Shown here one piece after another: positions 1-64,000 of a stretch of DNA of 64,000 bases. Source of the stretch: Acidisoma cellulosilyticum (lineage in GTDB: Bacteria; Pseudomonadota; Alphaproteobacteria; Acetobacterales; Acetobacteraceae); the NCBI RefSeq assembly GCF_020621385.1, contig NZ_JAESVA010000013.1:62001-126000 (forward strand). Direction: 5' to 3'. Position numbers and translations under genes: made by a program. The first letter of the stretch is position 1. Each line of letters starts with the position of its first letter. The notes beneath the pieces were generated by a model. The model searched no databases. It was not told the DNA's origin and worked only from the letters and a program-made list of their open reading frames with translations.

Positions 1-552
1 CCTGAGGTTTATCATGAGTATGAGCCGGCCGGCACGGTGCTGGCCTATGACAAGCCGGGCACCGACCGTGGCAATGAGCTGAAATTCGCCAAGCCGGTGG
101 CGGGTTACGATGCCGATTGCCGGGCGACGCTGGACTTTCTGAAGACCCATCCGAATTCCACCGGGGCGCTGGGTGCCTTCGGCGTTTGCCTCGGCGGCCA
201 TCTGGCTTTCCGCGCCGCCTTGCAACCGGATGTGAAGGCAACCGCCTGTTTCTACGCGACCGACCTGCATACCCATACGCTGGGTGCGGGCGCGAATGAC
301 GGCAGCCTGGCGCGCGCGGAAGACATCCGCGGCGCGCTGCTGATGGTCTTCGGCCGGCAGGACCCGCATGTGCCGCTGGAAGGCCGCAGCATGATCCGCG
401 ACCGGCTGGAGGAGGCGCAGGTCAATTACGAATGGCATGAGGTCAATGCCGCCCATGCCTTCATGCGCGACGAAGGCCCGCGCTTCGACGCGGAACTGGC
501 CCGCTTCGGCTATGACAGCGCGCTGCGTCTGTTCCGCCAGGACCTGCGCTGA
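1..552 (+). CDS. Dienelactone hydrolase family protein (5' end outside window)
   Basis: The frame is open from base 1 to the TGA at 550-552, so the gene starts before the window; an internal GTG at 37 is not a convincing start. The protein is an alpha/beta hydrolase of the dienelactone hydrolase family. The nucleophile elbow GVCLGG has Cys instead of Ser, as in true DLH enzymes. An Asp (GRQDPHVP) and a His (NAAHAFM) in the expected order complete a Cys-Asp-His triad. The family hydrolyses lactones or esters in the cytoplasm; the substrate cannot be read from sequence. It overlaps the next gene by one base (TGATG), so the two are probably co-translated. Confidence 0.85.
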   Translation, partial: PEVYHEYEPAGTVLAYDKPGTDRGNELKFAKPVAGYDADCRATLDFLKTHPNSTGALGAFGVCLGGHLAFRAALQPDVKATACFYATDLHTHTLGAGANDGSLARAEDIRGALLMVFGRQDPHVPLEGRSMIRDRLEEAQVNYEWHEVNAAHAFMRDEGPRFDAELARFGYDSALRLFRQDLR

Positions 553-1439
553 TGGATTGGTTTGAGGTCCGTCAGGTCAACCGCGATCTGTGGATGATCG
601 CGGAACCCGGTCATGTCGTGAGCTGGCTTTATCTGGGGTCGGAGTTTGCCGCGCTGATCGACAGCGGCACCGGCATCGCGCCGATCAAGCCGGTGGTGGA
701 GGCGCTGACCAATCTGCCGGTCAAGCTGATCAATACCCATTACCATTTCGACCATATCGGCGGGAATGCAGAATTCACCGAGCGGCTGGCGGGCGAGAAG
801 GCGGAAGCGCTGCTGCTGCGCCACGCGCCGCGCGACCTGTTGCAGCGCTATATCGACGGCTTGCTGCCCCTCATCGCCAAGGCTGACGCCGATCGGGCAG
901 CCGACCCGGACTATATGGCGCTGACGCCGGAGCTGATGCTGCGGCCCTTTCCGGCGGGTTTCGACGCAAAGGCTTGGTGCCCTGGCGGCGTCGCCGCGAC
1001 AGGCCTGTTGTGGGAGGGAGACGAAATCGACCTCGGCGACCGGAAGCTGCGGGTGATCGAGACGCCGGGCCATAGTCCGGACGGCATCTGCCTGTTCGAT
1101 CCAGCGCATGGTGTGCTGTTCGTGGGTGATACGCTGATCGAAGGGCCGCTCTACGCGCATTATGACGAGTCATCGCTGGCGGATCTGGCGCTCTCGGTCG
1201 GCAAGCTCGCTCGGCTGGAGACGCCGGTCCAAGCCATCTGCTCGGGCCATGTGGCGCGGGCCATCGCGGAAGTATCGCTGATCGCGGAGACGGGCCAGGC
1301 GCTACAGCAGGTGGCGCAGGGCGCGCCCTATCGGATGGGCCGGGATATTTTTGGCTATGGCTTGCGGGAGACGCGGACAGGCCGGGTCTGGGTCTATCAC
1401 AGCGACGGGAAGGCCAGTTCCTTCCCGCTGCATGATTGA
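552..1439 (+). CDS. MBL-fold metallo-hydrolase
   Basis: This 295-residue protein has the metallo-beta-lactamase signature THYHFDH at residues 62-68 (H63, H65, D67, H68). The later metal-ligand motifs PGHSPDG and FVGDTL, and a terminal SGH, are also visible. The family comprises dinuclear-metal hydrolases acting on thioesters, lactones or similar. The protein has no signal peptide and is probably cytoplasmic. The start ATG overlaps the stop of the dienelactone-hydrolase gene, suggesting a two-gene operon for hydrolysing a small ester or lactone. The exact substrate is unknown. Confidence 0.85.
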   Translation: MDWFEVRQVNRDLWMIAEPGHVVSWLYLGSEFAALIDSGTGIAPIKPVVEALTNLPVKLINTHYHFDHIGGNAEFTERLAGEKAEALLLRHAPRDLLQRYIDGLLPLIAKADADRAADPDYMALTPELMLRPFPAGFDAKAWCPGGVAATGLLWEGDEIDLGDRKLRVIETPGHSPDGICLFDPAHGVLFVGDTLIEGPLYAHYDESSLADLALSVGKLARLETPVQAICSGHVARAIAEVSLIAETGQALQQVAQGAPYRMGRDIFGYGLRETRTGRVWVYHSDGKASSFPLHD

Positions 1440-1582
1440 TTCTTCGTCTCGCCAGCGTCTGTCAGATTTTTACCGAAACGGTAAGGCCAATTGCAACGCC
1501 GACCCAAGACTTCGTTATGCCCGGCCTTGAGCAGCCGGGCATGACGAATGTAGAGGCAGTTCCAGTGAACTTTGGCGAACTC

Positions 1583-1752
1583 TAGAGTCTGTCAGGTTTT
1601 AATAGATAATTTGTCATCCGCGCACTTGTTGCGCGGACCTACCCGCCGCGGCGCCCAGCCGGCCGATTGCTTGCTGCGTCGGGTAGATGCGCGGGTCGGG
1701 GCCCGCGCACGACAGATTTTTTGGCGTTTCCACCTAAACCTGACGGACTCTA
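1583..1752. repeat. MITE-like palindromic repeat E1 (fills the 1440-1749 gap)
   Basis: The ends are near-perfect inverted repeats: TAGAGTCTGTCAGGTTT at 1583-1599 and its complement, with one mismatch, at 1736-1752. The interior is itself palindromic, with CATCCGCGC/GCGCGGA stems and CTACCCG blocks on both arms. TA flanks both sides, consistent with a TA target duplication as made by IS630/Tc1-type transposases. No ORF of its own is credible. The right edge supplies the TAG stop of the SDR gene on the minus strand. The remaining gap (1440-1582) holds nothing I recognise. Related copies: 16662-16828, 25999-26160 (diverged), 48143-48315. Confidence 0.75.
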
Positions 1753-2493
1753 ACGCACGCCGCCAGCGGTGATGATGGTCTCACCCGACACCCAGCGGCT
1801 GTCATCGGATGCCAGGAAAACCGCGACCGGCGCGATATCCTGCGGCAGGCCGATGCGGCCGAGCGGCGTCTGCGCGACGACCGCATTGGCGAAATCGCTG
1901 CCGATGAAGCCCGCCGTATGCGTGCCTTCGGTCTCCACCAGGCCGGGGTTGATCGAATTCACGCGGATCTGCTTGGGCCCGAGTTCCTTGGCCAGCGTCG
2001 CGGTAATGACATCGACCGCGCCCTTGGTGGCGTTGTAGATGCTGCCGCCCGGGGGCGTGATGCGGCTGACGACGGAGCTGACATTGATCACGCTACCGCC
2101 CTCGGCCGGGAACTGCGCGACCGCCGCCTGGGTCGTGAGGATCAGGCCCAGCACATTGGTGTCGAACTGGCGATGGAACTCCGCCGCCGTCACATCGGCC
2201 AGCGGCACCATGGCATAGACGCCGGCATTATTGACCAGGACGTCGATCTTGCCGAAAGCCGCGACGGTTTCAGCGACGATCTTTGCCGATGCGTCGGCGA
2301 CGCTGCCTTGAACGGCGACGGCGCGGCCGCCCTTTTCGGTAATGGCGGCGACGGTCTTATCCGCGCCCGCCTTGTCGGAGGCGTAGTTGACGGCGACCGC
2401 CGCACCAGCCTCACCGAGCGCCAACGCGATCGCGGCGCCGATGCCTTTGGAGGCGCCCGTTACCAGTGCAACTTTTCCGGAAAGCTTGCTCAT
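1750..2493 (-). CDS. SDR family oxidoreductase (tandem copy 1)
   Basis: A 247-residue short-chain dehydrogenase, a classical NAD(P)(H)-dependent oxidoreductase. It shows the Rossmann motif TGASKGIG near residue 12, NNAG near 88, a catalytic Ser in the SSVVSR region, and Y-x-x-x-K as YNATK. It is about 79% identical (my count, 195/247) to the SDR gene immediately upstream, so the pair is a tandem duplication. Divergence is concentrated around residues 190-215, the substrate-binding loop, suggesting different substrates. The stop codon TAG coincides with the terminal bases of repeat E1, whereas the paralogue ends in TAA. The substrate is unknown. Confidence 0.9.
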   Translation of the reverse strand: MSKLSGKVALVTGASKGIGAAIALALGEAGAAVAVNYASDKAGADKTVAAITEKGGRAVAVQGSVADASAKIVAETVAAFGKIDVLVNNAGVYAMVPLADVTAAEFHRQFDTNVLGLILTTQAAVAQFPAEGGSVINVSSVVSRITPPGGSIYNATKGAVDVITATLAKELGPKQIRVNSINPGLVETEGTHTAGFIGSDFANAVVAQTPLGRIGLPQDIAPVAVFLASDDSRWVSGETIITAGGVR

Positions 2494-2616
2494 GGGAAAT
2501 CCCTATGGGTTTGAAGTGAGGTCTGTGTTCCGCTGCCTGACTGAGTGGCCAGCGGTCTGCACGCTAGCCCCACGCACGGCCGTATCGGCCCGCGCATGGG
2601 GAAGACGGAGGACGCC

Positions 2617-3360
2617 TTAGCGGAAACCGCCGGCGGTGATGATGGTCTCACCGCTGACCCAGCGGCTGTCGTCGGAGGCCAGAAATACCGCGACGGCTGC
2701 AATATCATCGGGCTGGCCGGTGCGGCCGAGCGGGGTTTGTGCCACCGCCATCGCCTCGAATTCGCCGTCGATCACACCGATCGCCCGCGCGCCTTCGGTG
2801 TTGACGACGCCCGGATTGATGGCATTCACGCGAATATGCTTCGGACCCAATTCCTTGGCCAGGGTCGCGGTGATGACATCGACCGCGCCCTTGGTGGCGC
2901 CGTAGACTACCGAGGCCGGCGGCGTGAAGCGGGAGACGACGGAGCTGATATTGGTCACGCTACCGCCCTGTTCCGGGAAATGCGCGACGGCTTCCTTGGT
3001 CGTCAGCAGCAGGCCGAGCACGTTGGTATTGAACTGGCGGTGGAAATCCTCCGCCGTGACCGCTTCCAACGGCGCGAAAGCATAGACGCCGGCATTATTG
3101 ACCAGGATGTCGATATGGCCGAACGCCGCGACCGTCTCGGCGACGATGCGCGCGGACGCATCCGCGACGCTGCCCTGAACGGCGACCGCGCGGCCGCCCT
3201 TCGCGGTAATGGCGGCGACGGCTCTATCCGCGCCGGCCTTGTCGGACGCGTAGTTGACGGCCACCGCCGCACCTTCTTCAGCCAAAGCCAGGGCAATCGC
3301 GGTGCCGATCCCCTTGGAAGCGCCTGTCACCAGCGCCACGCGTCCAGAAAGCTTGCTCAT
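2617..3360 (-). CDS. SDR family oxidoreductase (tandem copy 2)
   Basis: The second 247-residue SDR has the same layout: TGASKGIG cofactor loop, NNAG, SSVVSR and the YGATK catalytic pair. It is probably NADP(H)-dependent, given that the residues after the glycine loop match 3-oxoacyl-reductase-like SDRs; that is inference. It lies upstream of its duplicate with a 123-bp gap, so both may be read from the promoter region at 3361-3440, which contains a palindrome near the ArsR-type gene. The substrate is unknown. Confidence 0.9.
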   Translation of the reverse strand: MSKLSGRVALVTGASKGIGTAIALALAEEGAAVAVNYASDKAGADRAVAAITAKGGRAVAVQGSVADASARIVAETVAAFGHIDILVNNAGVYAFAPLEAVTAEDFHRQFNTNVLGLLLTTKEAVAHFPEQGGSVTNISSVVSRFTPPASVVYGATKGAVDVITATLAKELGPKHIRVNAINPGVVNTEGARAIGVIDGEFEAMAVAQTPLGRTGQPDDIAAVAVFLASDDSRWVSGETIITAGGFR

Positions 3361-3390
3361 GGAAAACCTCTGATGAAATTAATTTCGACA

Positions 3391-3408
3391 ATTAGATAAC
3401 TGTCTAAT
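3391..3408. promoter_or_regulatory. Palindromic site upstream of the SDR pair (candidate ArsR operator)
   Basis: An inverted repeat ATTAGA-N6-TCTAAT lies in an AT-rich patch between the ArsR-type gene and the SDR genes, about 30 bp before the SDR start codon. Size and AT content fit a winged-helix dimer site. That it is bound by the neighbouring regulator is inference. Confidence 0.5.
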
Positions 3409-3443
3409 AATTGGCGCCAGTGAGGCTGGCGCAGGGCAGAGCG

Positions 3444-3740
3444 TCAGATTTCGGATAGGCGCTTCAGATAGGCGGACAGGACCTCGCGCTGCAAGGTCAG
3501 ATTGGCGAATTTGCCCTCGCGCACGATCTCGATCAGCCCAGCGTTCTCCAACTCCTTCATATGATGGGAGATGGTGGCCGCGCTGACCTCATGACATTGG
3601 GAGAGAGAGCTACAGGACACAGTGCCTTCCTGCTCCCCCAGCATCTTCAGCATCTGATAGCGCCTGGGTTCGGCCAAGGCCCGGGCGATCAGGGAGAATT
3701 GTCGGTCTGAGATGCTGAAAAGCGTCGTGTCGTCGGCCAT
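3444..3740 (-). CDS. ArsR-type winged-helix transcriptional regulator
   Basis: A 98-residue protein made of one ArsR/SmtB-like winged-helix domain. It has the typical [11 protein letters not shown] start, a recognition helix around SAATISHHM, and the wing segment [10 protein letters not shown]. The classical metal-binding ELCVCDL motif is absent; two Cys/Ser-rich positions (VSCSSLSQC) occur where it would be, so it may sense something other than metals. It is co-directional with the SDR pair and lies upstream of them, and probably controls them through the ATTAGA palindrome. Confidence 0.85.
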
Positions 3741-3794
3741 GATGTCGTCAATCCCGCGTCGGGCGAAGGGGGGAGCCTTGTGCTCCCCACAAGC

Positions 3795-6700
3795 TTATAC
3801 GGAGAAATACTTCGCATGCGCGTTCAAAACCACAAGCGCACTGGTGGATTGCTCAGGATGCAACTGCCATTCGTCCGAGAGCGAGACGCCGATGCGCTCG
3901 GCGTCCAGCAGCTTCATGATCGGCGCCTGATCCTCCAGCTTGGGGCAGGCGGGATAGCCGAAGGAATAGCGTGACCCGCGATAGCCCTGGCCGAGCATCT
4001 TTTCCATCTCACGCTCATCCTCGCCGGCGAAGCCAAGCTCGGCGCGGATGCGCTTATGGGTATATTCGGCCATCGCCTCGGCCATCTCCACCGAAAGGCC
4101 ATGGAGATAGAGGTAATCCTGGTAGCGGTTGCCCTCGAACCATTCGCGGGCAAGGTCCGACGCCTTCTGGCCGACTGTCACGACCTGCAGGCCGATGACG
4201 TCGCGCTCGGCGTCATCCACGTCCCGGAAGAAGTCCGCGATGCATTCGCCGTCCTCGCGCGGCTGGCGGGGCAGGGCGAAGCGGCAAAGCTCGGTCTGTC
4301 CGTCCTCGGCGAAGATGATGAGGTCGTTGCCCTGGCCGGCGGCCTTCCAATAGCCGTAGCTCGCCTGCGGCTTCAGAATATCCTGCTCCTCCGTCAGGGT
4401 CAGCATACGGCGCATGATCGGCCGCAGCTCCTGCTTGGCCCAGCCGAGGAAGTCTTCCAGCGTCCGGCCCTGTTTCCGGAAACCCCATTGAAACTGATAC
4501 AGGCTGCGCTCGTTCAGGAAGGGCACCACCGCCTTGGGCGTTGCCTCCACAACCCGCGCGCCCCAGAAGGGCGGCGTGATGACGGGCTGGTCCTGCGTCA
4601 GACGGCGGCGGCGGGCCTGGGTGGCGCCGATATCGACCGGCTGGAAGGCTTTCACATCGGCCTGACCCAGCGTGCGGCTGGTATTGCGGGCCTTGCCCGC
4701 GCGCTTGGTCTGGATGGCGGCGGCGTAATCGTCAAACCCGCTGCTGGTCACCTTTTCCATCAGCGACAGGCCGTCGAAGGCATCGCGTGCATAGGCAACG
4801 CGACCGGAGGCATAGGCGCGGACGCAGTCGTCTTCCACGAAGTTGCGCGTCAATGCCGCACCACCGAGCAGGATCGGCACATCCAGCCCCTGGCGCGTCA
4901 ACTCCTCCAGATTGTCCTTCATCACGACGGTCGATTTCACCAGCAGGCCGGACATGCCGATGGCATGCGCGCGGTTGTCCTTCACGGCGGTAATCATGTC
5001 GGCCAGCGGCACCTTGATGCCGAGATTGATGACCCGGTAACCGTTATTGGTGAGGATGATATCGACAAGATTCTTGCCGATATCATGCACGTCGCCCTTC
5101 ACGGTCGCCAGAACGATGGTGCCTTTCTCCTGACCCTCGATCTTTTCCATATGCGGTTCAAGATAAGCGACGGCGGCCTTCATGGTCTCGGCACTTTGCA
5201 GCACGAAGGGCAGCTGCATTTTGCCGGCACCGAACAGCTCCCCCACCACCTTCATACCGTCGAGCAGAATGGTATTGATGATGTCGATCGGCGCATGCGT
5301 CTGCATCGCTTCCGCCAGATCCTCGTCCAGCCCCTTGCGGTCACCGTCGACGATGCGGTCCTTCAGCCGTCCTTCGACCGTCTCGGCGCGCTGCTTGGCA
5401 CCGACATCGGCCAGCTTCCGGTCAGCGAAAATCTCCAGCAGCTTCTGCAGCGGATCATAGCCGTCGCGGCGACGGTCGAAGATAAGGTCTTCGGCGACCG
5501 CCACTTCCTCGGCCGGAATCAGATGCAGCGGGCGGATTTTGCTGACATGGACGATGGCGCCCGTCATGCCCGCACGCAGCGCATGGTCCAGAAAGACCGA
5601 GTTCAGCACGGCGCGCGCGGCGGGGTTCAGGCCGAAGCTGATATTGGACAGGCCCAGAATGATCTGGATATCGGGGAAGGCCTCGCGGATGGCTTTGATG
5701 CCTTCCAGCGTCCATTGGCCCAGCTTGCGGTCATCCTCATTGCCGGTGGCAATGGTGAAGGTCAGCGGATCGATCAACAGATCGGATTGCGGCAACCCGT
5801 GCTTGTCGCAGGCGAATTCCACCAGCCGGCGCGCGATGCGCAGCTTGTCCTCCGCCGTCTTCGCCATGCCGGCTTCGTCGATCGTCAGCGCCACCATGGC
5901 CGTGCCGAACTTCTTCGCCAGGATCATGCGATCCTCGGCCGGCTTCTCGCCGTCCTCGAAATTGATCGAGTTGATGATCGGCTTGCCGCCATGCAGCTTC
6001 AGCGCGGATTCCAGCACCACGCGCTCGGTGCTGTCGATGACCAGCGGCGCGTTCACGCTGCTGGTGAAGCGGCGCACGACCTCGTTCATCTCAAACACTT
6101 CATCGCGCCCGACGAAAGCCGTGCAGATGTCGAGCGCGTTGGAGCCTTCGCCCATCTGCTCGCGACCCATGCCGACGCAACCGTCCCAATCCTGCGCTTC
6201 CTGCAATTGGCGCCATTTCTTGGAGCCGTTGGCATTGCAACGCTCGCCGATGGAGAAATAGCTGTTCTCCTGCCGCAGGCTCGTCTGGCCGTACAGACCC
6301 GCGACGGAGGGAATCCAGACCGGCTTGCGCAGCACGGGGGCGGGGCGAATGAGCGAGCCGGCCCGGCGGCGGAGCATGGCGTCGAGGGCTGCGATATGCG
6401 GCGTGGATGTGCCGCAGCAGCCGCCGATCAGGTTCAGCCCGTCTTCGGCGATATAACGCTCAACCCAGCTCGCCATTTCCGCCGCACCCAGCGGATAATG
6501 CGTCTGGCCGTTGACCAGTTCCGGCAGGCCGGCATTGGGCTGGACCGAGATGAAGCCGCGCCAATTGGCCGAAAGCCAGCGGATATGCTCGGCCATTTCC
6601 TGCGGGCCGGTGGCGCAGTTCAGGCCCATCAGCGGTACGTCCAGCGCGTCGATCACCGTGGCTGCCGCGGCGATATCGGGCCCCACCAGCAGGGTGCCGG

Positions 6701-7289
6701 TGGTCTCCACCGTCACTTGCACAAAGATCGGCGTGCTGCTGCCGGCTTCGGCGCGGGCGATTTTGGCGGCGTTGACGGCGGCCTTGATCTGCAGCGTGTC
6801 CTGGCAGGTCTCGATCAGGATGGCATCGACCCCGCCAGCGATCAGCCCGCGCGCCTGCACGGCGAGACCCGCTTCCAGCGGGTCATAGGCGATATTGCCG
6901 AGCGTCGGCAGTTTGGTGCCGGGACCGACCGAGCCCACGACGTAGCGGTGCCGGCCGTCCGAGAAGCTGTCGGCGGCCTCGCGCGCCAGTTCGGCCGCGA
7001 TCTTGTTGATCTCGAAGGCGCGGTCTTCCAGCTCGAACTCGGCCAGCGTAATCGGGCTGCCGCCGAAGGTATTGGTTTCCACCATATCGGCGCCGGCCTC
7101 GAAATAGCCGCGATGGATTTCGCGCACCATGTCGGGGCGGGAGAGGTTCAGCACTTCCGTGCAATTCTCCCGGTTCCAGAAGTCCTTTTCGATATCGAGC
7201 GTCAGCGCCTGGACACGGCTGCCCATGCCGCCGTCGCACAGCAGAACCTGGTCGCGCAGGGCGTCGAGAAGATGCGGGCGGCTGCTCAT
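3795..7289 (-). CDS. metH: Cobalamin-dependent methionine synthase
   Basis: MetH (1164 residues; E. coli 1227) transfers a methyl group from 5-methyl-THF to homocysteine through cobalamin. All modules are present in order. The homocysteine domain carries zinc ligands C225, C291 and C292 (GLNC, GGCCG). A pterin-binding domain covers about 340-600. The cap and B12 domains include DVHDIG at 733-738 (H735 as lower axial ligand). The C-terminal reactivation domain ends in YGYPACP-like SAM-binding sequence. It is complete. The ATG overlaps the stop of the upstream ArsR-methyltransferase gene by four bases (ATGA), so the two form an operon. No metF is adjacent. Confidence 0.97.
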   Translation of the reverse strand: MSSRPHLLDALRDQVLLCDGGMGSRVQALTLDIEKDFWNRENCTEVLNLSRPDMVREIHRGYFEAGADMVETNTFGGSPITLAEFELEDRAFEINKIAAELAREAADSFSDGRHRYVVGSVGPGTKLPTLGNIAYDPLEAGLAVQARGLIAGGVDAILIETCQDTLQIKAAVNAAKIARAEAGSSTPIFVQVTVETTGTLLVGPDIAAAATVIDALDVPLMGLNCATGPQEMAEHIRWLSANWRGFISVQPNAGLPELVNGQTHYPLGAAEMASWVERYIAEDGLNLIGGCCGTSTPHIAALDAMLRRRAGSLIRPAPVLRKPVWIPSVAGLYGQTSLRQENSYFSIGERCNANGSKKWRQLQEAQDWDGCVGMGREQMGEGSNALDICTAFVGRDEVFEMNEVVRRFTSSVNAPLVIDSTERVVLESALKLHGGKPIINSINFEDGEKPAEDRMILAKKFGTAMVALTIDEAGMAKTAEDKLRIARRLVEFACDKHGLPQSDLLIDPLTFTIATGNEDDRKLGQWTLEGIKAIREAFPDIQIILGLSNISFGLNPAARAVLNSVFLDHALRAGMTGAIVHVSKIRPLHLIPAEEVAVAEDLIFDRRRDGYDPLQKLLEIFADRKLADVGAKQRAETVEGRLKDRIVDGDRKGLDEDLAEAMQTHAPIDIINTILLDGMKVVGELFGAGKMQLPFVLQSAETMKAAVAYLEPHMEKIEGQEKGTIVLATVKGDVHDIGKNLVDIILTNNGYRVINLGIKVPLADMITAVKDNRAHAIGMSGLLVKSTVVMKDNLEELTRQGLDVPILLGGAALTRNFVEDDCVRAYASGRVAYARDAFDGLSLMEKVTSSGFDDYAAAIQTKRAGKARNTSRTLGQADVKAFQPVDIGATQARRRRLTQDQPVITPPFWGARVVEATPKAVVPFLNERSLYQFQWGFRKQGRTLEDFLGWAKQELRPIMRRMLTLTEEQDILKPQASYGYWKAAGQGNDLIIFAEDGQTELCRFALPRQPREDGECIADFFRDVDDAERDVIGLQVVTVGQKASDLAREWFEGNRYQDYLYLHGLSVEMAEAMAEYTHKRIRAELGFAGEDEREMEKMLGQGYRGSRYSFGYPACPKLEDQAPIMKLLDAERIGVSLSDEWQLHPEQSTSALVVLNAHAKYFSV

Positions 7290-8284
7290 GGATGGGCCTC
7301 TTGGTGGTCTGCTAGGCTGGAAGAACGAATGGGCGTCTGCGGGCGGCTATTGACGGCACCGCTCCAGATTTCAGTGGCGATCGGACCCGGAATAGTGACC
7401 GTGCCGTAAAGTGCCAAGCCCGCATCCATCAACATGCTGCGCATGCGGGGCTGCATGAAGCCGCGATGACGATGCGCCAGCCTCTCGGCCAGGTCATGCG
7501 CGGTATGGGACGCGAGTTCCACGATGATGATGCGGCCGCCGGTGCGCGTGACGCGGGCGGCTTCCCGCAGCACGGCCTCGGGGTCCTCGGCATGATGCAG
7601 CACCATCTGCAGCACGGTGACGTCAAAACCCTGGCTCGGCCCGCCGTCCGGCAGCGGCAGGCGATACATATCGGCCTGGCGCAGGCTGCATTGCGGCAGG
7701 CCGGCCTGGGCCAGCCGCGTGCGGGCCAGTTTCAGCATCTGCGGGCTGGCATCGACGCCAAGCCCGCTGTCGGCGCGGGGTCCCAAAAGCTCCAGCACAC
7801 GGCCGGTGCCGGTGCCGATATCCAGCACCTGACCCAAGCGTCCTTGGCCGGCGACGCTGGCGAGCGCCGCTTCGACCGCGGATTTGGGCAGGCCCAGCGC
7901 CGTCATCTCATCCCAATCCGCCCCCTGGGCGCGGAAACTGTCGGAGGCAGAGCGCGCGCGTTCCGACAGCGTCTGGGCCGCCATGCGGCGGTCGGCCGCG
8001 AGCACCGCGTCATCCTCGGGCAGCCGGCTGACGAGGCTGCGCGCCAGCGCGCCTTCGGGGCTTGCGGCGTCAGCCAGGGCGAACCAGGAAAACACGCCCT
8101 CCTGCTGTCGGCGCAGCAGGCCGGCTTCCACCAGCAGGCGCAGGTGACGCGACAGGCTGGGCTGGGATTGACCCAGGATCGTCACCAATTCGCTGACGCA
8201 GAAGGCGCCGCGCGTGCAGAGCGCCAGGATGCGCATCCGCGTCGGCTCGGCAGCGGCCCGCAAAGAGCTAAGGAAGGTCTCCAT
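7286..8284 (-). CDS. ArsR-family regulator fused to a SAM-dependent methyltransferase domain
   Basis: I start at the ATG at 8284 (METFLSSL). A longer reading frame exists, but it runs through the operator and the divergent gene's leader. The resulting 332-residue protein has an N-terminal ArsR winged helix (AAEPTRMRILALC, recognition helix SQPSLSRHLRLL). A class I methyltransferase domain follows, with SAM motif VLDIGTGTGRVLELLG and a VLQMVLHHAEDP segment. Such fusions are known as regulators of methionine/SAH metabolism (SahR-like). The domain could sense SAM or SAH rather than methylate. The overlap with metH supports this role, and autoregulation through the palindrome at 8296-8315 is likely. 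Confidence 0.85.
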   Translation of the reverse strand: METFLSSLRAAAEPTRMRILALCTRGAFCVSELVTILGQSQPSLSRHLRLLVEAGLLRRQQEGVFSWFALADAASPEGALARSLVSRLPEDDAVLAADRRMAAQTLSERARSASDSFRAQGADWDEMTALGLPKSAVEAALASVAGQGRLGQVLDIGTGTGRVLELLGPRADSGLGVDASPQMLKLARTRLAQAGLPQCSLRQADMYRLPLPDGGPSQGFDVTVLQMVLHHAEDPEAVLREAARVTRTGGRIIIVELASHTAHDLAERLAHRHRGFMQPRMRSMLMDAGLALYGTVTIPGPIATEIWSGAVNSRPQTPIRSSSLADHQEAHP

Positions 8285-8295
8285 AACTTGAATAT

Positions 8296-8315
8296 ACATA
8301 AAGATATGTTTATGT
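8296..8315. promoter_or_regulatory. ArsR-type operator between divergent genes
   Basis: A perfect inverted repeat ACATAAA-N6-TTTATGT sits in the 38-bp space between the divergent start codons at 8284 and 8323. The AT-rich palindrome stands out from GC-rich surroundings and has the size of an ArsR-family site. It resembles, from memory, the SahR-type motif of methionine-cycle genes. It can control both metH (with its regulator) and the small COG0523-like gene. Confidence 0.65.
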
Positions 8316-8322
8316 CTATCGC

Positions 8323-8664
8323 ATGATCCGCATCGACGCACGCATACCTGTCTTCCTCGCGACCGCATCGGACGATGCGGCGATGGGGGTCGCCTGGTTG
8401 GTGGAAAACCCTGCCGAAGCATCCTGGGACGGGCGCGAGACTGGCCATGTCGCGGGCTGCGCCTGCTGCGTCGCCCGCAGTCCGGTCGCGGAAACGCTGG
8501 GCCGGCTGTTTCGCGCCCGCGCGGTGGGCGAGGTTCCGTTCTTCACGCGCCTGGGTGCCGTGCCGGCCGGTCCCGAAGGGGAGGCGGCCTTGCGGCAGGC
8601 GTTGGAGACGGACGGTCTGGCCTCGGCCTGCTACAGGCTAGAAACGGTGGGCGCGAGCCTGTAG
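8323..8664 (+). CDS. Small COG0523/CobW-like protein lacking the GTPase P-loop
   Basis: A 113-residue protein that would normally be called hypothetical. Residues 46-49 read CACC, the CxCC metal-binding motif of COG0523 (CobW/ZigA/Nha3 activator) GTPases. The flanking order also fits that family: IPVFL at the start where the P-loop strand would be, then CACC, the helix VAETLGRLFRARAVGEVPFF, then TDGLASACYRLETV near the end. In COG0523 the latter corresponds to the segment before the VVD strand. The Walker A loop is replaced by a non-consensus LATASDDAAMG, and there is no GTP-specificity motif. It is therefore a reduced, probably non-hydrolysing relative; a metal-handling role is inference. 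It shares an operator with metH, a zinc enzyme. Its 3' end overlaps the convergent GNAT gene by 34 bp. Confidence 0.6.
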   Translation: MIRIDARIPVFLATASDDAAMGVAWLVENPAEASWDGRETGHVAGCACCVARSPVAETLGRLFRARAVGEVPFFTRLGAVPAGPEGEAALRQALETDGLASACYRLETVGASL

Positions 8665-9158
8665 CGCTTGACCATCCGGTCGATCGTCTGGCCGTCTTTC
8701 AGCGGCACGCCCTTGACCACGTCATGGTCGACAAAACCCTGTTTTGTGTAGAAGGCGAGGCCGCCGGTATTATCGGCCCTGATCGTGGCATTGATGGCGG
8801 ATAGGCCGAGTGCCTCCGCCCGGTCGCGGGTCGCGGCGAACAGGGCCTGGCCGACACCGCGCTGCGTTTCGCCCAGCCGGGCGAAGGTGCCGATATCCCC
8901 GATCCCATCGGGTAACGCGCGATTGCGGCCCAGCGTCTGGAAGCCTTCGATACGCCCCGTCGCGCGGTCGACGGCGACAAAACAACAATGCACCTCGGGC
9001 CCCGTCAGATAGGCAAGGTCAAGCGCCTCTGCCGTGTACGGGTCTTCCAGCGCCGTCGTGCCGCCTTTCGCGATGATCGCGTTGAGCAGATCCGCGAGTT
9101 CGGCCGCATCGGCCTGCACGGCGTCGCGGATCTCTATTGGTGTGACAGGCAGGTTCAT
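8631..9158 (-). CDS. GNAT family N-acetyltransferase
   Basis: A 175-residue acetyltransferase. The N-terminal IEIRDAVQADAAELADLLN is a typical GNAT opening. The acyl-CoA loop region is QRGVGQALFAATRDRA, close to the Q/RxxGxG/A pattern, followed by NTGGLAFYTKQGF, the usual C-terminal motif. The start at 9158 (MNLPVTPIEIRD) is preferred over a longer frame whose extra residues are not GNAT-like. It lies 55 bp downstream of the cupin gene on the same strand. Substrate unknown. Confidence 0.85.
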   Translation of the reverse strand: MNLPVTPIEIRDAVQADAAELADLLNAIIAKGGTTALEDPYTAEALDLAYLTGPEVHCCFVAVDRATGRIEGFQTLGRNRALPDGIGDIGTFARLGETQRGVGQALFAATRDRAEALGLSAINATIRADNTGGLAFYTKQGFVDHDVVKGVPLKDGQTIDRMVKRYRLAPTVSSL

Positions 9159-9213
9159 CCGGCGGATTCCTCGAAATTGGTTGAAGGTGCCAGCGGTACG
9201 GTGTCGTCCTCTG

Positions 9214-9702
9214 TCATTCGGCTTCGCCATTGGAGGGGTGACGGGCATAGGGCGACCCGTCGCGCCTGGTATGGCCATCCGGGCCATCGTCAATGACCAT
9301 CATGTCGATGTCCGAGTAGTAGCAACCGTCGCCGGGAAGCCGCGTGCCGACTTCCAGGACCAGGGCTTCCGACATGCTGCGGTTCTGGAGGTGATGCCCG
9401 TCGGGGATGCCGGCCTTGAAGCCTGCGGTGTCGCCCGCGCGCAGTATGTCCTCGCCGGCATCTGTTACCAGAACGACCTCCCCGCTGACGACATAGACGA
9501 ACTCGTCGCTTGCGATCTGCCAGTGTCGCTGGCTTGACCAGGTTCCGGGCGGAAGGCGGAGGAGGTTGACGCCGAACTGACTCAGACCGGCGGCGTCGCC
9601 GAGGCGCTTCCGCTCGATGTCGCGGCAGGGGGCATCGAATGGCGGCGGGTAATCGCTGCCGCGGTTGGCGTCGATGGCGGCAAGGTCGAGTTTTCGGTTC
9701 AT
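9214..9702 (-). CDS. Cupin domain protein
   Basis: A 162-residue single-domain cupin. Cupin motif 1 is seen as SQRHWQIASDEFVYVVSGE. Motif 2 is GIPDGHHLQNRS, preceded by the D-x-x-x-AGDTAGFK turn. The metal ligands are partial: a His in motif 1 is followed by S/D rather than HxH, while motif 2 has tandem His. The family is usually annotated as sugar-binding or unknown cupins. It likely shares a transcript with the GNAT gene downstream. Confidence 0.8.
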   Translation of the reverse strand: MNRKLDLAAIDANRGSDYPPPFDAPCRDIERKRLGDAAGLSQFGVNLLRLPPGTWSSQRHWQIASDEFVYVVSGEVVLVTDAGEDILRAGDTAGFKAGIPDGHHLQNRSMSEALVLEVGTRLPGDGCYYSDIDMMVIDDGPDGHTRRDGSPYARHPSNGEAE

Positions 9703-9793
9703 AGGATCAGCTCACCATTTGTTCAGACACTCATCCCCGAAACCGGAGATTCCATTCAACAAATATCGCATTCTGAAAGACGGTTGCAGCGAA

Positions 9794-9994
9794 CTAAGCC
9801 GCCGCGCTGACATGCCTTTGGGATGCGAACAATGCGCGCGACCAAGACGTGAAGGCCTTAACCTTTGAGGATAGCATTCGATTTTGCGGGTAGAGAAGAT
9901 GGACAGGGACAACTTCCGTCTCATAATCGGCAAGAATCCGCGTGAGACGACCGTCCTTCAGATGCTCATCGAGAATGTAGAGCGGCAGTTGCCC
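9794..9994 (-). pseudogene. C-terminal remnant of a LysR-type regulator
   Basis: On the minus strand the translation contains LPLYILDEHLKDGRLTRIL followed by VHLLYPQNRMLSSKVKAF. This is the characteristic end of the LysR effector-binding domain (normally x-LP-x-x-L-V-x-x-x-L-x-x-GRL, then PVHLLYPQNRxLSAKVRAFV). Nothing upstream in this frame resembles the rest of the domain or the N-terminal winged helix, and I found none in the other minus-strand frames to about 10.4 kb. The gene is therefore a truncated relic. Its former target might have been the neighbouring YCII-like or cupin gene. Confidence 0.6.
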
Positions 9995-10394
9995 TTCACA
10001 ATCTTCCCCCGCCCGTCCGGCGAGAAAACCAATCATCGCACACAACATTTCTGCAATGACAAACCCGAAATCGTCAAGGGAAGGGTTAGAGGTGCTGGCG
10101 CAAGCGGCTTGCAGGGGAGCACTTGATCCGCGCGTCTCATTCTTAACCGAGTTGGAACAAGCGGGTTCGGCGCTTGATCGTCTGCGAGAGGGCGGGATGC
10201 GGGGAAAGGCAGTCGTGAGCATGAGCCATCGTCCGGCGCCCCAAACATCCTCGCCTTAAGCCGATCTTTTCTCGACCCTTACGCGTCACCGGTTCAGGAT
10301 AGCAGGCGTCCCGGAATAAGACCTGGCAAAAGCCATTGAGGTTTCCCGACCAGCAGACATGTCTGCTGACCGAGAAACCTCCTGGGTCAAACGC
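9995..10394. other. 400-bp region without a gene, holding a large palindrome at 10338-10381
   Basis: No credible coding sequence; the short ORFs here are not family-like and overlap in several frames. At 10338-10381 there is a nested inverted repeat. The outer arms are GAGGTTTC and GAAACCTC. The inner core AGCAGACATGTCTGCT is a perfect 16-bp palindrome. It lies 13 bp past the stop of the YCII-like gene on the minus strand and may act as its transcription terminator, although no long T-run follows. Confidence 0.5.
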
Positions 10395-10679
10395 TCACTT
10401 GATCAGAAAGCCGAGGGGGAGCAGCGGCCCGACCGGCAGAAGATCAAAAGTATGGAGATCCTCCTTGGTGAAAGGCAGTTCGCTAAGCAACTCCTTCGCT
10501 TCATCGACCGACGCGACATTCAGCAGGAAGACGGCGCCCTTCATTTCGTCCCGCAGCCAAAACTGCTCGATCTTTCCATCCAGATAGAGTTTGAGTGTTG
10601 CCGGAACTTCATTCGGAAAAATCCGGCTGCTCTGTTCTTCGCTCAGAGGCTTCAGCGTGCCGATTGCCAAGACTTTCAT
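10395..10679 (-). CDS. YCII/muconolactone-isomerase-like small protein
   Basis: A 94-residue protein with the pattern of the dimeric ferredoxin-like alpha+beta barrel superfamily. MKVLAIGTL is the first strand, KLYLDGKIEQFWLRDE the second strand and turn, GAVFLLNVASVDEAKELLSELPF the third strand and helix, and the last strand ends in LLPVGPL. The phrase pattern fits muconolactone-isomerase-like or YCII-type proteins, mostly of unknown function. It is preceded by an AT-richer 220-bp region (10680-10903) that probably holds its promoter. It was perhaps once controlled by the LysR relic nearby. Confidence 0.7.
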   Translation of the reverse strand: MKVLAIGTLKPLSEEQSSRIFPNEVPATLKLYLDGKIEQFWLRDEMKGAVFLLNVASVDEAKELLSELPFTKEDLHTFDLLPVGPLLPLGFLIK

Positions 10680-10903
10680 GACTACTCTCCTTGAGGTTCT
10701 GTCGGTTTCGACATCCGGAAAGTAGGCAGCTTCATTTGCGACCGATATCGTCGCTTATGACTATCTTAGCATCATTTACGACATAATGAGCGAAGGTTAG
10801 CTATGGAGCTCCGCTCCGCTTTCTATGCGATTAGTAATCTGATCGGCAGCGGCGGCTTACGTGAATTGCGACCCGAAAGCCGACTGGCAGGTCCCCCGGA
10901 CTG

Positions 10904-11509
10904 TCAACCAGCCCCCGGCGCCTCGCTTTTGAACGGCACGATCGACAGGCAGATCGACAGCACAACGGCCTCGCCGTCCAGCGCGACATAGGCATGGCGC
11001 ATGGTGCTGTCGAAATAGCAGCTATCGCCTTTATGAAGCTGCACCGGGGCGTAATGCTCCATATGCAGCGCGACCTCGCCTTCGATCACATAGGCGTATT
11101 CCTCGCCGTCATGGACGCTCCAATCGGCGAGCGGCGGCAGGTCCCGGTTTTTGATGCGCATGAGCAGCGGCACCATGGTCTTATTAGCGAGCTCCGTCGC
11201 ATGCGCGGCATAGACGTAATGCTCGCTGTCATAGACCGGCGCGCTATCCGCCCGCGTCACCACGCGCCGCGTGGTCTTGACCGGCGCGGGTTCGGGCGGA
11301 TCGAGCATATGAACGAAATTCACGTGCAGAGCGCGGGAGATTTTGAGAACGGTCTCGAAACCCGGCTTCTGCTGCTGGTTCTCGATCTTGGAGATCGTCG
11401 AAATCGACACGCCGCTGATGCGCGCGAGGTCATCCAGTGTGAGATCCTTGGAGCGCCTAATCTCCTTCAGCTTATGGCAGAAGGCGGTGATGAGAGCGGC
11501 TTCATCCAT
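10904..11509 (-). CDS. XRE-family regulator with C-terminal cupin domain (PuuR-like layout)
   Basis: Starting at the ATG at 11509, the 201-residue protein has an N-terminal lambda-repressor-like HTH (residues about 10-65; LTLDDLARISGVSISTISKIE) and a C-terminal cupin_2 domain (about 115-190; HDGEEYAYVIEGE). This architecture is that of PuuR and related regulators of amine and amino-acid catabolism. The start codon overlaps the nitrilase stop by eight bases, so it is the last gene of the operon with the glutamine-synthetase-like enzyme and nitrilase. It probably autoregulates in response to their substrate or product. Confidence 0.85.
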   Translation of the reverse strand: MDEAALITAFCHKLKEIRRSKDLTLDDLARISGVSISTISKIENQQQKPGFETVLKISRALHVNFVHMLDPPEPAPVKTTRRVVTRADSAPVYDSEHYVYAAHATELANKTMVPLLMRIKNRDLPPLADWSVHDGEEYAYVIEGEVALHMEHYAPVQLHKGDSCYFDSTMRHAYVALDGEAVVLSICLSIVPFKSEAPGAG

Positions 11510-12440
11510 GACGGCCGGCCCGTCGCCGCTGGATCGACAGATCAAAGATATCCGGCCGCGCGTAATGGCCGCTTTGGTCAAAACCCTGTCTGGCGGCGTA
11601 AAGGCTCGCACGGTCGATGCTGGCCGAGGCGATGCCTTCCATCCCGGGTTCTATCCGCGCGACGCAGGTCTGTGTCGGGTCATAGATGCCGGACCCGCCG
11701 GCAAAGATGACGTCCAGGCCTTCGGCCTTGAGGTCCGGATAGAATTCGAAATCCTGAGGCACATCGGACAGCGACAGCAGGCCGCAGACGCTGGCGCACC
11801 ACATGCGGCCTTCCTGGGCCGCGAAGATCGGCAAGCCTTTGGTCACCGCCTCATTCCCTGGCCAGACGGAGATATGCACGTCCTCGCCGTCTTCGTAGAG
11901 CGCGGAACGAGCATGCGCCATCCAGTTTTCCCAGCAATTCAGGCCGCCGACGCGAAAGCCGCCAAAATCGTGACAGCGCAACCCCTCGGCGTCACCGATA
12001 CCCCATACCAGACGCTCATCATGCGTCGGCATCAGCTTGCGATGCGCGCCGATGATGCCGTGCTCGGCATCGATAGTGGCGAGCGTACACCACACCGTGC
12101 CCCGCCCGGCGCGCGCGCCGCGTTCATTGACACCAAGATAGACCGAGACGCCATGGTCCTTCGCGGCTTCCGCGACCTGGGCCAGTTCGGGCCCGTCGAT
12201 CTCGACCGCCGCTTCGATGAACTGCGCATAGGCGCGACCCTGGCGCGCATCGTCGAAGGCCGCGCCATTGGTGCGGCAGACCCAGAAAGGGTAGCCGCTG
12301 AGAAAGGTCTCCGAAAAGGCGAGCAGGTCGATATCGCGCGAAGCGGCCTCGGCAATGGCCGTCGTGATGATCTCGACCGTGCGGGGCTTGTCGCCCCAGG
12401 CGGGGCGAAGCTGGGCGATGCCTATATGCAGGTTGTTCAT
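11502..12440 (-). CDS. Nitrilase / carbon-nitrogen hydrolase
   Basis: A 312-residue enzyme of the nitrilase superfamily with the full Glu-Lys-Cys triad: E44 (AFSETFLSGYP), K135 (HRKLMPT) and C169 (GLNCWENWM). The GLNCWE-x-x-x-P/M form and the HRKL-x-P-T-H-x-E-R motif fit branch 1, the true nitrilases that turn R-CN into acid plus ammonia, rather than amidases. It lies downstream of a glutamine-synthetase-like gene and upstream of a PuuR-like regulator. A 165-bp palindromic repeat separates it from the synthetase. Part of its ribosome-binding region is formed by the end of that repeat. Confidence 0.9.
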   Translation of the reverse strand: MNNLHIGIAQLRPAWGDKPRTVEIITTAIAEAASRDIDLLAFSETFLSGYPFWVCRTNGAAFDDARQGRAYAQFIEAAVEIDGPELAQVAEAAKDHGVSVYLGVNERGARAGRGTVWCTLATIDAEHGIIGAHRKLMPTHDERLVWGIGDAEGLRCHDFGGFRVGGLNCWENWMAHARSALYEDGEDVHISVWPGNEAVTKGLPIFAAQEGRMWCASVCGLLSLSDVPQDFEFYPDLKAEGLDVIFAGGSGIYDPTQTCVARIEPGMEGIASASIDRASLYAARQGFDQSGHYARPDIFDLSIQRRRAGRHG

Positions 12441-12444
12441 GGTC

Positions 12445-12609
12445 AGAGCCTGTTTTGTAATGCGCTACAGCGCGCGAGAGGCGCCGCAGGCGCTGGCCGC
12501 CGTGGTTTTTGAGAACCGGAGCGGAGCGGCCGTTGAGGGCCGTGAGCACCGGAAGCGCAAAAAGGCGCGCCGGATCGCCGCTGTAGTAGCATTTCCAAGC
12601 AGGCTCTTA
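12445..12609. repeat. Palindromic repeat E5 inside the operon
   Basis: Both ends carry an imperfect inverted repeat: AGAGCCTGTTTTGTAATGC from 12445, and AGAGCCTGCTTGGAAATGC read inward from 12607 on the minus strand. CTACAGCG follows on both arms. The interior is palindrome-rich (GAACCGGAGCGGAGCGGCC). No ORF. The right edge forms the TAA stop of the glutamine-synthetase-like gene, and the left edge lies four bases from the nitrilase start codon. The termini differ from the E1 family, so it is a separate repeat type. Confidence 0.6.
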
Positions 12610-14043
12610 AAACATCTCGAAATATTCCTGGTGTTCCCAATCCGTGACGGCGCTGAGGAAGCGGTTCCATTCGAATTGCTTCAGGCTGTGGAAATAGTGG
12701 TGGAAGGTCTCGCCCAATTCCGCCTTCAGCGTCTCGCTGCTCGCGAAGGCGGCCAGCGCGTCACCCAGGCTGCCGGGCAGCACGGCGCGTTCCGAGAGAT
12801 AAGCGGCGGCGACCGGCGCGCCGGGATCGGACTTGGCCGCAAGCCCGGCACGGCCGGCGATAATCTGCGAGGCGATATACAGATAAGGATTGGCGGCCGG
12901 GTCGCCGATGCGGTTTTCGATGCGTGACGCGCTGTCACCGCCATCCCCGATGACGCGCAGCATGGCCCCGCGATTTTCCTGCGCCCAGGCGGCTTTATAG
13001 GGCGCGAACCCATCCGGCCGCTGGCGCTTATAGCCGTTGATGGTGGGTGTGGTCAGCAGCGCGGTCGCCGAGGCATGATCCAGCAGGCCGCCCAGATAAT
13101 GCATGCCGAGGCCGGAGAGCGGTGACGCATCGCCCTCGCTGGCCGCAAACAGATTGGCGCCATCGCGTGTCAGGGACTGATGCATATGCCAGCCGCTGGG
13201 GAAGCTATTGGCGATCTTGGGCAAGGCCATGAAGCTCGCATGATAGCCATGGCGGCGGCAAAGCTGCTTGACGGCGGTGCGGAACAGCAGCGCCTTGTCG
13301 GCCGCTTCCATCGCCGGCAAAGGCGAGAAGGTGAGTTCGCACTGGCCCGGCCCCCATTCGTCTTCCAGGGATGCCAGCGGCAGGCCCAGCGCCTCCAGAT
13401 TGTCCTGCAGCATGGCATAGAGGGGTTCGACCTCGTCACCCCGCGTCTCGGTCAGATACTGATAGCCGTGGGCGATATTCTCGACCTCCGGCGGGGTCGG
13501 CGGATAGCCGCTATCGGCTGGCGCCATTTTCGGATCGAGCATTTTGTAGACATAGAACTCGAATTCCAGACCAACGGTCATGCTCATGCCGTCGCCCGCC
13601 AGCTTGCCGAGCTGTTCGCGGAGAATTTGGCGCGTGGAGAGCGGGCAGGGGCGTCCGTTGCGGAAATAGGCGTCGGCCAAAATCCAGCCGGTATTGGGGA
13701 CCCAGGGCAGGACATGGAAGGTCGCCGGGTCCGGCACCAGCACGCCATCCGGCAGGCCGATCATTTCCGGAATATTGAGGTGATTGTCGGCGCCGAAGGG
13801 CGGCACGATGGGGTGGTTCGTCGTGTCGAAAATCGCGGTGACGAGCTGGAAATCCTTGCCCGAAGACAAGGCCGAGATGAATTCGCCCGCCGTCAACGTC
13901 TTGCCGCGCACGATGCCGTGCTGGTCGCCCCAGCCGATGCGAATATTGCGGATGTTTTCGGCTTTGATCCGCGCCGCAAGCTCGGCTGCCTGGGCTGTCT
14001 GCTCCGCCGACCACAAGTCGTGACGTTCGATAAACCCCGCCAT
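12607..14043 (-). CDS. Glutamine-synthetase-like enzyme (PuuA/gamma-glutamyl-amide synthetase type)
   Basis: A 478-residue protein of the glutamine synthetase superfamily. It has the N-terminal beta-grasp domain (GWGDQHGIVRGK, about residues 38-49) and the catalytic Glu cluster (GLEFEFYVY). NSFPSGWHMHQS supplies the His/Gly of the glutamate site. The C-terminal metal-binding region ends IENRIGDPAANPYLYIASQIIAG. These variants ligate glutamate to amines other than ammonia (gamma-glutamylputrescine, anilide). With a nitrilase and a PuuR-like regulator downstream, amine or nitrile assimilation is likely. It is not the housekeeping GlnA type: it lacks the usual Tyr adenylylation site context. Confidence 0.85.
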   Translation of the reverse strand: MAGFIERHDLWSAEQTAQAAELAARIKAENIRNIRIGWGDQHGIVRGKTLTAGEFISALSSGKDFQLVTAIFDTTNHPIVPPFGADNHLNIPEMIGLPDGVLVPDPATFHVLPWVPNTGWILADAYFRNGRPCPLSTRQILREQLGKLAGDGMSMTVGLEFEFYVYKMLDPKMAPADSGYPPTPPEVENIAHGYQYLTETRGDEVEPLYAMLQDNLEALGLPLASLEDEWGPGQCELTFSPLPAMEAADKALLFRTAVKQLCRRHGYHASFMALPKIANSFPSGWHMHQSLTRDGANLFAASEGDASPLSGLGMHYLGGLLDHASATALLTTPTINGYKRQRPDGFAPYKAAWAQENRGAMLRVIGDGGDSASRIENRIGDPAANPYLYIASQIIAGRAGLAAKSDPGAPVAAAYLSERAVLPGSLGDALAAFASSETLKAELGETFHHYFHSLKQFEWNRFLSAVTDWEHQEYFEMF

Positions 14044-14151
14044 GCCGGATCCCCTGAAACTGTCACCTCAGGGTAGACGAGAATTTTTTTCGTTCAAGAA
14101 AAATTTTAGGCGTCTGGCGATGGCGGGCGGGGCGCCGGTCAGAGTCGGATC

Positions 14152-14523
14152 TTATGAATCGAGGGGCGAGACGGGAGCAGCGTCCAAATCGTCATCGACG
14201 TCATGCTCCCAAATCCGAATAATCCCATCAATGCTGTCGGGGCGTCGCAGGAAGAGATTGCGGGCGATCCGGGAAATGCGTTCGTCATGCGTTTGGAAGG
14301 CTGACAGAATCTGTCCGCGCTGCCGTCGTCGTTCCCCGGCGATTGCATCGAAGGCCCCCAGGGAAATCGCGCAGGGGACTTGCTCGCTCTTCACATCGAT
14401 GATGAAGGTGATGGAATGCCCATTGAACTGTGCGTTTGAGCAGGATCGCATATGGCGCTCTGTCACCGTTGCATCTTTCTGAAACGTCCCATGAGCTGAC
14501 GCGTATGACATGGTGACGCGCAT
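14152..14523 (-). CDS. DUF1488-like protein
   Basis: About 123 residues. The central part (FNGHSITFIIDV, then VPCAISLGAFDAI, then HDERISRIARNLFLRR) follows the DUF1488 pattern of a small beta hairpin, a Cys-containing strand and an amphipathic helix ending in basic residues. The N-terminus is uncertain: GTG at 14526, ATG at 14523 and ATG at 14511 are in frame and no clear ribosome site distinguishes them. Function unknown. It is followed, on the other strand, by the cold-shock gene's leader. Confidence 0.55.
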   Translation of the reverse strand: MRVTMSYASAHGTFQKDATVTERHMRSCSNAQFNGHSITFIIDVKSEQVPCAISLGAFDAIAGERRRQRGQILSAFQTHDERISRIARNLFLRRPDSIDGIIRIWEHDVDDDLDAAPVSPLDS

Positions 14524-14608
14524 CACAATGTCATCACAGCGATGACATGAATTTCTAAGCTTGAATTTAAGTATTGCGCCGCAAAAATTGCAGAGGTGAA
14601 AATATTTC

Positions 14609-14638
14609 TTGCTATTTTTGTTGATATCGTTCTATAGA
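14609..14638 (+). promoter_or_regulatory. Candidate promoter of the cold-shock gene
   Basis: TTGCTA at 14609-14614 and TATAGA at 14633-14638 are separated by 18 bases in an AT-rich island. A start about seven bases later would give a 5' leader of roughly 135 nt, and long leaders are common for csp genes. Pattern match only. Confidence 0.4.
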
Positions 14639-14781
14639 AATTCCGTTGATCTTAATGAAGAATTTCGTATTGCGCTCCTTGGCGCTGCAGACGACCTTTC
14701 TCTTTCAAAATCGATCATGAACGGCTCGCCATGACTTTTCGTATGAGCCAAATTTTTTGAACGATTGAAAGGAAGATCGCC

Positions 14782-14991
14782 ATGACCATTGGAACTGTTA
14801 AATTCTTCAATACGACCAAGGGCTTCGGTTTCATTCAGCCGGATAACGGCAGCCCGGACGTGTTCGTCCATATTTCTGCCGTCGAGCGTGCCGGTCTGTC
14901 CTCGATCAACGAGGGCCAGAAGCTGAGCTTCGATGCGGTGAAGAACGACCGTAACGGCAAGCTTGCCGCCGAGAATCTTAAGGCAGCCTGA
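14782..14991 (+). CDS. Cold-shock protein, CspA family
   Basis: A 69-residue single cold-shock domain that binds single-stranded RNA/DNA and acts as an RNA chaperone. RNP1 (KGFGFI) and RNP2 (VFVHIS) are both intact, with the starting strand GTVKFFN. The ribosome site GAAAGGAAGA precedes the ATG. A good intrinsic terminator follows, so it is monocistronic. The long AT-rich leader suggests post-transcriptional cold control, which is inference. Confidence 0.95.
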
Positions 14992-15059
14992 CCAAGATAG
15001 CGTTTTGGACTGCTGACCACGGATGTACTGGCAGTCGGTCCTGAAACGCTGAGAAGAAG

Positions 15060-15082
15060 GCCGGGTTCTCCCGGCTTTTTTT
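15060..15082 (+). terminator. Intrinsic terminator after the cold-shock gene
   Basis: A perfect 6-bp stem GCCGGG/CCCGGC with a four-base loop is followed directly by seven T residues. Confidence 0.85.
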
Positions 15083-15168
15083 GTTTTGGGCCTGCTATGA
15101 TAGCATCAGCAGCCCCAGGATCGTTTTGCGTAAAGCATCTGCGGTAACGCCAGACAGGACAAGCAAAT

Positions 15169-15366
15169 ATGGTTGCTCGACGGTTTTCCGAAGGGGATCG
15201 CGTTGTCATTGTTGGTGGCGAGGTCAATAAGCATATCAGTCCGGGCGTTTACACGATCGTCCGATTGATGCCGCTCACAGGGCGTGGTTTCCAATATAGG
15301 GTTAAAGCGGCACTCGATACGCATGAACGCGTATTGGACGAGTATCGGCTCGCGCCTGCCAGATAG
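15169..15366 (+). CDS. Conserved small basic protein, function unknown
   Basis: A 65-residue protein opening with FSEGDRVVIVGG and continuing with PGVYTIVRLMPLTGRGFQYRVKA. The alternating hydrophobic strands suggest a small SH3-like beta barrel. The end (HERVLDEYRLAP) looks like a recurring alphaproteobacterial tail. An AGGAC ribosome site precedes the ATG. I do not recognise a named family; a role in nucleic-acid binding is only a guess from fold and charge. Confidence 0.6.
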   Translation: MVARRFSEGDRVVIVGGEVNKHISPGVYTIVRLMPLTGRGFQYRVKAALDTHERVLDEYRLAPAR

Positions 15367-15443
15367 CGGCACATAATCCCTTTGGGTGTGTAAGCTTAGA
15401 CAGTCTCGTTCGGCTCGGTGTCCAGGGCCCAAGGGAGAGATCC

Positions 15444-16307
15444 GTGGTCAGACTGAACATTCGCCATCGGACGACCTATCACTACAACAGGAACGTCAGC
15501 TTGAGGCCGCACCGCCTTATGCTGCGCCCTCGCGAAAGCCGTGAGCTGCGCCTGCTCGGGATGGAGATTATCGTCAATCCGGACGCGGTCCTGACATGGG
15601 CGCAGGATGTCGCCGGCAATAGCGTGGCGAGCCTGACCTTTCGGTCAATGACCAATCAATTGGTGATAGAAAGTATCGCCGATATCGAGCTTGATGCCGT
15701 CGTCTGGCCCGTTTTCGATATTTCGGCATCCGCCATTTTTTATCCATTTCACTACACTGATGATGATCAGGCGGATCTTGGCCTTTTGGCCAGTCCAAGG
15801 CTTGCCGATGCCGCTGGCAAACTGCGGGCCTGGGTCAGCGCTTTCGTTCGCACCGATCCGACGGACACGCTTGCGCTGCTCAAAGACATCAATTTCGGCA
15901 TCCTCTCCTGGATTTCCTATCAGGAGCGCGATGACGAAGGCACCCAGTCTCCGGTCGAAACGCTTGAGCGTGGATGGGGCGCCTGTCGCGATCTGGCGCT
16001 GCTCTTCGTCGAGGCCGTGCGGACGCTCGGCTTCGGGGCGCGGATCGTGTCGGGCTATCTCCATAATCCGAGCCAGGAGATCAAGGGTTCCGCCGGAGCG
16101 GGGACAACCCATGCCTGGGCGGAGGTCTATCTTCCCGGCGCCGGTTGGATCACCTTTGACCCGACAAACCGCAGCATGGGGGGTGCGAACCTCATCCCCG
16201 TCGCGGTTGGTCGTGACATCCGGCAAGTGATGCCCGTCATCGGCGAATTCATCGGCTTGAGCGATGCGTTTTCCCATATGACGGTCGAGGTCTGCGTCAT
16301 CGGGTAG
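15444..16307 (+). CDS. Transglutaminase-like cysteine protease family protein
   Basis: A 287-residue protein with GTG start and ribosome site AGGGAGAG. The N-terminal bacterial transglutaminase-like beta domain spans about 1-95 (RHRTTYHYNRNVSLRPHRL). The core domain has catalytic C181 (GWGACRDLA), H223 (THAWAEVY) and D239 (TFDPTN) in the right spacing. There is no signal peptide, so it is cytoplasmic. Bacterial members are peptidases or amidases of unknown substrate. Often they sit beside alpha-E/circularly-permuted ATP-grasp genes, which are absent here. Confidence 0.9.
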   Translation: MVRLNIRHRTTYHYNRNVSLRPHRLMLRPRESRELRLLGMEIIVNPDAVLTWAQDVAGNSVASLTFRSMTNQLVIESIADIELDAVVWPVFDISASAIFYPFHYTDDDQADLGLLASPRLADAAGKLRAWVSAFVRTDPTDTLALLKDINFGILSWISYQERDDEGTQSPVETLERGWGACRDLALLFVEAVRTLGFGARIVSGYLHNPSQEIKGSAGAGTTHAWAEVYLPGAGWITFDPTNRSMGGANLIPVAVGRDIRQVMPVIGEFIGLSDAFSHMTVEVCVIG

Positions 16308-16385
16308 AGCTGTCAGGGCGATGATGATAAGGGCCTCTCAAATCTTGCATGATTTGAGACGAACGAGGTTGGACAGGTTATCCCT

Positions 16386-16664
16386 ATGATTAAGACGCAG
16401 CGGGACAGTTTCAGTCCCAAACTCCCATCCTGGTACGGTGCCAGCCGCATCTACGACCGAGGGCGGATGATCCTCGATTATTTGTGGGACAATGGATACG
16501 AGCCCGACAAGCAATCGCCGTTCAAAGCCAAGACCCTTGTCAATAAGGATATGGCGATCCTGATGGCGGCGCTTGAGGCGGGCCAGGAGTCCGAGGTCCG
16601 CGCGGCGGTTACCAAGCATTTGAACTATCTGACCGTCCAGCAGCTGGCGGAAACCAGTCGTTAG
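16386..16664 (+). CDS. Hypothetical protein
   Basis: 92 residues, not recognised. It is rich in charged residues with probable helices (DMAILMAALEAGQESEVRAAVTKHL) and an N-terminal PSWYGASRIYDRGRMILDYLWDNGY. No signal or membrane segment. It begins 78 bp after the transglutaminase gene on the same strand. The final codons are AGT CGT TAG; the TAG is the left terminus of repeat E2, and the same CAGTCGTTAGA string recurs at the repeat's right end. Confidence 0.55.
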   Translation: MIKTQRDSFSPKLPSWYGASRIYDRGRMILDYLWDNGYEPDKQSPFKAKTLVNKDMAILMAALEAGQESEVRAAVTKHLNYLTVQQLAETSR

Positions 16665-16828
16665 AGTTTGTCAGGTTTTAATAGAAATCCCGTCATCCGC
16701 GCACGCGTTGCGCGGAACTACCCGTGGTGGCGCCGGCCGGCCGCTTGCCTGAACGCATGGGTAAACCCGCGGAACAAGTCCGCGGGCGACGGATTTTTGG
16801 GCGTTTCAGTAAAATCTCACAGTCGTTA
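16662..16828. repeat. MITE-like palindromic repeat E2
   Basis: The left end TAGAGTTTGTCAGGTTTTAA matches E1's left end closely. The interior repeats the GTCATCCGCGCA...TGCGCGGA and CTACCCG blocks. The right end is degenerate (14 of 21 positions pair with the left). An 11-bp direct repeat CAGTCGTTAGA (16655-16665 and 16820-16830) brackets it. Either the target duplication is longer than TA, or the right end has been rearranged. Confidence 0.65.
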
Positions 16829-17141
16829 GACTGAGATCACCATCGGACAAGCCAGCACCACCAGACCAGATCAGAGCCGCTGATAAAGGCCAGGGCTGCG
16901 CGCCATTTCAGGCGTGCGAAGGGGGATAGCTTCATCTTGCTGACGATTCTGTTCCCGCAGCATTCGATACTGCGGCATTACGGCGGTATCGTCTGATTAG
17001 CACATAAAGATCGTCGGGCGTGTAACGAATGCGCGCTGTTTTGCGGCACCAGGTGCCGCTGACTGGTTTTACCGGATCACGTGCCGAGCCTGCGGAGACG
17101 GACCGGTCCGCGCAGCAGCTGCGCGGATGGCTTCGTCTTTC
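16829..17141. other. Gene-free stretch with palindromes and an E-repeat remnant
   Basis: No coding sequence seen. At 17043-17059 there is a compact palindrome GCGGCACC-a-GGTGCCGC. At about 17100-17141 the minus strand reads CATCCGCGCA...TGCGCGGACC, the same core block as repeats E1 and E2, and it abuts the TAA stop of the idonate dehydrogenase gene. I read it as a decayed or partial copy. Confidence 0.45.
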
Positions 17142-18170
17142 TTAAAACGTCAGCTGCACCTTCATCGCCGACCTGCGATCATTCGCGCGCTCAAACGCGG
17201 TGACGGCCTCCGTGATCGGATAGCTGCCGGTCAAAAGCGGTGTCAGATCAACCCTGCCGCTATCGATCAGCGCGACGGCGAGCGGGAACTCCTCGTGAAA
17301 CCGGAAGGACCCGGTGATGACCAGTTCCTTCGCCACCACCATATTCTGCGGCACCGACATATCGCCGCCGAGGCCAAGCTGCACGATGGTGCCGCGTGGG
17401 CGCACGACCTCCATCCCCGCGCGCAAGGCGCGTTCATTGCCCGAACATTCGAACATGACGTCGATCTGGCCCTTGTCGGCCGTATAGGGTTTCAGCGCGT
17501 CGGGGTCCTGCGCCGTATTCAAAGCGAGCGTCGCACCGAGCGTCCGGGCGATGGCCAACGGCTCGTCGACGATATCGGTGACGATGATATCAGCCGCGCC
17601 GTGGAAGCGCGCGGCGGCGACCACCAGCGCGCCGATCGGCCCGCAGCCTGTCACCAGCACGCGGGCGCCAAGCAGCGATCCAGCCCGGGTCAGGCCATGC
17701 AGCACGACGGAGAAGGGTTCCGCCATGGCCAGTTCGGCGACCGAGGCGCGGGTCGCCGTCACGCATTGGGTGGCGTCGCAAACCAGAACCTCACGAAAAC
17801 CACCCTGGATGTGCGGCATGGGCATGGCACTGCCGTAGAAGCGCATGTTCAGGCATTGGTTCGGCAGGCCCTTCAGGCAGAAGCGGCAATGGCGGCAGGG
17901 GCGGCTGGGATTGACCGCCACGCGGTCGCCGGGCGTCACGCTGGTCACGTCGGGTGCGACTTCGGCGACGGTGCCGGCGATCTCATGCCCCAGGATCATC
18001 GGCTCCCGCACGCGCACCGTGCCGAAGCCGCCATGGTTGTAATAATGCAGGTCCGAGCCGCAGATCCCCCCCGCCTGGATGCGCACCGCGACCTGACCGG
18101 CGCCGAGTTTTTCAACGTCCCGTTCCTCGATGCGGAGGTCTTTCGGCGCATGGATGACGACGGCGCGCAT
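17142..18170 (-). CDS. L-idonate 5-dehydrogenase-like zinc alcohol dehydrogenase
   Basis: 342 residues, medium-chain dehydrogenase. The catalytic zinc site is GGICGSDLHYYNHGG and GHEIAGTV. The structural zinc cluster is CRHCRFCLKGLPNQC. The Rossmann loop is VTGCGPIGAL. The LHYYNHGGFG and MRFYGSAMPMPHIQGGF segments are characteristic of L-idonate 5-dehydrogenases, which interconvert L-idonate and 5-keto-gluconate with NAD(P). Its start is 11 bp after the stop of a 2-hydroxyacid dehydrogenase, the usual partner in ketogluconate metabolism. Ketogluconate chemistry fits an acetic-acid-bacterium relative. Confidence 0.85.
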   Translation of the reverse strand: MRAVVIHAPKDLRIEERDVEKLGAGQVAVRIQAGGICGSDLHYYNHGGFGTVRVREPMILGHEIAGTVAEVAPDVTSVTPGDRVAVNPSRPCRHCRFCLKGLPNQCLNMRFYGSAMPMPHIQGGFREVLVCDATQCVTATRASVAELAMAEPFSVVLHGLTRAGSLLGARVLVTGCGPIGALVVAAARFHGAADIIVTDIVDEPLAIARTLGATLALNTAQDPDALKPYTADKGQIDVMFECSGNERALRAGMEVVRPRGTIVQLGLGGDMSVPQNMVVAKELVITGSFRFHEEFPLAVALIDSGRVDLTPLLTGSYPITEAVTAFERANDRRSAMKVQLTF

Positions 18171-18181
18171 GGTGGTGATCC

Positions 18182-19144
18182 TTACTCGACGGGGGTCAGC
18201 AGCGGCTGACCCGCGAAATGGGCGGCAAGATTGTCCCGCACCAACTGGCCCATGGCCTGGCGCGTCTCGGTCGTCGCACTCCCCATATGGGGCATCAGCA
18301 CGGTATTGGAGAGGTTTGCGAAACGCGGATCGATATTGGGCTCGTTCAGGAAGACATCCAGACCGGCGCCCGCGATGCCGCCGGTCTGCAATGCTTCGAT
18401 CAGCGCGGCCTCATCCACCGTCGAGCCGCGCGAGACGTTCACCAGGAAACCCTGTGGACCCAGCGCCTGGATCGCTGTTCGGTCCATGATGGCGCGGGTG
18501 CCGGCGCCCCCGGCGAGCGTCACGATCACGACGTCGGCCCAGCCAGCCAGCGCCTGGACCGTATCGAAGGCCTGATAGGGCAGGGACGGCTTCGCGGTGC
18601 GGTTGAAATAGCCGATGTCGCAGCCGAAGCCCTTTGCCCGCTCGGCGGTCGCGATGCCGATGCGGCCCATGCCGACAATGCCCAGCTTGCAGCCGAAGAA
18701 ACGCCGGGCGAGCGGCAATTCGCTGCTTTTCCAAGTGCCGGACCGCACATGCGTGTCAGCCTTAGGAATCTCGCGCATCACGGCCAGCGCCAGCCCGATC
18801 GCGAGGTCCGCCACATCGCCGGTCAGCACATCGGGCGTATTGGTGACGGGAAGGCCGCGGGCGCGGGTCGCCTGGAAATCGACGCCGTCGACGCCGACCC
18901 CGAAGCAGGCGACCATTTCGACGGCCGGAAGGGCTGACAGAAGAGCGGCATCGGCGCCGATATGACCCGTGGTCAGGATCGCCCGCACAAGCTTGCAGTC
19001 TGCGAGCAGCGCCTGCTTGTCACGCGCTTCCCAATAGCGATGGATGCGGTAGGCAGCGTCCAGCGGTTCCATGTCCCATTGCGGCAGGGCCGTCATCATG
19101 AGGATTTCGGGCCGCATGTCTCCCACATCGCTTGGCTGCGTCAT
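18182..19144 (-). CDS. 2-hydroxyacid dehydrogenase (likely 2-ketogluconate/hydroxypyruvate reductase)
   Basis: 320 residues from the ATG at 19144, which has a strong GGGAGG ribosome site; a longer upstream frame is not supported. D-isomer-specific NAD-dependent dehydrogenase: Rossmann motif GIVGMGRIGIATAERA, the Arg of NVSRGSTVDE, Glu in the DVFLNEP region and His in MPHMGSAT form the catalytic set. Family members reduce 2-keto-acids such as 2-ketogluconate, hydroxypyruvate or glyoxylate. It is upstream of, and probably co-transcribed with, the idonate dehydrogenase, favouring a sugar-acid substrate. Confidence 0.85.
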   Translation of the reverse strand: MTQPSDVGDMRPEILMMTALPQWDMEPLDAAYRIHRYWEARDKQALLADCKLVRAILTTGHIGADAALLSALPAVEMVACFGVGVDGVDFQATRARGLPVTNTPDVLTGDVADLAIGLALAVMREIPKADTHVRSGTWKSSELPLARRFFGCKLGIVGMGRIGIATAERAKGFGCDIGYFNRTAKPSLPYQAFDTVQALAGWADVVIVTLAGGAGTRAIMDRTAIQALGPQGFLVNVSRGSTVDEAALIEALQTGGIAGAGLDVFLNEPNIDPRFANLSNTVLMPHMGSATTETRQAMGQLVRDNLAAHFAGQPLLTPVE

Positions 19145-19244
19145 GGCCTTGCCTCCCTTTTCGGCGGTCTTCTTGTTTGTGTTATCGCTATCATCATTTG
19201 GCGTCGAGAGCGCGCGATCGTCAAGCCCAGCGCGCAAGCACAGC

Positions 19245-20300
19245 TTAATAGCCGCGGCGCGCGACTTCGGCGCGGACGATGGGCGCGGTGCGGGTACCGA
19301 ACAACTCGATCGCCTTCATGACCTTGGCATGGGACATGGGCCCGACCGAGACCTGCAACAGAAAGCGCTGGTGGCGGAAAACGGTGTGCTGAAACAGGAT
19401 TTTCTCGGCGACCTGTTCCGGGCTGCCGACGAGGAGTGCGCCATGCGGACCGCGCTGCTGATCATAGTCGGCGCGGGTCATCGGCGCCCAGCCACGCTCC
19501 GCACCCAGACGATCCATGACGGATTTGAGGGGCAGGAAGAAGTCATCCGCCGCCTGGTCCGTCGTCTCGGCGACAAAGCCGTGACTATTGATGCTGATCG
19601 GAAGTTGAGCCGGGTCGCGCCCGGCGCGGATCGCCTGGTCACGGTAATAGTCCAGTAGCGGGGCGAAACGCACCGGCTCACCGCCGATGATGGCGACCGC
19701 CATCGGCAGCCCGAGCCGCGCGGCGCGCGCGGCGGAGGAGGGGGTGCCGCCGATCGCGACCCAGATCGGCAGCTTCTTCTGATAGGGACGCGGATAGATC
19801 GCCTGGTCGTCCAGCGCCGGGCGATGGCGGCCCGCCCAGCTGACCCGTTCCTCGTCCCGCAGCTTCAGCAGCAGGTCGAGCTTTTCGGTAAAAAGCTCGT
19901 TGTAGTCGTCAAGATTATAGCCGAAGAGCGGAAAGGATTCGATGAAGGAGCCACGCCCGGCGGTGATCTCGGCCCGGCCCTCGGAAATCTGGTCCAGCGT
20001 CGCGAAATCCTGAAAGACGCGAACGGGATCGTCCGAACTCAGCACCGTCACCGCCGTCGTCAGCTTGATGCGCTTGGTGCGCCCGGCCGCCGCCGCCAGC
20101 ACGACGGCGGGGGAGGAGACGGCGTAGTCCGGCCGGTGGTGCTCACCGACGCCGAAGACATCCAACCCGACCGCATCCGCGAGTGCGATCTCCTCCACCA
20201 GATCACGCAACCGCTGGCCGGCATCCGGCGCGCGGCCCGTCGCTGTGTCCACAAAGGTTTCGCCAAAGCTGTAGATGCCGAGTTGCATGGGCTTGGTCAC
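19245..20300 (-). CDS. LLM-class flavin-dependent oxidoreductase
   Basis: 351 residues (an in-frame ATG four codons later at 20288 is an alternative start). Luciferase-like monooxygenase fold: [10 protein letters not shown] first strand, [15 protein letters not shown] near residue 50 (the HH motif of the family), then [24 protein letters not shown], which contacts flavin. It resembles the Atu2307/SP_0267 type. It uses F420 or FMN (FMN is more likely in proteobacteria). Substrate unknown. It lies 100 bp upstream of the hydroxyacid dehydrogenase on the same strand and may belong to the same unit. Confidence 0.85.
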
Positions 20301-20363
20301 TCAAAGACGGAGGTGGTCTGGCGGATGATCAGGCTCGTTTAAGGCAGGCGATTGATCGTTCCG

Positions 20364-20654
20364 TTACACCGGCTGAGCCTCAGCCAATACCTCCGCCAGG
20401 ATTCTCCCCGAGAAATCTCCCGGCGTTCTTATGTCGACGGGGATGCCGAGCAAGGATTCCAATTCGTGCTGAAGTCCGCCGAGATCGAACAATGTGGTGC
20501 CAGGCAGCGCATCCACGAGAAGATCGAGATCGCTGCCTTCCTGATCCATTCCCTTCACCACTGACCCGAAAACGCGCGGGTTTGCCACCCGGTAGCGTCC
20601 CGCCAGGGAGCGGATGGCACTGCGTTTCAAGGCGAGCGCGGCAGACGGCTTCAT
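20364..20654 (-). CDS. MNT-type minimal nucleotidyltransferase (orphan)
   Basis: 96 residues with the pol-beta nucleotidyltransferase signature: GSVVKGMDQEGSDLDLLVD, where GS plus the D-x-D pair bind metal, and a further Asp in PVDIRTP. These proteins normally pair with a HEPN gene as MNT/HEPN toxin-antitoxin modules in which the MNT protein AMPylates HEPN. No HEPN gene is adjacent: an N-formylglutamate amidohydrolase lies upstream and an LLM oxidoreductase downstream. It is either a stand-alone relic or has a partner elsewhere. Confidence 0.8.
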   Translation of the reverse strand: MKPSAALALKRSAIRSLAGRYRVANPRVFGSVVKGMDQEGSDLDLLVDALPGTTLFDLGGLQHELESLLGIPVDIRTPGDFSGRILAEVLAEAQPV

Positions 20655-20680
20655 GACGATGTCCAGCGGAAGCGGAGCCC

Positions 20681-21526
20681 TCAGGATAGCACAGTTCCAT
20701 CGAGCGCCAGAAAAGCAATCAGATCGGTCAGATTGCGTTGCAGCCGGGTGAAGCCGCTATGCCGCTCGATCCGACGCTCGTCCATATAGAGCCCGCGCGA
20801 GACTTCGATCTGCAGCGCATGCACGCCGTCGCGCGGGCGGCCGTAATGCCGCGTCACATAGCCGCCGGCATAAGGATCGTTCCGGCGCACGGAATAGCCG
20901 AGGCGGCGCAGGCATTGCTCGACCTTTGCCACAAGCGCGCTGTCGCAGGCGGTGCCATAGGCATCCCCCAGCACGAAATCGGGTGTGGCATGGCCCATCA
21001 CCGAAGGCATGGAGTGGCAATCGATCAGGAAACAGGTGCCGAAGCGCTGCATGGTCTGTTCGATCAACCCGCGCAGCGCAGCGTGATAGGGGTCCCAGCA
21101 GCGGCGCACCCGGTCCTCGGCCTCGGCGAAGCGCAGCTTATGGCCATAGATGGTCTCGCCAGAGGCGACGACGCGGGGGATGGTTCCGAGGCCGGCACCG
21201 ATGCGGGCGCTGGTCGTATTCACCCAGGGCGGCAGCGGGTCCTCGAACATCTGGGGGTCGAGTTCCCAGGGTTCGCGGTTCGCGTCGCAATAGGCCCGCG
21301 GAAAATGGGCCGAGAGCAGCGGCGCGCCATAGTCCGGGGCCGCGGCAAACAGCCGGTCGACGCAGTAATCCTCGCTCCGCCGCAGGGTCCGCGGTTCCAG
21401 GCGGCTTTCCGACAGGAAATGCGCGTCATAATCAGCCCCGGAATGCGCGGAGGAGAAGACGAGCGGGACCGTCTGCACGTCCGGCTCTATCACGCTGAGG
21501 GGCGCTGCAACGGCTGTATAGTTCAT
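20681..21526 (-). CDS. N-formylglutamate amidohydrolase family protein
   Basis: 281 residues. The family motifs are PLVFSSAHSGADY near the start, SEDYCVDRLF, AHFPRAYCDANREPWELDP, and FLIDCHSMPS, which supplies metal-binding acidic and His residues. Near the end are EQCLRRLGYSVRRNDPYAGGYVTRHYG and a helix with LQIEVSRGLYMDE. HutG-type members release formate from N-formylglutamate at the end of the histidine pathway. No other hut gene is nearby, so the true substrate may be a different N-acyl amino acid. Confidence 0.85.
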   Translation of the reverse strand: MNYTAVAAPLSVIEPDVQTVPLVFSSAHSGADYDAHFLSESRLEPRTLRRSEDYCVDRLFAAAPDYGAPLLSAHFPRAYCDANREPWELDPQMFEDPLPPWVNTTSARIGAGLGTIPRVVASGETIYGHKLRFAEAEDRVRRCWDPYHAALRGLIEQTMQRFGTCFLIDCHSMPSVMGHATPDFVLGDAYGTACDSALVAKVEQCLRRLGYSVRRNDPYAGGYVTRHYGRPRDGVHALQIEVSRGLYMDERRIERHSGFTRLQRNLTDLIAFLALDGTVLS

Positions 21527-21569
21527 GGCGCCAATTCAAGCGCCCTGCCGCCTGCCTGTCATCAGGCAA

Positions 21570-22538
21570 TCAGGGGGTGCTGCCCTTCTTTTCCGCAAGC
21601 GCGCAGGCGATGGCCGCGCCCAGGCGCACATTATTGCGGACGAGAGCGATATTGGCGGTGAGGCTTTGGCCTTCGCTCAGCGTCAGCAAGCGGGAGAGCA
21701 GGAAAGGGGTCACGGCCTTGCCTTCCACCCTTTGCCGCTTGGCGTCCTGCAGCGCTTCCTCGACCAGGATGGCCATCGTCTCGTAGGGGATTTCGTCATC
21801 GGCCGGGATCGGATTCGTCACCAGAACGCCGCCACCGAGGCCGAGGCGCTGACGGGCCAGCATGACGGCGGCGATCTGCGCGGGCGTATCGGCGCGCATC
21901 GGCAGGCGCCAAGGGCTTTCCCGGCTCCAGAAGGCGGGCAAGTGGTCGGTCTGATAGCCCAGCACCGGAACCCCGCGGGTTTCCAGATATTCCAGGGTCC
22001 GCGGCAGATCCAGGATGGCCTTGGCGCCGGCACAGACGACGGTGACGGCCGTGCGCGCCAATTCGTCGAGATCGGCCGAAATATCGAGACTGTCCTGGCC
22101 GTCCCGATGCACGCCGCCAATGCCGCCCGTGGCGAAAACCTCGATCCCGGCCAGCGCCGCGCAGATCATGGTGGCGGACACGGTGGTCCCGCCCGAACGG
22201 CCCATGGCGAGCGCGAATCCAAGATCGGCCCGGCTCAGCTTCATGGGCGCGGGCGCATTGGCCAGTCGCTCCAGCTGCTCGGCCGACATTCCAACCAAGA
22301 TTTCACCATCCAGCAAGGCGATCGTCGCGGGCTCGGCATTGCCGGCGCGGCAATCCGCCTCCACCTGCCGGGCCATCTCCAGATTCTGGGGAAACGGCAT
22401 GCCATGGGTGATAATCGTCGATTCCAGAGCGACGACCGGCCTATGCGACTGTAACGCTTCCGCCACATCCCGAGACAAGGTAATGGGAGGGGACAAGGTC
22501 GTGGGCTGGTCGGCAAGGCTGGGCGAAGAGCCGTTCAT
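21570..22538 (-). CDS. psuG: Pseudouridine-5'-phosphate glycosidase
   Basis: 322 residues. It splits pseudouridine 5'-phosphate to uracil and ribose 5-phosphate. Family signatures are VALESTIITHGMPFPQN near residue 35, TVSATMICAALAGIEVFATGGIGGVHRD in the middle, and VLVTNPIPADDEIP in the C-terminal third. The length is typical. The usual pseudouridine kinase gene (psuK) is not adjacent, nor is a transporter, so the kinase step must be encoded elsewhere or bypassed. It diverges from the nitronate-monooxygenase-like gene across a 141-bp region. Confidence 0.95.
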   Translation of the reverse strand: MNGSSPSLADQPTTLSPPITLSRDVAEALQSHRPVVALESTIITHGMPFPQNLEMARQVEADCRAGNAEPATIALLDGEILVGMSAEQLERLANAPAPMKLSRADLGFALAMGRSGGTTVSATMICAALAGIEVFATGGIGGVHRDGQDSLDISADLDELARTAVTVVCAGAKAILDLPRTLEYLETRGVPVLGYQTDHLPAFWSRESPWRLPMRADTPAQIAAVMLARQRLGLGGGVLVTNPIPADDEIPYETMAILVEEALQDAKRQRVEGKAVTPFLLSRLLTLSEGQSLTANIALVRNNVRLGAAIACALAEKKGSTP

Positions 22539-22679
22539 GGGTTACAGCACCATTTCGCGGTTGAGTGGATGAGAGTTCGGGCGCAGGCCCTCGCCCGCAT
22601 CTGTAGGGCAGATCGCCCTTAGGGCAAAGAACATAGGGACCAGCGCGGCAGCCACAGCTCCGCGCGCATCGGAATTGGA

Positions 22680-24095
22680 ATGATGAAGGCGCTGAATGCG
22701 ATCCGCATGGGAGGGGCAGAGGTTCTTCCCCTCGTCGAAGGTGGAAAGGGCGTAGCTGTGAGCGACGGCAATAGCTGTGGCCACTGGGCGGCCGGGGGCG
22801 GCGTTGGCACCTTCAGCGCCGTGAACGCCGATAGCTACGACGCCGATGGCACGATCATACGGCAGACCTATGAAGGCCGCACCCGCCGCGACCGGCATGA
22901 GGAGATGATCGACTACGCCATCAAGGGCGGCATCGCCCAGGCGCAGCGCGCGCATGAAATCAATGGCGGCCGCGGCCGGATCAACGCCAATATCCTGTGG
23001 GAAATGGGCGGGGCCGAGCGCGTGATCACCGGGGTGCTGGAAGGCGCCAAGGGGCTGATCAACGGTCTCACCTGCGGTGCCGGCATGCCCTATCGCCTGT
23101 CCGATATCGCGACGAAATTCGGGGTCCATTACTATCCCATCGTCTCCTCGGCCCGCGCTTTCAGCGCGCTGTGGAAGCGGGCCTATCATAAGGCCTCGAA
23201 TCTGCTGGGCGGTGTGGTCTATGAGGACCCTTGGCTGGCCGGTGGCCATAACGGCCTGTCGAACAGCGAAGACCCGTCCCGTCCGGAAGACCCTTTCCCG
23301 CGCGTGCTGGCTCTGCGCCGGCAGATGCGTGAATTCGGCCTGGGCGACACGCCCATCATCATGGCCGGCGGCGTCTGGTGGCTGGAGGAGTGGGAGGATT
23401 GGATCGACAATCCCGAACTCGGCCCCATCGCGTTCCAGTTCGGCACCCGTCCGCTGCTGACCCAGGAAAGCCCCATCGGGGACAGCTGGAAGCAGAAGCT
23501 GCTGACGCTGAAGAAGGGGGATATCTTCCTCAACCGCTTCAGCCCGACGGGCTTCTATTCCAGCGCCGTGAACAACGAGTTCATGCAGGAACTGCGCGGC
23601 CGCAGCGAACGCCAGGTCGCCTATACGACCGAGGTGGTGGGTGAGCATACGGCGGAATTCGGCGTCGGTCCGCGCAAGCGCATCGTCTATCTGACCAAGC
23701 CTGATCTGACGCGCGTGCGGCAATGGGTGGCCCAGGGCTTCATCGAGGCGCTGCGTACTCCGGATACGACGCTGATCTTTGTGACGCCGGAGCGCGCCGG
23801 CCAGATCTATCAGGATCAGGTCGATTGCATGGGCTGCCTCAGCCAGTGCCGCTTCTCCAACTGGGGTCAGGAAGGGCCGGACTATACCAACGGCAAGAAG
23901 GCCGATCCGCGCAGCTTCTGCATTCAGAAGACCCTGCAGAATATCGGGCATGATGCGAAGGACGAGGTCACCGCCGAGAACAACCTCATGTTCAGCGGGC
24001 ATAACGGCTATCGCTTCGGCTTGGACCCGTTTTATTCCAACGGCTTCATCCCGACCGTTCGCCAGCTGATCGACCGGATCAAGACCGGGCGCTGA
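22680..24095 (+). CDS. Nitronate monooxygenase / 2-nitropropane dioxygenase-like flavoprotein
   Basis: 471 residues, TIM-barrel FMN protein. It shows GLINGLTCGAGMPY, the barrel strand YPIVSSARAF, VVYEDPWLAGGHNG (the family catalytic His region) and PIIMAGGVW. It is larger than standard nitronate monooxygenases (about 350). The C-terminal extension has a Cys cluster, CMGCLSQC followed by FCIQKTL, which may bind a metal or iron-sulfur cluster. Family members oxidise nitroalkanes or act as enoyl reductases (FabK/PfaD-like). A clear terminator follows, so it is probably monocistronic. Confidence 0.8.
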   Translation: MMKALNAIRMGGAEVLPLVEGGKGVAVSDGNSCGHWAAGGGVGTFSAVNADSYDADGTIIRQTYEGRTRRDRHEEMIDYAIKGGIAQAQRAHEINGGRGRINANILWEMGGAERVITGVLEGAKGLINGLTCGAGMPYRLSDIATKFGVHYYPIVSSARAFSALWKRAYHKASNLLGGVVYEDPWLAGGHNGLSNSEDPSRPEDPFPRVLALRRQMREFGLGDTPIIMAGGVWWLEEWEDWIDNPELGPIAFQFGTRPLLTQESPIGDSWKQKLLTLKKGDIFLNRFSPTGFYSSAVNNEFMQELRGRSERQVAYTTEVVGEHTAEFGVGPRKRIVYLTKPDLTRVRQWVAQGFIEALRTPDTTLIFVTPERAGQIYQDQVDCMGCLSQCRFSNWGQEGPDYTNGKKADPRSFCIQKTLQNIGHDAKDEVTAENNLMFSGHNGYRFGLDPFYSNGFIPTVRQLIDRIKTGR

Positions 24096-24101
24096 CCGGA
24101 A

Positions 24102-24137
24102 GGGGGCGCGTGGCGCACGCGTCCCCCTTATCTTTTT
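24102..24137 (+). terminator. Intrinsic terminator after the flavoprotein gene
   Basis: A G/C-rich stem GGGGGCGCGTG pairs with CACGCGTCCCCC (one bulge) and is followed by TTATCTTTTTT. Confidence 0.8.
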
Positions 24138-24248
24138 TCTGATCTGCTGTCATATCTGCGGCCTTGCCGGCAGCGGCCGAGCGCCGAATGCGCTTGAGCC
24201 ATCGGTGACGGCTGGGGCAGACTGACCCCATCATGCAAAGACTTTCCC

Positions 24249-24950
24249 ATGGCTGAGCTGAGCCGCGAGACACTGGCTTTGCCGGGCGGCGCGGCGCAGG
24301 TGATATGGCGGCGGAGCGAGCGTGCGCAGCGCATCAGTCTGCGCATCGACGCGCGGCACGGCGCCGTTGTCGTCACCCTGCCGCCGCGCTCCTCCAAACG
24401 CGCGGGCATGGCGCTGTTGCTGGAAAACGGCCATTGGGTTTCCAGCCGGCTGGCGGCTTTGCCGAGCGGTGTGTCTTTCGCCGCCGGCGAGACCGTGCCG
24501 GTTGACGGCATTCCTCATGTGATCCGTCATCTGCCGGAGGCGCGGGGCGCTGCCTGGGTGGCGGATGGCGTCCTGCATGTGACAGGCGACGACAGCTTTC
24601 TGCCGCGACGTGTGGGTGATTTTCTGCGGCAGGAGGCGCGGCGGCGCCTTTCGACCCTGGCCTGGGCCCATGCCGGTCAGATCGGGCTGAAGCCGCGCCG
24701 CATTCTGATCAAGGACACCCGCAGCCGCTGGGGCAGTTGCGCGCCGGACGGCTCGCTGGCCTTCAGCTGGCGGCTGGTGATGGCGCCGCCTTTCGTGCAG
24801 GATTATGTCGCGGCGCATGAGGTCGCGCATCTGCGCTACCTCAACCATGGTGCGGCCTTCTGGGCCCTGGTCGCCGTGCTTTGCCCCGGTTGGGAGCGCG
24901 CCTCCGACTGGTTGCGCCTCGACGGTATCAGCCTGATGCGAATCGGCTGA
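24249..24950 (+). CDS. YgjP/DUF45-type M48-like metallopeptidase
   Basis: 233 residues. The zinc peptidase motif is AAHEVAHLRYLNHG with the H-E-x-x-H core near residue 195. It is preceded by the family-specific IKDTRSRWGSCAPDGSLAFSWRLVMAP. The N-terminal half (GGAAQVIWRRSERAQRISLRID) matches the beta-rich domain of this family. It is cytoplasmic, without signal peptide. In genomes these genes often sit beside restriction systems or stand alone, and the cellular substrate is unknown. It is followed closely by the asparaginase gene on the same strand. Confidence 0.9.
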   Translation: MAELSRETLALPGGAAQVIWRRSERAQRISLRIDARHGAVVVTLPPRSSKRAGMALLLENGHWVSSRLAALPSGVSFAAGETVPVDGIPHVIRHLPEARGAAWVADGVLHVTGDDSFLPRRVGDFLRQEARRRLSTLAWAHAGQIGLKPRRILIKDTRSRWGSCAPDGSLAFSWRLVMAPPFVQDYVAAHEVAHLRYLNHGAAFWALVAVLCPGWERASDWLRLDGISLMRIG

Positions 24951-24981
24951 CCCGCTATCTGTCTTCCACAGGAGTTCTGTC

Positions 24982-26001
24982 TTGCCGGCTTATTCAGACG
25001 TGAAGGGCGAGGTCGTCCTTCTGACCACGGGCGGGACCATCGCGTCTCGCCATGATGCGGCGGCGGACGCCTTTGTCGCGGCCATCGGCGCGGATGACAT
25101 GGCGGCGCTGGTGCAAGGCGTGCCGCCGGGTGTCACGCTGCGTGCGGAGGCCTTCTGCAACGTCAATAGTTTCCGCATGGACTTGCCGACCGCTTTCGGG
25201 TTGGCGCAGCGCATCGCGGCTGTGCTGGCTGAGCCGAGCGTGCTGGGCGTGGTCGTGACCCACGGCACGGATACCATGGAGGAAAGCGCCTTCCTTGTCG
25301 GTCTGACGGTGCCGGCCGACAAGCCCGTGGTTTTCACCGGCGCGCAGCGCAATGCGGAGGAGGCCGATACGGACGGTCCCCGCAATCTGACCGAGGCGGT
25401 ACAGCTGGCGGCCTCCCCACTCGCACGCGACATCGGCACCGTCATCCTGTTCGACGGGGTTTTTCATGCCGCGCGGGATGTTCGCAAGACGCATACATCT
25501 CGGCCCGGGACCTTCAATTCCGCCGATCACGGCAAACTGGGTCTGGTCGATGAAGGCGCGGTGCGGCTGTATCGCCGCCCGGCGGACCTTTGCCTTCTCC
25601 CGGCTCAGCGGGTGGAGCCTGCGGTCGCGCTGATCAAGATGGCCATGGGTATGGATGACAGCTTCATGCGCTGGGCGATGGCGAACGGCACGCGTGGCTT
25701 CGTGCTGGAAGCCTTCGGGCTTGGCAATTGCCCGCCTGCTTTTGTGCAGGCAACACAAGATGCCGTGGCGAAGGGCATTCCTGTCCTCATCACCTCGCGC
25801 TGCGGGGAAGGGCGGGTGAAGCCCGTCTATGGCAATGGCGGTGGGGTTGATCTGGCAAAGGCCGGGGCGATTTTCGCGGGCGACCTGACAGGGCAGAAAG
25901 CGCGCATTCTGCTCTCTGTCCTGCTGGGTGACGTCGGGCCGCTGGACAGCGTCGCAGCGCGCGCGGCCTTCGCAGAGGCTGTCGCGCGCGTGGCCGACTA
26001 A
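24982..26001 (+). CDS. L-asparaginase family protein
   Basis: 339 residues. The start is TTG at 24982, supported by an AGGAG ribosome site seven bases upstream. Both active-site threonine motifs are present: LLTTGGTIASR near residue 14 and VVTHGTDTMEESAF near 95, with a Lys about 75 residues later as expected. It hydrolyses asparagine (possibly glutamine) to aspartate and ammonia. No signal peptide, so it is the cytoplasmic type. The TAA stop at 25999-26001 coincides with the left edge of repeat E4. Confidence 0.9.
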   Translation: MPAYSDVKGEVVLLTTGGTIASRHDAAADAFVAAIGADDMAALVQGVPPGVTLRAEAFCNVNSFRMDLPTAFGLAQRIAAVLAEPSVLGVVVTHGTDTMEESAFLVGLTVPADKPVVFTGAQRNAEEADTDGPRNLTEAVQLAASPLARDIGTVILFDGVFHAARDVRKTHTSRPGTFNSADHGKLGLVDEGAVRLYRRPADLCLLPAQRVEPAVALIKMAMGMDDSFMRWAMANGTRGFVLEAFGLGNCPPAFVQATQDAVAKGIPVLITSRCGEGRVKPVYGNGGGVDLAKAGAIFAGDLTGQKARILLSVLLGDVGPLDSVAARAAFAEAVARVAD

Positions 26002-26160
26002 AAGCTCAGAATGGAATCGCCCCAAGTCTGTCGTGCGCGGACCTGTTCCGCGCATCCACCCGCCGCGGCGTCCCAACAGCGTCAGGGCGCCCAAGCGGGT
26101 CGTTCCGCGCAACGACTGCGCGGATGACGCGGTGTGGTCGGCACAGACTATGACAGCTTA
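25999..26160. repeat. Palindromic repeat E4 between two convergent genes
   Basis: The 162-bp element lies exactly between the stop codon of the asparaginase gene (+) and the stop codon of the cupin gene (-). Read from the right edge on the minus strand, it contains GTCATCCGCGCA...TGCGCGGA followed by GACCCG, the core of family E1. It is diverged, and its termini are only loosely inverted. TA is present at both borders. If TA is the target duplication, the original sequence was GACTAGAAC, in which the two convergent stop codons shared one CTAG. Confidence 0.6.
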
Positions 26161-26472
26161 GAACGGAATAGCTTGCGGGCGCTTGATCTCGATCTCCACG
26201 AAGGCGATCGGGTGGGGGGAGCCGTTCATCACGTCATGCTGGATGCCGGACGGACGGGCGTAGCTTTGCCCGAGCGTCAGCGGGTTTTCGATAATGGTCT
26301 CGCCGTTATGAACGCGGAGCGTGCCATCGGTGATCATGATCACGAAATAGGGCCAGCCGTGTTCGTGCCAGCCGGTCGCGGCGCCGACCGCAAAATCCCA
26401 TCGCGTGATGCGCAGATCCTCGTCATCGCGTTGCACGGTCGGAACGGCGGGAATTTCGCAAGCAAACGTCAT
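26158..26472 (-). CDS. Small cupin domain protein
   Basis: 104 residues, one cupin barrel. Motif 1 is GWHEHGWPYFVIMITDG, with two His and a following Glu-like pattern partly replaced; motif 2 is SGIQHDVMNGS. It probably binds a divalent metal. It is downstream of an SDR gene on the same strand (122-bp gap), so it may help metabolise the same compound. Its last codons, CCG TTC TAA, end on the right edge of repeat E4. Confidence 0.75.
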   Translation of the reverse strand: MTFACEIPAVPTVQRDDEDLRITRWDFAVGAATGWHEHGWPYFVIMITDGTLRVHNGETIIENPLTLGQSYARPSGIQHDVMNGSPHPIAFVEIEIKRPQAIPF

Positions 26473-26594
26473 AAGCTGATAGGCCTCCGCAAGGTGACGG
26501 TATGGAACAAGGCCGCGATCCTAGCACGGGCTTGGTCTCTGTCACGGCCTTCACAGGCGCCGTTGTTGCAGCGCCTGCGCGAGGTTTCGACAAC

Positions 26595-27350
26595 TCAGCC
26601 GCTGTGATAGCCGCCATCGACCGGCAGGATGATGCCGGTCACGAATGCCGCGGCGGGTGAGGCCAGGAACAGCGTCGGGCCGACCAGATCCTCGGCCAAT
26701 CCCCAGCGCTTCAAAGCGGCGCGCTCGGCGATCTTTTCTTTGCTCGGCGAATTTTCCCACAAGGCCCGCGTCATATCGGTCTTGTGGTAGCCGGGCGCGA
26801 TGGCGTTGACACGCACACCCTGGGGACCATAGCGATGCGCCATGGCGCGTGTCAGCCCGACGATGCCGGTCTTGCTCGCCGTATAGGCAGGCACCGCCTC
26901 ATCGGCCAGATAGCTGAGCATCGAGGCGACATTGATGATATTGCCACGGCTTTCAAGAAGCAGCGGCAAGGCGCTGCGGGACAGGCGCATGGCGCTGTTG
27001 AGGTTGATGTCGATCACCGTCAGGAAATCGGCCTCCTCCCACTCGGTCCCCGGCTTGGCGACGCCCTGGCAATTCACCAGCACGTCCAGCTGCGTCAGGC
27101 CCTGAAAGAAGGCGTCGACGGCAGCACTGTCCTGCACGTCCAGCCGCGCGAAGCTGAGGCCGGGGCGGGCAGGGGCTGCCGTCAGCGCGTCGATTTTGGT
27201 TTGGGAGCTGCCGGTCGCGGTCACCACAGCGCCGGCGGCGGCGAATCCTTCCGCCATGGCCAGGCCGATACCGCTGGTGCCGCCGGATACAACCACGTGA
27301 CGTCCGCTGAATGCCGCCGTGAAGCTTTGGGCGATGGCTTCTATGCCCAT
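26595..27350 (-). CDS. SDR family oxidoreductase
   Basis: 251 residues. Cofactor loop SGGTSGIGLAMAEGF, NCQG in place of NNAG, catalytic Ser in NVASMLSYL, and Y-x-x-x-K as YTASK. Closest in feel to 2-deoxy-D-gluconate 3-dehydrogenase or KduD-type sugar-acid dehydrogenases, which is a judgement by motif style only. A good GGAGG ribosome site precedes the ATG. It is followed by the small cupin gene. Confidence 0.85.
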   Translation of the reverse strand: MGIEAIAQSFTAAFSGRHVVVSGGTSGIGLAMAEGFAAAGAVVTATGSSQTKIDALTAAPARPGLSFARLDVQDSAAVDAFFQGLTQLDVLVNCQGVAKPGTEWEEADFLTVIDINLNSAMRLSRSALPLLLESRGNIINVASMLSYLADEAVPAYTASKTGIVGLTRAMAHRYGPQGVRVNAIAPGYHKTDMTRALWENSPSKEKIAERAALKRWGLAEDLVGPTLFLASPAAAFVTGIILPVDGGYHSG

Positions 27351-27550
27351 GATAATCCTCCGTATTTTTTTATGCCTTAAACGCTTTGATACCGCTTGCG
27401 CGCCGTTCTGTCACGGCGGCCGTCGTCCGCCACGGCATCGATGCTAAGCCTGTTATCCTCAGCTTGCTGTTGTTACGGAATGCCGTTCTGGCATTGGATG
27501 CTTTCGCCATGTCGCTCACGGCAACGGAAAAACCGTCAGCCGCCTCAGAT

Positions 27551-27988
27551 CTACTGAACGTTCAAATGGAATGTTTCGAGACGAATCCGTCCGTTCGGAG
27601 CGACCACGTCGAGCGTCAGGCTGTCAGGCCCGGTATAGCCCGGTGCCGCCCTGTAAAAGGTCGTGACACCGCCCTGCGGTTTCAGGTTGCAGGCATAGCG
27701 CTGATTGCTCGCCGGGTAAGCGGCGTAGAAATCCCCTTGCTGCACCGTGACGGTGCCGTGGGCCGGTGCGGCGCCCACGCGGATCTCAGCATAGCCGATA
27801 AGAGTGCAATCCGGATTGAGAAAGAAAATCTTGTTGAGTTGAACCTGACGCCCGGCGGCCACGGTCGCGTTGACCGTGACAGCGTCACTGTCTGCGGAGG
27901 CTGACGGCCTTGGAGCGACGATCGTGCTTGCATTGACCGCGCAGCCTGCCAGGAGTAGCAGCGTTGCAACTATAAAAACGCGCTTCAT
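27551..27988 (-). CDS. Putative lipoprotein, function unknown
   Basis: 145 residues with a typical lipoprotein signal: MKRVFIVATLLLLAGC, where lipobox LAGC places the lipidated Cys at residue 16. The mature part is beta-rich with two Cys (PDCTLIGYAEIRV, RYACNLKPQGG) and a C-terminal domain that resembles cadherin/Ig-like strands (GPDSLTLDVVAPNGRIR). It was not recognised as a named family. It stands alone between an SDR gene and the ABC-transporter region. Confidence 0.65.
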   Translation of the reverse strand: MKRVFIVATLLLLAGCAVNASTIVAPRPSASADSDAVTVNATVAAGRQVQLNKIFFLNPDCTLIGYAEIRVGAAPAHGTVTVQQGDFYAAYPASNQRYACNLKPQGGVTTFYRAAPGYTGPDSLTLDVVAPNGRIRLETFHLNVQ

Positions 27989-28116
27989 GCGGCGCTACCT
28001 TTTCCCAAAAGGAAGGGTCAATAAGACGACAAGCTGGTACTCGCTGGAACGTGATTGGTCAATAATTTGTTCAAGCAACGTTCGGTAGCAGTATCTTGTG
28101 TGGGAAGGAATGGACC

Positions 28117-28839
28117 ATGACAAAGCCGCTGGTTTTCATCACCGGGGCCAGTGCCGGTATCGGGCAGGCGACGGCCCGGGTTTTTTCCGCCGCCGGCTAT
28201 CCCTTGTTGCTGGTTGCCCGGCGCTTGGACCTGATCGAGGCCATGGGCTTGCCGAATACGGTGGCGGTGGCCGCGGATGTGCGCGATTACGACGCCATGG
28301 TTGCGGCCCTGAAACAGGGTGAGGACGCCTTCGGTCCGGTCGACTGCCTGATCAATAACGCCGGCATCGCGCGTCTGGCGCGGCTGGATGAGCAGGACCC
28401 GGCGGAATGGCGCGATCTGATCGACGTCAATTGCATCGGCGTGCTGAACGGCATGCATGCGGTGGCCGGCGGCATGAAGGCGCGACGGCATGGTACCATT
28501 ATCAACGTCTCTTCCATCGCCGGACGGAAGGTCTATCCGCATCACGACGTCTATGGTGGCACCAAGCATTTTGTGCATGCCGTTTCGGAAGGTATGCGTC
28601 AGACCATGTCGGCGCATGATGTGCGCGTCATGGTGATTTCCCCCGGCGTCACCAAATCCGATATCGCGAGCAGCATTACCGACAGGAATGCCTATGAATT
28701 CTGGTCGAAGGGGCGGGACGCCATGGACGGTGGTATCGATGCCGAAATCGTCGGCCGCACTATGCTTTTCGCCTACGAACTGCCGCAGTCGGTGACGATG
28801 CATGAGATGACGATAACGCCGACGACGCAGACGTTCTAA
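28117..28839 (+). CDS. SDR family oxidoreductase
   Basis: 240 residues from the ATG at 28117, supported by GGGAAGGA upstream; an earlier start would translate the ribosome site. Motifs: TGASAGIGQATARVF, NNAGIARL, INVSSIAGRKVYPHHDVYGGTKHF containing catalytic Ser, Tyr and Lys, then VISPGVTKSDI. It matches the YdfG/NADP-dependent serine dehydrogenase-like SDR group. It is followed by a hairpin and then by the amide-type ABC transporter genes. Confidence 0.85.
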   Translation: MTKPLVFITGASAGIGQATARVFSAAGYPLLLVARRLDLIEAMGLPNTVAVAADVRDYDAMVAALKQGEDAFGPVDCLINNAGIARLARLDEQDPAEWRDLIDVNCIGVLNGMHAVAGGMKARRHGTIINVSSIAGRKVYPHHDVYGGTKHFVHAVSEGMRQTMSAHDVRVMVISPGVTKSDIASSITDRNAYEFWSKGRDAMDGGIDAEIVGRTMLFAYELPQSVTMHEMTITPTTQTF

Positions 28840-28847
28840 GACGTAAC

Positions 28848-28877
28848 AAGCTTGCTGAGCGCACGCTTAGCAAGCTT
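28848..28877 (+). terminator. Hairpin after the SDR gene (no T-run)
   Basis: AAGCTTGCTGAGCG and CGCTTAGCAAGCTT form a near-perfect 14-bp stem with a tiny loop just past the stop codon. It could be a terminator or an mRNA-stabilising hairpin. The remaining bases to 29118 hold nothing I recognise. Confidence 0.5.
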
Positions 28878-29118
28878 GGCTGCGCCGATTGTGATCAGGA
28901 TGCGACAGTCATCCTGAGCATAAAATGGGCAGGCGGCGCATGTGCGCCCTTCTTTTGTGCCTGACCGGCCCCTTTGTGCGCGCCGATACCGGCCGGGCTC
29001 CATCCCTGGCCAAGCCGAACCTGCTTTGGCACGGGGCTTGCGAAAAACGGTTTGAGCGGCCGCAAGGTCGATCCGCTGTTTTGTTTTTTCGCGCCTTTTT
29101 CATCGCAGGGACATAAGC

Positions 29119-30366
29119 ATGAGCCAATCAACTGGCACCCGTCGCGGCTTTTTGAAGCTGGGTGCCGCCCTGGGCGGAACCGCGCTTTCGACGCCGTTCA
29201 TCGCCCGCAACGCGCTCGCCGCCGAGCCGATCAAGGTCGGCTGCCTGCTCGATCAGTCCGGGCCGCTCGGCCTCAGCGGCCAGCCCATGCTGCAGGCGAC
29301 GCAATATGCGGTGAAGGTCATCAATGACCAGGGCGGCCTGCTCGGGCGTCCGCTGCAGCTGGTGGTGTATGATACGCAGTCCAGCATGCAGCTCTATACG
29401 CAGTATGCGCAGCAGCTGGCGCTGAAGGACAAGGTCGCCGTCGTTCACGGCGGCATCACCTCGGCCTCGCGCGAAGCGATCCGCCCGATTTTCGACCGGT
29501 TCAAGACCCTGTATTTCTACAATACCCAGTATGAAGGCGGCGTCTGCGACCGCGACATCTTCTGCACCGGCACCACGCCCGCGCAGACCGTCAGCCATAT
29601 CGTGCCTTATGCGCTGAAGAACTGGGGCAAGAAGACCTATATCATCGCGGCCGACTACAATTACGGCCATATCACTGCCAAGTGGATGACGAAATACACG
29701 CGTGAGGGCGGCGGCCAGGTTCTGGAAACCGACTTCTTCCCGCTCGACGTGACCGACTTCTCGGCGACCATCAGCAAGATCCAGCAGGCCAGCCCGGATT
29801 TCGTGCTCTCGCCGCTGGTCGGTGCCAACCATCTCGGCTTCTATCGCCAGTGGGCGGCCGCCGGCATGAAGAGCAAGATCCCCGTCGCGTCCTCGGTCTT
29901 CGGCCTGTCGAACGAGCTGAACTCGATGGATGCGTCCGTGACCGACGGCATCATCTCCGCCTTCGGCTGGTATCCGACCGTGCCGGGCGCCGGTTCCAAG
30001 TCCTTCCTGGACGGTATGACGGCGATGTTCGGCAAGGGTTTGCCGATGCTGAGCGAGCTCGATTCCGCGTCGTATGAAGGCATGATGTTCTGGGCCGAAG
30101 GCGTGAAGAAGGCCGGCACGATCGATCGCCTGCCGGTGATCAAGGCGCTGGAAAGCGGCATCACGATCGACGGGCCCTCGGGCAAGGCGACCATGGACCC
30201 CGCGACCCATCACGTCATCCACAACGCCTATCTCGCCAAGGCCGAGAAGGCGGAATGGGTGATCCAGGACACCTATCCGGCGTCGCCGCCGGCCGATACT
30301 GCCGCCGTCTGCGATCTGATCAAGAACCCGCGCATGGATAAGCAGTTCATCGTCAACGTGGACTGA
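29119..30366 (+). CDS. Urea/short-chain-amide-type ABC transporter substrate-binding protein
   Basis: 415 residues. It begins with a twin-arginine signal, TRRGFLKLGAALGG, cleaved after NALA. The mature protein is a periplasmic type I binding protein of the UrtA/FmdD subfamily: IKVGCLLDQSGPLGLSGQPM, YNTQYEGGVCDRDIFCTG, AADYNYGHITAKW. Two Cys lie in the EGGVC-x5-C segment typical of the subfamily. The ligand is a urea-, amide- or amino-acid-like molecule that cannot be fixed from sequence. It heads a five-gene importer operon; Tat export suggests folding before export. Confidence 0.85.
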   Translation: MSQSTGTRRGFLKLGAALGGTALSTPFIARNALAAEPIKVGCLLDQSGPLGLSGQPMLQATQYAVKVINDQGGLLGRPLQLVVYDTQSSMQLYTQYAQQLALKDKVAVVHGGITSASREAIRPIFDRFKTLYFYNTQYEGGVCDRDIFCTGTTPAQTVSHIVPYALKNWGKKTYIIAADYNYGHITAKWMTKYTREGGGQVLETDFFPLDVTDFSATISKIQQASPDFVLSPLVGANHLGFYRQWAAAGMKSKIPVASSVFGLSNELNSMDASVTDGIISAFGWYPTVPGAGSKSFLDGMTAMFGKGLPMLSELDSASYEGMMFWAEGVKKAGTIDRLPVIKALESGITIDGPSGKATMDPATHHVIHNAYLAKAEKAEWVIQDTYPASPPADTAAVCDLIKNPRMDKQFIVNVD

Positions 30367-30461
30367 TGTTCCGAAGGCGGAAGCGTGCGGAGCTTTGGCT
30401 CCCGCGCTTCCGCGTCTTGCATCGCAGTGCATTCGCTTGTTTTGGCTTTAGGAGACGCGGC

Positions 30462-31328
30462 GTGGACCTTTATGGCCTTGTTGGCTTCAATATCCTGGTC
30501 GGCATTGGCACCATCGCCCTGATCACCGTCGGGCTCGGCGTGATCTACGGCATGATGAAGATCATCAATCTGGCGCATGGCGAATTCATGATGCTCGGCG
30601 CCTATGCGACCTATGTCGCGACCGCCCATGGCATCAATATCTGGATCGCGATGCTGATCATCGCGCCGGTCTTCGTGGGCCTTGTCGGCCTTGTCGTGGA
30701 ACGCTGCCTCATCCGCTTTCTATATGGCCGGATGATCGACACGATGCTTGCCACCTGGGGGCTGAGCCTGGGCCTGATCGGCCTTATGACCAGCATTTTC
30801 GGCAATGATCCGCGCGGCGTTTCGACACCTGTCGGCAGCTTTTCCATCGGCCATTACGCGGCGAGCCTGTACGGCGTCGTCATCATCGTGGTCGCCGTCC
30901 TGGCGCTCGTCGGGCTCTATGCCATGCTGAGCATGACGCGCTACGGCCTGATCGTCCGCGCGACGATGCAGAACCCGAATATGGCAGCCGCCCTCGGCGT
31001 GGCACCGCCCACGATCTATATGGCGACCTTCGCTCTCGGTGCGGGTCTTGCGGGCCTCGCCGGCGGCGTTCTGGCGCCGATCTCGGGCGTTTCCCCGGTC
31101 ATGGGCGCGGCCTTCATCGCCAAAGCCTTCATCACCGTGCTGGGCGGCGGTGCCGCGATCGTCACGGGCACCTCGCTCGCCTCGGGCCTGTTCGGCTTCA
31201 TCGATACCTTCGTCTCCTTCAAATCGACGCCGGTTATCGGCGAGGTGGCGCTGCTTCTCGCCGCCGTCGTCATGATCCGCATCCTGCCGCAAGGCATCAC
31301 CGGCCGCTTCCTGCGGCGCAGCCTGTAA
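30462..31328 (+). CDS. ABC transporter permease, LivH/UrtB family
   Basis: 289 residues from the GTG at 30462, which has an AGGAGA ribosome site; the frame extends upstream, but those residues are basic and unlike the family. Integral inner-membrane protein with about eight hydrophobic segments. The family signatures are YGMMKIINLAHGEFMMLGAY near the start and LGGGAAIVTGTSLASGLFG near the end. It pairs with the LivM-type permease that follows 11 bp later to form the membrane pore. Confidence 0.9.
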   Translation: MDLYGLVGFNILVGIGTIALITVGLGVIYGMMKIINLAHGEFMMLGAYATYVATAHGINIWIAMLIIAPVFVGLVGLVVERCLIRFLYGRMIDTMLATWGLSLGLIGLMTSIFGNDPRGVSTPVGSFSIGHYAASLYGVVIIVVAVLALVGLYAMLSMTRYGLIVRATMQNPNMAAALGVAPPTIYMATFALGAGLAGLAGGVLAPISGVSPVMGAAFIAKAFITVLGGGAAIVTGTSLASGLFGFIDTFVSFKSTPVIGEVALLLAAVVMIRILPQGITGRFLRRSL

Positions 31329-31339
31329 GGGGGAGTGCG

Positions 31340-32404
31340 ATGATCTTCCGTAAATTGAAGCGCGCCGAGACCTCGGGCGGGATCTGGGGCCCCATCGCGG
31401 TCGTGGTCGCGGGCCTGGTGCTGCTGGTCGGCGCGCCGATGGTGACCGGCACTTTCGGCCTGCTGCAGCTGACCGTTTTCGCGGCGCTCGCGATCTTCGC
31501 CCTGGCGCAGGGGTTCATCTGGGGTTTCGGCGGCATCCTGTGCTTCGGCCAGTCCGCCTTCCTCGGCCTCGGCGGCTATGCCTATGCCGTGGGGGCGCTG
31601 AACATGACGGACACGACGGGGGCCGTCGCGCTCGCCATCATCGTGCCGATGCTGTTCGCGGCCCTGCTCGGCTATTTCATGTTCTACGGCCGTATTTCGG
31701 ACGCCTATATCGGCGTCATCACGCTGACCGTCGCCATCATCCTGTTCGATCTCTTCAACTCGACCTCGGGCGATATCTATCATATCGGCCAGGCCCCCTT
31801 GGGCGGCTTCAACGGCATCCCTTCGGTGCCGCCGCTGAATATTCCGGGTGATCCGGATGCGCAGCTGGATACGACCGGCCTTTGGTATGCGGCGATGGGG
31901 GCGCTGATCCTCTGCTACATCATGCTGAAATGGATATTGGCGACGCGGTTCGGCCGCGTCGTGGTCGCGATCCGCGAGAATGAGACGCGCGCCCAGCTGC
32001 TGGGCTACGACCCGCGCCTGTTCAAACTGCTGACCTTCGTCATCGGTGCCGGCATTTCCGGCGTGGCAGGCTGCCTCTATACCAATTGGGGCGCCTTCAT
32101 CAGCCCGACCGTCTTCAGCCTGACGATGTCGGCCCAGGTCATCATCTACGTGCTGGTCGGCGGCCTTGGCACGCTGGTCGGGCCGATCTTCGGCGCCGTC
32201 GGCATCCAGTATCTGATCAACCTCGCCGGCGGGCAGCATGTCATCGACCCGAACCTGCTGCTCGGCATCGTGCTGGTGGCCTTCGTGCTGCTGGTGCCGC
32301 AGGGTGTGGTGCCCGTCATCCGCAACGGCTTCCGTCGCCTGATGCCGGTCAAATCGCCAGGACCGGCGCTCACGCCCTCCGTATCGCAGGAGGTCAGCCA
32401 ATGA
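31340..32404 (+). CDS. ABC transporter permease, LivM/UrtC family
   Basis: 354 residues with roughly ten hydrophobic segments. It contains the family stretch GFGGILCFGQSAFLGLGGYAYAVGAL and, before the C-terminal segments, the EAA-like loop RVVVAIRENETRAQLLGYDPRLFKLL that contacts the ATPases. The C-terminal GGLGTLVGPIFGAVGIQYL is typical. The stop overlaps the next ATPase start by four bases (ATGA). Confidence 0.9.
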   Translation: MIFRKLKRAETSGGIWGPIAVVVAGLVLLVGAPMVTGTFGLLQLTVFAALAIFALAQGFIWGFGGILCFGQSAFLGLGGYAYAVGALNMTDTTGAVALAIIVPMLFAALLGYFMFYGRISDAYIGVITLTVAIILFDLFNSTSGDIYHIGQAPLGGFNGIPSVPPLNIPGDPDAQLDTTGLWYAAMGALILCYIMLKWILATRFGRVVVAIRENETRAQLLGYDPRLFKLLTFVIGAGISGVAGCLYTNWGAFISPTVFSLTMSAQVIIYVLVGGLGTLVGPIFGAVGIQYLINLAGGQHVIDPNLLLGIVLVAFVLLVPQGVVPVIRNGFRRLMPVKSPGPALTPSVSQEVSQ

Positions 32405-33120
32405 GCGTCCCTCTGCTGGAAGCCGAAAACGTCACCATGCGTTTCGGCGGTGTGGCCGCCGTGCAGGACGTCAATCTCAAGCTGGATGAGGTCGAGCTGC
32501 GCTGCCTGATCGGCCCCAACGGCGCCGGCAAAAGCACCTTCTTCAAGGTCCTGACCGGCCAGCTGCGCCCGACGGAAGGCGTGGTGCGCTTTCGCGGCCA
32601 GGACATTACCGGCGCGCATCCGCATGTGATCGCGCGGCTCGGCGTCGGCATCAAGACGCAGGTGCCGAATGTCTTCAACGGGCTGACGGTCCGCGAAGGC
32701 ATCGGCATCGCGGCCGGGCGCAAGAAGTCCCTGCGTCGCGCGCGGCAGATCGTGGATGAGACGATGGATCTGTTGCAGCTGACGCCGATCGCCGACCGCA
32801 TGGTGGGCCAGCTTGCCCATGGTCAGCGGCAATGGGTGGAGATTGCGACCGTGCTGGCGCAGGAGCCGGACCTCATCCTACTCGACGAACCGGCCGCCGG
32901 CATGACGCATGAGGAAGTGCTGCGCACGGCGGAGCTGATCCGCGAGATCAACAAAAAACAGGCGCTGGTCGTGGTCGAACACGACATGCAGTTCATCCGC
33001 ATGATCGCCAAGACGGTGACGGTCTTCAATCGCGGCAAGATCCTGATCGAAAATCAGGTCGAGGCGGTTCTGGCCGATCCCGGCGTGCGCGACGTCTATC
33101 TCGGAAAGCAGGCCCACTGA
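32401..33120 (+). CDS. ABC transporter ATPase, LivG/UrtD family
   Basis: 239 residues. Walker A GPNGAGKST, signature region reading QLAHGQRQWVEIA instead of the canonical LSGGQ (the UrtD subfamily often has this LAHG-x-x-Q form), Walker B LILLDEPAAGMTHEE, H-loop VEHDMQF. The LAHGQRQWVEI form, together with the UrtA-like binding protein, places the importer near urea/amide systems rather than Liv amino-acid systems. The start at 32401 is within the overlap with the permease gene. Confidence 0.9.
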   Translation: MSVPLLEAENVTMRFGGVAAVQDVNLKLDEVELRCLIGPNGAGKSTFFKVLTGQLRPTEGVVRFRGQDITGAHPHVIARLGVGIKTQVPNVFNGLTVREGIGIAAGRKKSLRRARQIVDETMDLLQLTPIADRMVGQLAHGQRQWVEIATVLAQEPDLILLDEPAAGMTHEEVLRTAELIREINKKQALVVVEHDMQFIRMIAKTVTVFNRGKILIENQVEAVLADPGVRDVYLGKQAH

Positions 33121-33821
33121 TGTTGAACGTCACGGATCTCCGCTCCGGCTACGGCCGCATTCCCATTCTCGCCGGTATCAATCTTGACGTGAAAGACGGC
33201 GAATTCGTCGGCATCCTCGGCCATAACGGCATGGGCAAATCGACGCTGCTGCGCACCTTGATGGGTTATCTGCCCGTGACCGGCGGCGACATCACGTTCG
33301 ACGGCAAAAGCCTGAAGGGTCTGTCGCCGACGGCGCGGGCGCGTATGGGCATCGGCTATGTGCCGCAGGGGCGCGAGATTTTTTCCAGCCTCAGCGTCTA
33401 TGAAAATCTGCGCATGGGCTGCCTGATGGCGAAGCAGGCGGAGAAGCCGACGATCGATTCCATCCTCGCGGATTTCCCGCGGCTGGAGCGGTTGCTGGAA
33501 CGGCCGGGCGGCGCATTGTCCGGTGGCGAGCAGCAATTGCTGGCACTCGCCCGATGCCTGTGCGGCGGTCCGAAATTCATTCTGCTCGACGAGCCGACGG
33601 AAGGCATTCAGCCTTCCATCATCGAGGAGATGATCGAGACTTTGCAGAAGCTGGGACGGGAGCGGAGCCTGACGATTCTGCTGGTCGAGCAGAATCTCAA
33701 CTTCATCACCTCGCTGTCCGAGCGGGTGCTGATTCTGCAGAAGGGCCTCATCATCCGCGAAGTGCCGCCGCACGTCGCGAAAGACCGCGCCATGATGGAA
33801 GAATTTGTCGGCATGGTCTGA
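33120..33821 (+). CDS. ABC transporter ATPase, LivF/UrtE family
   Basis: 233 residues. Walker A GHNGMGKST (the Met is typical of UrtE/LivF), Q-loop GYVPQGREIFSSL, signature LSGGEQQLLALAR, Walker B FILLDEPTEGIQPS, H-loop VEQNLNF. The start ATG overlaps the stop of the previous gene by one base (TGATG). It forms the ATPase heterodimer of the importer. It is the last gene of the five-gene unit, followed by a 115-bp gap. Confidence 0.9.
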   Translation: MLNVTDLRSGYGRIPILAGINLDVKDGEFVGILGHNGMGKSTLLRTLMGYLPVTGGDITFDGKSLKGLSPTARARMGIGYVPQGREIFSSLSVYENLRMGCLMAKQAEKPTIDSILADFPRLERLLERPGGALSGGEQQLLALARCLCGGPKFILLDEPTEGIQPSIIEEMIETLQKLGRERSLTILLVEQNLNFITSLSERVLILQKGLIIREVPPHVAKDRAMMEEFVGMV

Positions 33822-33896
33822 CGCAGGACCGGAGGTCGCGGTTTCTTTAGGAAGGGGCCGTGACTTCGTCTTGTAACGGTTCGGTGATGTGTTAGG

Positions 33897-33923
33897 CTGA
33901 AAGAATTGCGTCATCTCTTTCAG
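33897..33923. promoter_or_regulatory. Inverted repeat before the symporter gene
   Basis: CTGAAAGA and TCTTTCAG are perfectly inverted with an 11-bp spacer and end 13 bp before the start codon at 33937. It could be an operator or a hairpin over the ribosome-binding region. No partner regulator is evident. Confidence 0.4.
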
Positions 33924-33936
33924 CAATGGCAGCACC

Positions 33937-35454
33937 ATGATCATTACATTTGGCTTGGTTGCGTTATTTTGTGTGGCGGTCATCATCGTTCTTCAGATGG
34001 CCCATGTCTCTGACAAATCATTCACCGATTATGCGGTCGCGAACCGCTCCTTCGGGCCCTTCTACCAGGCGATGTCCTTCCTCAATACCTGGTGGCCCGG
34101 CGGCATCTTTCTGGCCATTACCGGCCTTGCCGCCAGCGGCGGCGTCATATCCTTCTATTTCCTGGTCTACAGCCTTCTCACCGTCGTCCTCATGTATGTC
34201 ATGGCGGAACGTGTCTGGATCTGGGGCAAGCTGTTCGATCTGAAGACCCAGCCGGATCTTTTTGCGCTGCGGTATAATTCGCATGGCCTTTCGGTGATCG
34301 GTGCCGTCGTTGGCATCATTTCCGGAATCCCCTGGCTGATCCTGGGCTTTAAGGGCTTGGGCGATCTGTTCCAGGCGATGTCCTTCGGCAAGATGGGCGC
34401 GACCGAGGCGGTGATCGCCGGCGTGCTGCTGATGGTCATCCGTCAGTTCTGGACCATCCGCATGGGGATGCGCGGGGTCATTCTGTCCGACATGCTGCAG
34501 GGTGTGGCAGCCTATATCGGCGGCACGATCATCATCATCAGCCTGATCCTCTGGCTCATCTTCGACCATGGTTTCAGCCTGACGCATCTGCCGGCGGCCA
34601 AGGTGACACTGCCGGGTCTGGGCTCCGGCGTCGGCCCGCTTTACGTCTTCGCGATCATCTTCTCGGGCGCGCTCGGCGGGTGGTGCTGGCCGTCGATCTT
34701 CATCCGCCTCTATACGGCCAATAGCGTGCGCAGCGTGCAGCGTGCGGGCGCCCTCGGGGCACCGCTGTCCTTCCTCTTCGCGGGCGGCCTCGTCATTCTC
34801 GGTCTGCTCGCGAGCTTCCTGCCGGAAGTGGCCAAGGCCCCGGAAGCCATGTGGTTCACGGTCTGCCAGATGGCGGGCGGTCCCTTCCTGCTCGGCCTCG
34901 GCGGCGTCGTCGTGCTGGCCGCGACCATGGGCAATGTCGACGGCAATATTCAGGCCTCCGGCGCGCAGATCGCCAATGATATCATCGGCGTCTACAAGCC
35001 GCTGAACCACAAGCAGTCGGTCATCATCGCCAAGATCGGCATGCTGGTCGTCACCATCGTCGCCGCCTGGCTCTCGACCATCGCCATTCCGCATCTGTTC
35101 ATGCTGGCGATCCTGTCCTACCAGGGCATCATCCAGCTGGCGGTGCCGCAATATCTCGGCGTCTTCTGGAAGCGCGGCAACAAGGCGGGTGCCATCGGCG
35201 GCGTCGTCGTCGGCTTCATCGCGGCGGTGATCCTGCAATCGATCTACCCGACCAGCATCACCTGGGCCTGGGGCCTGACGTCGGGCGTCATCGCGCTCGT
35301 GATCAACTTCCTGATCTACGCGGCCTGCGCCTACTTCCTGCCGGTGACGGCGGAAGAGACCAAGCGCGTCGACGGATTGTTTGCGCTGACCTCCACCAAA
35401 ACGCCCTCTGCCGGCGCCATCGGCGCGCTGGCGCTGAAGCCCCGCCGCGCTTGA
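33937..35454 (+). CDS. Sodium:solute symporter (SSS family)
   Basis: 505 residues with about thirteen hydrophobic segments, the usual SSS topology. The family signature region (GAVVGIISGIPWLILGFKGLG, then AVIAGVLLMVIRQFWTIRMGMRGVILSDMLQG) and NVDGNIQASGAQIANDI are present. It is a cation-coupled importer of a small organic solute; the substrate is unknown. It is followed by a DUF3311 protein, a common small partner of this symporter branch, then by an oxidoreductase and a deacetylase, all on the same strand. Confidence 0.9.
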   Translation: MIITFGLVALFCVAVIIVLQMAHVSDKSFTDYAVANRSFGPFYQAMSFLNTWWPGGIFLAITGLAASGGVISFYFLVYSLLTVVLMYVMAERVWIWGKLFDLKTQPDLFALRYNSHGLSVIGAVVGIISGIPWLILGFKGLGDLFQAMSFGKMGATEAVIAGVLLMVIRQFWTIRMGMRGVILSDMLQGVAAYIGGTIIIISLILWLIFDHGFSLTHLPAAKVTLPGLGSGVGPLYVFAIIFSGALGGWCWPSIFIRLYTANSVRSVQRAGALGAPLSFLFAGGLVILGLLASFLPEVAKAPEAMWFTVCQMAGGPFLLGLGGVVVLAATMGNVDGNIQASGAQIANDIIGVYKPLNHKQSVIIAKIGMLVVTIVAAWLSTIAIPHLFMLAILSYQGIIQLAVPQYLGVFWKRGNKAGAIGGVVVGFIAAVILQSIYPTSITWAWGLTSGVIALVINFLIYAACAYFLPVTAEETKRVDGLFALTSTKTPSAGAIGALALKPRRA

Positions 35455-35505
35455 TTGAGAATCGGGCCTGAGTTTTCACCGCTTTCGGAAAGGTACGCAT
35501 CTGCC

Positions 35506-35739
35506 ATGCCTCCCATCACTCCGCGGTCCAGCTTCGTGACCATCTGGTTCATTCTCGATGCCGTGCTCGCCCTCTTTCCGCCCATCTATTGGGCGGCGGG
35601 CGGGCCGACGCCGCTGATCGCCGGCATTCCTTGCTCCATCGTCTATTTCGTTGTGCTGACGGCCTTTATCTGCGGCAGCCTGATCGCCGCCTATATCGAT
35701 GACGAAAAGCGGGGAGCCTTCCGGGTCGCGACACCATGA
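35506..35739 (+). CDS. DUF3311-like small membrane protein (symporter partner)
   Basis: 77 residues from the ATG at 35506 with AAGG upstream. Two hydrophobic segments (FVTIWFILDAVLALFPPIYW and IVYFVVLTAFICGSLIAAY) are joined by a short loop with GIPCS, the DUF3311 pattern. These proteins accompany SSS transporters and are thought to be auxiliary subunits, much like DUF997/YhdT with PanF. Its stop overlaps the GMC oxidoreductase start by four bases. Confidence 0.75.
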   Translation: MPPITPRSSFVTIWFILDAVLALFPPIYWAAGGPTPLIAGIPCSIVYFVVLTAFICGSLIAAYIDDEKRGAFRVATP

Positions 35740-37343
35740 GTTTTGATACCATTATCGTGGGCGCCGGCTCTGCCGGTTGCGTGCTCGCGAACCGCCTTTC
35801 GGCCGATCCCGCGCGACGTGTTCTGCTGCTGGAAGCAGGGCGTGCCGCGCCGCTGAATTCGGATATTCCGGCGAATTGGCCGGCGATGTTCAATACCAAT
35901 GTCGATTGGGGCTATCACACGGAACCCCAATCCGGCTGTCGCGGCCGGCGCATCTATTGGCCGCGTGGCCGCATGGTCGGTGGATCGGGCGCGTTGAATG
36001 CCATGATCTATATCCGCGGCCTGCCGTCCGACTATGACGGCTGGGCCGCCGCCGGCTGCACCGGCTGGGGCTGGCAGGACGTGCTGCCGGTCTTCCTCAA
36101 ATCCGAGAACAATCTCCGCCTCGGCAATGCGCCTTTGCATAGCACCGGCGGCGAACTGACGATCTCGGACCCCGCCTATATCGATCCGCATGAGCCGCTT
36201 TGGCATCAGGCAGCGCAAGCGGCGGGTTTCCCGAACAACACCGATTTCAACGGCCCCGTGCAGGAAGGTGTCGGCTGGTTTCAGCTGACGGTGAAGGACG
36301 GCGAGCGCTTCGGCACCGGGAAGGCTTATCTCCGTCCGACGCTGGACCGACCCAACCTGACGCTCCGCACCGGTGTCACCACAACGCGCATTCTAGTGGA
36401 GAACGGACGCGCCAAGGGCGTCATGATCCTGGACCGTGGCGTGCCGGAAGTGATCTATGCGGATGAGGTTGTCCTTTCCGCCGGCAGCATCGGCTCGGCG
36501 CAATTGCTGCTGCTGTCGGGTATCGGCCCGGCGGATGAACTGGCGGAAGTCGGCGTCACCCCCGTGCATAACCTGCCCGGCGTCGGCAAGACTTTGCGTG
36601 ATCATATCAATATTCCCATCAGCTTCGCGGCGCGCGACCGGATCGGCATCGGCGGCATGACCGGGGCCGAGCTTGATGCGGCGACCGAGGAATGGCTGGC
36701 GACCAGGCAAGGGCCGCTGTCATCGATCTGGGTCGCGGCCGGCGGTTTCGTGAAATCCGCGCCGGATGTGGCGGAACCCGATATCCAGCTTTACGGCGTC
36801 ATCTCGGGCCATCGCGATCACGCGCGCTATATGGCGTCAGGCCCGGGCATCACGCTGCACGCGACCTTGCAGCGCCCGAAAAGCAATGGCGAATTGCGCC
36901 TGCGCTCGGCCGATCCGCTGGAACATCCAAGCCTCGATCCGAAATACTTCTCCTCCGATCCGTCTGGCTATGATCTGGCAACGATGATCGAGGGCGTGAA
37001 GCTCAACCGGCGCATCGCGGCGCAATCGCCGCTCGCTGGCTTGATCAGCCATGAAATCACACCAAGCGCGGAGGCCGTGACGGATGAGGCGATCGGCGAG
37101 TTTATTCGTGGCCATTGCACCACGCTCTATCACCCCACCAGCACCTGCCGCATGGGCGTGGATGCGATGGCCGTGGTGGACCCGGAGCTTCGCGTCCAAG
37201 GCATCGCGGGATTGAGGGTTGTAGACGCAAGCGTCTTCCCGAATATGATCTCCGGCAATACCAATGCACCCACGATCATGGTGGCGGAGCGCGCCGCGAT
37301 CTTCATGGGCGCCCCGTCAGGATCTGAGAAGGTGGCTGCGTGA
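35736..37343 (+). CDS. GMC family oxidoreductase (choline-dehydrogenase-like)
   Basis: 535 residues, FAD-dependent. The ADP-binding fold is IIVGAGSAGCVLANRLS at the start. GMC signature 1 is WPRGRMVGGSGALNAMIYIRG. Signature 2 is LSAGSIGSAQLLLLSGIG. The catalytic pair lies in CTTLYHPTSTCRMG and NTNAPTIMVAERA near the end. It oxidises a primary alcohol to an aldehyde, with choline, polyethylene glycol and related alcohols as typical substrates. It overlaps the genes on both sides, indicating co-translation with the symporter partner and the deacetylase. Confidence 0.92.
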   Translation: MSFDTIIVGAGSAGCVLANRLSADPARRVLLLEAGRAAPLNSDIPANWPAMFNTNVDWGYHTEPQSGCRGRRIYWPRGRMVGGSGALNAMIYIRGLPSDYDGWAAAGCTGWGWQDVLPVFLKSENNLRLGNAPLHSTGGELTISDPAYIDPHEPLWHQAAQAAGFPNNTDFNGPVQEGVGWFQLTVKDGERFGTGKAYLRPTLDRPNLTLRTGVTTTRILVENGRAKGVMILDRGVPEVIYADEVVLSAGSIGSAQLLLLSGIGPADELAEVGVTPVHNLPGVGKTLRDHINIPISFAARDRIGIGGMTGAELDAATEEWLATRQGPLSSIWVAAGGFVKSAPDVAEPDIQLYGVISGHRDHARYMASGPGITLHATLQRPKSNGELRLRSADPLEHPSLDPKYFSSDPSGYDLATMIEGVKLNRRIAAQSPLAGLISHEITPSAEAVTDEAIGEFIRGHCTTLYHPTSTCRMGVDAMAVVDPELRVQGIAGLRVVDASVFPNMISGNTNAPTIMVAERAAIFMGAPSGSEKVAA

Positions 37344-38446
37344 TGGCTAAAAAGATCGGTTTCGTCTGGCACGAACGCTATATGTGGCACATGACGGGTT
37401 TCGCCGCCGGCTCGATGCCTGCCGGCGGCTTTCTGGAACCCGACATCCATATCGAAAATCCGGCCGCCAAGCGTCGCATGCGCAACCTGCTGGATGTCAC
37501 GGGCGTGCTGGATCATCTCACCACCATCAAGCCGCGCGCCGCGACGGAGGAGGAGGTCCTGCGCATCCACACGCCCGGCTATATCGAGCGTGTGAAAGCG
37601 ATGAGCGCCTCCGGCTTCGGCGATGGCGGCGAATTGGCACCGATCGGCAAGGATTCCTGGGAAATCGCGCTGCTCTCGGCCGGCGGCTGTATCGAGGCTG
37701 CCGATAAGGTCTGGACCCGCGAATTGGACCAGGCTTATGCGCTGGTCCGTCCGCCCGGCCATCATGCCGAGCGTGATCGCGGGCGCGGCTTCTGCTTGCT
37801 GGCCAATGTGCCGATCGCGATCGAACATCTGCGCCGCACCTACGGCGTCAAGCGTATCGCGACGGTCGATTGGGACGTGCATCACGGCAATGGCGCGCAG
37901 GCGATCTATTATGATGATCCCGGCGTGCTGACGATTTCGCTGCATCAGGACCGCAACTATCCGCGCGAGTCCGGCGCGATCGGGGAACGCGGGGAAGGGG
38001 CCGGCTTCGGCGCTAATATCAATATCCCGCTGCCGGCGGGATCGGGTCATGGCGCCTATATCGCGGCCTTCGACCGCGTGGTGCTGCCCGCGCTTGCGCA
38101 ATACAAGCCTGAGATGATCATCGTGCCGTCAGGCTTCGACGGCTGCGCGATGGACCCGCTGGGCCGCCAGATGCTGGTGACCGACACCTATCGGGAGATG
38201 ACGCAGCGCATGGTGCAGGCGGCCGACGAACTCTGTGGCGGCCGTCTGATGCTTAGCCATGAAGGCGGCTATTCACCGGCCTATGCGCCCTGGTGCGGGT
38301 TGGCGGTGATGGAGACGCTGGCGGAACTGCCGGCAACGCCGGACCCCTTCGTCCATTTCCACACGATGGGCGGGCAGGAGCTGCAGCCCTGGCAGGCCGC
38401 GATCCTGGACGAGGTCGCAGCACTGATCCCGGAGATTCCAGGCTGA
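37343..38446 (+). CDS. Class II HDAC-like / acetylpolyamine-type amidohydrolase
   Basis: 367 residues; I use ATG at 37343, which overlaps the previous stop, rather than GTG at 37340. Zinc-dependent deacetylase fold: catalytic His pair PPGHHAE (137-141), zinc ligands in VDWDVHHGNG (D178, H180) and a third Asp in PSGFDGCAMDP. The HEGGYSPAY loop supplies the transition-state Tyr. It removes acetyl (or other acyl) groups from amines. With an alcohol oxidase and two transport systems alongside, a catabolic role on an acylated amine such as an acetylpolyamine is plausible. Confidence 0.88.
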   Translation: MAKKIGFVWHERYMWHMTGFAAGSMPAGGFLEPDIHIENPAAKRRMRNLLDVTGVLDHLTTIKPRAATEEEVLRIHTPGYIERVKAMSASGFGDGGELAPIGKDSWEIALLSAGGCIEAADKVWTRELDQAYALVRPPGHHAERDRGRGFCLLANVPIAIEHLRRTYGVKRIATVDWDVHHGNGAQAIYYDDPGVLTISLHQDRNYPRESGAIGERGEGAGFGANINIPLPAGSGHGAYIAAFDRVVLPALAQYKPEMIIVPSGFDGCAMDPLGRQMLVTDTYREMTQRMVQAADELCGGRLMLSHEGGYSPAYAPWCGLAVMETLAELPATPDPFVHFHTMGGQELQPWQAAILDEVAALIPEIPG

Positions 38447-38481
38447 TCGGCTTCCGGTGATGGAGTCAGAAGCCGATCAGC
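38442..38481. terminator. Strong hairpin between convergent genes
   Basis: GCTGATCGGCTTC and GAAGCCGATCAGC form a perfect 13-bp stem with a 14-base loop. The right arm is the last coding part of ccdB. There is no T-run, but the position between convergent stop codons suits a bidirectional barrier. Confidence 0.5.
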
Positions 38482-38771
38482 AGAAGATCGAGCGCACGGC
38501 TTATATCATCGCTGCGCGCTATGAGCGAAAGCACGGGCTTTCCAAGATCTCTCAACGGTACCGAAGCTAGGAACTGGGTCATCATCCGGTAAGGGCGGCC
38601 CTGAATATCGAAGGTCGGATTGAGGTCGCCGGCACCCTGGGGCGCGAGCGCTACCGGCAGAAGGGGAATGACAACGCGGGTGGACAAATCCTGCAGAAGG
38701 TTGGCTTGAACATCGAGCAGGAAACCGGCTCGGCCTTCGCGCGGCATAGGATGGATGTCGAAGCGAGCCAT
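38466..38771 (-). CDS. ccdB: CcdB-family toxin
   Basis: 101 residues. The opening ARFDIHPMPREG, the strand FLLDVQANLLQDLSTRVVIPLLP and the following PTFDIQGRPYRMMTQFLASVP are the CcdB signature. The C-terminal segment ends in a hydrophobic DLLLIGF like the gyrase-contacting tail of CcdB (F-plasmid ends WGI). CcdB poisons DNA gyrase when not neutralised. The start overlaps the antitoxin stop by one base, the usual translational coupling. Chromosomal copies are often stabilisation or decayed modules; this one looks intact. Confidence 0.9.
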   Translation of the reverse strand: MARFDIHPMPREGRAGFLLDVQANLLQDLSTRVVIPLLPVALAPQGAGDLNPTFDIQGRPYRMMTQFLASVPLRDLGKPVLSLIARSDDISRALDLLLIGF

Positions 38772-39016
38772 CAGAATTGCTGGAATTCCTCCAGAGGCAA
38801 ACCATTCCGTTCGACATAATCATTCGACGAGAGCAGCGCTTCCCGATGTAATTCTCGCCATTGCGCCGAGCGGCTTTTGGCGATTTCGTCCCTCAGTCCG
38901 CGTTCGCAGATTTGCGAGACATTGAGGCCCAATGCACGGGCTTCCACGAGCAGGTCGACCGGCAAGGTGACGTTGGTGGCGCGACGAGTAGGGCTTGGGC
39001 TTGCTGAACGGGGCAT
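38771..39016 (-). CDS. ccdA: CcdA-family antitoxin
   Basis: 81 residues. The N-terminal half ATNVTLPVDLLVEARALGLNVSQICERGLRDEI is a ribbon-helix-helix DNA-binding domain. The C-terminal half, with WRELHREALLSSNDYVERNGLPLEEF, is the CcdB-neutralising tail, ending in a Phe. A strong AGGAGG ribosome site precedes the ATG. It represses its own promoter upstream with CcdB as co-repressor, by family knowledge. Confidence 0.9.
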   Translation of the reverse strand: MPRSASPSPTRRATNVTLPVDLLVEARALGLNVSQICERGLRDEIAKSRSAQWRELHREALLSSNDYVERNGLPLEEFQQF

Positions 39017-39083
39017 GGCTCACCTCCTGGGGTGGGAAATATGCGCATTGAGGCCCACATGTAAATGCGCATGCCTATTCTGA

Positions 39084-39539
39084 CTATTCCCGGCCGCTGC
39101 TCTCCGCTGCGGTCTGCCCCTCGACCAGCAAGTCGCGCAGCGCCTGCAACTCGCGGTTCAGGGCATTGATCTCCGGAAAGCTCATGCCCGACCGCTGCAG
39201 CAGGGTGACGTTCAGGCAAGTGCTCTCGGCCAGCCGGTCCCGCCCGGTCTCGGTCAGAAAGACCTGCACCAGGCGTTCATCCTGCCGGCTGCGTTGACGG
39301 GTGACGAGTCCTGCCTGTTCCAGCCGTTTCACTAACGGCGTGACCGTGCTCGATTCCAGTGCCAGCACTTCGGCGACGCCGCCGACCGTCTGGCCGTCCG
39401 CCTCGTTCAGCGCATTCAGCACAAGATACTGGGGGTAGGTGATGCCCATCGCGTCCAGCATCGGCTTGTACAGGCGGTTCACGGCCATGCTGGTGGCGTA
39501 AAGCGTGTAGCAAATCTGGTCTTTGAGCGGAGCAGGCAA
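39084..39539 (-). CDS. MarR-family regulator, OhrR-like
   Basis: 151 residues (TTG start with AAGGG upstream). Winged-helix MarR protein. The N-terminal ICYTLYATSMAVNRLYKPML contains Cys10 at the position of the peroxide-sensing Cys of OhrR. Recognition helix region VLALESSTVTPLVKRLEQAGLV, wing RQDERLVQVFLTETG. OhrR senses organic hydroperoxides, but here the divergent gene is an exported alpha/beta hydrolase of the haloperoxidase type, not ohr. It likely represses that gene through the sites at 39628-39699. Confidence 0.85.
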   Translation of the reverse strand: MPAPLKDQICYTLYATSMAVNRLYKPMLDAMGITYPQYLVLNALNEADGQTVGGVAEVLALESSTVTPLVKRLEQAGLVTRQRSRQDERLVQVFLTETGRDRLAESTCLNVTLLQRSGMSFPEINALNRELQALRDLLVEGQTAAESSGRE

Positions 39540-39627
39540 GATCGGGCCCTTTTAGCCTTCAGGAATCAAAACATGGGCATGGGCCGGCGCCTATGCAACA
39601 TGAAATTCATATCACACGAATCTGTGT

Positions 39628-39699
39628 CGCGATAATTAATGGGTTGACGGCTGATCTGCGTCGATTTAGTAAATTGATACCGCGATAATAAATATCGCG
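39628..39699. promoter_or_regulatory. Two related regulatory sites and a promoter in the OhrR-hydrolase intergenic region
   Basis: CGCGATAATTAAT (from 39628) and CGCGATAATAAAT (from 39681) are near-identical. The second forms a perfect inverted repeat CGCGATA-N5-TATCGCG (39681-39699). Between them TTGACG (39644-39649) and TAGTAA (39667-39672) are a plausible promoter for the hydrolase with a 17-base spacer. Binding by the divergent MarR-type protein is inference. Confidence 0.5.
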
Positions 39700-39720
39700 A
39701 CATAAATAGGATCGATCGTC

Positions 39721-40716
39721 ATGGAACTTTCGAACAATGAAACGTCGCGGCGGGGCCTGGTTCAGGTAGGTTTGGGCCTCGCGGCTGCGGCACTTCCTTT
39801 CGTGGCCGCCACCGGTTCTGCCGCGGCTGCGGAAACAAAGCCTGTCACGCCACATCACGCAGGAGGAAAAAACGCCATGGGTAGCAGTTTCATCACCGTC
39901 AAAGACGGCACGCAGATCTTCTATAAGGATTGGGGTTCGAAATCGGCGCAGCCGATCGTCTTCCATCACGGCTGGCCGCTGAGCGCCGATGACTGGGACG
40001 CCCAGATGCTGTTCTTCGAGGCGCAGGGCTTTCGCGTGATCGCCCATGATCGTCGTGGCCATGGCCGTTCGACCCAGACCGATACCGGCAATGAGATGGA
40101 TACCTACGCTGCCGATGTCGACGCGCTGTCGACGCATCTGGGCCTGGAACACGCGGTCCATGTCGGTCATTCGACCGGTGGTGGCGAGGTTGCGCGCTAT
40201 GTCGCGCAGTATGGCCACAAGAACAGGGTCGCCAAGGCCGTGCTGATCGGCGCGGTGCCGCCGATCATGCTGAAATCGGCCGCCAATCCGGGCGGTCTGC
40301 CGATCGAGGTGTTCGATGGGTTCCGCGCCGCGCAGGCCGCCAACCGCGCGCAGTTCTTCCTCGATGTCGCGAGCGGCCCCTTCTACGGCTTCAACCGTCC
40401 GGGCGCGCAGGTCTCCGAAGGCATTGTTCGTAACTGGTGGCGCCAGGGCATGATGGGTGGCACCAAAGCCCATTATGATTGCATCAAGGCCTTTTCCGAG
40501 ACCGATTTCACGGAAGACCTGAAGACGATCGAAGTGCCGACCTTCGTCATGCATGGCGAGGATGACCAGATCGTGCCGATCGCCGACTCTGCCCTGCTTT
40601 CGATCAAGCTGCTCAAGAAGGGCGAGATCAAGACCTATCCCGGCTATCCGCATGGCATGGCGACGACCCATTCCGAGGTCATCAACAAGGATCTGCTGGC
40701 CTTCATCAAGGCGTAA
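39721..40716 (+). CDS. Exported alpha/beta hydrolase (non-heme haloperoxidase/perhydrolase type)
   Basis: 331 residues. The N-terminus has [19 protein letters not shown], a twin-arginine-like signal ending near AAAAE. The hydrolase begins at about residue 55: [12 protein letters not shown] with oxyanion region, nucleophile Ser in [14 protein letters not shown], Asp in HGEDDQIVP, His in [10 protein letters not shown]. This matches cofactor-free chloroperoxidases/esterases, which can make peracids. Unlike its cytoplasmic relatives, the signal sends it to the periplasm. It diverges from the OhrR-like regulator and ends at a good terminator. Confidence 0.88.
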
Positions 40717-40735
40717 GCGGCTTCGAAACGAAAAA

Positions 40736-40766
40736 GGGCGGCACCGGAAGGTGCCGCCCTTTTTTA
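40736..40766. terminator. Bidirectional intrinsic terminator
   Basis: A perfect 10-bp stem GGGCGGCACC/GGTGCCGCCC with loop GGAA, preceded by five A and followed by six T. It serves both the hydrolase (+) and bfr (-). Confidence 0.9.
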
Positions 40767-40789
40767 CGCACTCAGCCTTGGGCTGCGCG

Positions 40790-41275
40790 TTATTCCTGCT
40801 CGGGCGCCGGGGCCGAATTGAGCTGGATATAATTCTCAAGCCCGATGAGCTTGATGAGGTCGAACTGACGCTCCAGGAAATCGAGATGCTCTTCCTCGTT
40901 CTCCAGGATTTCGGACAGCAGATCGCGGGACACGAAGTCGCGGACGCTTTCGCAATAGGCGATGCCTTCGCGCAGGTCCTGCGTCGCCTTCAGCTCGATA
41001 TTGAGGTCGGCCTGCAGGATCTGCTCGACCGTCTCACCGACCTGAATGGCGTTGAGGCGCTGGACATTCGGCAGGCCGTCAAGGAACAGGATGCGCTTGA
41101 TCAGCTCATCCGCGTGTTTCATCTCCTCGATGGACTCGGCGTATTCGTGCTTGCCGAGCTTGGTCACGCCCCAATGCTGCAGCGTGCGCGCATGCAGGAA
41201 ATACTGATTGATCGCCGTCAGCTCATTCGTGAGCTGGGTGTTGAGATGTTCGACTACTTTCGGATCGCGCAGCAT
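40790..41275 (-). CDS. bfr: Bacterioferritin
   Basis: 161 residues, from ATG at 41275 (MLRDPKVVEHLN), which matches the usual bacterioferritin start; GTG four codons earlier is an alternative. Four-helix bundle with ferroxidase residues in LTNELTAINQYFLHARTLQHWG, HEYAESIEEMKHADELIKRI (E-x-x-H) and LENEEEHLDFLE (E-x-x-H-type). A heme-binding Met in the second helix region (EEMKHAD) is consistent. It stores iron in 24-mer cages. bfd lies just upstream on the same strand. Confidence 0.95.
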   Translation of the reverse strand: MLRDPKVVEHLNTQLTNELTAINQYFLHARTLQHWGVTKLGKHEYAESIEEMKHADELIKRILFLDGLPNVQRLNAIQVGETVEQILQADLNIELKATQDLREGIAYCESVRDFVSRDLLSEILENEEEHLDFLERQFDLIKLIGLENYIQLNSAPAPEQE

Positions 41276-41413
41276 CGGTCTCTCCACCGTTTATAATTGC
41301 CCGCCGTAACGCATTGCGGCGGCATGCCCCTGTGCGGGCTGCCGCCGCTTATCGCTTAGGTCGTGACGGTGGATCAAGTGGCAGATCTGAAAGGCCTTTT
41401 AGGCCCGGTCGGC

Positions 41414-41602
41414 TCAGGCGCCCTGGAGAGAGGCGGGCGCTTCCTCGTTCCGCATCAATTGCAGAAGCTTCTTGATGCAATTGCCGCATTGGGCGCGGCA
41501 CCCGCAGGCGGCATAGACCTCGCTCGGGCGCGTTGCGTTGGTCGCTTCCGCGGCAGCCTTCACCTGACGATCGGTCAGGGCATTGCATAGACAGACATAC
41601 AC
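41414..41602 (-). CDS. bfd: Bacterioferritin-associated ferredoxin
   Basis: 62 residues starting at GTG 41602 (VYVCLCNALTDRQV). A longer frame adds residues not seen in the family. The four [2Fe-2S] Cys appear as VCLC and later CGCRAQCGNC (an extra Cys is present). Bfd delivers electrons to bacterioferritin to release stored iron. It stands upstream of bfr on the same strand; such pairs are iron-controlled. A Fur-like palindrome lies about 70-95 bp upstream of the start. Confidence 0.9.
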   Translation of the reverse strand: MYVCLCNALTDRQVKAAAEATNATRPSEVYAACGCRAQCGNCIKKLLQLMRNEEAPASLQGA

Positions 41603-41673
41603 GGTAGGCGTCTCCACGTCTGCAATTGCGAGTGACTTGCATTTGATTAGCGGAAGCCGGGCCGTGATGGAAG

Positions 41674-41696
41674 TGCGAATAATTATCATTTTCGCA
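41674..41696. promoter_or_regulatory. Fur-like palindrome upstream of bfd
   Basis: TGCGAA-N11-TTCGCA, with central AATAATTATCATT that resembles the Fur consensus core GATAATNATTATC. The distance to the bfd start is 70-95 bp. Iron regulation is consistent with gene content, but binding is inferred. Confidence 0.45.
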
Positions 41697-41725
41697 ATGC
41701 AGGCGCGACGTGAGACGGCGGAAAC

Positions 41726-41757
41726 AAAAAAGGCCCCGTGCGGAACACGGGGCCTTT
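41726..41757 (-). terminator. Intrinsic terminator of the lytic transglycosylase gene
   Basis: On the minus strand, a 9-bp perfect stem (GGCCCCGTG with CACGGGGCC) and loop TTCCG are followed by a T-run. Confidence 0.85.
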
Positions 41758-41784
41758 GTCAGAGCGCCTGAAACAGCGCCGGGA

Positions 41785-43509
41785 TCAGTCGCCTATCGCG
41801 TCCGGCGACAGTACCATGCAGGGTGAGCGCCCCCTGATACCCTGGCAGGCATTGACAGCCGCATTCTGCGACAGGCCGGCCAGGCGGGCGCGGTACAGCG
41901 TGTGCTGCGACACCTGCACCGGCATCACGATGGAATGGGCGGAAGCGAGCTGGTAGCGCTCGGCGTGACGCGCGACTTCCACGGCATGGCGCGCATCACT
42001 GGCCGAACCATAGGCGCCGACCTGAATACCCCAGCCACCGGCCTGCGCGCCGCCGGCCAATGGCGGCATGGGGTCGGCTTCCGCCGGTGCGATCAGATGC
42101 AGACCGGTCGCGGCACGCGGCTGATAGACGGCGCTCGTCCGCGGCGCATTCATCTCGGAAGACAGGTCCTGCACGCCGCCGGCCGCAATCACGCGCGGCC
42201 GGGTATAGGTCGGTGCCGCAGGGGCGGGCGTGTTCTGGGCAAGGTAAGTGCCGCTTGGCACGGTAGCGGCGGGCGCGGCCTGGTTCTGATAGCTCGGCGC
42301 AACCTGAAAGGTCGGCTGCACGGCGGGCAGCGGGGCCGCGGCGACGGCGGATTGTTCGACGACAGCGGGCTGATAGCCGCCGACGGCCGGCTGGTAATTG
42401 GCGGCCTGCTGTATGGCGGGCACATTGGCCTGTCCGTTGGCGACAGCCGCGTCGGCGGAGGCTTCCTGCTGATCGACCTGGGCGGGCGTCGGGCGCGGAT
42501 CATTGCTGGCGACCATCAGGTCGGCCGGCACGGCACCGCCGCCATTGGCGAGCAGGCCGGCGCTGTGATTGGTGACCTGCTGGTCGTTAAGCGCGTCGGT
42601 CGCGGAATCGTCGCTGGCCGGGATGATGGGAGCGCTGGCGGGCACCTGATTCATCGCGACCATGGCTGCACCACCGCCATGGCTGCCGGAACCGCCGAGA
42701 TAACCAGCACCGCCGCCGACCAAGCCGCCGCCGGTATTGGCGAGACTATTGGGGTCGCTGGCACCGCCGCCGTTATAGGGAGCGGCGCTGGGTGCGGTCA
42801 TGCTGTTCATGGCGAATTGGTCGGCCGGCGAACGGCCGCCCGGCATATCGCCCTGAATATGCGGCTCGATCATCGCCAGGTAATGCGTCGTCTCCGACGG
42901 CAAGGGGCGCCCGTCCGTCAGATACTGGTTCAGGCGCTGCGGGCCGGCATTATAGGCGGCCAGGAAGCCGGGCGATCCGAACAGGTCATACATTTCGCGC
43001 AGATAGGCCGTGCCCGCCATGATATTGTCACGCGGGTTATAAGGATCGTCGCCCAGACCGTATTGCGCTTCCAATTCCTGATAGGTGTCGGGCATCAGCT
43101 GCATCAGCCCCATGGCACCGGGACCCGAGGTGACAAGCTGGCCGTTGATATATTCGTTCCCACCCGACTCGACGTGAATGACGCTGCGGATCCAGCTTTG
43201 CGGCACATCGAAGCGGCCGGAGGCTGCAACGACGTAAGGACCCCATGGGTCGTCAGGCGGACCGGGCGGCGCGTAGCTGCCGCGCGCATTGTCCTTATAT
43301 TGCACCGCCTGCTGCGAGGCCGAGAGATGGGAATGATGTCCGGCGCAGGCGGCGAGCAGGCCCATCATGGCCAGGCCGAGCCCGAAACGCAGATGTCTTG
43401 CACCGGCACGCAGGACAGCAGACGAAGGGGGCGAGGATGCAAGAGACGAAAAATCCTGGCTCGCAAGACGAGCGTCAGTCACATCTCTTGGAGCATCCGG
43501 CGCGGTCAC
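41785..43509 (-). CDS. Lytic transglycosylase lipoprotein with C-terminal SPOR domain
   Basis: 574 residues, GTG start with GGAGG upstream. Lipobox LLAACAG puts the lipidated Cys at residue 55, long for a signal; a later start is possible. The catalytic SLT domain begins about residue 95, with Glu114 in IHVESGGN, then GAMGLMQLMPDTY and LAAYNAGPQ. A 250-residue Ala/Gln/Pro-rich low-complexity linker follows, then the SPOR fold from about residue 495 (WGIQVGAYGSASDARHAVEVA), which binds denuded glycan strands at septa. It probably acts in cell division or wall turnover. Confidence 0.88.
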   Translation of the reverse strand: MTAPDAPRDVTDARLASQDFSSLASSPPSSAVLRAGARHLRFGLGLAMMGLLAACAGHHSHLSASQQAVQYKDNARGSYAPPGPPDDPWGPYVVAASGRFDVPQSWIRSVIHVESGGNEYINGQLVTSGPGAMGLMQLMPDTYQELEAQYGLGDDPYNPRDNIMAGTAYLREMYDLFGSPGFLAAYNAGPQRLNQYLTDGRPLPSETTHYLAMIEPHIQGDMPGGRSPADQFAMNSMTAPSAAPYNGGGASDPNSLANTGGGLVGGGAGYLGGSGSHGGGAAMVAMNQVPASAPIIPASDDSATDALNDQQVTNHSAGLLANGGGAVPADLMVASNDPRPTPAQVDQQEASADAAVANGQANVPAIQQAANYQPAVGGYQPAVVEQSAVAAAPLPAVQPTFQVAPSYQNQAAPAATVPSGTYLAQNTPAPAAPTYTRPRVIAAGGVQDLSSEMNAPRTSAVYQPRAATGLHLIAPAEADPMPPLAGGAQAGGWGIQVGAYGSASDARHAVEVARHAERYQLASAHSIVMPVQVSQHTLYRARLAGLSQNAAVNACQGIRGRSPCMVLSPDAIGD

Positions 43510-43729
43510 AGCAGCCTCCGTCGTGGCGCGGCCTATCGGGCCGTTGAGTCACGACGGCGTGTTGCCGTCGTTTTTAAAGATTGCTTAATCCTGCTGGGCA
43601 GGAATCCGCCCTAACGCACTAATGGAAGACGAAGTTTCGCGCAACATGAACCAGCATCGACCAAGGGCTGGCATGGCGGAAAGATTGCGAATAATGCAAA
43701 AAGCTGAGCCGAGCGGCAACGAGGATGCC

Positions 43730-44128
43730 ATGATCACAATTTCGCGCAGTTTAAGGGCCGGTGTGTTTGGCGTCGGATTTGCTGTCCCGATCCTCGGGGT
43801 GCTCGCCGGTTGCGCCGCACCTGCGCCAAGGGTCCTATCCACTGAGCCTGAGGCCGCCGTCGCCGGCAGGATCGATGCGACGATCATCGCCATTCGGCCT
43901 GTGCCCCCGGCCGCCCCGCAAGGCGGCGGCGCCGTGCTGGCGGCCATGGGAACGCAGAATGGTGGGGGGGCGAGCGAGACGGAAATCATCGTCCGTACCG
44001 ATCAAGGGAATGTGCTCTCCGTCGTTCAGACCGATGTCACGGGCCTTGCGGCGGGCGCGCGGGTCGTCGTGCTCACCAGCCCGCGTCTGCGGATAGCCCG
44101 GCCGGGCTATGCTACGCCGGTGAGCTGA
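43730..44128 (+). CDS. SlyB/Pcp-like outer-membrane lipoprotein
   Basis: 132 residues from the ATG at 43730 (GAGGA upstream). The signal ends in lipobox VLAGC, so it is a lipoprotein. The mature part contains GRIDATIIAIRPVP, a Gly-rich stretch, TEIIVRTDQGNVLSVVQTDVTGLAAGARVVVL and RIARP. The IVVRTDxGxxxSVVQ pattern is typical of the glycine-zipper SlyB/Pcp family. It is shorter than SlyB (155) and lacks a clear glycine zipper. Function: outer-membrane integrity, by family. Confidence 0.7.
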   Translation: MITISRSLRAGVFGVGFAVPILGVLAGCAAPAPRVLSTEPEAAVAGRIDATIIAIRPVPPAAPQGGGAVLAAMGTQNGGGASETEIIVRTDQGNVLSVVQTDVTGLAAGARVVVLTSPRLRIARPGYATPVS

Positions 44129-44226
44129 GCGGCGCGCGATATCCGGGCCGCCGCCCAAGGGTCGCGCGGCTCGCATGTGAGAGCGCGGTTGCAGCGGCCG
44201 GTCGGATCGGCTATCGGCCCCGACAT

Positions 44227-45102
44227 ATGAACGCCATTTCGGATCCTCAGACTTTGATCCCAGCGGAAGCCGACCAGGGCTTTGCCGTGGACCTTCGCCA
44301 CGGCCTCGGGCTTCGTGCGCGCAATACCATGGCTTTTCAGGACGTGGTGCGCGGGATCGGCCTTTGGCGCCTCGCGCTGATGCTGAGCTGGCTCGATATT
44401 CGCCTGCGCTATCGCGGTTCGGTTCTGGGCCCGTTCTGGTTGACGCTGTCCACGGCGGTGATGGTGGGCGCGCTCGGCTTCGTCTACGCCTATCTGTTCA
44501 AGACGCCGATCCACACTTATCTGCCGTTCCTGGCACTGTCGCTGACGCTATGGAGTTTTCTGTCCTCCATGGTGAGTGACGGCTCGGTCGTCTTCACCCA
44601 GGCCGAGGGCATGATCCGCTCCATGCGGGTGCCGTTTTCCCTTTATATCTATCAGCTGCTGGCGCGAAACGTGCTGATTTTCGCCCATAATGTCATCGTC
44701 ATCGTGGTCGTGTTCATCGCCTTCGATTCACCTGTCAGCTGGTCCGATTTCGCGGCGATCCCGGCGCTGGTCTTGTGGTTGATCGACGGTGCGGCGGTCG
44801 CGCTGATGCTGGGCGCGGTCTGTGCCCGCTTCCGCGATATTCCGCCCATCGTCAGCAGCGTCATGCAGATTGCCTTCTATGTCTCGGGCATCATGTTCAA
44901 GCCGGACATGCTGGGCCATCGCAGCATCTATCTGCTCTACGATCCCTTCTATTCCATCGTGGAAGTCCTGCGCGCACCACTGCTGGGCCACCTGCCGTCG
45001 CAGATGACCTATGTCAGCGCCTTGGGCTTTTCCGCGGTGCTTTGCCTGCTCGGCTGGTTTGTATTCCTGCGCGTGCGGCACCGCATCGCTTTCTGGGTGT
45101 GA
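44227..45102 (+). CDS. Polysaccharide ABC exporter permease (Wzm/ABC2 type)
   Basis: 291 residues with six hydrophobic segments. The N-terminal cytoplasmic part leads into WLDIRLRYRGSVLGPFWLTLSTAVMVGALGFVYAYLFKT, the family hallmark of O-antigen/teichoic or capsule exporters. The next genes are its ATPase and accA. It moves a lipid-linked glycan across the inner membrane. Which glycan is unclear; no O-antigen biosynthesis cluster is adjacent, but glycosyltransferase genes lie 1-5 kb downstream. Confidence 0.88.
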   Translation: MNAISDPQTLIPAEADQGFAVDLRHGLGLRARNTMAFQDVVRGIGLWRLALMLSWLDIRLRYRGSVLGPFWLTLSTAVMVGALGFVYAYLFKTPIHTYLPFLALSLTLWSFLSSMVSDGSVVFTQAEGMIRSMRVPFSLYIYQLLARNVLIFAHNVIVIVVVFIAFDSPVSWSDFAAIPALVLWLIDGAAVALMLGAVCARFRDIPPIVSSVMQIAFYVSGIMFKPDMLGHRSIYLLYDPFYSIVEVLRAPLLGHLPSQMTYVSALGFSAVLCLLGWFVFLRVRHRIAFWV

Positions 45103-45106
45103 CGAC

Positions 45107-45895
45107 ATGGCAGCGCGCATCGAGGTCGAAGACCTCCGGATCGATTTTCCCCTCTATCACGGCCAATCCCGCAGTCTGAAGCGCAGCATCCTGGCGCATG
45201 CCACGGGCAAGCGACGCCTGCAGGAAAATGAGAAGCATCGCCTGGTGGTGGAGGCATTGCGCGCCATCAGCTTCACGCTGCAACCGGGCGAGCGGCTCGC
45301 TTTGGTCGGCCATAACGGTGCTGGCAAGACGACGCTGCTGCGGGCCCTGGCCGGCGTCTACGAGCCTGTCGCGGGTAGCGTGCGAATCCAGGGTTCGCTG
45401 AACGCGCTGCTGGATCCTAATCAGGGGATGAACCCTGAATTGACGGGGCGGGAGAATGTGGCGCTCAGGGGCCGCTATCATCGCATGAATCGCGAGGCCG
45501 TGGAGGCTTTGCAGGAAGACGTGCGCAGCTTCGCCGAACTCGGCGACTTCTTCGACCTGCCGACCCGCATCTATAGTTCCGGCATGATCATCCGCCTGGC
45601 TTTCGCCATGGCGACGGCCATTCGCCCGCAGGTGCTGCTGATGGACGAATGGTTCCTGGCCGGCGACGCTGCCTTCCGCGAGAAGGCGCGCGAGCGTTTG
45701 GAGACCATGGTGCGCGGCGCCGATATCCTGGTCCTGTCCACCCATCTGAACGATATCGTGCGCTCCTGGTGCACGCGCGTGATCTGGCTGGAAGACGGTC
45801 GGGTGCGCATGGATGGGGCGGTCGATGAGGTCATGGAGGTCTTTGCCGGCAAGATCGATACGCCGGCTCTGTTCCCCGAAGCCGTCGCCAGCTAA
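45107..45895 (+). CDS. Polysaccharide ABC exporter ATPase (Wzt type)
   Basis: 262 residues from the ATG at 45107, four bases after the permease stop; an earlier in-frame start lies inside the permease gene. Walker A GHNGAGKTT, the short RIYSSGMIIRLAFAMAT signature (YSSGM rather than LSGGQ, as in Wzt/KpsT), Walker B VLLMDEWFLAGD. It lacks the long C-terminal carbohydrate-binding domain of some Wzt proteins, so export probably does not depend on a terminal-residue recognition domain. Confidence 0.88.
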   Translation: MAARIEVEDLRIDFPLYHGQSRSLKRSILAHATGKRRLQENEKHRLVVEALRAISFTLQPGERLALVGHNGAGKTTLLRALAGVYEPVAGSVRIQGSLNALLDPNQGMNPELTGRENVALRGRYHRMNREAVEALQEDVRSFAELGDFFDLPTRIYSSGMIIRLAFAMATAIRPQVLLMDEWFLAGDAAFREKARERLETMVRGADILVLSTHLNDIVRSWCTRVIWLEDGRVRMDGAVDEVMEVFAGKIDTPALFPEAVAS

Positions 45896-45985
45896 CCGCC
45901 TGAGAGCGAAGCCCGCGGCAAGGTCCGACGGCTTCTCTGCGCGTCAAGCCCTTGCCCCTTGAGAAAATTCCGCTAAGCACAGCCC

Positions 45986-46942
45986 ATGCGTCATTTCCTG
46001 GATTTCGAGAAGCCCCTCGCCGAACTCGAGAATAAGATCGAGGAGCTGCGGCGGATGCCCGGCCCCGAAGGTCTCAGCATCGCCGATGAGGTTACCCGCC
46101 TGTCGGAAAAGGCCGACCGCCAGCTGCGCACGCTTTATGCGAAGCTGACGCCTTGGCAGAAAACCCTGGTCGCGCGGCATCCGGACAGGCCCCGCGCGCT
46201 GTCCTATATCGACCAGCTGATCACGGAATACACGCCGCTCGGCGGTGACCGCGCCTTCGCGGAGGACGCGGCGATCGTGGGTGGCCTCGGCCGCTTCTAC
46301 GGCCATGCCGTCATGGTGCTGGGCACCGAGAAGGGCACGGATACGGAAAGCCGTATCAAGCATAATTTCGGCAGCGCCCGCCCGGAAGGCTATCGCAAGG
46401 TCAAGCGCCTGATCGAAATGGCCGGACATTTCCGCCTGCCGATCCTGAGCTTCATCGACACCTCCGGCGCCTATCCTGGCGTCGATGCCGAAGCGCGGGG
46501 CCAGGCCGAAGCCATTGCGCGGGCGATCGAGGCAGGGCTGGCCGCGCCGGTGCCCTTTATCGCGACGGTGATCGGCGAGGGCGGATCGGGTGGTGCCATC
46601 GCGCTCGGGGCTGCGGACCGCGTGCTGATGCTGGAACATTCGATCTATTCCGTCATTTCCCCAGAAGGCTGCGCATCGATCCTGTGGCGTGACGCCGCCG
46701 CCGCCCCTATGGCGGCCGAGGCCCTGAAGCTGACGGCGGACGACCTGCGCCGGTTCGACCTGATCGACGGGGTTATCCCCGAGCCCCTGGGCGGCGCGCA
46801 TCGCGCCCCTGCGGAGACGATGACGGCGGTGGGTGAGGCGATCAACGCGGCGCTTTCGCCCTTGTTGAGCCAGACGCCCGAGGCGCTGAAGGCACGCCGG
46901 CGCGAGAAATTCCTCGCCATGGGCCGCGAGGGCCTGGCCTAA
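45986..46942 (+). CDS. accA: Acetyl-CoA carboxylase carboxyltransferase subunit alpha
   Basis: 318 residues (E. coli 319). Carboxyltransferase fold with N-terminal helical part MRHFLDFEKPLAELENKI. Family blocks: PRALSYIDQL, GGDRAFAEDAAIVGGLGRF, GSARPEGYRKVKRLIEMA, FIDTSGAYPGVDAEARGQAEAIARAI, IGEGGSGGAIALG, YSVISPEGCASILWRD. It joins AccD to transfer the carboxyl group to acetyl-CoA in fatty-acid synthesis. The gene stands alone here; accD is elsewhere. Confidence 0.97.
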   Translation: MRHFLDFEKPLAELENKIEELRRMPGPEGLSIADEVTRLSEKADRQLRTLYAKLTPWQKTLVARHPDRPRALSYIDQLITEYTPLGGDRAFAEDAAIVGGLGRFYGHAVMVLGTEKGTDTESRIKHNFGSARPEGYRKVKRLIEMAGHFRLPILSFIDTSGAYPGVDAEARGQAEAIARAIEAGLAAPVPFIATVIGEGGSGGAIALGAADRVLMLEHSIYSVISPEGCASILWRDAAAAPMAAEALKLTADDLRRFDLIDGVIPEPLGGAHRAPAETMTAVGEAINAALSPLLSQTPEALKARRREKFLAMGREGLA

Positions 46943-47012
46943 GCTTGCCAATTCATGAGTGAGGCGGCGGCGTCATGAGCCGCTGACGGCTTTGGGGCGA
47001 AGGAGCGTGCGA

Positions 47013-48041
47013 ATGCCGATTGCCGCCGTCACCTGCGTGCGCGACGAGGGCGATATCATCGAGGAATGGCTGGCCCATCACCTCGCCCTCGGCTTCGATC
47101 GTATCCATATTTTCGACAATGGCAGCGAAGACGCGACGCGCGCCAAGATCAACGCCGTCGCGGCCCGAAATCCGGATGTGACCGTGCAGTCCTGGCAACC
47201 CGCCTCAGGCGAGCCGCAGAAGGCTGCGTTCGAGGCGGGGCTTGCGCGGATGCGCGCCGAGGATGTCGATTGGTGCGCCTTTCTCGACGCCGACGAATTC
47301 ATCGTCAATGCGGCGGCCGATCCGCAATCGCCAGCGGGCCGGGAAAGCCTGGCCGATTTTCTGGCGCGCCATGAGGCCCATGCCGCGATCGGTCTGAATT
47401 GGGCGATTTTCGGCAGTTCAGGACAAGAGCAGCGACCGTCCGGCCTGATGCAGGAAGCGTTTTTGCGCCGGGCCGAGGACGGTTTCACGGTCAACCGGCA
47501 CATCAAATCCATCGTGCGGCCGCGTTTCGCCAAGGGCGTGCATCATGTGCACGGCTTCGCGCTGGATCATCCCTATTACAATGCCGAAGGGGAAGAGATC
47601 GTCTGGCGCACATCGGAACATGGCGGCGCGGTGCAGCCCTTCGCCTATACCGAGAATTTCCCGAGCCTGACCGGTTGGCGCATCAACCATTATTTCTGCC
47701 GCTGGCGTGGCCGGTGGGACGAGAAGGTGCGTCTCTCCCGGCTGCGGGACGTGTTCTGGCGCTCGGAACAGGATTGGCAACACCACGACCGCAACGAGGT
47801 TTATGACGCGACGGCGCTTCGCTGGGTACCTCAGGTGCGCGCTCAGATGGTGGAACTCGGCATCATCAAGCCGCTTTCTGACCCGGCACCGACGCCGATC
47901 GCAGTCCCGACCACAGTCGCTGCTCCGACGCCAGCGCCAGCCCAGGCCGCAGTCGTGGCACCGGCACCGACGTCAGTCGTATCGCCGGCACCTGCCAGCC
48001 CTCCGGCCCGGATTCACGCGTCGCGGGATACCAGGATCTAG
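47013..48041 (+). CDS. Glycosyltransferase family 2-type protein (GT92/Glyco_tranf_2_4-like)
   Basis: 342 residues from the ATG at 47013, with AAGGAG upstream; an earlier in-frame start adds residues that do not look like the family. The GT-A fold begins IAAVTCVRDEGDIIEEWLAHHLALGFDRIHIFDNGS. The metal motif is FLDADEFI. Later blocks HIKSIVRPRFA, HHVHGFALD and INHYFCRW are typical of this subfamily. The final ~55 residues form a Pro/Ala/Val-rich tail of unknown role. The stop TAG at 48039-48041 is the left end of repeat R1. Confidence 0.82.
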   Translation: MPIAAVTCVRDEGDIIEEWLAHHLALGFDRIHIFDNGSEDATRAKINAVAARNPDVTVQSWQPASGEPQKAAFEAGLARMRAEDVDWCAFLDADEFIVNAAADPQSPAGRESLADFLARHEAHAAIGLNWAIFGSSGQEQRPSGLMQEAFLRRAEDGFTVNRHIKSIVRPRFAKGVHHVHGFALDHPYYNAEGEEIVWRTSEHGGAVQPFAYTENFPSLTGWRINHYFCRWRGRWDEKVRLSRLRDVFWRSEQDWQHHDRNEVYDATALRWVPQVRAQMVELGIIKPLSDPAPTPIAVPTTVAAPTPAPAQAAVVAPAPTSVVSPAPASPPARIHASRDTRI

Positions 48042-48144
48042 AGCGTTTCCTGCTCGCTTACGCTCACAGACGCCGCTCTAGATTATTGTTTTTGCGAGCA
48101 TCTTCACCCGGACAGATGATTCCATCTGACCGGGATCTGCTCTA
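48039..48144. repeat. Short interspersed repeat R1
   Basis: 106 bp bounded by TAGAGC and GCTCTA, with an internal GCTCTA, and containing a hairpin CCGGACAGATG/CATCTGACCGG (one A-A mismatch). Its twin R2 at 49760-49864 is nearly identical, and in R2 the hairpin is fully paired (CCGGCCAGAT/ATCTGGCCGG), a compensatory change. R1 supplies the stop codon of the upstream glycosyltransferase and shares its right-hand TA with repeat E3. Confidence 0.8.
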
Positions 48145-48315
48145 GGGGCTGTCGGGTTTTGATCGGAAGCCTCCCCAGAAAAATCTGTCGCCCGCGGCCT
48201 TGTGCCGCGGGTCTACCCGTTCAGGCGCCCAGACGCCGATGTGGCGCCGCGACGGGTAGGTGCGCGGCACAAGGCCGCGGATGACGAGTCTTCTACACAA
48301 ACCTGACAGACCCAA
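48143..48315. repeat. MITE-like palindromic repeat E3
   Basis: Starts TAGGGGCTGTCGGGTTTT and ends AAACCTGACAGACCC. Read in reverse, it aligns along its length with E1: TCTGTCAGGTTT, GTCATCCGCGG...CCGCGCACCTACCCG, GGGCGCC, CTACCC blocks. It is inserted directly against R1. R1 and E3 together fill the 302-bp gap between the two glycosyltransferase genes. Confidence 0.7.
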
Positions 48316-48343
48316 GACCCCTTAGCATTCGGTCGGCGCGGGT

Positions 48344-49726
48344 TCAGCCTGTCTTCCCGGCATCTGCCGCCGGCAGCGAGTGATGCCGCAACACACGGTC
48401 AAGATAGTCGCGCATGACCTGCGGTCGGCCGGCCCGAGCGACACCCCAGAAATGCACGAGCCCGGTCAGCGGGCCGATGGGGATTTGCGGGCCCTCGAAA
48501 CCCCAGCGCACATATTTGGAAACCTCGTGCGTTTCGAAATGGGCGATTTTGTAGGAGACGTAGTTGGCGGCCTCCTGGTCGACCCATTGCAAAGCGCTGC
48601 GCCCGCGCTGGCCGAGGATATTGCAGATCACGCGACGAATGAGCTTCAGATGGTGCAACTGGCTGGGGATATTGGGAATGCCGATGGTCCCGCAATTGAA
48701 GCCGCTCGCGAAGCGCGGCAATTCATGATCAAGCTGCAGCAGTGTGGCCCCCACTGAGGGCGCATGCTCCAATCCGGAAAAGACTTCGATCGGCGCCGTC
48801 AGTTTGTCCGATACGGCCATCGCGATCAGCATGGCCTGAATATCGGCATTATAGATGATGTCCGGATCCATATAGATGACCGGCTGATAATGATGGGCGT
48901 CGTCATCTTCAAGAATGCAATATTTACCGGCAACAAACCCGACCCAGTCATTGGGGCGGAGAGGTTTGACGGTAAACCGGTCGCGCGGCACCCAGGGCAT
49001 CTCGGCGCGGATGCTGGCCAAGTCCCGGTCCGAATAGACCCAGACCTGACCTTTATAATGCCCGACGGCGCCGAGAGAGACCAGGCTCAGGGACAGTTGT
49101 TGAAAGACGTTATCCTCGCCGAAGGCGAGATAATAGATCATCGGCTTGAAGAGCAGGATCTCGTTGACCTTCCATCCTTCCGACAGGACCGTAAAGCGGA
49201 AGGGCGCATGCTTTTGATCGAAGGGGAGATTGTAATTAAGCGGGATGGCAAGATGTCCGATATGGAGATTGAACTTTTCCCCGAATGTGATTGTTTCCGG
49301 ATTGATCAGCGATCTCGTCGATTTGACGATCCATTGCTCTGCCAGCAGGCGCTGTAGAAAATCAAGGTCCTCGTCCGAGCAGGGCAGGAAATGCTCCCAG
49401 TCCTTGACCTCGGTCCGATTGATTTCGACGGTCCCGCCGGGCGGCGCGCTGGCGAAGGATCCGTTCCGGGCGATGGCGACGGTGCGGCTTGCCGGATAGG
49501 GATAAATCTCGCATGGACCGAGGAATTTTACGTCCGCCTCCGTCGGGAGGCTCGCCTTCTGTTCGATGAAATCAACGAAAGGCTGGCGGAAGGTATCGGG
49601 GTCAAGGTCAACGGAGACCAGTTCCTCCCGATCGCGGATCTGACCGACAGAAAGATGCGTTATGCCTGTGCGATCGGCCGTGCGAGCCATCAGAGCGCCA
49701 TGGTATGAGATAAGATAGAACCGCAT
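48344..49726 (-). CDS. Putative glycosyltransferase of GT-A fold
   Basis: 460 residues. The C-terminal half has LLFKPMIYYLAF, a VIYMDPDIIYNADI segment containing a DxD metal motif, a substrate-like block LPRFASGFNCGTIGIPN, and WVDQEAANY. These are features of GT8/GT-A enzymes that copy sugars from nucleotide donors. The N-terminal 160 residues (MRFYLISYHGALMARTAD...) are not recognised. No signal or membrane segment, so it is cytoplasmic. GGAGA precedes the ATG. It lies between repeats and convergent to the GT2-type gene. Confidence 0.6.
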   Translation of the reverse strand: MRFYLISYHGALMARTADRTGITHLSVGQIRDREELVSVDLDPDTFRQPFVDFIEQKASLPTEADVKFLGPCEIYPYPASRTVAIARNGSFASAPPGGTVEINRTEVKDWEHFLPCSDEDLDFLQRLLAEQWIVKSTRSLINPETITFGEKFNLHIGHLAIPLNYNLPFDQKHAPFRFTVLSEGWKVNEILLFKPMIYYLAFGEDNVFQQLSLSLVSLGAVGHYKGQVWVYSDRDLASIRAEMPWVPRDRFTVKPLRPNDWVGFVAGKYCILEDDDAHHYQPVIYMDPDIIYNADIQAMLIAMAVSDKLTAPIEVFSGLEHAPSVGATLLQLDHELPRFASGFNCGTIGIPNIPSQLHHLKLIRRVICNILGQRGRSALQWVDQEAANYVSYKIAHFETHEVSKYVRWGFEGPQIPIGPLTGLVHFWGVARAGRPQVMRDYLDRVLRHHSLPAADAGKTG

Positions 49727-49759
49727 TGGACGTCTCCGGTCTCGTTCGCAGGTGGTATC

Positions 49760-49864
49760 TAGAGCGTTTCCTGTTCGCTACGCTCACAGGTGCCGCTCTA
49801 GATTATTGTTTTTGCGAGCATCTTCACCCGGCCAGATGATTTTATCTGGCCGGGATCTGCTCTA
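49760..49864. repeat. Short interspersed repeat R2
   Basis: Near-copy of R1: same 5' TAGAGCGTTTCCTG and same 3' GGGATCTGCTCTA, same internal TAGATTATTGTTTTTGCGAGCATCTT portion, with the hairpin CCGGCCAGAT/ATCTGGCCGG. It sits 33 bp upstream of the 460-residue gene's start and ends at the stop codon (TAG, minus strand) of the next gene. Confidence 0.8.
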
Positions 49865-50923
49865 GCCGTCGAGCAGATCCAACACCCGGCTCAGGCTCAC
49901 GTCCAAAACGCCGTCCCAGTTCCCGCCGTCGGAACCGGCAATGACCGGGCAACGAATTTCACGATAGGCCTGACCTTTCATCGAGGCGAGGCTCCAATAA
50001 AAAAGGTCCGGCATCAAGGACGGCAGAAAGGCCGTGACCTTCGTGCCAGCTTCGGAAAAGCCGATATTGGTGAGACCGGCCCCCGCCACCCCCGCAATCT
50101 CCCTGGCCGAAGCGAAGGCGGTGACCTGATCATGCAAGCGCATGGTCGCGGGATCCACAATACGCCAGCCGCGTTTCGTCAATTCGGCGCAGAGTTCAGC
50201 CTCGCAAACGAGCTTTCGTTGCGTCCGCTCGCGGGTAACCCAGATCTTCCCGCTGCCGGCGGTCTCGAAATTGCGTTTGATCGCGTCGAAACTCTCGACG
50301 GCGATGGGACTGTAACGATTGCCATGGTCCGTGAAATTATCGACGAATAGCAGCCTCTCGTAACGCTCCGGGCCGGCGCGGCGCATCTTGACCTGGCTAT
50401 GGGGTACGCCCAGCAGGTTGAGGGAATCGAACATCACGGCGGTCATCCGCGCCGGGCCTATCGGCATCCGCAGGGAATATTGTTTTGACGTCAGTTCGGT
50501 GATGAAGGCCTGAACGATCGGCAGCATCTCGACCATCCAATGACCGTAATTGCCGACGCCGGCCTTTTCGCACAGCAGCGTCTTGCCGCTATGGGACGGG
50601 ATTTGGCCTTTCATATGCCAGTCCACAACCCCGTAGTTGAAACTGTCGATTTCGGCCGTCGTGGTTTGACGGATGCTTTGTCTGATCAAATTCAAATCGC
50701 GATCGAAGACGAGGCCGGGCCCGTCGACGACGGCGTCATGCACAAGATAGACGTCGGATATATGTTCCGGGATCACGGAACCGGAGAGTTGCCTTTGAAA
50801 TTCCTGCCAATAGGGCGCAGCCTGGTCCTGTCCGACCGCGTGTAAATCGGACATGCGATAGGAGGCCGACCGCAGGGTGCCGATTTTCGTCCCCGAATGC
50901 GCGATATCGACGACATTGACCAT
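49862..50923 (-). CDS. Glycosyltransferase family 61 (DUF563) protein
   Basis: 353 residues. The DUF563 signature is visible: NYGHWMVEMLPIVQAF, KIWVTRERTQRKLVCEAEL, and GAGLTNIGFSEAGTKVTAFLP in the donor-site region. Family members transfer sugars (xylose, GlcNAc) onto glycans or proteins. There is no membrane anchor. It is 110 bp downstream of bcsD on the same strand; whether it modifies an exopolysaccharide is inference. The stop TAG is the right end of repeat R2. Confidence 0.82.
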   Translation of the reverse strand: MVNVVDIAHSGTKIGTLRSASYRMSDLHAVGQDQAAPYWQEFQRQLSGSVIPEHISDVYLVHDAVVDGPGLVFDRDLNLIRQSIRQTTTAEIDSFNYGVVDWHMKGQIPSHSGKTLLCEKAGVGNYGHWMVEMLPIVQAFITELTSKQYSLRMPIGPARMTAVMFDSLNLLGVPHSQVKMRRAGPERYERLLFVDNFTDHGNRYSPIAVESFDAIKRNFETAGSGKIWVTRERTQRKLVCEAELCAELTKRGWRIVDPATMRLHDQVTAFASAREIAGVAGAGLTNIGFSEAGTKVTAFLPSLMPDLFYWSLASMKGQAYREIRCPVIAGSDGGNWDGVLDVSLSRVLDLLDG

Positions 50924-51033
50924 GAATGCGGGATGCCTCTTTGCCTCGCAAGCTTACGACGAAGCGAGAGAAGCAGCCCATATCCTGGCTGTAAAGGCAG
51001 CCGGTCCCCGCCGCCTGCCGCTACCCCGCCGCG

Positions 51034-51591
51034 TCAGGCCTTGCCGTAGCGGATCGCGACGGTTTCGGCATCCGGCGTCGGCACGCGGCGGGCGACGAGG
51101 CTGGCATCCGCACCGGGCTGCTGGCCAAGCCAGCCCTCGTACAGCCCTTCCAGCACGCCAGCGAGCCAAGTGCCCGGCGGCTCCCCCCGGCCGCCGATAC
51201 GCGGCAGTCCCCGATGGATCAGCACCAGACAGGCCTCCGCCGCCGAGAAGGTGATGCGCACGCCCCCCCAGCCGAAATCCTCCAGCAACTCATTCATTTC
51301 AAGGGCGAGAGCGGCCGTCGAACCCTGGTGGGACAAGGGATGCTGCAGCGCCATCTGCCGACCGACGCCATGCAGCAGGGCATCCCGTCCGGCAGCGCCG
51401 GCGACCATGTCCAACTCCTCGGCCATGGCCCGCAGGAAGGGACGCCAATCGGGCGCGGGGCGACCAGCGTCGCCGCGTCCCCGGCCCGATCGCTGTCCAT
51501 TCGCGTCGCCGGCCGCTTTGTCCGTTTCCAGCATATCGGGCATGGTGATGGTACGTCCCGTGAATGTGCGTCTTGATCGTTGATCGGTCAT
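51034..51591 (-). CDS. bcsD: Cellulose biosynthesis protein BcsD
   Basis: 185 residues (K. xylinus AcsD 156). The helical core is typical: DWRPFLRAMAEELDMVAGAAGRDALLHGVGRQMA, ELNELLEDFGWGGVRITFSAAEACLVLIHRGLPRIG, GEPPGTWLAGVLEGLYEGWL. BcsD forms periplasmic octamers that guide glucan chains into ribbons. The first ~45 residues are unlike the known protein. A later ATG (51543) is possible; there is no clear ribosome site for either. It lies 45 bp after bcsC on the same strand and is probably the last gene of the bcs operon. Confidence 0.88.
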   Translation of the reverse strand: MTDQRSRRTFTGRTITMPDMLETDKAAGDANGQRSGRGRGDAGRPAPDWRPFLRAMAEELDMVAGAAGRDALLHGVGRQMALQHPLSHQGSTAALALEMNELLEDFGWGGVRITFSAAEACLVLIHRGLPRIGGRGEPPGTWLAGVLEGLYEGWLGQQPGADASLVARRVPTPDAETVAIRYGKA

Positions 51592-51636
51592 CCTAGGCCG
51601 GTTGCCGAAGCAGCCGGCCAGGATCAGGCGAGCCGG

Positions 51637-54600
51637 CTATTCCGAATCGGTAAACGTGTAGCGGGCGAAGGCCATCAGGTCGGCTTCGTTCCAGTTGCCG
51701 GACTTCTGATAGGCGGCAGAGCCACCGACCATCAGCATCGGCGTCAGATGATATTCGAAACTGCCGTGGACGCCGCCGGCGATGCCGGTCTGGCTCTGAC
51801 TGTCATAGGTGCTGTTGACCTGGGCATTGCTGGCCGCCAGAACATTCGCCTGTTGCTGAATCTCGGGGTCGGTCGGGTAGTAGTCGCCGGCGTCGGCGTT
51901 GAAGCTCTGAATGCCGACAGACGCGCCGAGCTTATAGGTCATCTGGCCGCGGGTCGCGGTCCATTCCACCGGGATCATAGCGGCGACATAGGTCTGCGGG
52001 CTGAAATAGCCGCCATAGCCCAAGGTGAAGTGGTCCTCGTTTTTCGAGTAGCCGAAGTAGATCAGGTCAAGCCCGACACGCACTTCATCGCTCGGCGTCT
52101 TATACGCCGGGTAGCTGCCGCCGGCACCAAGCTCAAGCTCGCTATTGCTTTCCACATTCTGGCCGTTCAGCCAGTCATAGCCGCCGCCGGCATAGAAATT
52201 GGCGACGCCCGGATTGAACTCCAACTGGCCATGCACGCGGGTGCGGGTGACGCCGCCCCAGGTCGTGCCCGTTCCAGGGTCGCTCGCGCCGGCATAGGAT
52301 AGCAGGCTGTCCGCGACGGCCCGGCGCTCGCCGGTGATGCGGAAGGTGAGCTGATTGGTGATCTGCGGTGCGACCTCGATGCCGCCGATGATATTGGTCA
52401 GCGCGAAACCGAGCGGAGTGGTGCCGATATCGGCAGCCAGCCAGCCGTTCTTATAGCCGAGATCGAGGCCGAGGCCGGTCGCGGTCTGATTGCCGGGCTT
52501 GGTCGTATTCCCATTGTAGAGCGTGCTGCCGAACTGATCCTGGTCGTAAATGGCAGAGCCGACCGTTCCGGCATCAAGATAGGTGGGCGTCGCCGTCAGC
52601 GTGATGCGGCCGACACCGCCGGGCGAGAAGCTCGCTTCGAGCGGGACGCCGAAGGTCCCCAACTGACTGGTGCCGGCGCTGCCCGAGCGCAGCTGCAAGG
52701 TCGTGCTGGCGCCGATATAGGGCGCGATATCCGTCTTGATGGTCTCGATACGGGTATCGAGATCGGCGATCATCGGATCGTTGCCGGCGGTATTGGCGCT
52801 CGGCACCAGGCTCGACTGGGCGCTGGCGAGGGTGCTGCCCGCGACCAGGCCGCTGCCGGCAAGGACGCCGACCGGGACTGCGGCATCGGAGCCCATGTCG
52901 TTGTCCGGCGCATTGCGGAACGGATTGGCGGAGACGGTGCCGAGCGCTGTCGCGGCATTGCCGTTCGACGCCACCATGAAGCTGGGATTGGCGCCGCCGG
53001 GGACGCTCGCATAGCCCAGCTGCTGCTCGCGCAGCGCGCGCGCCTGCCGCAGGTCATGCAGCGCGTCGCCCTGCAACCCACGCGCCTGGGCGATATCGGC
53101 GGCCAGGATCCAGTTCTGCGGATCGTTGGGGTTCTGCGACATATTGTCGGTGACCAGGCGAGAGGCGAGGCCGTAATCGCCCGTCTGAATGGCGGCGGCG
53201 ACGGCGCCCCGCCGCGCATCCGCGTTGTTCGGGTCGATCGCCAGGATGCGCTGGTTGATGGCCAGCGCCTTCGCCGGTTGATCCGCGGTCTGATACAACC
53301 GCCCGAGCGCGCTGTTCAGCGCGGGGTCGTTCGGGTTACGGGACAGTGCCGGCGCCAGCTGGTCATAGGCGTCGGCCGTGCGCCCGGCGGTATTGAGATT
53401 GTCCGAGCTGCGGATGGCGATGCCGTTGCGCAGCCCGTCCAGGCTCTGCTGCTGGTCCGGTGTCAGCTGATCGGGCGAAATCGCCGCCAGCATGGTAGCG
53501 GCCGCTCCCGGATTGCCGGCGGCGAGCAGCCCTTGTGCCCAGTTCATCCGGGCCGCCGCGCCCGCGGTGGGATTGGTGGCGGCAGCCGTATTGATGGCGA
53601 CGATCGCGTCATTGGGGTCGGAGAGGCTGACGAAAGCTTTGGCAATGGCAAGGCCGCGCGCGCCGGTCGGGTCCGGCCGGGCAGCCAGAAGCAGCAATTG
53701 CTGCCGCGCGCTCATGGGATCTGACGGCGCTATTGCGACGGCCGCTGCAATCTGGCCCTGCACCTGGGCCTGATCCAAAGTCGCCTGCATGTCGGGCGTG
53801 CGCCGGCGGCGCGGTACCAGCTGCACCAGTCTGGCGGCCTCGGCCGGGTTGTTCTGCTCATTGGCGAAGATGATGCCGGCCTGCACCGCCTGGTCGGACG
53901 GACGCGGGACATCGGTCACGGCTGACATCACGGTCTGCGCCTCGCCGGCCTGACCGTTGGCGGCGAGCGCGCGGGCCAGATTGAGACGCATCCAGGGATC
54001 GGACGGGGCGGCGTCCACCGCCGAGCGGTAGAGCGCGATCTTGCCGGCGGCGTCCGGCATATTGGCGGCCTGCTGGGCCAGAAGTTGCGCGCGCGCCTGC
54101 TGGGATAGGTTACCGCCGTTCTGCTCGATCTGGGCGAGCAGCGCATTCGCGTCCGACTGATTGCCCTCGCGGGACAGCACGCCGGCCAGCGCCATCTTGA
54201 TGCCGTCGTTATTCGGCTGCTGCGCGAGAAGGCGGCGATATTGCGCTTCCGCCGCGGCCAGATCGCCACGACGGCTGGCAGATTGTGCGCTCGCGAAGGC
54301 CCCGCTGGTCTGCGCGCCGGCCAAAGCCTGCCGCAGCCCCGGCGCCTGTTTCGGGTCAAGCGCGATGGCGCGGTTGATCATGGTCGTCGCGTCGGCGGTG
54401 CGACCTTGTTTCAGCAATACCAGGCCCAGCCCGGCCGTCGCACCGGCATCCTTCGGATCGGTCGTGAGCGCCGATTGGAAAAGCTGCTGCGCCTGAGCGA
54501 GATCGCCGCGGTGATAGGCGTCATAGCCTTCGCGGGATGCCTGGGCGCCTGGCGCTTCAGCCGGCGGTTTCAGCGCATTGGCGAGCAGGGTCTGCGTCGA

Positions 54601-55512
54601 ACTGTCGTTCGGATAGCGCGTCTGATAGGCCTTGATGGCATCGGCCGAACTGGGATCTTCCGGCAACCAGCCCAGCGCCTGATGCCAGCTGGTCTGTGCC
54701 TGGGTGCTGATCGACGGGATGGCGGTCAGGGACTGCAGGCGATCGATGCCCTGCATGCGCGTATCCTGGCGGTAGGTCAGCGCCTGGGCATAGGCGAGCT
54801 GGGCGCGCAGGTCGTTCGGATTGCGCCTGGCGGCATCGGCCAGACCCTGCAGTGAATTCGTGTAGCCGTTCTGGGTCGCGCCGAGCGTCTGGTAATATTC
54901 GACGGCCAGCGAATCCGGCGGTGCGCCGGCACCGAAAACGGATTGATAGGCGGTCACGGCTTGCTGCGCATTGCCCTGTTGCGCCAGCTGGCGGGCGTTG
55001 TTCAGCGCATCGGGGCTGATGGCGCCGACGCGCACCGCCTGCTGCACTTTGTACACTTCAGGCGCGTTCGGATGGGCCTGCTGAAGCAGTTGCAGCGTCT
55101 GCTGAGCCTGGGTCGCGTTGCCGCTGCTGGCCTGGACCTCGGCGATAATGGCGAGTGCCTGCGCATTATTGGGCGCAAGCTGCAGGGCGCGTTGCGCGGC
55201 GGCCATGGCGCGAGTCGGGTTATTCTGGTCGCGCCAATAGCTGGCCTGACGCAGCAGCACGTCGAGCGCGGCATTGCCGCTGGGCGCCGGAGCGGCCTGT
55301 TGCGCGGCGGCCTCGGCCGCCTGTTGTGCGCCTTGCTGAACCGCTGCCTGCTGCGCCGCCTCCGGTTGCAATGCCGTCGGCTGGCCGATGACCGGCGGCT
55401 GCGGGGCCGCCGGCTGAGTTTGGGCCGGTTGTTGCTGCGCCAACGCCGCTGCCGGCAGCATGGCGGCGAGCGCGATCAGCGAAACCCCGGTCTGGCGAGG
55501 GAGGCGGATCAT
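51637..55512 (-). CDS. bcsC: Cellulose synthase outer-membrane subunit BcsC
   Basis: 1291 residues. Signal peptide (PRQTGVSLIALAAMLPAAALAQ), then a Gln/Ala-rich stretch and a long array of TPR repeats (from about residue 85 to about 885; e.g. PNNAQALAIIAEVQASSGNATQAQQTL). The C-terminal BCSC beta-barrel domain starts near 930 (DLDTRIETIKTDIAPYIGAS) and ends RYTFTDSE. It forms the export pore for cellulose across the outer membrane, with TPRs in the periplasm. It overlaps the bcsAB stop by four bases (ATGA). Confidence 0.95.
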   Translation of the reverse strand: MIRLPRQTGVSLIALAAMLPAAALAQQQPAQTQPAAPQPPVIGQPTALQPEAAQQAAVQQGAQQAAEAAAQQAAPAPSGNAALDVLLRQASYWRDQNNPTRAMAAAQRALQLAPNNAQALAIIAEVQASSGNATQAQQTLQLLQQAHPNAPEVYKVQQAVRVGAISPDALNNARQLAQQGNAQQAVTAYQSVFGAGAPPDSLAVEYYQTLGATQNGYTNSLQGLADAARRNPNDLRAQLAYAQALTYRQDTRMQGIDRLQSLTAIPSISTQAQTSWHQALGWLPEDPSSADAIKAYQTRYPNDSSTQTLLANALKPPAEAPGAQASREGYDAYHRGDLAQAQQLFQSALTTDPKDAGATAGLGLVLLKQGRTADATTMINRAIALDPKQAPGLRQALAGAQTSGAFASAQSASRRGDLAAAEAQYRRLLAQQPNNDGIKMALAGVLSREGNQSDANALLAQIEQNGGNLSQQARAQLLAQQAANMPDAAGKIALYRSAVDAAPSDPWMRLNLARALAANGQAGEAQTVMSAVTDVPRPSDQAVQAGIIFANEQNNPAEAARLVQLVPRRRRTPDMQATLDQAQVQGQIAAAVAIAPSDPMSARQQLLLLAARPDPTGARGLAIAKAFVSLSDPNDAIVAINTAAATNPTAGAAARMNWAQGLLAAGNPGAAATMLAAISPDQLTPDQQQSLDGLRNGIAIRSSDNLNTAGRTADAYDQLAPALSRNPNDPALNSALGRLYQTADQPAKALAINQRILAIDPNNADARRGAVAAAIQTGDYGLASRLVTDNMSQNPNDPQNWILAADIAQARGLQGDALHDLRQARALREQQLGYASVPGGANPSFMVASNGNAATALGTVSANPFRNAPDNDMGSDAAVPVGVLAGSGLVAGSTLASAQSSLVPSANTAGNDPMIADLDTRIETIKTDIAPYIGASTTLQLRSGSAGTSQLGTFGVPLEASFSPGGVGRITLTATPTYLDAGTVGSAIYDQDQFGSTLYNGNTTKPGNQTATGLGLDLGYKNGWLAADIGTTPLGFALTNIIGGIEVAPQITNQLTFRITGERRAVADSLLSYAGASDPGTGTTWGGVTRTRVHGQLEFNPGVANFYAGGGYDWLNGQNVESNSELELGAGGSYPAYKTPSDEVRVGLDLIYFGYSKNEDHFTLGYGGYFSPQTYVAAMIPVEWTATRGQMTYKLGASVGIQSFNADAGDYYPTDPEIQQQANVLAASNAQVNSTYDSQSQTGIAGGVHGSFEYHLTPMLMVGGSAAYQKSGNWNEADLMAFARYTFTDSE

Positions 55513-58500
55513 TGCTGGTCCCCCATCGCCTTAAGGCGTTTGGCGGCACGGCGGCGCAATGTCGCATGCAAAGCCAGGGTCAGCAGCACGCAGCCGATGA
55601 TCATGACGATAACGATCATGAGCGGCTGATTGCGCAGCAGATAGCTGGGCCAAATCCAGAACGGGATCCAGCCGACGGTATAAGTGGACTGCAGACGATA
55701 GGACGTCACCTGATTGCCCGAGAGGATGCTGAAATCGCCCTGGATCAGCGGGTTCAGCGTGGGGTCGGTGAAGCCGTTCATGATCGTGTCCAGCGCCTGT
55801 GGCGTGCCAGCCAGAAGGGCGACGACCGTGCGCTGCTTGGCCCAGGGCGAACGGCCGCTGACCACGATCGCCGTATCCTGATTGGTGGCGGAGGCGAGGG
55901 TCGCGGCGGCACGTTGCTGATCGGCGCGATGGCCGCCACCGACGAGTTGATAGATCGTGCCAAGCGGTGTGTCGTTGAGCTTCAGCGTCATCTGCCCGCT
56001 GTCGAGCGAGACCGGCATGTTCTGCATGATATCGGTCAGGCTGCCGAGATGGGCGATGGTGCCGACCACGACGAGATCGTCGTCATGCAGCGAAGCTTCT
56101 TCTTCCGGTCGCGCCACGGTGACGCGCAGCACCGGATAGCCCGTCCAATAGCCGAACCGGCCCATCAGGCGGAGATAGGCACTGACCTCGCCGGTGGAGG
56201 GGGTGTCGGGCAGGACGACGGCGGTATTCGAGAGATCCGCCATGCGGGTGAAGGGGAAGCCGGCGCTGACGAAGAAGGCGAGGTTCGGCATTTCCGCGAA
56301 GTGGTAAGCGCGGCCGAGGCTGATCGTGGAATTGGGGTCGATGCCGAGCGTCGGGTCAGACGGCGCCGCGACGCAGGCACCGCGGTTCAGCGGTCGCGTA
56401 TCGAAGAAGAACTGCAGCGCGTTGGCACCGAACACGTCATAGGGCGGGATATAGGTCGTGTGGAAAGGACCGGTCGCGCCGATGACGGGCAACCAGTCGC
56501 GCCACCAGGCGCCGGTCTCGGCCTTGGCCAGCGGGATCGACTGCAGATACAGGCCGTTGACGCCGATATCGAGGCGAGAGACGGCCAGATTTTCGATCGG
56601 CGCGGGCGGCGCGCGGAAGGCGACGTTGAGCGGGAAGCCGCGATCGCGCCAGGTATAAAGGTCGGGCGGCACCCGGAAACTGACCTGCACCAGGGTATCG
56701 TAACCGGTGCCGTTCAGGTTGTGCATATCGGTGATCTGACCGAGGCGCACGGGCTTGTTCGTCGGAATCCAGGCCGGCGCGTCATAGGGAATGCGCGCGG
56801 GGACGTCCGGCGGCGTCACCTGCACGGCGACGCCGCCCATGGTGCGATAGCCGAGCGCCAGCGAGGTCGCGGCCTGCACGGCCTCCGTGCCATCGCGCCC
56901 GGCGATCACCAGCAGCGTGCCGAGCGGATCGCTGGGGTTCGGGATCAGCGAGACGCTGGGCCCGGTGATCGTCGGCAGGCCCGGCAGGCTGGAATTATTG
57001 CCGACCACGACCATGACGGCATTGCCGCTGGGCGGGGTGGTGGACACCGGGAAGCTGGCGCTCCGGAAATCCGCCAATTGCCCGAACCAGGAGGCGACGA
57101 TGCCGGCTGCCTTCAGCGTATCGTCATCGGCCTGGGCCGGCAGGACGAAGGGCAGCATGAGCATTCTATTGTCGTGCTGGTCGAAGAAGGGCAGCGGCAG
57201 TTGAGCCAGGTCACGCTGCGGCGGCAGATGCTGCACGGTCAGCGTGATCGTCGAATTATTGTAGATCGTGCCCCAGATGAGACCGCTCAAAAGATCGTTG
57301 CACTGCGTCGTATAAGCGCCGGTCAGGCGGAAGTTCAGTGAATTGGCGCCCTGGAAGAAGACCGGATTGACCGGCATCGAGAGCGTGAAATTGCTCTGAT
57401 GCTGTACGACCGGGATCGTGCCGACATATTGATCGTTCAGGGTCACGGTGATGTTGCTGAGATTAGCCAGCAAGGCCGGTGACATCGCACCCGATAGATT
57501 AAGCGTGGCATTGATCACGACCTCGTCGCTGCGCACGCCGAATTGCACGCCCTGCAGCGAGCTGGTGCCGCGCAGCGCCAGCTGACCATTCGCCCCGAGC
57601 TGCTTGAGCGAGAAGGTTTCCGTCTCAACGCCGGCGATCGGTGGGGCCGCTGCGTTACTCGCGGCCGGCGCCTGGGGGATGACGCCCGTGGCAGACGGCT
57701 GAGTTGGCGCTGTTGTGGCCGCGGGATTGGGCACGACGATATTGGGCAGCGGAACGCCTGCATTGCCGGCAGCCGAGGTCGTCGGCAGCGGACGGATGAT
57801 GGTCGACTGCGCCTGCGCGGCGAAAGGCGTCAATGCCAGAAGCAGCAGGATGGCGCCGGCGATCGTGGCACTTTTGGCGGTTGAACTGCCTTGTTCCATG
57901 CCCATATTTGAACGGGCGAGGCCGCTGCGGATCGTGGCCTCGATCTGAGCCTTTTCCTGGGGCGTGGCGCGAACCGGGTCCGGACGGCGGAACAGGCCGC
58001 CGATCGACTGAAGAACGTGCCAGAGGCTGACCAGCGGCTGGTCCTTCGGGAAATCGGTCCAATCGACCCAAGCATCGGCACGGCCGAAAACGCTTTGAAT
58101 AATGGCCGCTTCGTCAGCCAAGGTCTTCGGCTCAAAATTCAATAGCATTTCTTTTTCGTTCCAGCGGAGATAGCGGGACGGGATAAGGGCGGACCCGCTG
58201 GGTAGCGGAATTTCCAGAAGCACTTCCTGATCTTCCGGCATTTCTTCGGGGCGCGTGACGAGCGTACGCGCACCACTTTGCGACAGGTTCTGCACCGTTC
58301 CTGTGAAGACGCGTCCGTCACCCAGATGCACGATCGCCGGCAGATCGACGCGCACGCGCGCCCGCGCCCGCAGCTGCTGGCGTTCGCGCCCGACGGCCAG
58401 GGCCGCGAGCAGGATCAAAAGGCTGATCGTGGCCCAGATGGTGTTGAGCAGAAGCGCCTGAAATTCCAGCGTCGTCGTCTGCCAGAAGATCATGCTGTAG

Positions 58501-60071
58501 ACGCCGCGCAGGATGCCCAGGAACACGACGACCGCGCAGATGATATTCGGATAGACGGCGCGCAGATCGAAGAAGCCCTGGTTCAGCGTGCCGCCTTTTT
58601 CCGTCACGTTGAACTTGCCGCGGCGCGGGCTGAGCATGGTGACGATGGTGACGCGCACCAGGAACAGCGCCAGCACCGTCTCGTAGATCTCGCTCCAGAA
58701 CGAATGGCGCCAGTTGCGCTGGTGGCGCGATGCCGTCGCCACCGAATGGAAAATATGCGGTATCGCGTAAGCCGCGATCGCGAAGGGGGAGGCCGCAATC
58801 ATGTTCTGGAACAGAAGCAGATAGGCCAGCGGCGAGATCAGGAAGATCAGACGCGGGATGCCGAAGAAGAAATGCACCATCGCGTTCATGTAGCAAAGCC
58901 GCTGGCCGAGCTGCAGGCCGGGCCCCATCAGCGGATTGTCCAGGCGGAAGATCTGCATCATGCCGCGCGCCCAGCGGATACGCTGGCCGATATGCAGGAT
59001 GAGGCGCTCGGTCGCCAGACCGGCGGCCAGCGGGATCTTCAGGTAGCCCGAATTCCAGCCGCGGCGATGCAGCTTCAGCATGGTATGCGCGTCTTCCGTC
59101 ACCGTCTCGGTCGCAAAACCGCCGATCGATGCCAGCGCCTCGCGACGGATGACCGCGCAGGACCCACAAAAGAAGGTCGCGTCCCAATAGTCGTTGCCGT
59201 CCTGCAGCAGGCCGTAGAACAGATTGCCTTCGGGCGGCACGCGCTGACCTGCGGCCAGATTCCGCTGGAACGGGTCAGGCGAGTAGAAATGATGCGGCGT
59301 CTGCACCATCGCCAGATTCTTTTCCTTCACCAGCCAGCCGACCGTCAGCTGCAGGAAGGCGCGCACGGGAATGTGGTCGCAGTCGAAGATGGTGATGAAT
59401 TCACCCTTCGTGACCGTCATTGCGTGGTTGAGGTTGCCGGCCTTGGCGTGATGGTTGTTAGGACGGATAAGGTAGCCGACGCCCGCTTCCGCGGCGAAGC
59501 GGCGAAACTCCTCGCGCTTGCCGTCATCCAAAATGTAGACGCGGAACTTATCGGCCGGATAGTCGAGCGCGGCGCAGGCCAGCACGGTTGCGCGCACCAC
59601 GTCCATCGACTCGTTATAGGTCGGAATATAGACGTCGACCGTCGGCCATTCGTCGGGTTCAGGCGGCAGCGGCACAGGCTTGCGGCTCAGCGGCCAGGCC
59701 GTCTGGATATAGCCGAGCACCAGCACCACAACGGCATAGAATTCGGCCATGACCAGCAGCGAGCCCAGCAGCAGCTGCAGCGTCGTCTGAAAGGTCAGCG
59801 TCTCGGTCGCGCGCCAATAGATGTAGCGGGCCGACATGGCGAGCGAGAGGATCGACAGGAACAGCGTCACGCGCCGGTCGCTGAAGCGATTGGCGATCAG
59901 GAACAGAACGGCGGTCGACAGGCCGACGGCCGCCTGTTGCCCGACGGTCAGCGGAACCGTGGCGATGGAGGCCAGCATGGCGACCCCCACCACAAGGCAA
60001 ATGATACCGCTGATCCTATTGTTGAAAAGATCGGACATCCGCGTTCTTTCGCCGGCTGCTTGTGCGCTCAT
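55509..60071 (-). CDS. bcsAB: Fused cellulose synthase BcsA-BcsB
   Basis: 1520 residues, the size of K. xylinus AcsAB (1550). The BcsA half has N-terminal membrane helices and a GT2 core with DDG (182-184), DCD (230-232), TED (325-327) and QRIRW (363-367). More helices follow, then a PilZ domain binding c-di-GMP: RQQLR (564-568) and NLSQSG (595-600). The BcsB half begins after a hydrophobic segment around 735-755. It has carbohydrate-binding modules and ends with a C-terminal anchor helix and a basic tail. It makes and translocates beta-1,4-glucan. The start overlaps the bcsQ stop (TGATG). Separate BcsA and BcsB are not present. Confidence 0.96.
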   Translation of the reverse strand: MSAQAAGERTRMSDLFNNRISGIICLVVGVAMLASIATVPLTVGQQAAVGLSTAVLFLIANRFSDRRVTLFLSILSLAMSARYIYWRATETLTFQTTLQLLLGSLLVMAEFYAVVVLVLGYIQTAWPLSRKPVPLPPEPDEWPTVDVYIPTYNESMDVVRATVLACAALDYPADKFRVYILDDGKREEFRRFAAEAGVGYLIRPNNHHAKAGNLNHAMTVTKGEFITIFDCDHIPVRAFLQLTVGWLVKEKNLAMVQTPHHFYSPDPFQRNLAAGQRVPPEGNLFYGLLQDGNDYWDATFFCGSCAVIRREALASIGGFATETVTEDAHTMLKLHRRGWNSGYLKIPLAAGLATERLILHIGQRIRWARGMMQIFRLDNPLMGPGLQLGQRLCYMNAMVHFFFGIPRLIFLISPLAYLLLFQNMIAASPFAIAAYAIPHIFHSVATASRHQRNWRHSFWSEIYETVLALFLVRVTIVTMLSPRRGKFNVTEKGGTLNQGFFDLRAVYPNIICAVVVFLGILRGVYSMIFWQTTTLEFQALLLNTIWATISLLILLAALAVGRERQQLRARARVRVDLPAIVHLGDGRVFTGTVQNLSQSGARTLVTRPEEMPEDQEVLLEIPLPSGSALIPSRYLRWNEKEMLLNFEPKTLADEAAIIQSVFGRADAWVDWTDFPKDQPLVSLWHVLQSIGGLFRRPDPVRATPQEKAQIEATIRSGLARSNMGMEQGSSTAKSATIAGAILLLLALTPFAAQAQSTIIRPLPTTSAAGNAGVPLPNIVVPNPAATTAPTQPSATGVIPQAPAASNAAAPPIAGVETETFSLKQLGANGQLALRGTSSLQGVQFGVRSDEVVINATLNLSGAMSPALLANLSNITVTLNDQYVGTIPVVQHQSNFTLSMPVNPVFFQGANSLNFRLTGAYTTQCNDLLSGLIWGTIYNNSTITLTVQHLPPQRDLAQLPLPFFDQHDNRMLMLPFVLPAQADDDTLKAAGIVASWFGQLADFRSASFPVSTTPPSGNAVMVVVGNNSSLPGLPTITGPSVSLIPNPSDPLGTLLVIAGRDGTEAVQAATSLALGYRTMGGVAVQVTPPDVPARIPYDAPAWIPTNKPVRLGQITDMHNLNGTGYDTLVQVSFRVPPDLYTWRDRGFPLNVAFRAPPAPIENLAVSRLDIGVNGLYLQSIPLAKAETGAWWRDWLPVIGATGPFHTTYIPPYDVFGANALQFFFDTRPLNRGACVAAPSDPTLGIDPNSTISLGRAYHFAEMPNLAFFVSAGFPFTRMADLSNTAVVLPDTPSTGEVSAYLRLMGRFGYWTGYPVLRVTVARPEEEASLHDDDLVVVGTIAHLGSLTDIMQNMPVSLDSGQMTLKLNDTPLGTIYQLVGGGHRADQQRAAATLASATNQDTAIVVSGRSPWAKQRTVVALLAGTPQALDTIMNGFTDPTLNPLIQGDFSILSGNQVTSYRLQSTYTVGWIPFWIWPSYLLRNQPLMIVIVMIIGCVLLTLALHATLRRRAAKRLKAMGDQQ

Positions 60072-60919
60072 CAGGATTGGGTCGCGGTTGGGGCGTCCGC
60101 AGACGGGGCTGCGCCATCCTCGGCCACGGCGTGGGGCTGGGGACCGGCCGACATCATCGCGACGATTCTCTGGGCGATGGCCGTGATGTCCTGAGCGGCC
60201 TTGCTGCCTGGCGCATAGCCGTTGACGGAGGATTGGCGGGCGAGGGCTTCCGGCACATGCTCGTCACGATAGACGCGGCCGAGCAGACGTGTGCCCAGAT
60301 GCCGCTCGGCCGCTTCGGCCGCCGCTCGTGACAGACGGCTGCGCATGTCGATCTGGTTGACGATGAAACCCGTGCGCTCGATCGGGAAAGGCGTGCCGGC
60401 GGCGCTGCGATACATGCCGCGACCGTCGATCTTGGGCAGCTGCACGATGGAGGCGGCGTCCGACAGCAGAACGACGACCATGAAATCCGCGAGCGTCGCG
60501 ACGACCGAGGAGGCGACGCCGGGGCCGGGTGGCGTATCGACGATGATGACGACCTCGGGGTCCGCCAGGATGTCGCGCAGCGGCGCCAGCAGCAAAGCCG
60601 GCTGCTCGATCAGATCGGCATTGATCGCGAAGCTCTGCTGGAAGGTCGTGTGACCGTGGGCCAGCAAGGCGATGCCGGAGGGCGTCATTTGCAGATGCAT
60701 CTGCCAGGCCCGCCGGGGGTCGGGCGCGGTCTTCAGCGAGGTGATGAATCCCGCCCGCTCGTAAGGATCGGCACCGAAATGCATGCCGAGCGCGTTTTGC
60801 GTATCGAGGTCGAGCGCCACCACGCGGTAGCCCGCGCGGGCGAATTCATGGGCGGTATTGGCGGCAAGGGTCGTCTTGCCGACACCACCCTTGGGAGAGG
60901 CGAAAACAATCAACGGCAT
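60071..60919 (-). CDS. bcsQ: ParA/MinD-like ATPase of the cellulose operon (BcsQ/YhjQ)
   Basis: 282 residues. Deviant Walker A FASPKGGVGKTTLAAN at residues 6-21, switch/Walker motif VVIIVDTPPGPGV, and a GFIVNQIDMRSR motif. MinD/ParA-type ATPase that helps position or activate cellulose synthase at the cell pole in enteric bacteria. Acetic-acid bacteria usually lack this gene in type I bcs operons, so its presence here is notable. It is flanked by the proline-rich gene and bcsAB, overlapping the latter. Confidence 0.9.
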   Translation of the reverse strand: MPLIVFASPKGGVGKTTLAANTAHEFARAGYRVVALDLDTQNALGMHFGADPYERAGFITSLKTAPDPRRAWQMHLQMTPSGIALLAHGHTTFQQSFAINADLIEQPALLLAPLRDILADPEVVIIVDTPPGPGVASSVVATLADFMVVVLLSDAASIVQLPKIDGRGMYRSAAGTPFPIERTGFIVNQIDMRSRLSRAAAEAAERHLGTRLLGRVYRDEHVPEALARQSSVNGYAPGSKAAQDITAIAQRIVAMMSAGPQPHAVAEDGAAPSADAPTATQS

Positions 60920-60977
60920 GAGAGCGGACCGTAGGTAAGAGACGAGGATCCTGGGGCGGAAGCAAGCTTAGGCGGCA

Positions 60978-62105
60978 TCAGACACCACCCCGCGCGCGCT
61001 GAAGAGCGGCGAAGACCTCGGCGAGATTGACGGGGTCAGCGGTGGGGGCTGGCTGTGGCGGGGGCGGATAAGGCGCGGGCGGCCCACCATAGGGTGCGGC
61101 GCCGGCCGGCGGGTAGGGGTAGGCCGGCGGCGGATAGCCGGGCGGATAGGCTTGCGGCGGATAACCCGGCGGATAGCCGGGGGCATAGCCGGGCGGTGCG
61201 TAAGGCGCCGGCTGGGGCGGATAGGGCGGCGGATAGCCCGCGCCGGGCTGCGGATAAGGATAGCCTGGCGGCGGGTAACCGGGCGGATAGGCTTGCGGCG
61301 GATAGCCGGGCTGAGGATAGCCCGGTTGCGGCGGATAGGCTTGTTGCGGATGGCCCGGGGCGTAACCCGGTTGCGGCGCGGCTTGCGCAGGCATCGGCGG
61401 CGGTGGCGCGGGATAATAGGCGGGTTGAGGTGCTGCCGGCTGAGGTGCTGCCGGCTGAGGCGCCGCATAGGCGGGTGCCGCAGGGTGCGGTGCCGGCGCT
61501 TGCGGCGCGGCATAGACGGGAGCGGGTGGCGTCGGCGCCGGCTGGGGTGCCGCCGGCTGCGGCGACAGACGCTGGATGAGGTCGGCATGACTACGCAAAG
61601 CCGGCAGCGGTGCGCTGGGCTGGGGTTGCGACACAGGGGCCGCCGGCGCCGCGACAGATGCGGCGACCGGGGTCGCGACAAACGCGCTTTCCGCCGCCGC
61701 CCAATGCGGCTGAGCCGGGGATGCCGCGTCCGGCAGGCTGGCAGCCTTCCCATGCGCCTGCTCCGCCAGAGCCTGATCGAAGGGTGACAGCGGCGCTTCG
61801 GGTTCGGGCGGCAAGGGCAGATCGTCGCCGACGCGCTTGACCGACGCGACGGAGACATCAGCGACGGCTGGCACGGCGCGTGACAGCAGCGGGAAAACTT
61901 CCCGCACATGACCGCCCACACCCGGAGCGGGGTTTTCGGTCTTGAGCTGCGGCTCGGCTTTCGTCGGGCGCAACGCGGCGGTTTCGAAAGCGCGCGATGC
62001 GCTCTCATCCCCGGTCACGGCACGTTCCTGGCTGGCGCGGTAGCGGATAGGCGCCGCACCGAAAGCCGCCATTACCTTGTCAACATCAGCTTGAGACCTA
62101 GTCAT
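60978..62105 (-). CDS. Proline-rich cellulose-operon protein with BcsR/BcsP-like N-terminus
   Basis: 375 residues from the ATG at 62105; a GTG four codons upstream is an alternative. The first 25 residues (DVDKVMAAFGAAPIRYRA) resemble BcsR/BcsP, small partners of BcsQ with a D-x-x-x-L-x-x-F-G-x-x-x-x-x-Y-R pattern. A variable Pro/Ala linker follows, then from about residue 200 a repeat field of PGYPP, PQAYPPGYPPP and QPAAPQPA units, and a short terminal NLAEVFAALQRARG helix. No membrane segment. Its placement next to bcsQ supports a BcsR/BcsP-like regulatory role; a Ccp-like structural role is also possible. Confidence 0.7.
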   Translation of the reverse strand: MTRSQADVDKVMAAFGAAPIRYRASQERAVTGDESASRAFETAALRPTKAEPQLKTENPAPGVGGHVREVFPLLSRAVPAVADVSVASVKRVGDDLPLPPEPEAPLSPFDQALAEQAHGKAASLPDAASPAQPHWAAAESAFVATPVAASVAAPAAPVSQPQPSAPLPALRSHADLIQRLSPQPAAPQPAPTPPAPVYAAPQAPAPHPAAPAYAAPQPAAPQPAAPQPAYYPAPPPPMPAQAAPQPGYAPGHPQQAYPPQPGYPQPGYPPQAYPPGYPPPGYPYPQPGAGYPPPYPPQPAPYAPPGYAPGYPPGYPPQAYPPGYPPPAYPYPPAGAAPYGGPPAPYPPPPQPAPTADPVNLAEVFAALQRARGGV

Positions 62106-62125
62106 TGCCCGAAGCACCCTTGATG

Positions 62126-63193
62126 TTAGCCAATGCCATGACCCTCAGCCCAAGCGATACGAGATAGCAGGGTGAGCGCCGACGAGTAGTAATCCGTGCA
62201 TTGCTGTACTTGTGGGAGCGCGGGAAGCCCCAATTGGGGCGAAGTGGCGCTCGTAATTTGTCGCACAGCCACAAGACCGCCGGCAGCCGCATAGGTTGAT
62301 ACGGCATTGGTCTTGAGATCGGCCCAGGCCGGCTGATAACTGGCAGCCGTCGACCAGAAATTCTCGAAGGACGTCGCGACGGCGGCTGGCAGATTCTGCG
62401 ACCAGACCAGGTTCAGCGGGACGCGAATCGCGTCGTAGGAACAACGCGGCGGCCATCCCGTCGCGACCACAGGATCGCCGCCATGCAAGGGCAAAGCGAG
62501 CCAGTCCGGGGGCAATTGCCATTGCCCGAAGCGCGCGGCTTCGATCAGTGCCAGCGCATCAAGGCCAAGCACCTGCCAGAGCGGCGAGGGGTCGATTACC
62601 GAAAGCTCGCGGAAGGCGACGAAGTTACTGTAAGACAAGTTCGAGATCAGCTGCGTTTTCCGGACAAATCCGTTCACGCCGGGCAACAGCACCAGGCGGC
62701 TGCCGGCATTCATGATCAGCTTCTCGCGGATGGCCTGTGCGATAGCGCGCGCTTGGCTTGCATCCTCAGGACGACCCCACAAAGTCGCAGCACGGCTCAA
62801 GGCCATCGCGATGACAAGGTCACCGTCTGTGGCATTATTGTCGTCAGGCGTGGGATTTTTCTGTTTGGGCAGATAGCGCCAGATATGCAGCGCGTCAGTT
62901 TGCCGTGTCAGATTTGTTGCAGTCCAGCCTTTGATGAGGTCGAAGCTCGCCTGGTCGCCGAAGACCACGGCAAAAAGCATTCCGTAGCTTTGCCCTTCGG
63001 AATGCGAGATGTCGTTATTGCCGGTGTCGATGACACGTCCATCGGCGGAAACGAATCGGTTTTTGAAAGACACCCAGTCGGGATCGTCAATTGCGAAGCT
63101 GACACGCGCTGCCTCTGCCTGATTGCCAAGCGACATGGCAAAGGCGGTGGCAGCTGCACCGCAGCCCAGAATGTGACGGCGTGACAAAGACAT
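62126..63193 (-). CDS. bcsZ: GH8 endoglucanase of the cellulose operon (BcsZ/CMCax)
   Basis: 355 residues. The N-terminus SLSRRHILGCGAAATAFAMSLGNQAEA carries SRRHILG, a twin-arginine-like motif, and ends in NQAEA-A, so export may be by Tat. The mature enzyme is glycoside hydrolase family 8: catalytic Glu in SHSEGQSYGM, Asp in NATDGDLVIAMALS, and the SYDAIRVPLNL block. It cleaves beta-1,4-glucan and, in known bcs operons, is needed for proper cellulose formation. It is the first gene of this leftward operon; an AT-rich 284-bp region lies upstream. Confidence 0.93.
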   Translation of the reverse strand: MSLSRRHILGCGAAATAFAMSLGNQAEAARVSFAIDDPDWVSFKNRFVSADGRVIDTGNNDISHSEGQSYGMLFAVVFGDQASFDLIKGWTATNLTRQTDALHIWRYLPKQKNPTPDDNNATDGDLVIAMALSRAATLWGRPEDASQARAIAQAIREKLIMNAGSRLVLLPGVNGFVRKTQLISNLSYSNFVAFRELSVIDPSPLWQVLGLDALALIEAARFGQWQLPPDWLALPLHGGDPVVATGWPPRCSYDAIRVPLNLVWSQNLPAAVATSFENFWSTAASYQPAWADLKTNAVSTYAAAGGLVAVRQITSATSPQLGLPALPQVQQCTDYYSSALTLLSRIAWAEGHGIG

Positions 63194-63353
63194 CAGTCAC
63201 CAAAACGCTAAAATCAACGGCTGCGGGACGCCTGGCCAGAGGGCTAGAACAAGCTGAACAGAATTGCCGCACGCGACGGTTTTTCGCGTGAAGATCCGTT
63301 TCAGCTTTGCCATCCTCTTCCTCAATCCCCGGCCATACTGCCTAGGAAGTATG

Positions 63354-63367
63354 GCCATTATAATGGC
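63354..63367. promoter_or_regulatory. Perfect palindrome upstream of the cellulose operon
   Basis: GCCATTATAATGGC is a perfect 14-bp palindrome in an AT-rich island about 160-175 bp upstream of bcsZ. A further inverted repeat CATTCTG/CAGAATG lies about 35 bp beyond. The island (63194-63477) has no gene. It probably carries the promoter of the bcs operon, and these could be operators. Confidence 0.4.
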
Positions 63368-63458
63368 TTATCGCAAAGCTTATATGCGTCTTGTTCGTTC
63401 ACACTCATTCTGCCTAGGGCTTATCAGAATGAGCGTACTATCTTCGGGTTTTAAGAAT

Positions 63459-63493
63459 AAAACTTAAGTCCTAATAATTAAGACTTAAGTTTT
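63459..63493 (-). terminator. Inverted repeat at the end of the alcohol dehydrogenase gene
   Basis: AAAACTTAAGTC and GACTTAAGTTTT form a perfect 12-bp stem with an 11-base loop. The right arm is the last coding part of the dehydrogenase gene. Read on the minus strand, four T end the stem, so it may terminate that gene. Confidence 0.55.
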
Positions 63494-64000
63494 GACGCCT
63501 CCAAGTCGATGACGAAGCGATATTTCACTTCGCTTTTCAGCATCCGTGCATAGGCCGCCTCGATTGTGTCGATGGTGATAAGCTCGATATCCGCCGTCAG
63601 CCCATGTTCGGCACAGAAGTCCAGCATCTCCTGGGTTTCCGGAATACCGCCGATGAGCGAGCCGGCGAAGTTGCGGCGGCGCCAGATGACGCTGAAGGCA
63701 GAGACGGACAGCGGATTTTCCGGAGCGCCGACCTGGGTCAGAGTACCGTCGCGTTTCAGCATGTTCAGATAAGGGTCGATCGCATGGTCGGCCGCAACCG
63801 TATCGAGGATGAAGTCGAAGCTGTCGGTGTGCCGGCCCATCTGCTCGGCATCCTTGGAGATGATCACTTCATCGGCGCCGAGCCGTCGGGCATCCTCGGT
63901 TTTGCCGGCGGATGTCGTGAACAGAACCGTATAGGCGCCCATCGCATGCGCGATCTTGAGGCCCATATGGCCGAGACCGCCGAGGCCCACGATTCCGACC
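63478..64000 (-). CDS. Zinc-type NAD(P)-dependent alcohol dehydrogenase (5' end outside window)
   Basis: The frame stays open to the window edge, so the N-terminal catalytic zinc domain is missing. Visible: Rossmann loop VGIVGLGGLGHMGLKIAHAMG, cofactor helix TSAGKTEDARRLGADEVI, then DFILDTVAADHAID, IPETQEMLDFCAEHGL, and the C-terminal MLKSEVKYRFVIDL. This pattern is of the YahK/cinnamyl-alcohol-dehydrogenase branch, which reduces aldehydes with NADPH. It reads toward the cellulose operon across an AT-rich gap; no relation is evident. Confidence 0.88.
   Translation of the reverse strand, partial: VGIVGLGGLGHMGLKIAHAMGAYTVLFTTSAGKTEDARRLGADEVIISKDAEQMGRHTDSFDFILDTVAADHAIDPYLNMLKRDGTLTQVGAPENPLSVSAFSVIWRRRNFAGSLIGGIPETQEMLDFCAEHGLTADIELITIDTIEAAYARMLKSEVKYRFVIDLEASKLKS

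Follow-up and report, generated by a model that had tools for sequence, protein, structure and literature searches.

TA-bounded miniature elements coincide with stop codons in Acidisoma cellulosilyticum and appear to restore them

In the 64,000-nucleotide stretch of Acidisoma cellulosilyticum DNA analyzed here (the window), gene ends coincide exactly with the edges of short TA-bounded repeats of two families, termed E and R. The repeats target C-TA-R (C-TA-G or C-TA-A), the same coincidence recurs in two other genera, and in another genus the empty sites are preserved in congeners. With a probability of roughly 0.84, we take these repeats to be miniature elements of the IS630 type that would insert at C-TA-R and rebuild the stop codon they enter, insertions elsewhere being lost to selection. 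An earlier note on this DNA had described gene ends at repeat edges and proposed insertion at the TA of a TAA or TAG stop, with duplication of the TA and restoration of the stop. The observation is confirmed, and the interpretation is supported by empty sites, by enrichment at stop codons and by the match of an IS630 element to the left end of E.

Repeat copies and gene ends in the window

The copies and the stop codons at their edges are listed below; G004 is a genome of the same genus.

1583-1752, no strand assigned: R element, 170 bp including both flanking TAs, with ends TA-GAGTCTGTCAGG and TA-GAGTCCGTCAGG
1750-1752, minus strand: TAG ending the SDR gene 1750-2493 and made up of TA plus the first base of the R edge; G004 orthologue with the same final residue and TAA
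16305-16307, plus strand: TAG stop of a transglutaminase ORF at a TAGAGCTGTCAGG edge, which is absent from the earlier note
16662-16830, no strand assigned: R element, left end intact, right end decayed (right limit approximate)
16662-16664, plus strand: TAG with which the 65-aa ORF 16467-16664 ends, on the left edge of R; G004 orthologue with the same final residue and TGA
25999-26160, no strand assigned: palindromic stretch of R core flanked by two TAA stops; the other listed copies do not share its outer ends
48039-48144, plus strand: E element, 106 bp including both TAs, with two sub-hairpins
48039-48041, plus strand: TAG ending the glycosyltransferase gene 47013-48041, on the left edge of E; G004 orthologue with the same final residue and TGA
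48143-48315, no strand assigned: degenerate R-like element to which the right-hand TA of the first E also belongs (nested or tandem insertion), with ends TAGGGGCTGTCGGG and CTGACAGACCCAA
49760-49864, plus strand: second E element, 105 bp including both TAs
49862-49864, minus strand: TAG ending the GT61-family gene 49862-50923, on the right edge of E; the relatives compared offer no usable orthologue

Four of the gene ends reported earlier match a repeat end to the base (1750-1752, 16662-16664, 48039-48041 and 49862-49864). Those at 25999-26001 and 26158-26160 are weaker cases, as the outer ends of this stretch are not family ends; among the matches listed, relatives align only within about positions 14-151 of its 162, most of them within 14-131, the R core. 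Because its ends are not shared, the stretch was excluded from the counts. The stop at 12607-12609 does belong to a different repeat, as had been proposed, and the TAGAGCTGTCAGG edge at 16305-16307 perhaps marks a further, degenerate element. Five of the nine TAG stops in the window are followed by AGC or AGT, compared to none of 37 in genomes G001 to G004. For six of the seven window genes ending at repeats (the one at 12607 included), G004 holds an orthologue with an identical final residue. Five of these six orthologues stop with TGA and one with TAA; two of the six belong to the stretch 25999-26160 and one to the other repeat.

Element structure, target site and candidate transposase

Across the genome, E copies measure about 106 bp (mostly 105-106 bp) and R copies about 161-198 bp, and both carry TA at either end followed by GAG. 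E is short, gene-less and present in many copies, with 79 matches to its core in the genome; its terminal TAs represent a duplicated target, as judged from the listed ends and from filled compared to empty sites. For R, at least 41 matches were obtained including the window copy 1583-1752 (40 of 205 candidates were scored), most with the same ends, and the family likewise combines TA at both ends with a C-TA-R target. At gathering score, Rfam gave no match for E or R in the window and only ar35 elsewhere.

A search for element places returned 128 (83 E and 45 R, some spurious). Filtering for good ends, a TA on each side and 300 bp of flanking sequence reduced them to 85. Addition of further loci gave 95 intact copies (50 E, 45 R), and the pre-insertion site was rebuilt for each. 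With E read in element orientation and R in contig orientation, C precedes the TA in 75-88% of cases and G or A follows it in about 95-100%, depending on family and class. This preference is alike for insertions at stops and between genes, and no wider target consensus was found over 8 bases on each side. The earlier proposal named TA as the target; the target is C-TA-G or C-TA-A, not any TA. E and R look like miniature non-autonomous elements of the IS630/Tc1-mariner type inserting at such sites.

A TA-targeting transposase with matching ends was partly found. A DDE_3 (PF13358) domain scored over the cut-off for the IS630 elements on C26 and C31 of the genome of the window and also on C29, on C26 as two separate pieces; the IS630 copy on C26 is split by another ORF, and every IS630 copy encountered is either interrupted or only partial. 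The IS630 element ends TAGAGCGTTTCCTGTT and TAGAGCGTTTCATGTT share 14 identical bases with the left end of the first window copy of E and 16 with that of the second. The right end of E has only TAGAGC in common with the IS630 ends, and the R end TAGAGTCTGTCAGGTT matches TAGAGCGTTTCCTGTT in part only. Eight stretches around R ends contained no autonomous R partner, distant pairs of ends being separate R copies. The IS630 transposase may thus move E, one end of which matches well, and possibly also R, whose ends match in part.

Enrichment at stop codons and competing explanations

The rebuilt target TA of the 95 intact copies lies in the stop codon of a called gene in 54 cases, between genes in 38 and solely in coding sequence in none, while three could not be placed. 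In the first set, 49 of 85 intact copies were at stops, whereas non-coding TA sites of matched context in the same element-rich loci give an expectation of 8.2 ± 2.7, so that the predicted excess of element edges at stop codons over background is present. Genes were called by a codon-usage script trained on the window rather than by a published gene finder, and the count was therefore repeated on reading frames without any gene caller. Among 190 edges, the long open frames that reached the edge numbered 75 in the TAG frame and 20 and 18 in the others; the control frames gave 119, 92 and 75 over 462.

One alternative is chance together with a general liking for neutral intergenic DNA, stops having no special role and elements lying wherever a C-TA-R does no harm. 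Of 88 C-TA-R insertions, divergent spacers hold only 2 and tandem spacers 21, convergent spacers are well used (13), and in genus relatives stops already make up 22% (37/167) of the non-coding C-TA-R sites. Against that 22%, however, 46 of 78 insertions (59%) are at stops; an excess is left after stratification by gene orientation, and the surplus of the TAG frame adds to it. We therefore disfavor this explanation and regard it as unlikely.

That residual excess could also reflect an active choice, in which the transposition complex, or coupling to transcription or translation, favors a C-TA-R in a stop over equal neighboring sites. The ratio of stop to spacer insertions was 34:13 in convergent pairs (background 13:14) and 14:21 in tandem pairs (background 29:102). 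The stop excess thus persists within both types of pair, with a pooled odds ratio of 2.5 (p 0.005) against relatives plus window and of 5.9 (p 6e-9) with the elements' own loci as background. In two other genera, a stop lies at the element edge in 19 of 20 loci (9/10 in G015, 10/10 in G020); seven of the 20 could be rebuilt, all at stops of convergent genes, and 13 were not rebuilt. These loci and a further set were picked by element match and are thus uninformative on the number of stops without an element. Speaking against active choice, no wider consensus parts stop from spacer insertions, the two strata, taken singly, barely reach significance against relatives (p 0.047 and 0.049), and the same residual excess could arise from selection acting on terminators directly downstream of the stop. 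To our knowledge, there is no biochemical reason for transposition to prefer stop codons, and we consider active choice rather improbable. Part of the stop bias is a loss of insertions hitting genes or promoters, and a 2.5- to 5.9-fold excess is left after stratifying. Selection, rather than target choice, is probably behind most of the bias.

A TGA stop might instead have been turned into TAG by another junction that uses no TA target, e.g., by stop replacement. Most comparable orthologues of the window genes and of two further loci do carry TGA: at locus L199, four of six close congeners stop at the residue in question, all with TGA, and two run on; at L266, the corresponding codon is TGA in three of 13 congeners, whereas the other ten stop elsewhere or run on. 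For the window's own insertions, no empty TAG site was present among the relatives compared. The TGA codons of G004 can be the result of stop-codon turnover, as G004 also has TGA for six of 13 repeat-free window genes with TAA or TAG (counted by hand), yet there is room for another route at these sites. Beyond the far TA, however, nearly all copies have G or A, as a TAG or TAA target needs, and real empty sites with TAG exist. In Neoroseomonas terrae (L260), an E element lies between two convergent genes, each with TAG at its edge, whereas in three congeners (L271, L272 and L276) E is missing and the 4-bp overlap of these two genes is one CTAG, i.e., a single TA in the shared TAG. Three other congeners have TGA and no overlap at this site. 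A weaker fourth case is an insertion in N. soli, for which a relative has an empty TAG at the same codon; here G, not C, precedes the TA, and the site was not rebuilt because on the far side it passes into another repeat. Locus L254 of Gluconobacter was dropped as a source of empty sites, since its genes do not end at the element. Conversion of TGA hence appears very unlikely.

Movement of the IS5 rather than the IS630 type would involve the same target tetramers. IS5 duplicates four bases, whereas here a single copy often has different bases outside the TA at its two edges: some copies pair a CTAG edge with a CTAA edge, or have T in front of the first TA, which fits a two-base duplication and not a four-base one. 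Use of CTAG and CTAA sites by IS5 is described in the available text of PMC11677980; the matching ends found here, however, belong to a DDE_3 element, and an IS5-type origin is highly improbable. Stop capture, i.e., insertion in or just past a gene that is then cut or lengthened to the edge TAG, which in one of three frames would end any incoming gene, is rejected for truncation and remains at most extremely improbable, given 53 gene ends at the edge versus one inside the element in the filled sequence (85-copy set), none of 95 rebuilt sites solely in coding sequence, and orthologues, those of N. terrae among them, that share the final residue, though some relatives run on.

Proposed mechanism and related systems

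According to the preferred account of IS630-type miniature elements, the transposase would place E or R into the TA of C-TA-G or C-TA-A and duplicate the TA. Since the element ends start with GAG, insertion in a TAG or TAA stop would leave TA plus G at the edge facing the gene, an in-frame TAG with the protein unaltered, and since CTAG is palindromic, a single insertion can restore both stops of a convergent gene pair. Insertions in coding sequence, in promoters or within operons would be removed by selection, so that stop codons and convergent spacers fill up. The earlier wording of an insertion strategy neutral for the host gene outruns the data, because the loss of harmful insertions accounts for part of the bias. 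More tentatively, the GAG first bases could be an adaptation, with C-TA-R stops, chiefly the shared CTAG of convergent pairs, acting as safe harbors for spread, the C-TA-G at an edge being reused by later elements, and an active preference for stops possibly helping; we regard this extension as doubtful.

A CTAG preference of IS630 was reportedly described by Tenzen and Ohtsubo in 1991. IS870 of Agrobacterium vitis needs a CTAG target to complete the stop codon of its own ORF. It resembles the present elements in target and in the junction-made stop, but in IS870 the element's own gene gains a stop, whereas here host genes keep theirs. Members of the IS630 family (Tc1/mariner/IS630; e.g., ISY100 and IS630 of Shigella sonnei) duplicate a TA target on insertion (PMC2170065), as do E and R, and a DDE_3 element with a matching end is present in this genome. 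Unlike them, E and R carry no gene, and a stop-codon bias is not described for IS630 in the available part of that source. RUP of Streptococcus pneumoniae, a miniature element linked to IS630-Spn1 with 107 bp and 108 copies, inserts at TA and has ends resembling those of an IS630 element (PMC2229807); it is miniature and TA-inserting like E and R, but differs in sequence and host, and the accessible text describes no placement at stops. MITEPsy1 of Pseudomonas syringae (100 bp) inserts at CTAG or YTAA, duplicates four bases and has ends like those of ISPsy2, whose family is given as "IS5?" (PMC3189936). Its size and target are similar to those of E, whereas the four-base duplication differs, and stop placement is not described in the portion of the paper available. 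Among the papers listed from open-licence full texts, no title or abstract opening described a stop-restoring insertion bias.

A mobile element whose own end sequence repairs the damage of insertion could multiply harmlessly in a gene-dense genome. The account would also explain the stop signature of TAG followed by AGC or AGT, which could be read off genomes, and it cautions that, in these genomes, mobile DNA shapes stop usage and 3' ends. Dozens of genes have a strong hairpin directly behind their stop codon, which may alter transcript ends.

E and R repeats and the gene ends at their edges

In the genome containing the window (G000:C13:62001-126000; 6.0 Mb in 59 contigs), the core of the E repeat, which measures ~106 bp from TA to TA, has 79 matches, and the R repeat (~161-198 bp) has at least 41, with 40 scored out of 205 candidates. 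Most copies of both families carry TA-GAG at both ends. E folds into two hairpins (z of -4.1 and -8.1 for the two window copies) and R into one large structure (z of -7.0). E looks like two units joined at a TA, and single-unit short forms of 67 and 68 bp were found at two loci in other genera. At some places in the genome an R copy and an E copy have one TA in common, which is the insertion of one element at the edge of the other.

According to the earlier note, several genes end exactly where a palindromic, TA-bounded repeat has its outer end. Four of these positions are exact edges of E or R:

1583-1752, R copy, gene end at 1750
from 16662, R copy, gene end at 16662
48039-48144, E copy, gene end at 48039
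49760-49864, E copy, gene end at 49862

The coincidence is weaker at 25999-26160, where the R core is present and the ends are not shared with the family. Seven window genes end at these repeats. The orthologue in G004, a relative from the same genus, stops at the same residue in six of them; for the seventh, no orthologue was found among the relatives' stretches compared.

Further R copies with edges at gene stops occur in L148, L149, L152 and L154, and in L154 both convergent neighbour genes end at the two R edges. The SDR gene is duplicated in tandem (1750-2493 and 2617-3360; 79-82% identity over three aligned stretches), with an R element at the stop of the first copy only. TAA stops followed by GCT (TAAGCT...) at 3795, 19245, 26158 and 45986 are perhaps the ends of another element family.

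Insertions at stop codons compared with chance

To recover the sites as they were before insertion, each left flank was joined through a single TA to its right flank; genes were called by a script that had learned codon usage from the window. Among a first set of 85 intact copies, 81 of which show the context C-TA-G or C-TA-A (C-TA-R), 49 lie in stops, 36 between genes and none only in coding sequence; 2 of the 49 also overlap a call on the opposite strand. From non-coding sites in these loci that have a matching context, 8.2 ± 2.7 stop insertions would be expected. Elements are at stops in 46/78 cases, versus 37/167 (22%) of the non-coding C-TA-R sites in genus relatives. An enlarged set of 95 copies gave 54 in stops (26 E, 28 R), 38 in spacers, 3 unplaced and none only in coding sequence. 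In a caller-free count over 190 edges, where a single edge may score in more than one frame, open frames of 100 codons running up to the edge number 75 in the TAG frame and 20 and 18 in the others; the control, 231 C-TA-R sites of relatives with coding sequence included, gave 119, 92 and 75 over 462 edges.

In two other genera, loci selected by match to the element have at least one gene stop at an element edge in 9/10 (G015) and 10/10 (G020) cases. Of 21 named loci, selected in the same way, ten have such a stop (L249, L253, L256, L259, L260, L263, L264, L266, L267, L268); five of these ten belong to Roseomonas sp. KE0001 and overlap in part with the G020 set. With both TAs present, the pre-insertion site could be restored for seven of the 20 G015 and G020 loci, and each of these falls at the stops of convergent genes. 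In Neoroseomonas loci chosen on other grounds, AG[CT] comes right after 5/29 TAG stops.

When insertions are grouped by the orientation of the neighbouring genes, convergent pairs hold 34 stop and 13 spacer insertions versus 13 and 14 background sites, and tandem pairs 14 and 21 versus 29 and 102, each alone with p just below 0.05. The pooled odds ratio, stop versus spacer, is 2.5 (p = 0.005), or 5.9 (p = 6e-9) when masked loci of the genome itself serve as background; the two estimates lie a factor of two apart. Since a stop excess is left after this split, neutrality accounts for a good part of the bias, not for all of it. The remainder is where active targeting of stops by the elements would have its place, a reading that we consider unlikely; selection acting on terminators may leave a similar excess. 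No description of a stop bias of such elements was found in the open-text literature searched.

Empty sites in relatives

Empty sites in a related genus bear out the earlier proposal that a stop codon hit at its TA is rebuilt by the insertion. In Neoroseomonas terrae (L260), an element at 767-870 lies between genes at 377-769 (+) and 868-2385 (-), which both end in TAG at the element edges. L271, L272 and L276 (G370, G139 and G266; genus g118) lack the element, and there the two genes have 4 bp, a CTAG, in common. The smaller gene has 393 nt in all four loci, the larger one 1518 nt in L260, L271 and L272 and 1512 nt in L276. Other g118 loci have TGA and genes without overlap at this site (L273, L274, L275) or match only one of the two genes (L269, L270, L291). 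We put the probability at about 0.84 that stop-restoring insertion is real and that E and R act as miniature elements of IS630 type whose target is C-TA-R.

For the N. soli insertion (L253, identical DNA to L319), one of five congeners (L320) shows TAG without an element at that codon, and the gene ends elsewhere in three; this case is weaker because G precedes the TA and the far side runs into another repeat. In the fifth congener, L323 (G318), the TAG is followed by another TAGAGC-type hairpin (2807-2830), at the stop codon that holds E in N. soli. Counted against stop-restoring insertion is the TGA seen in orthologues: that codon is TGA in 5/6 and TAA in 1/6 G004 orthologues of window genes, congeners of L199 have TGA in 4/6 with the gene running on in 2/6, and congeners of L266 have TGA in 3/13, the rest ending elsewhere or running on.

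Target site and candidate transposase

The base before TA is C in 75-88% of copies and the base after it G or A in ~95-100%, with R read in contig orientation. Some copies show CTAG on one side with CTAA on the opposite one, or have a T preceding the first TA; a two-base TA duplication fits such edges and a four-base one does not, and we regard movement of IS5 type, instead of IS630 type, as very improbable for E and R.

PF13358 (DDE_3 transposase domain) matches above the cut-off lie on contigs C26, C29 and C31. The C26 locus comprises:

L135 255 to ~2664, IS630 element, split by another transposase-like ORF
Ends of this element, TAGAGCGTTTCCTGTT and TAGAGCGTTTCATGTT
L135:1297-2430, second transposase-like ORF inside the element, presumably IS110-like

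The first end of the C31 copy is the same as that of the C26 element. The left end of E matches the ends of this IS630 element; the right end of E and the R ends match in part only. At the left edge of the C26 element, TAG closes a short lipoprotein-like frame, which is, as a further stop case, suggestive only.

Elsewhere in the window, 14948-15085 matches the alphaproteobacterial sRNA ar35 in Rfam (61.5 bits; gathering 45), and short GC-rich repeats at 61099-61370 lie within the called gene 60978-62072.
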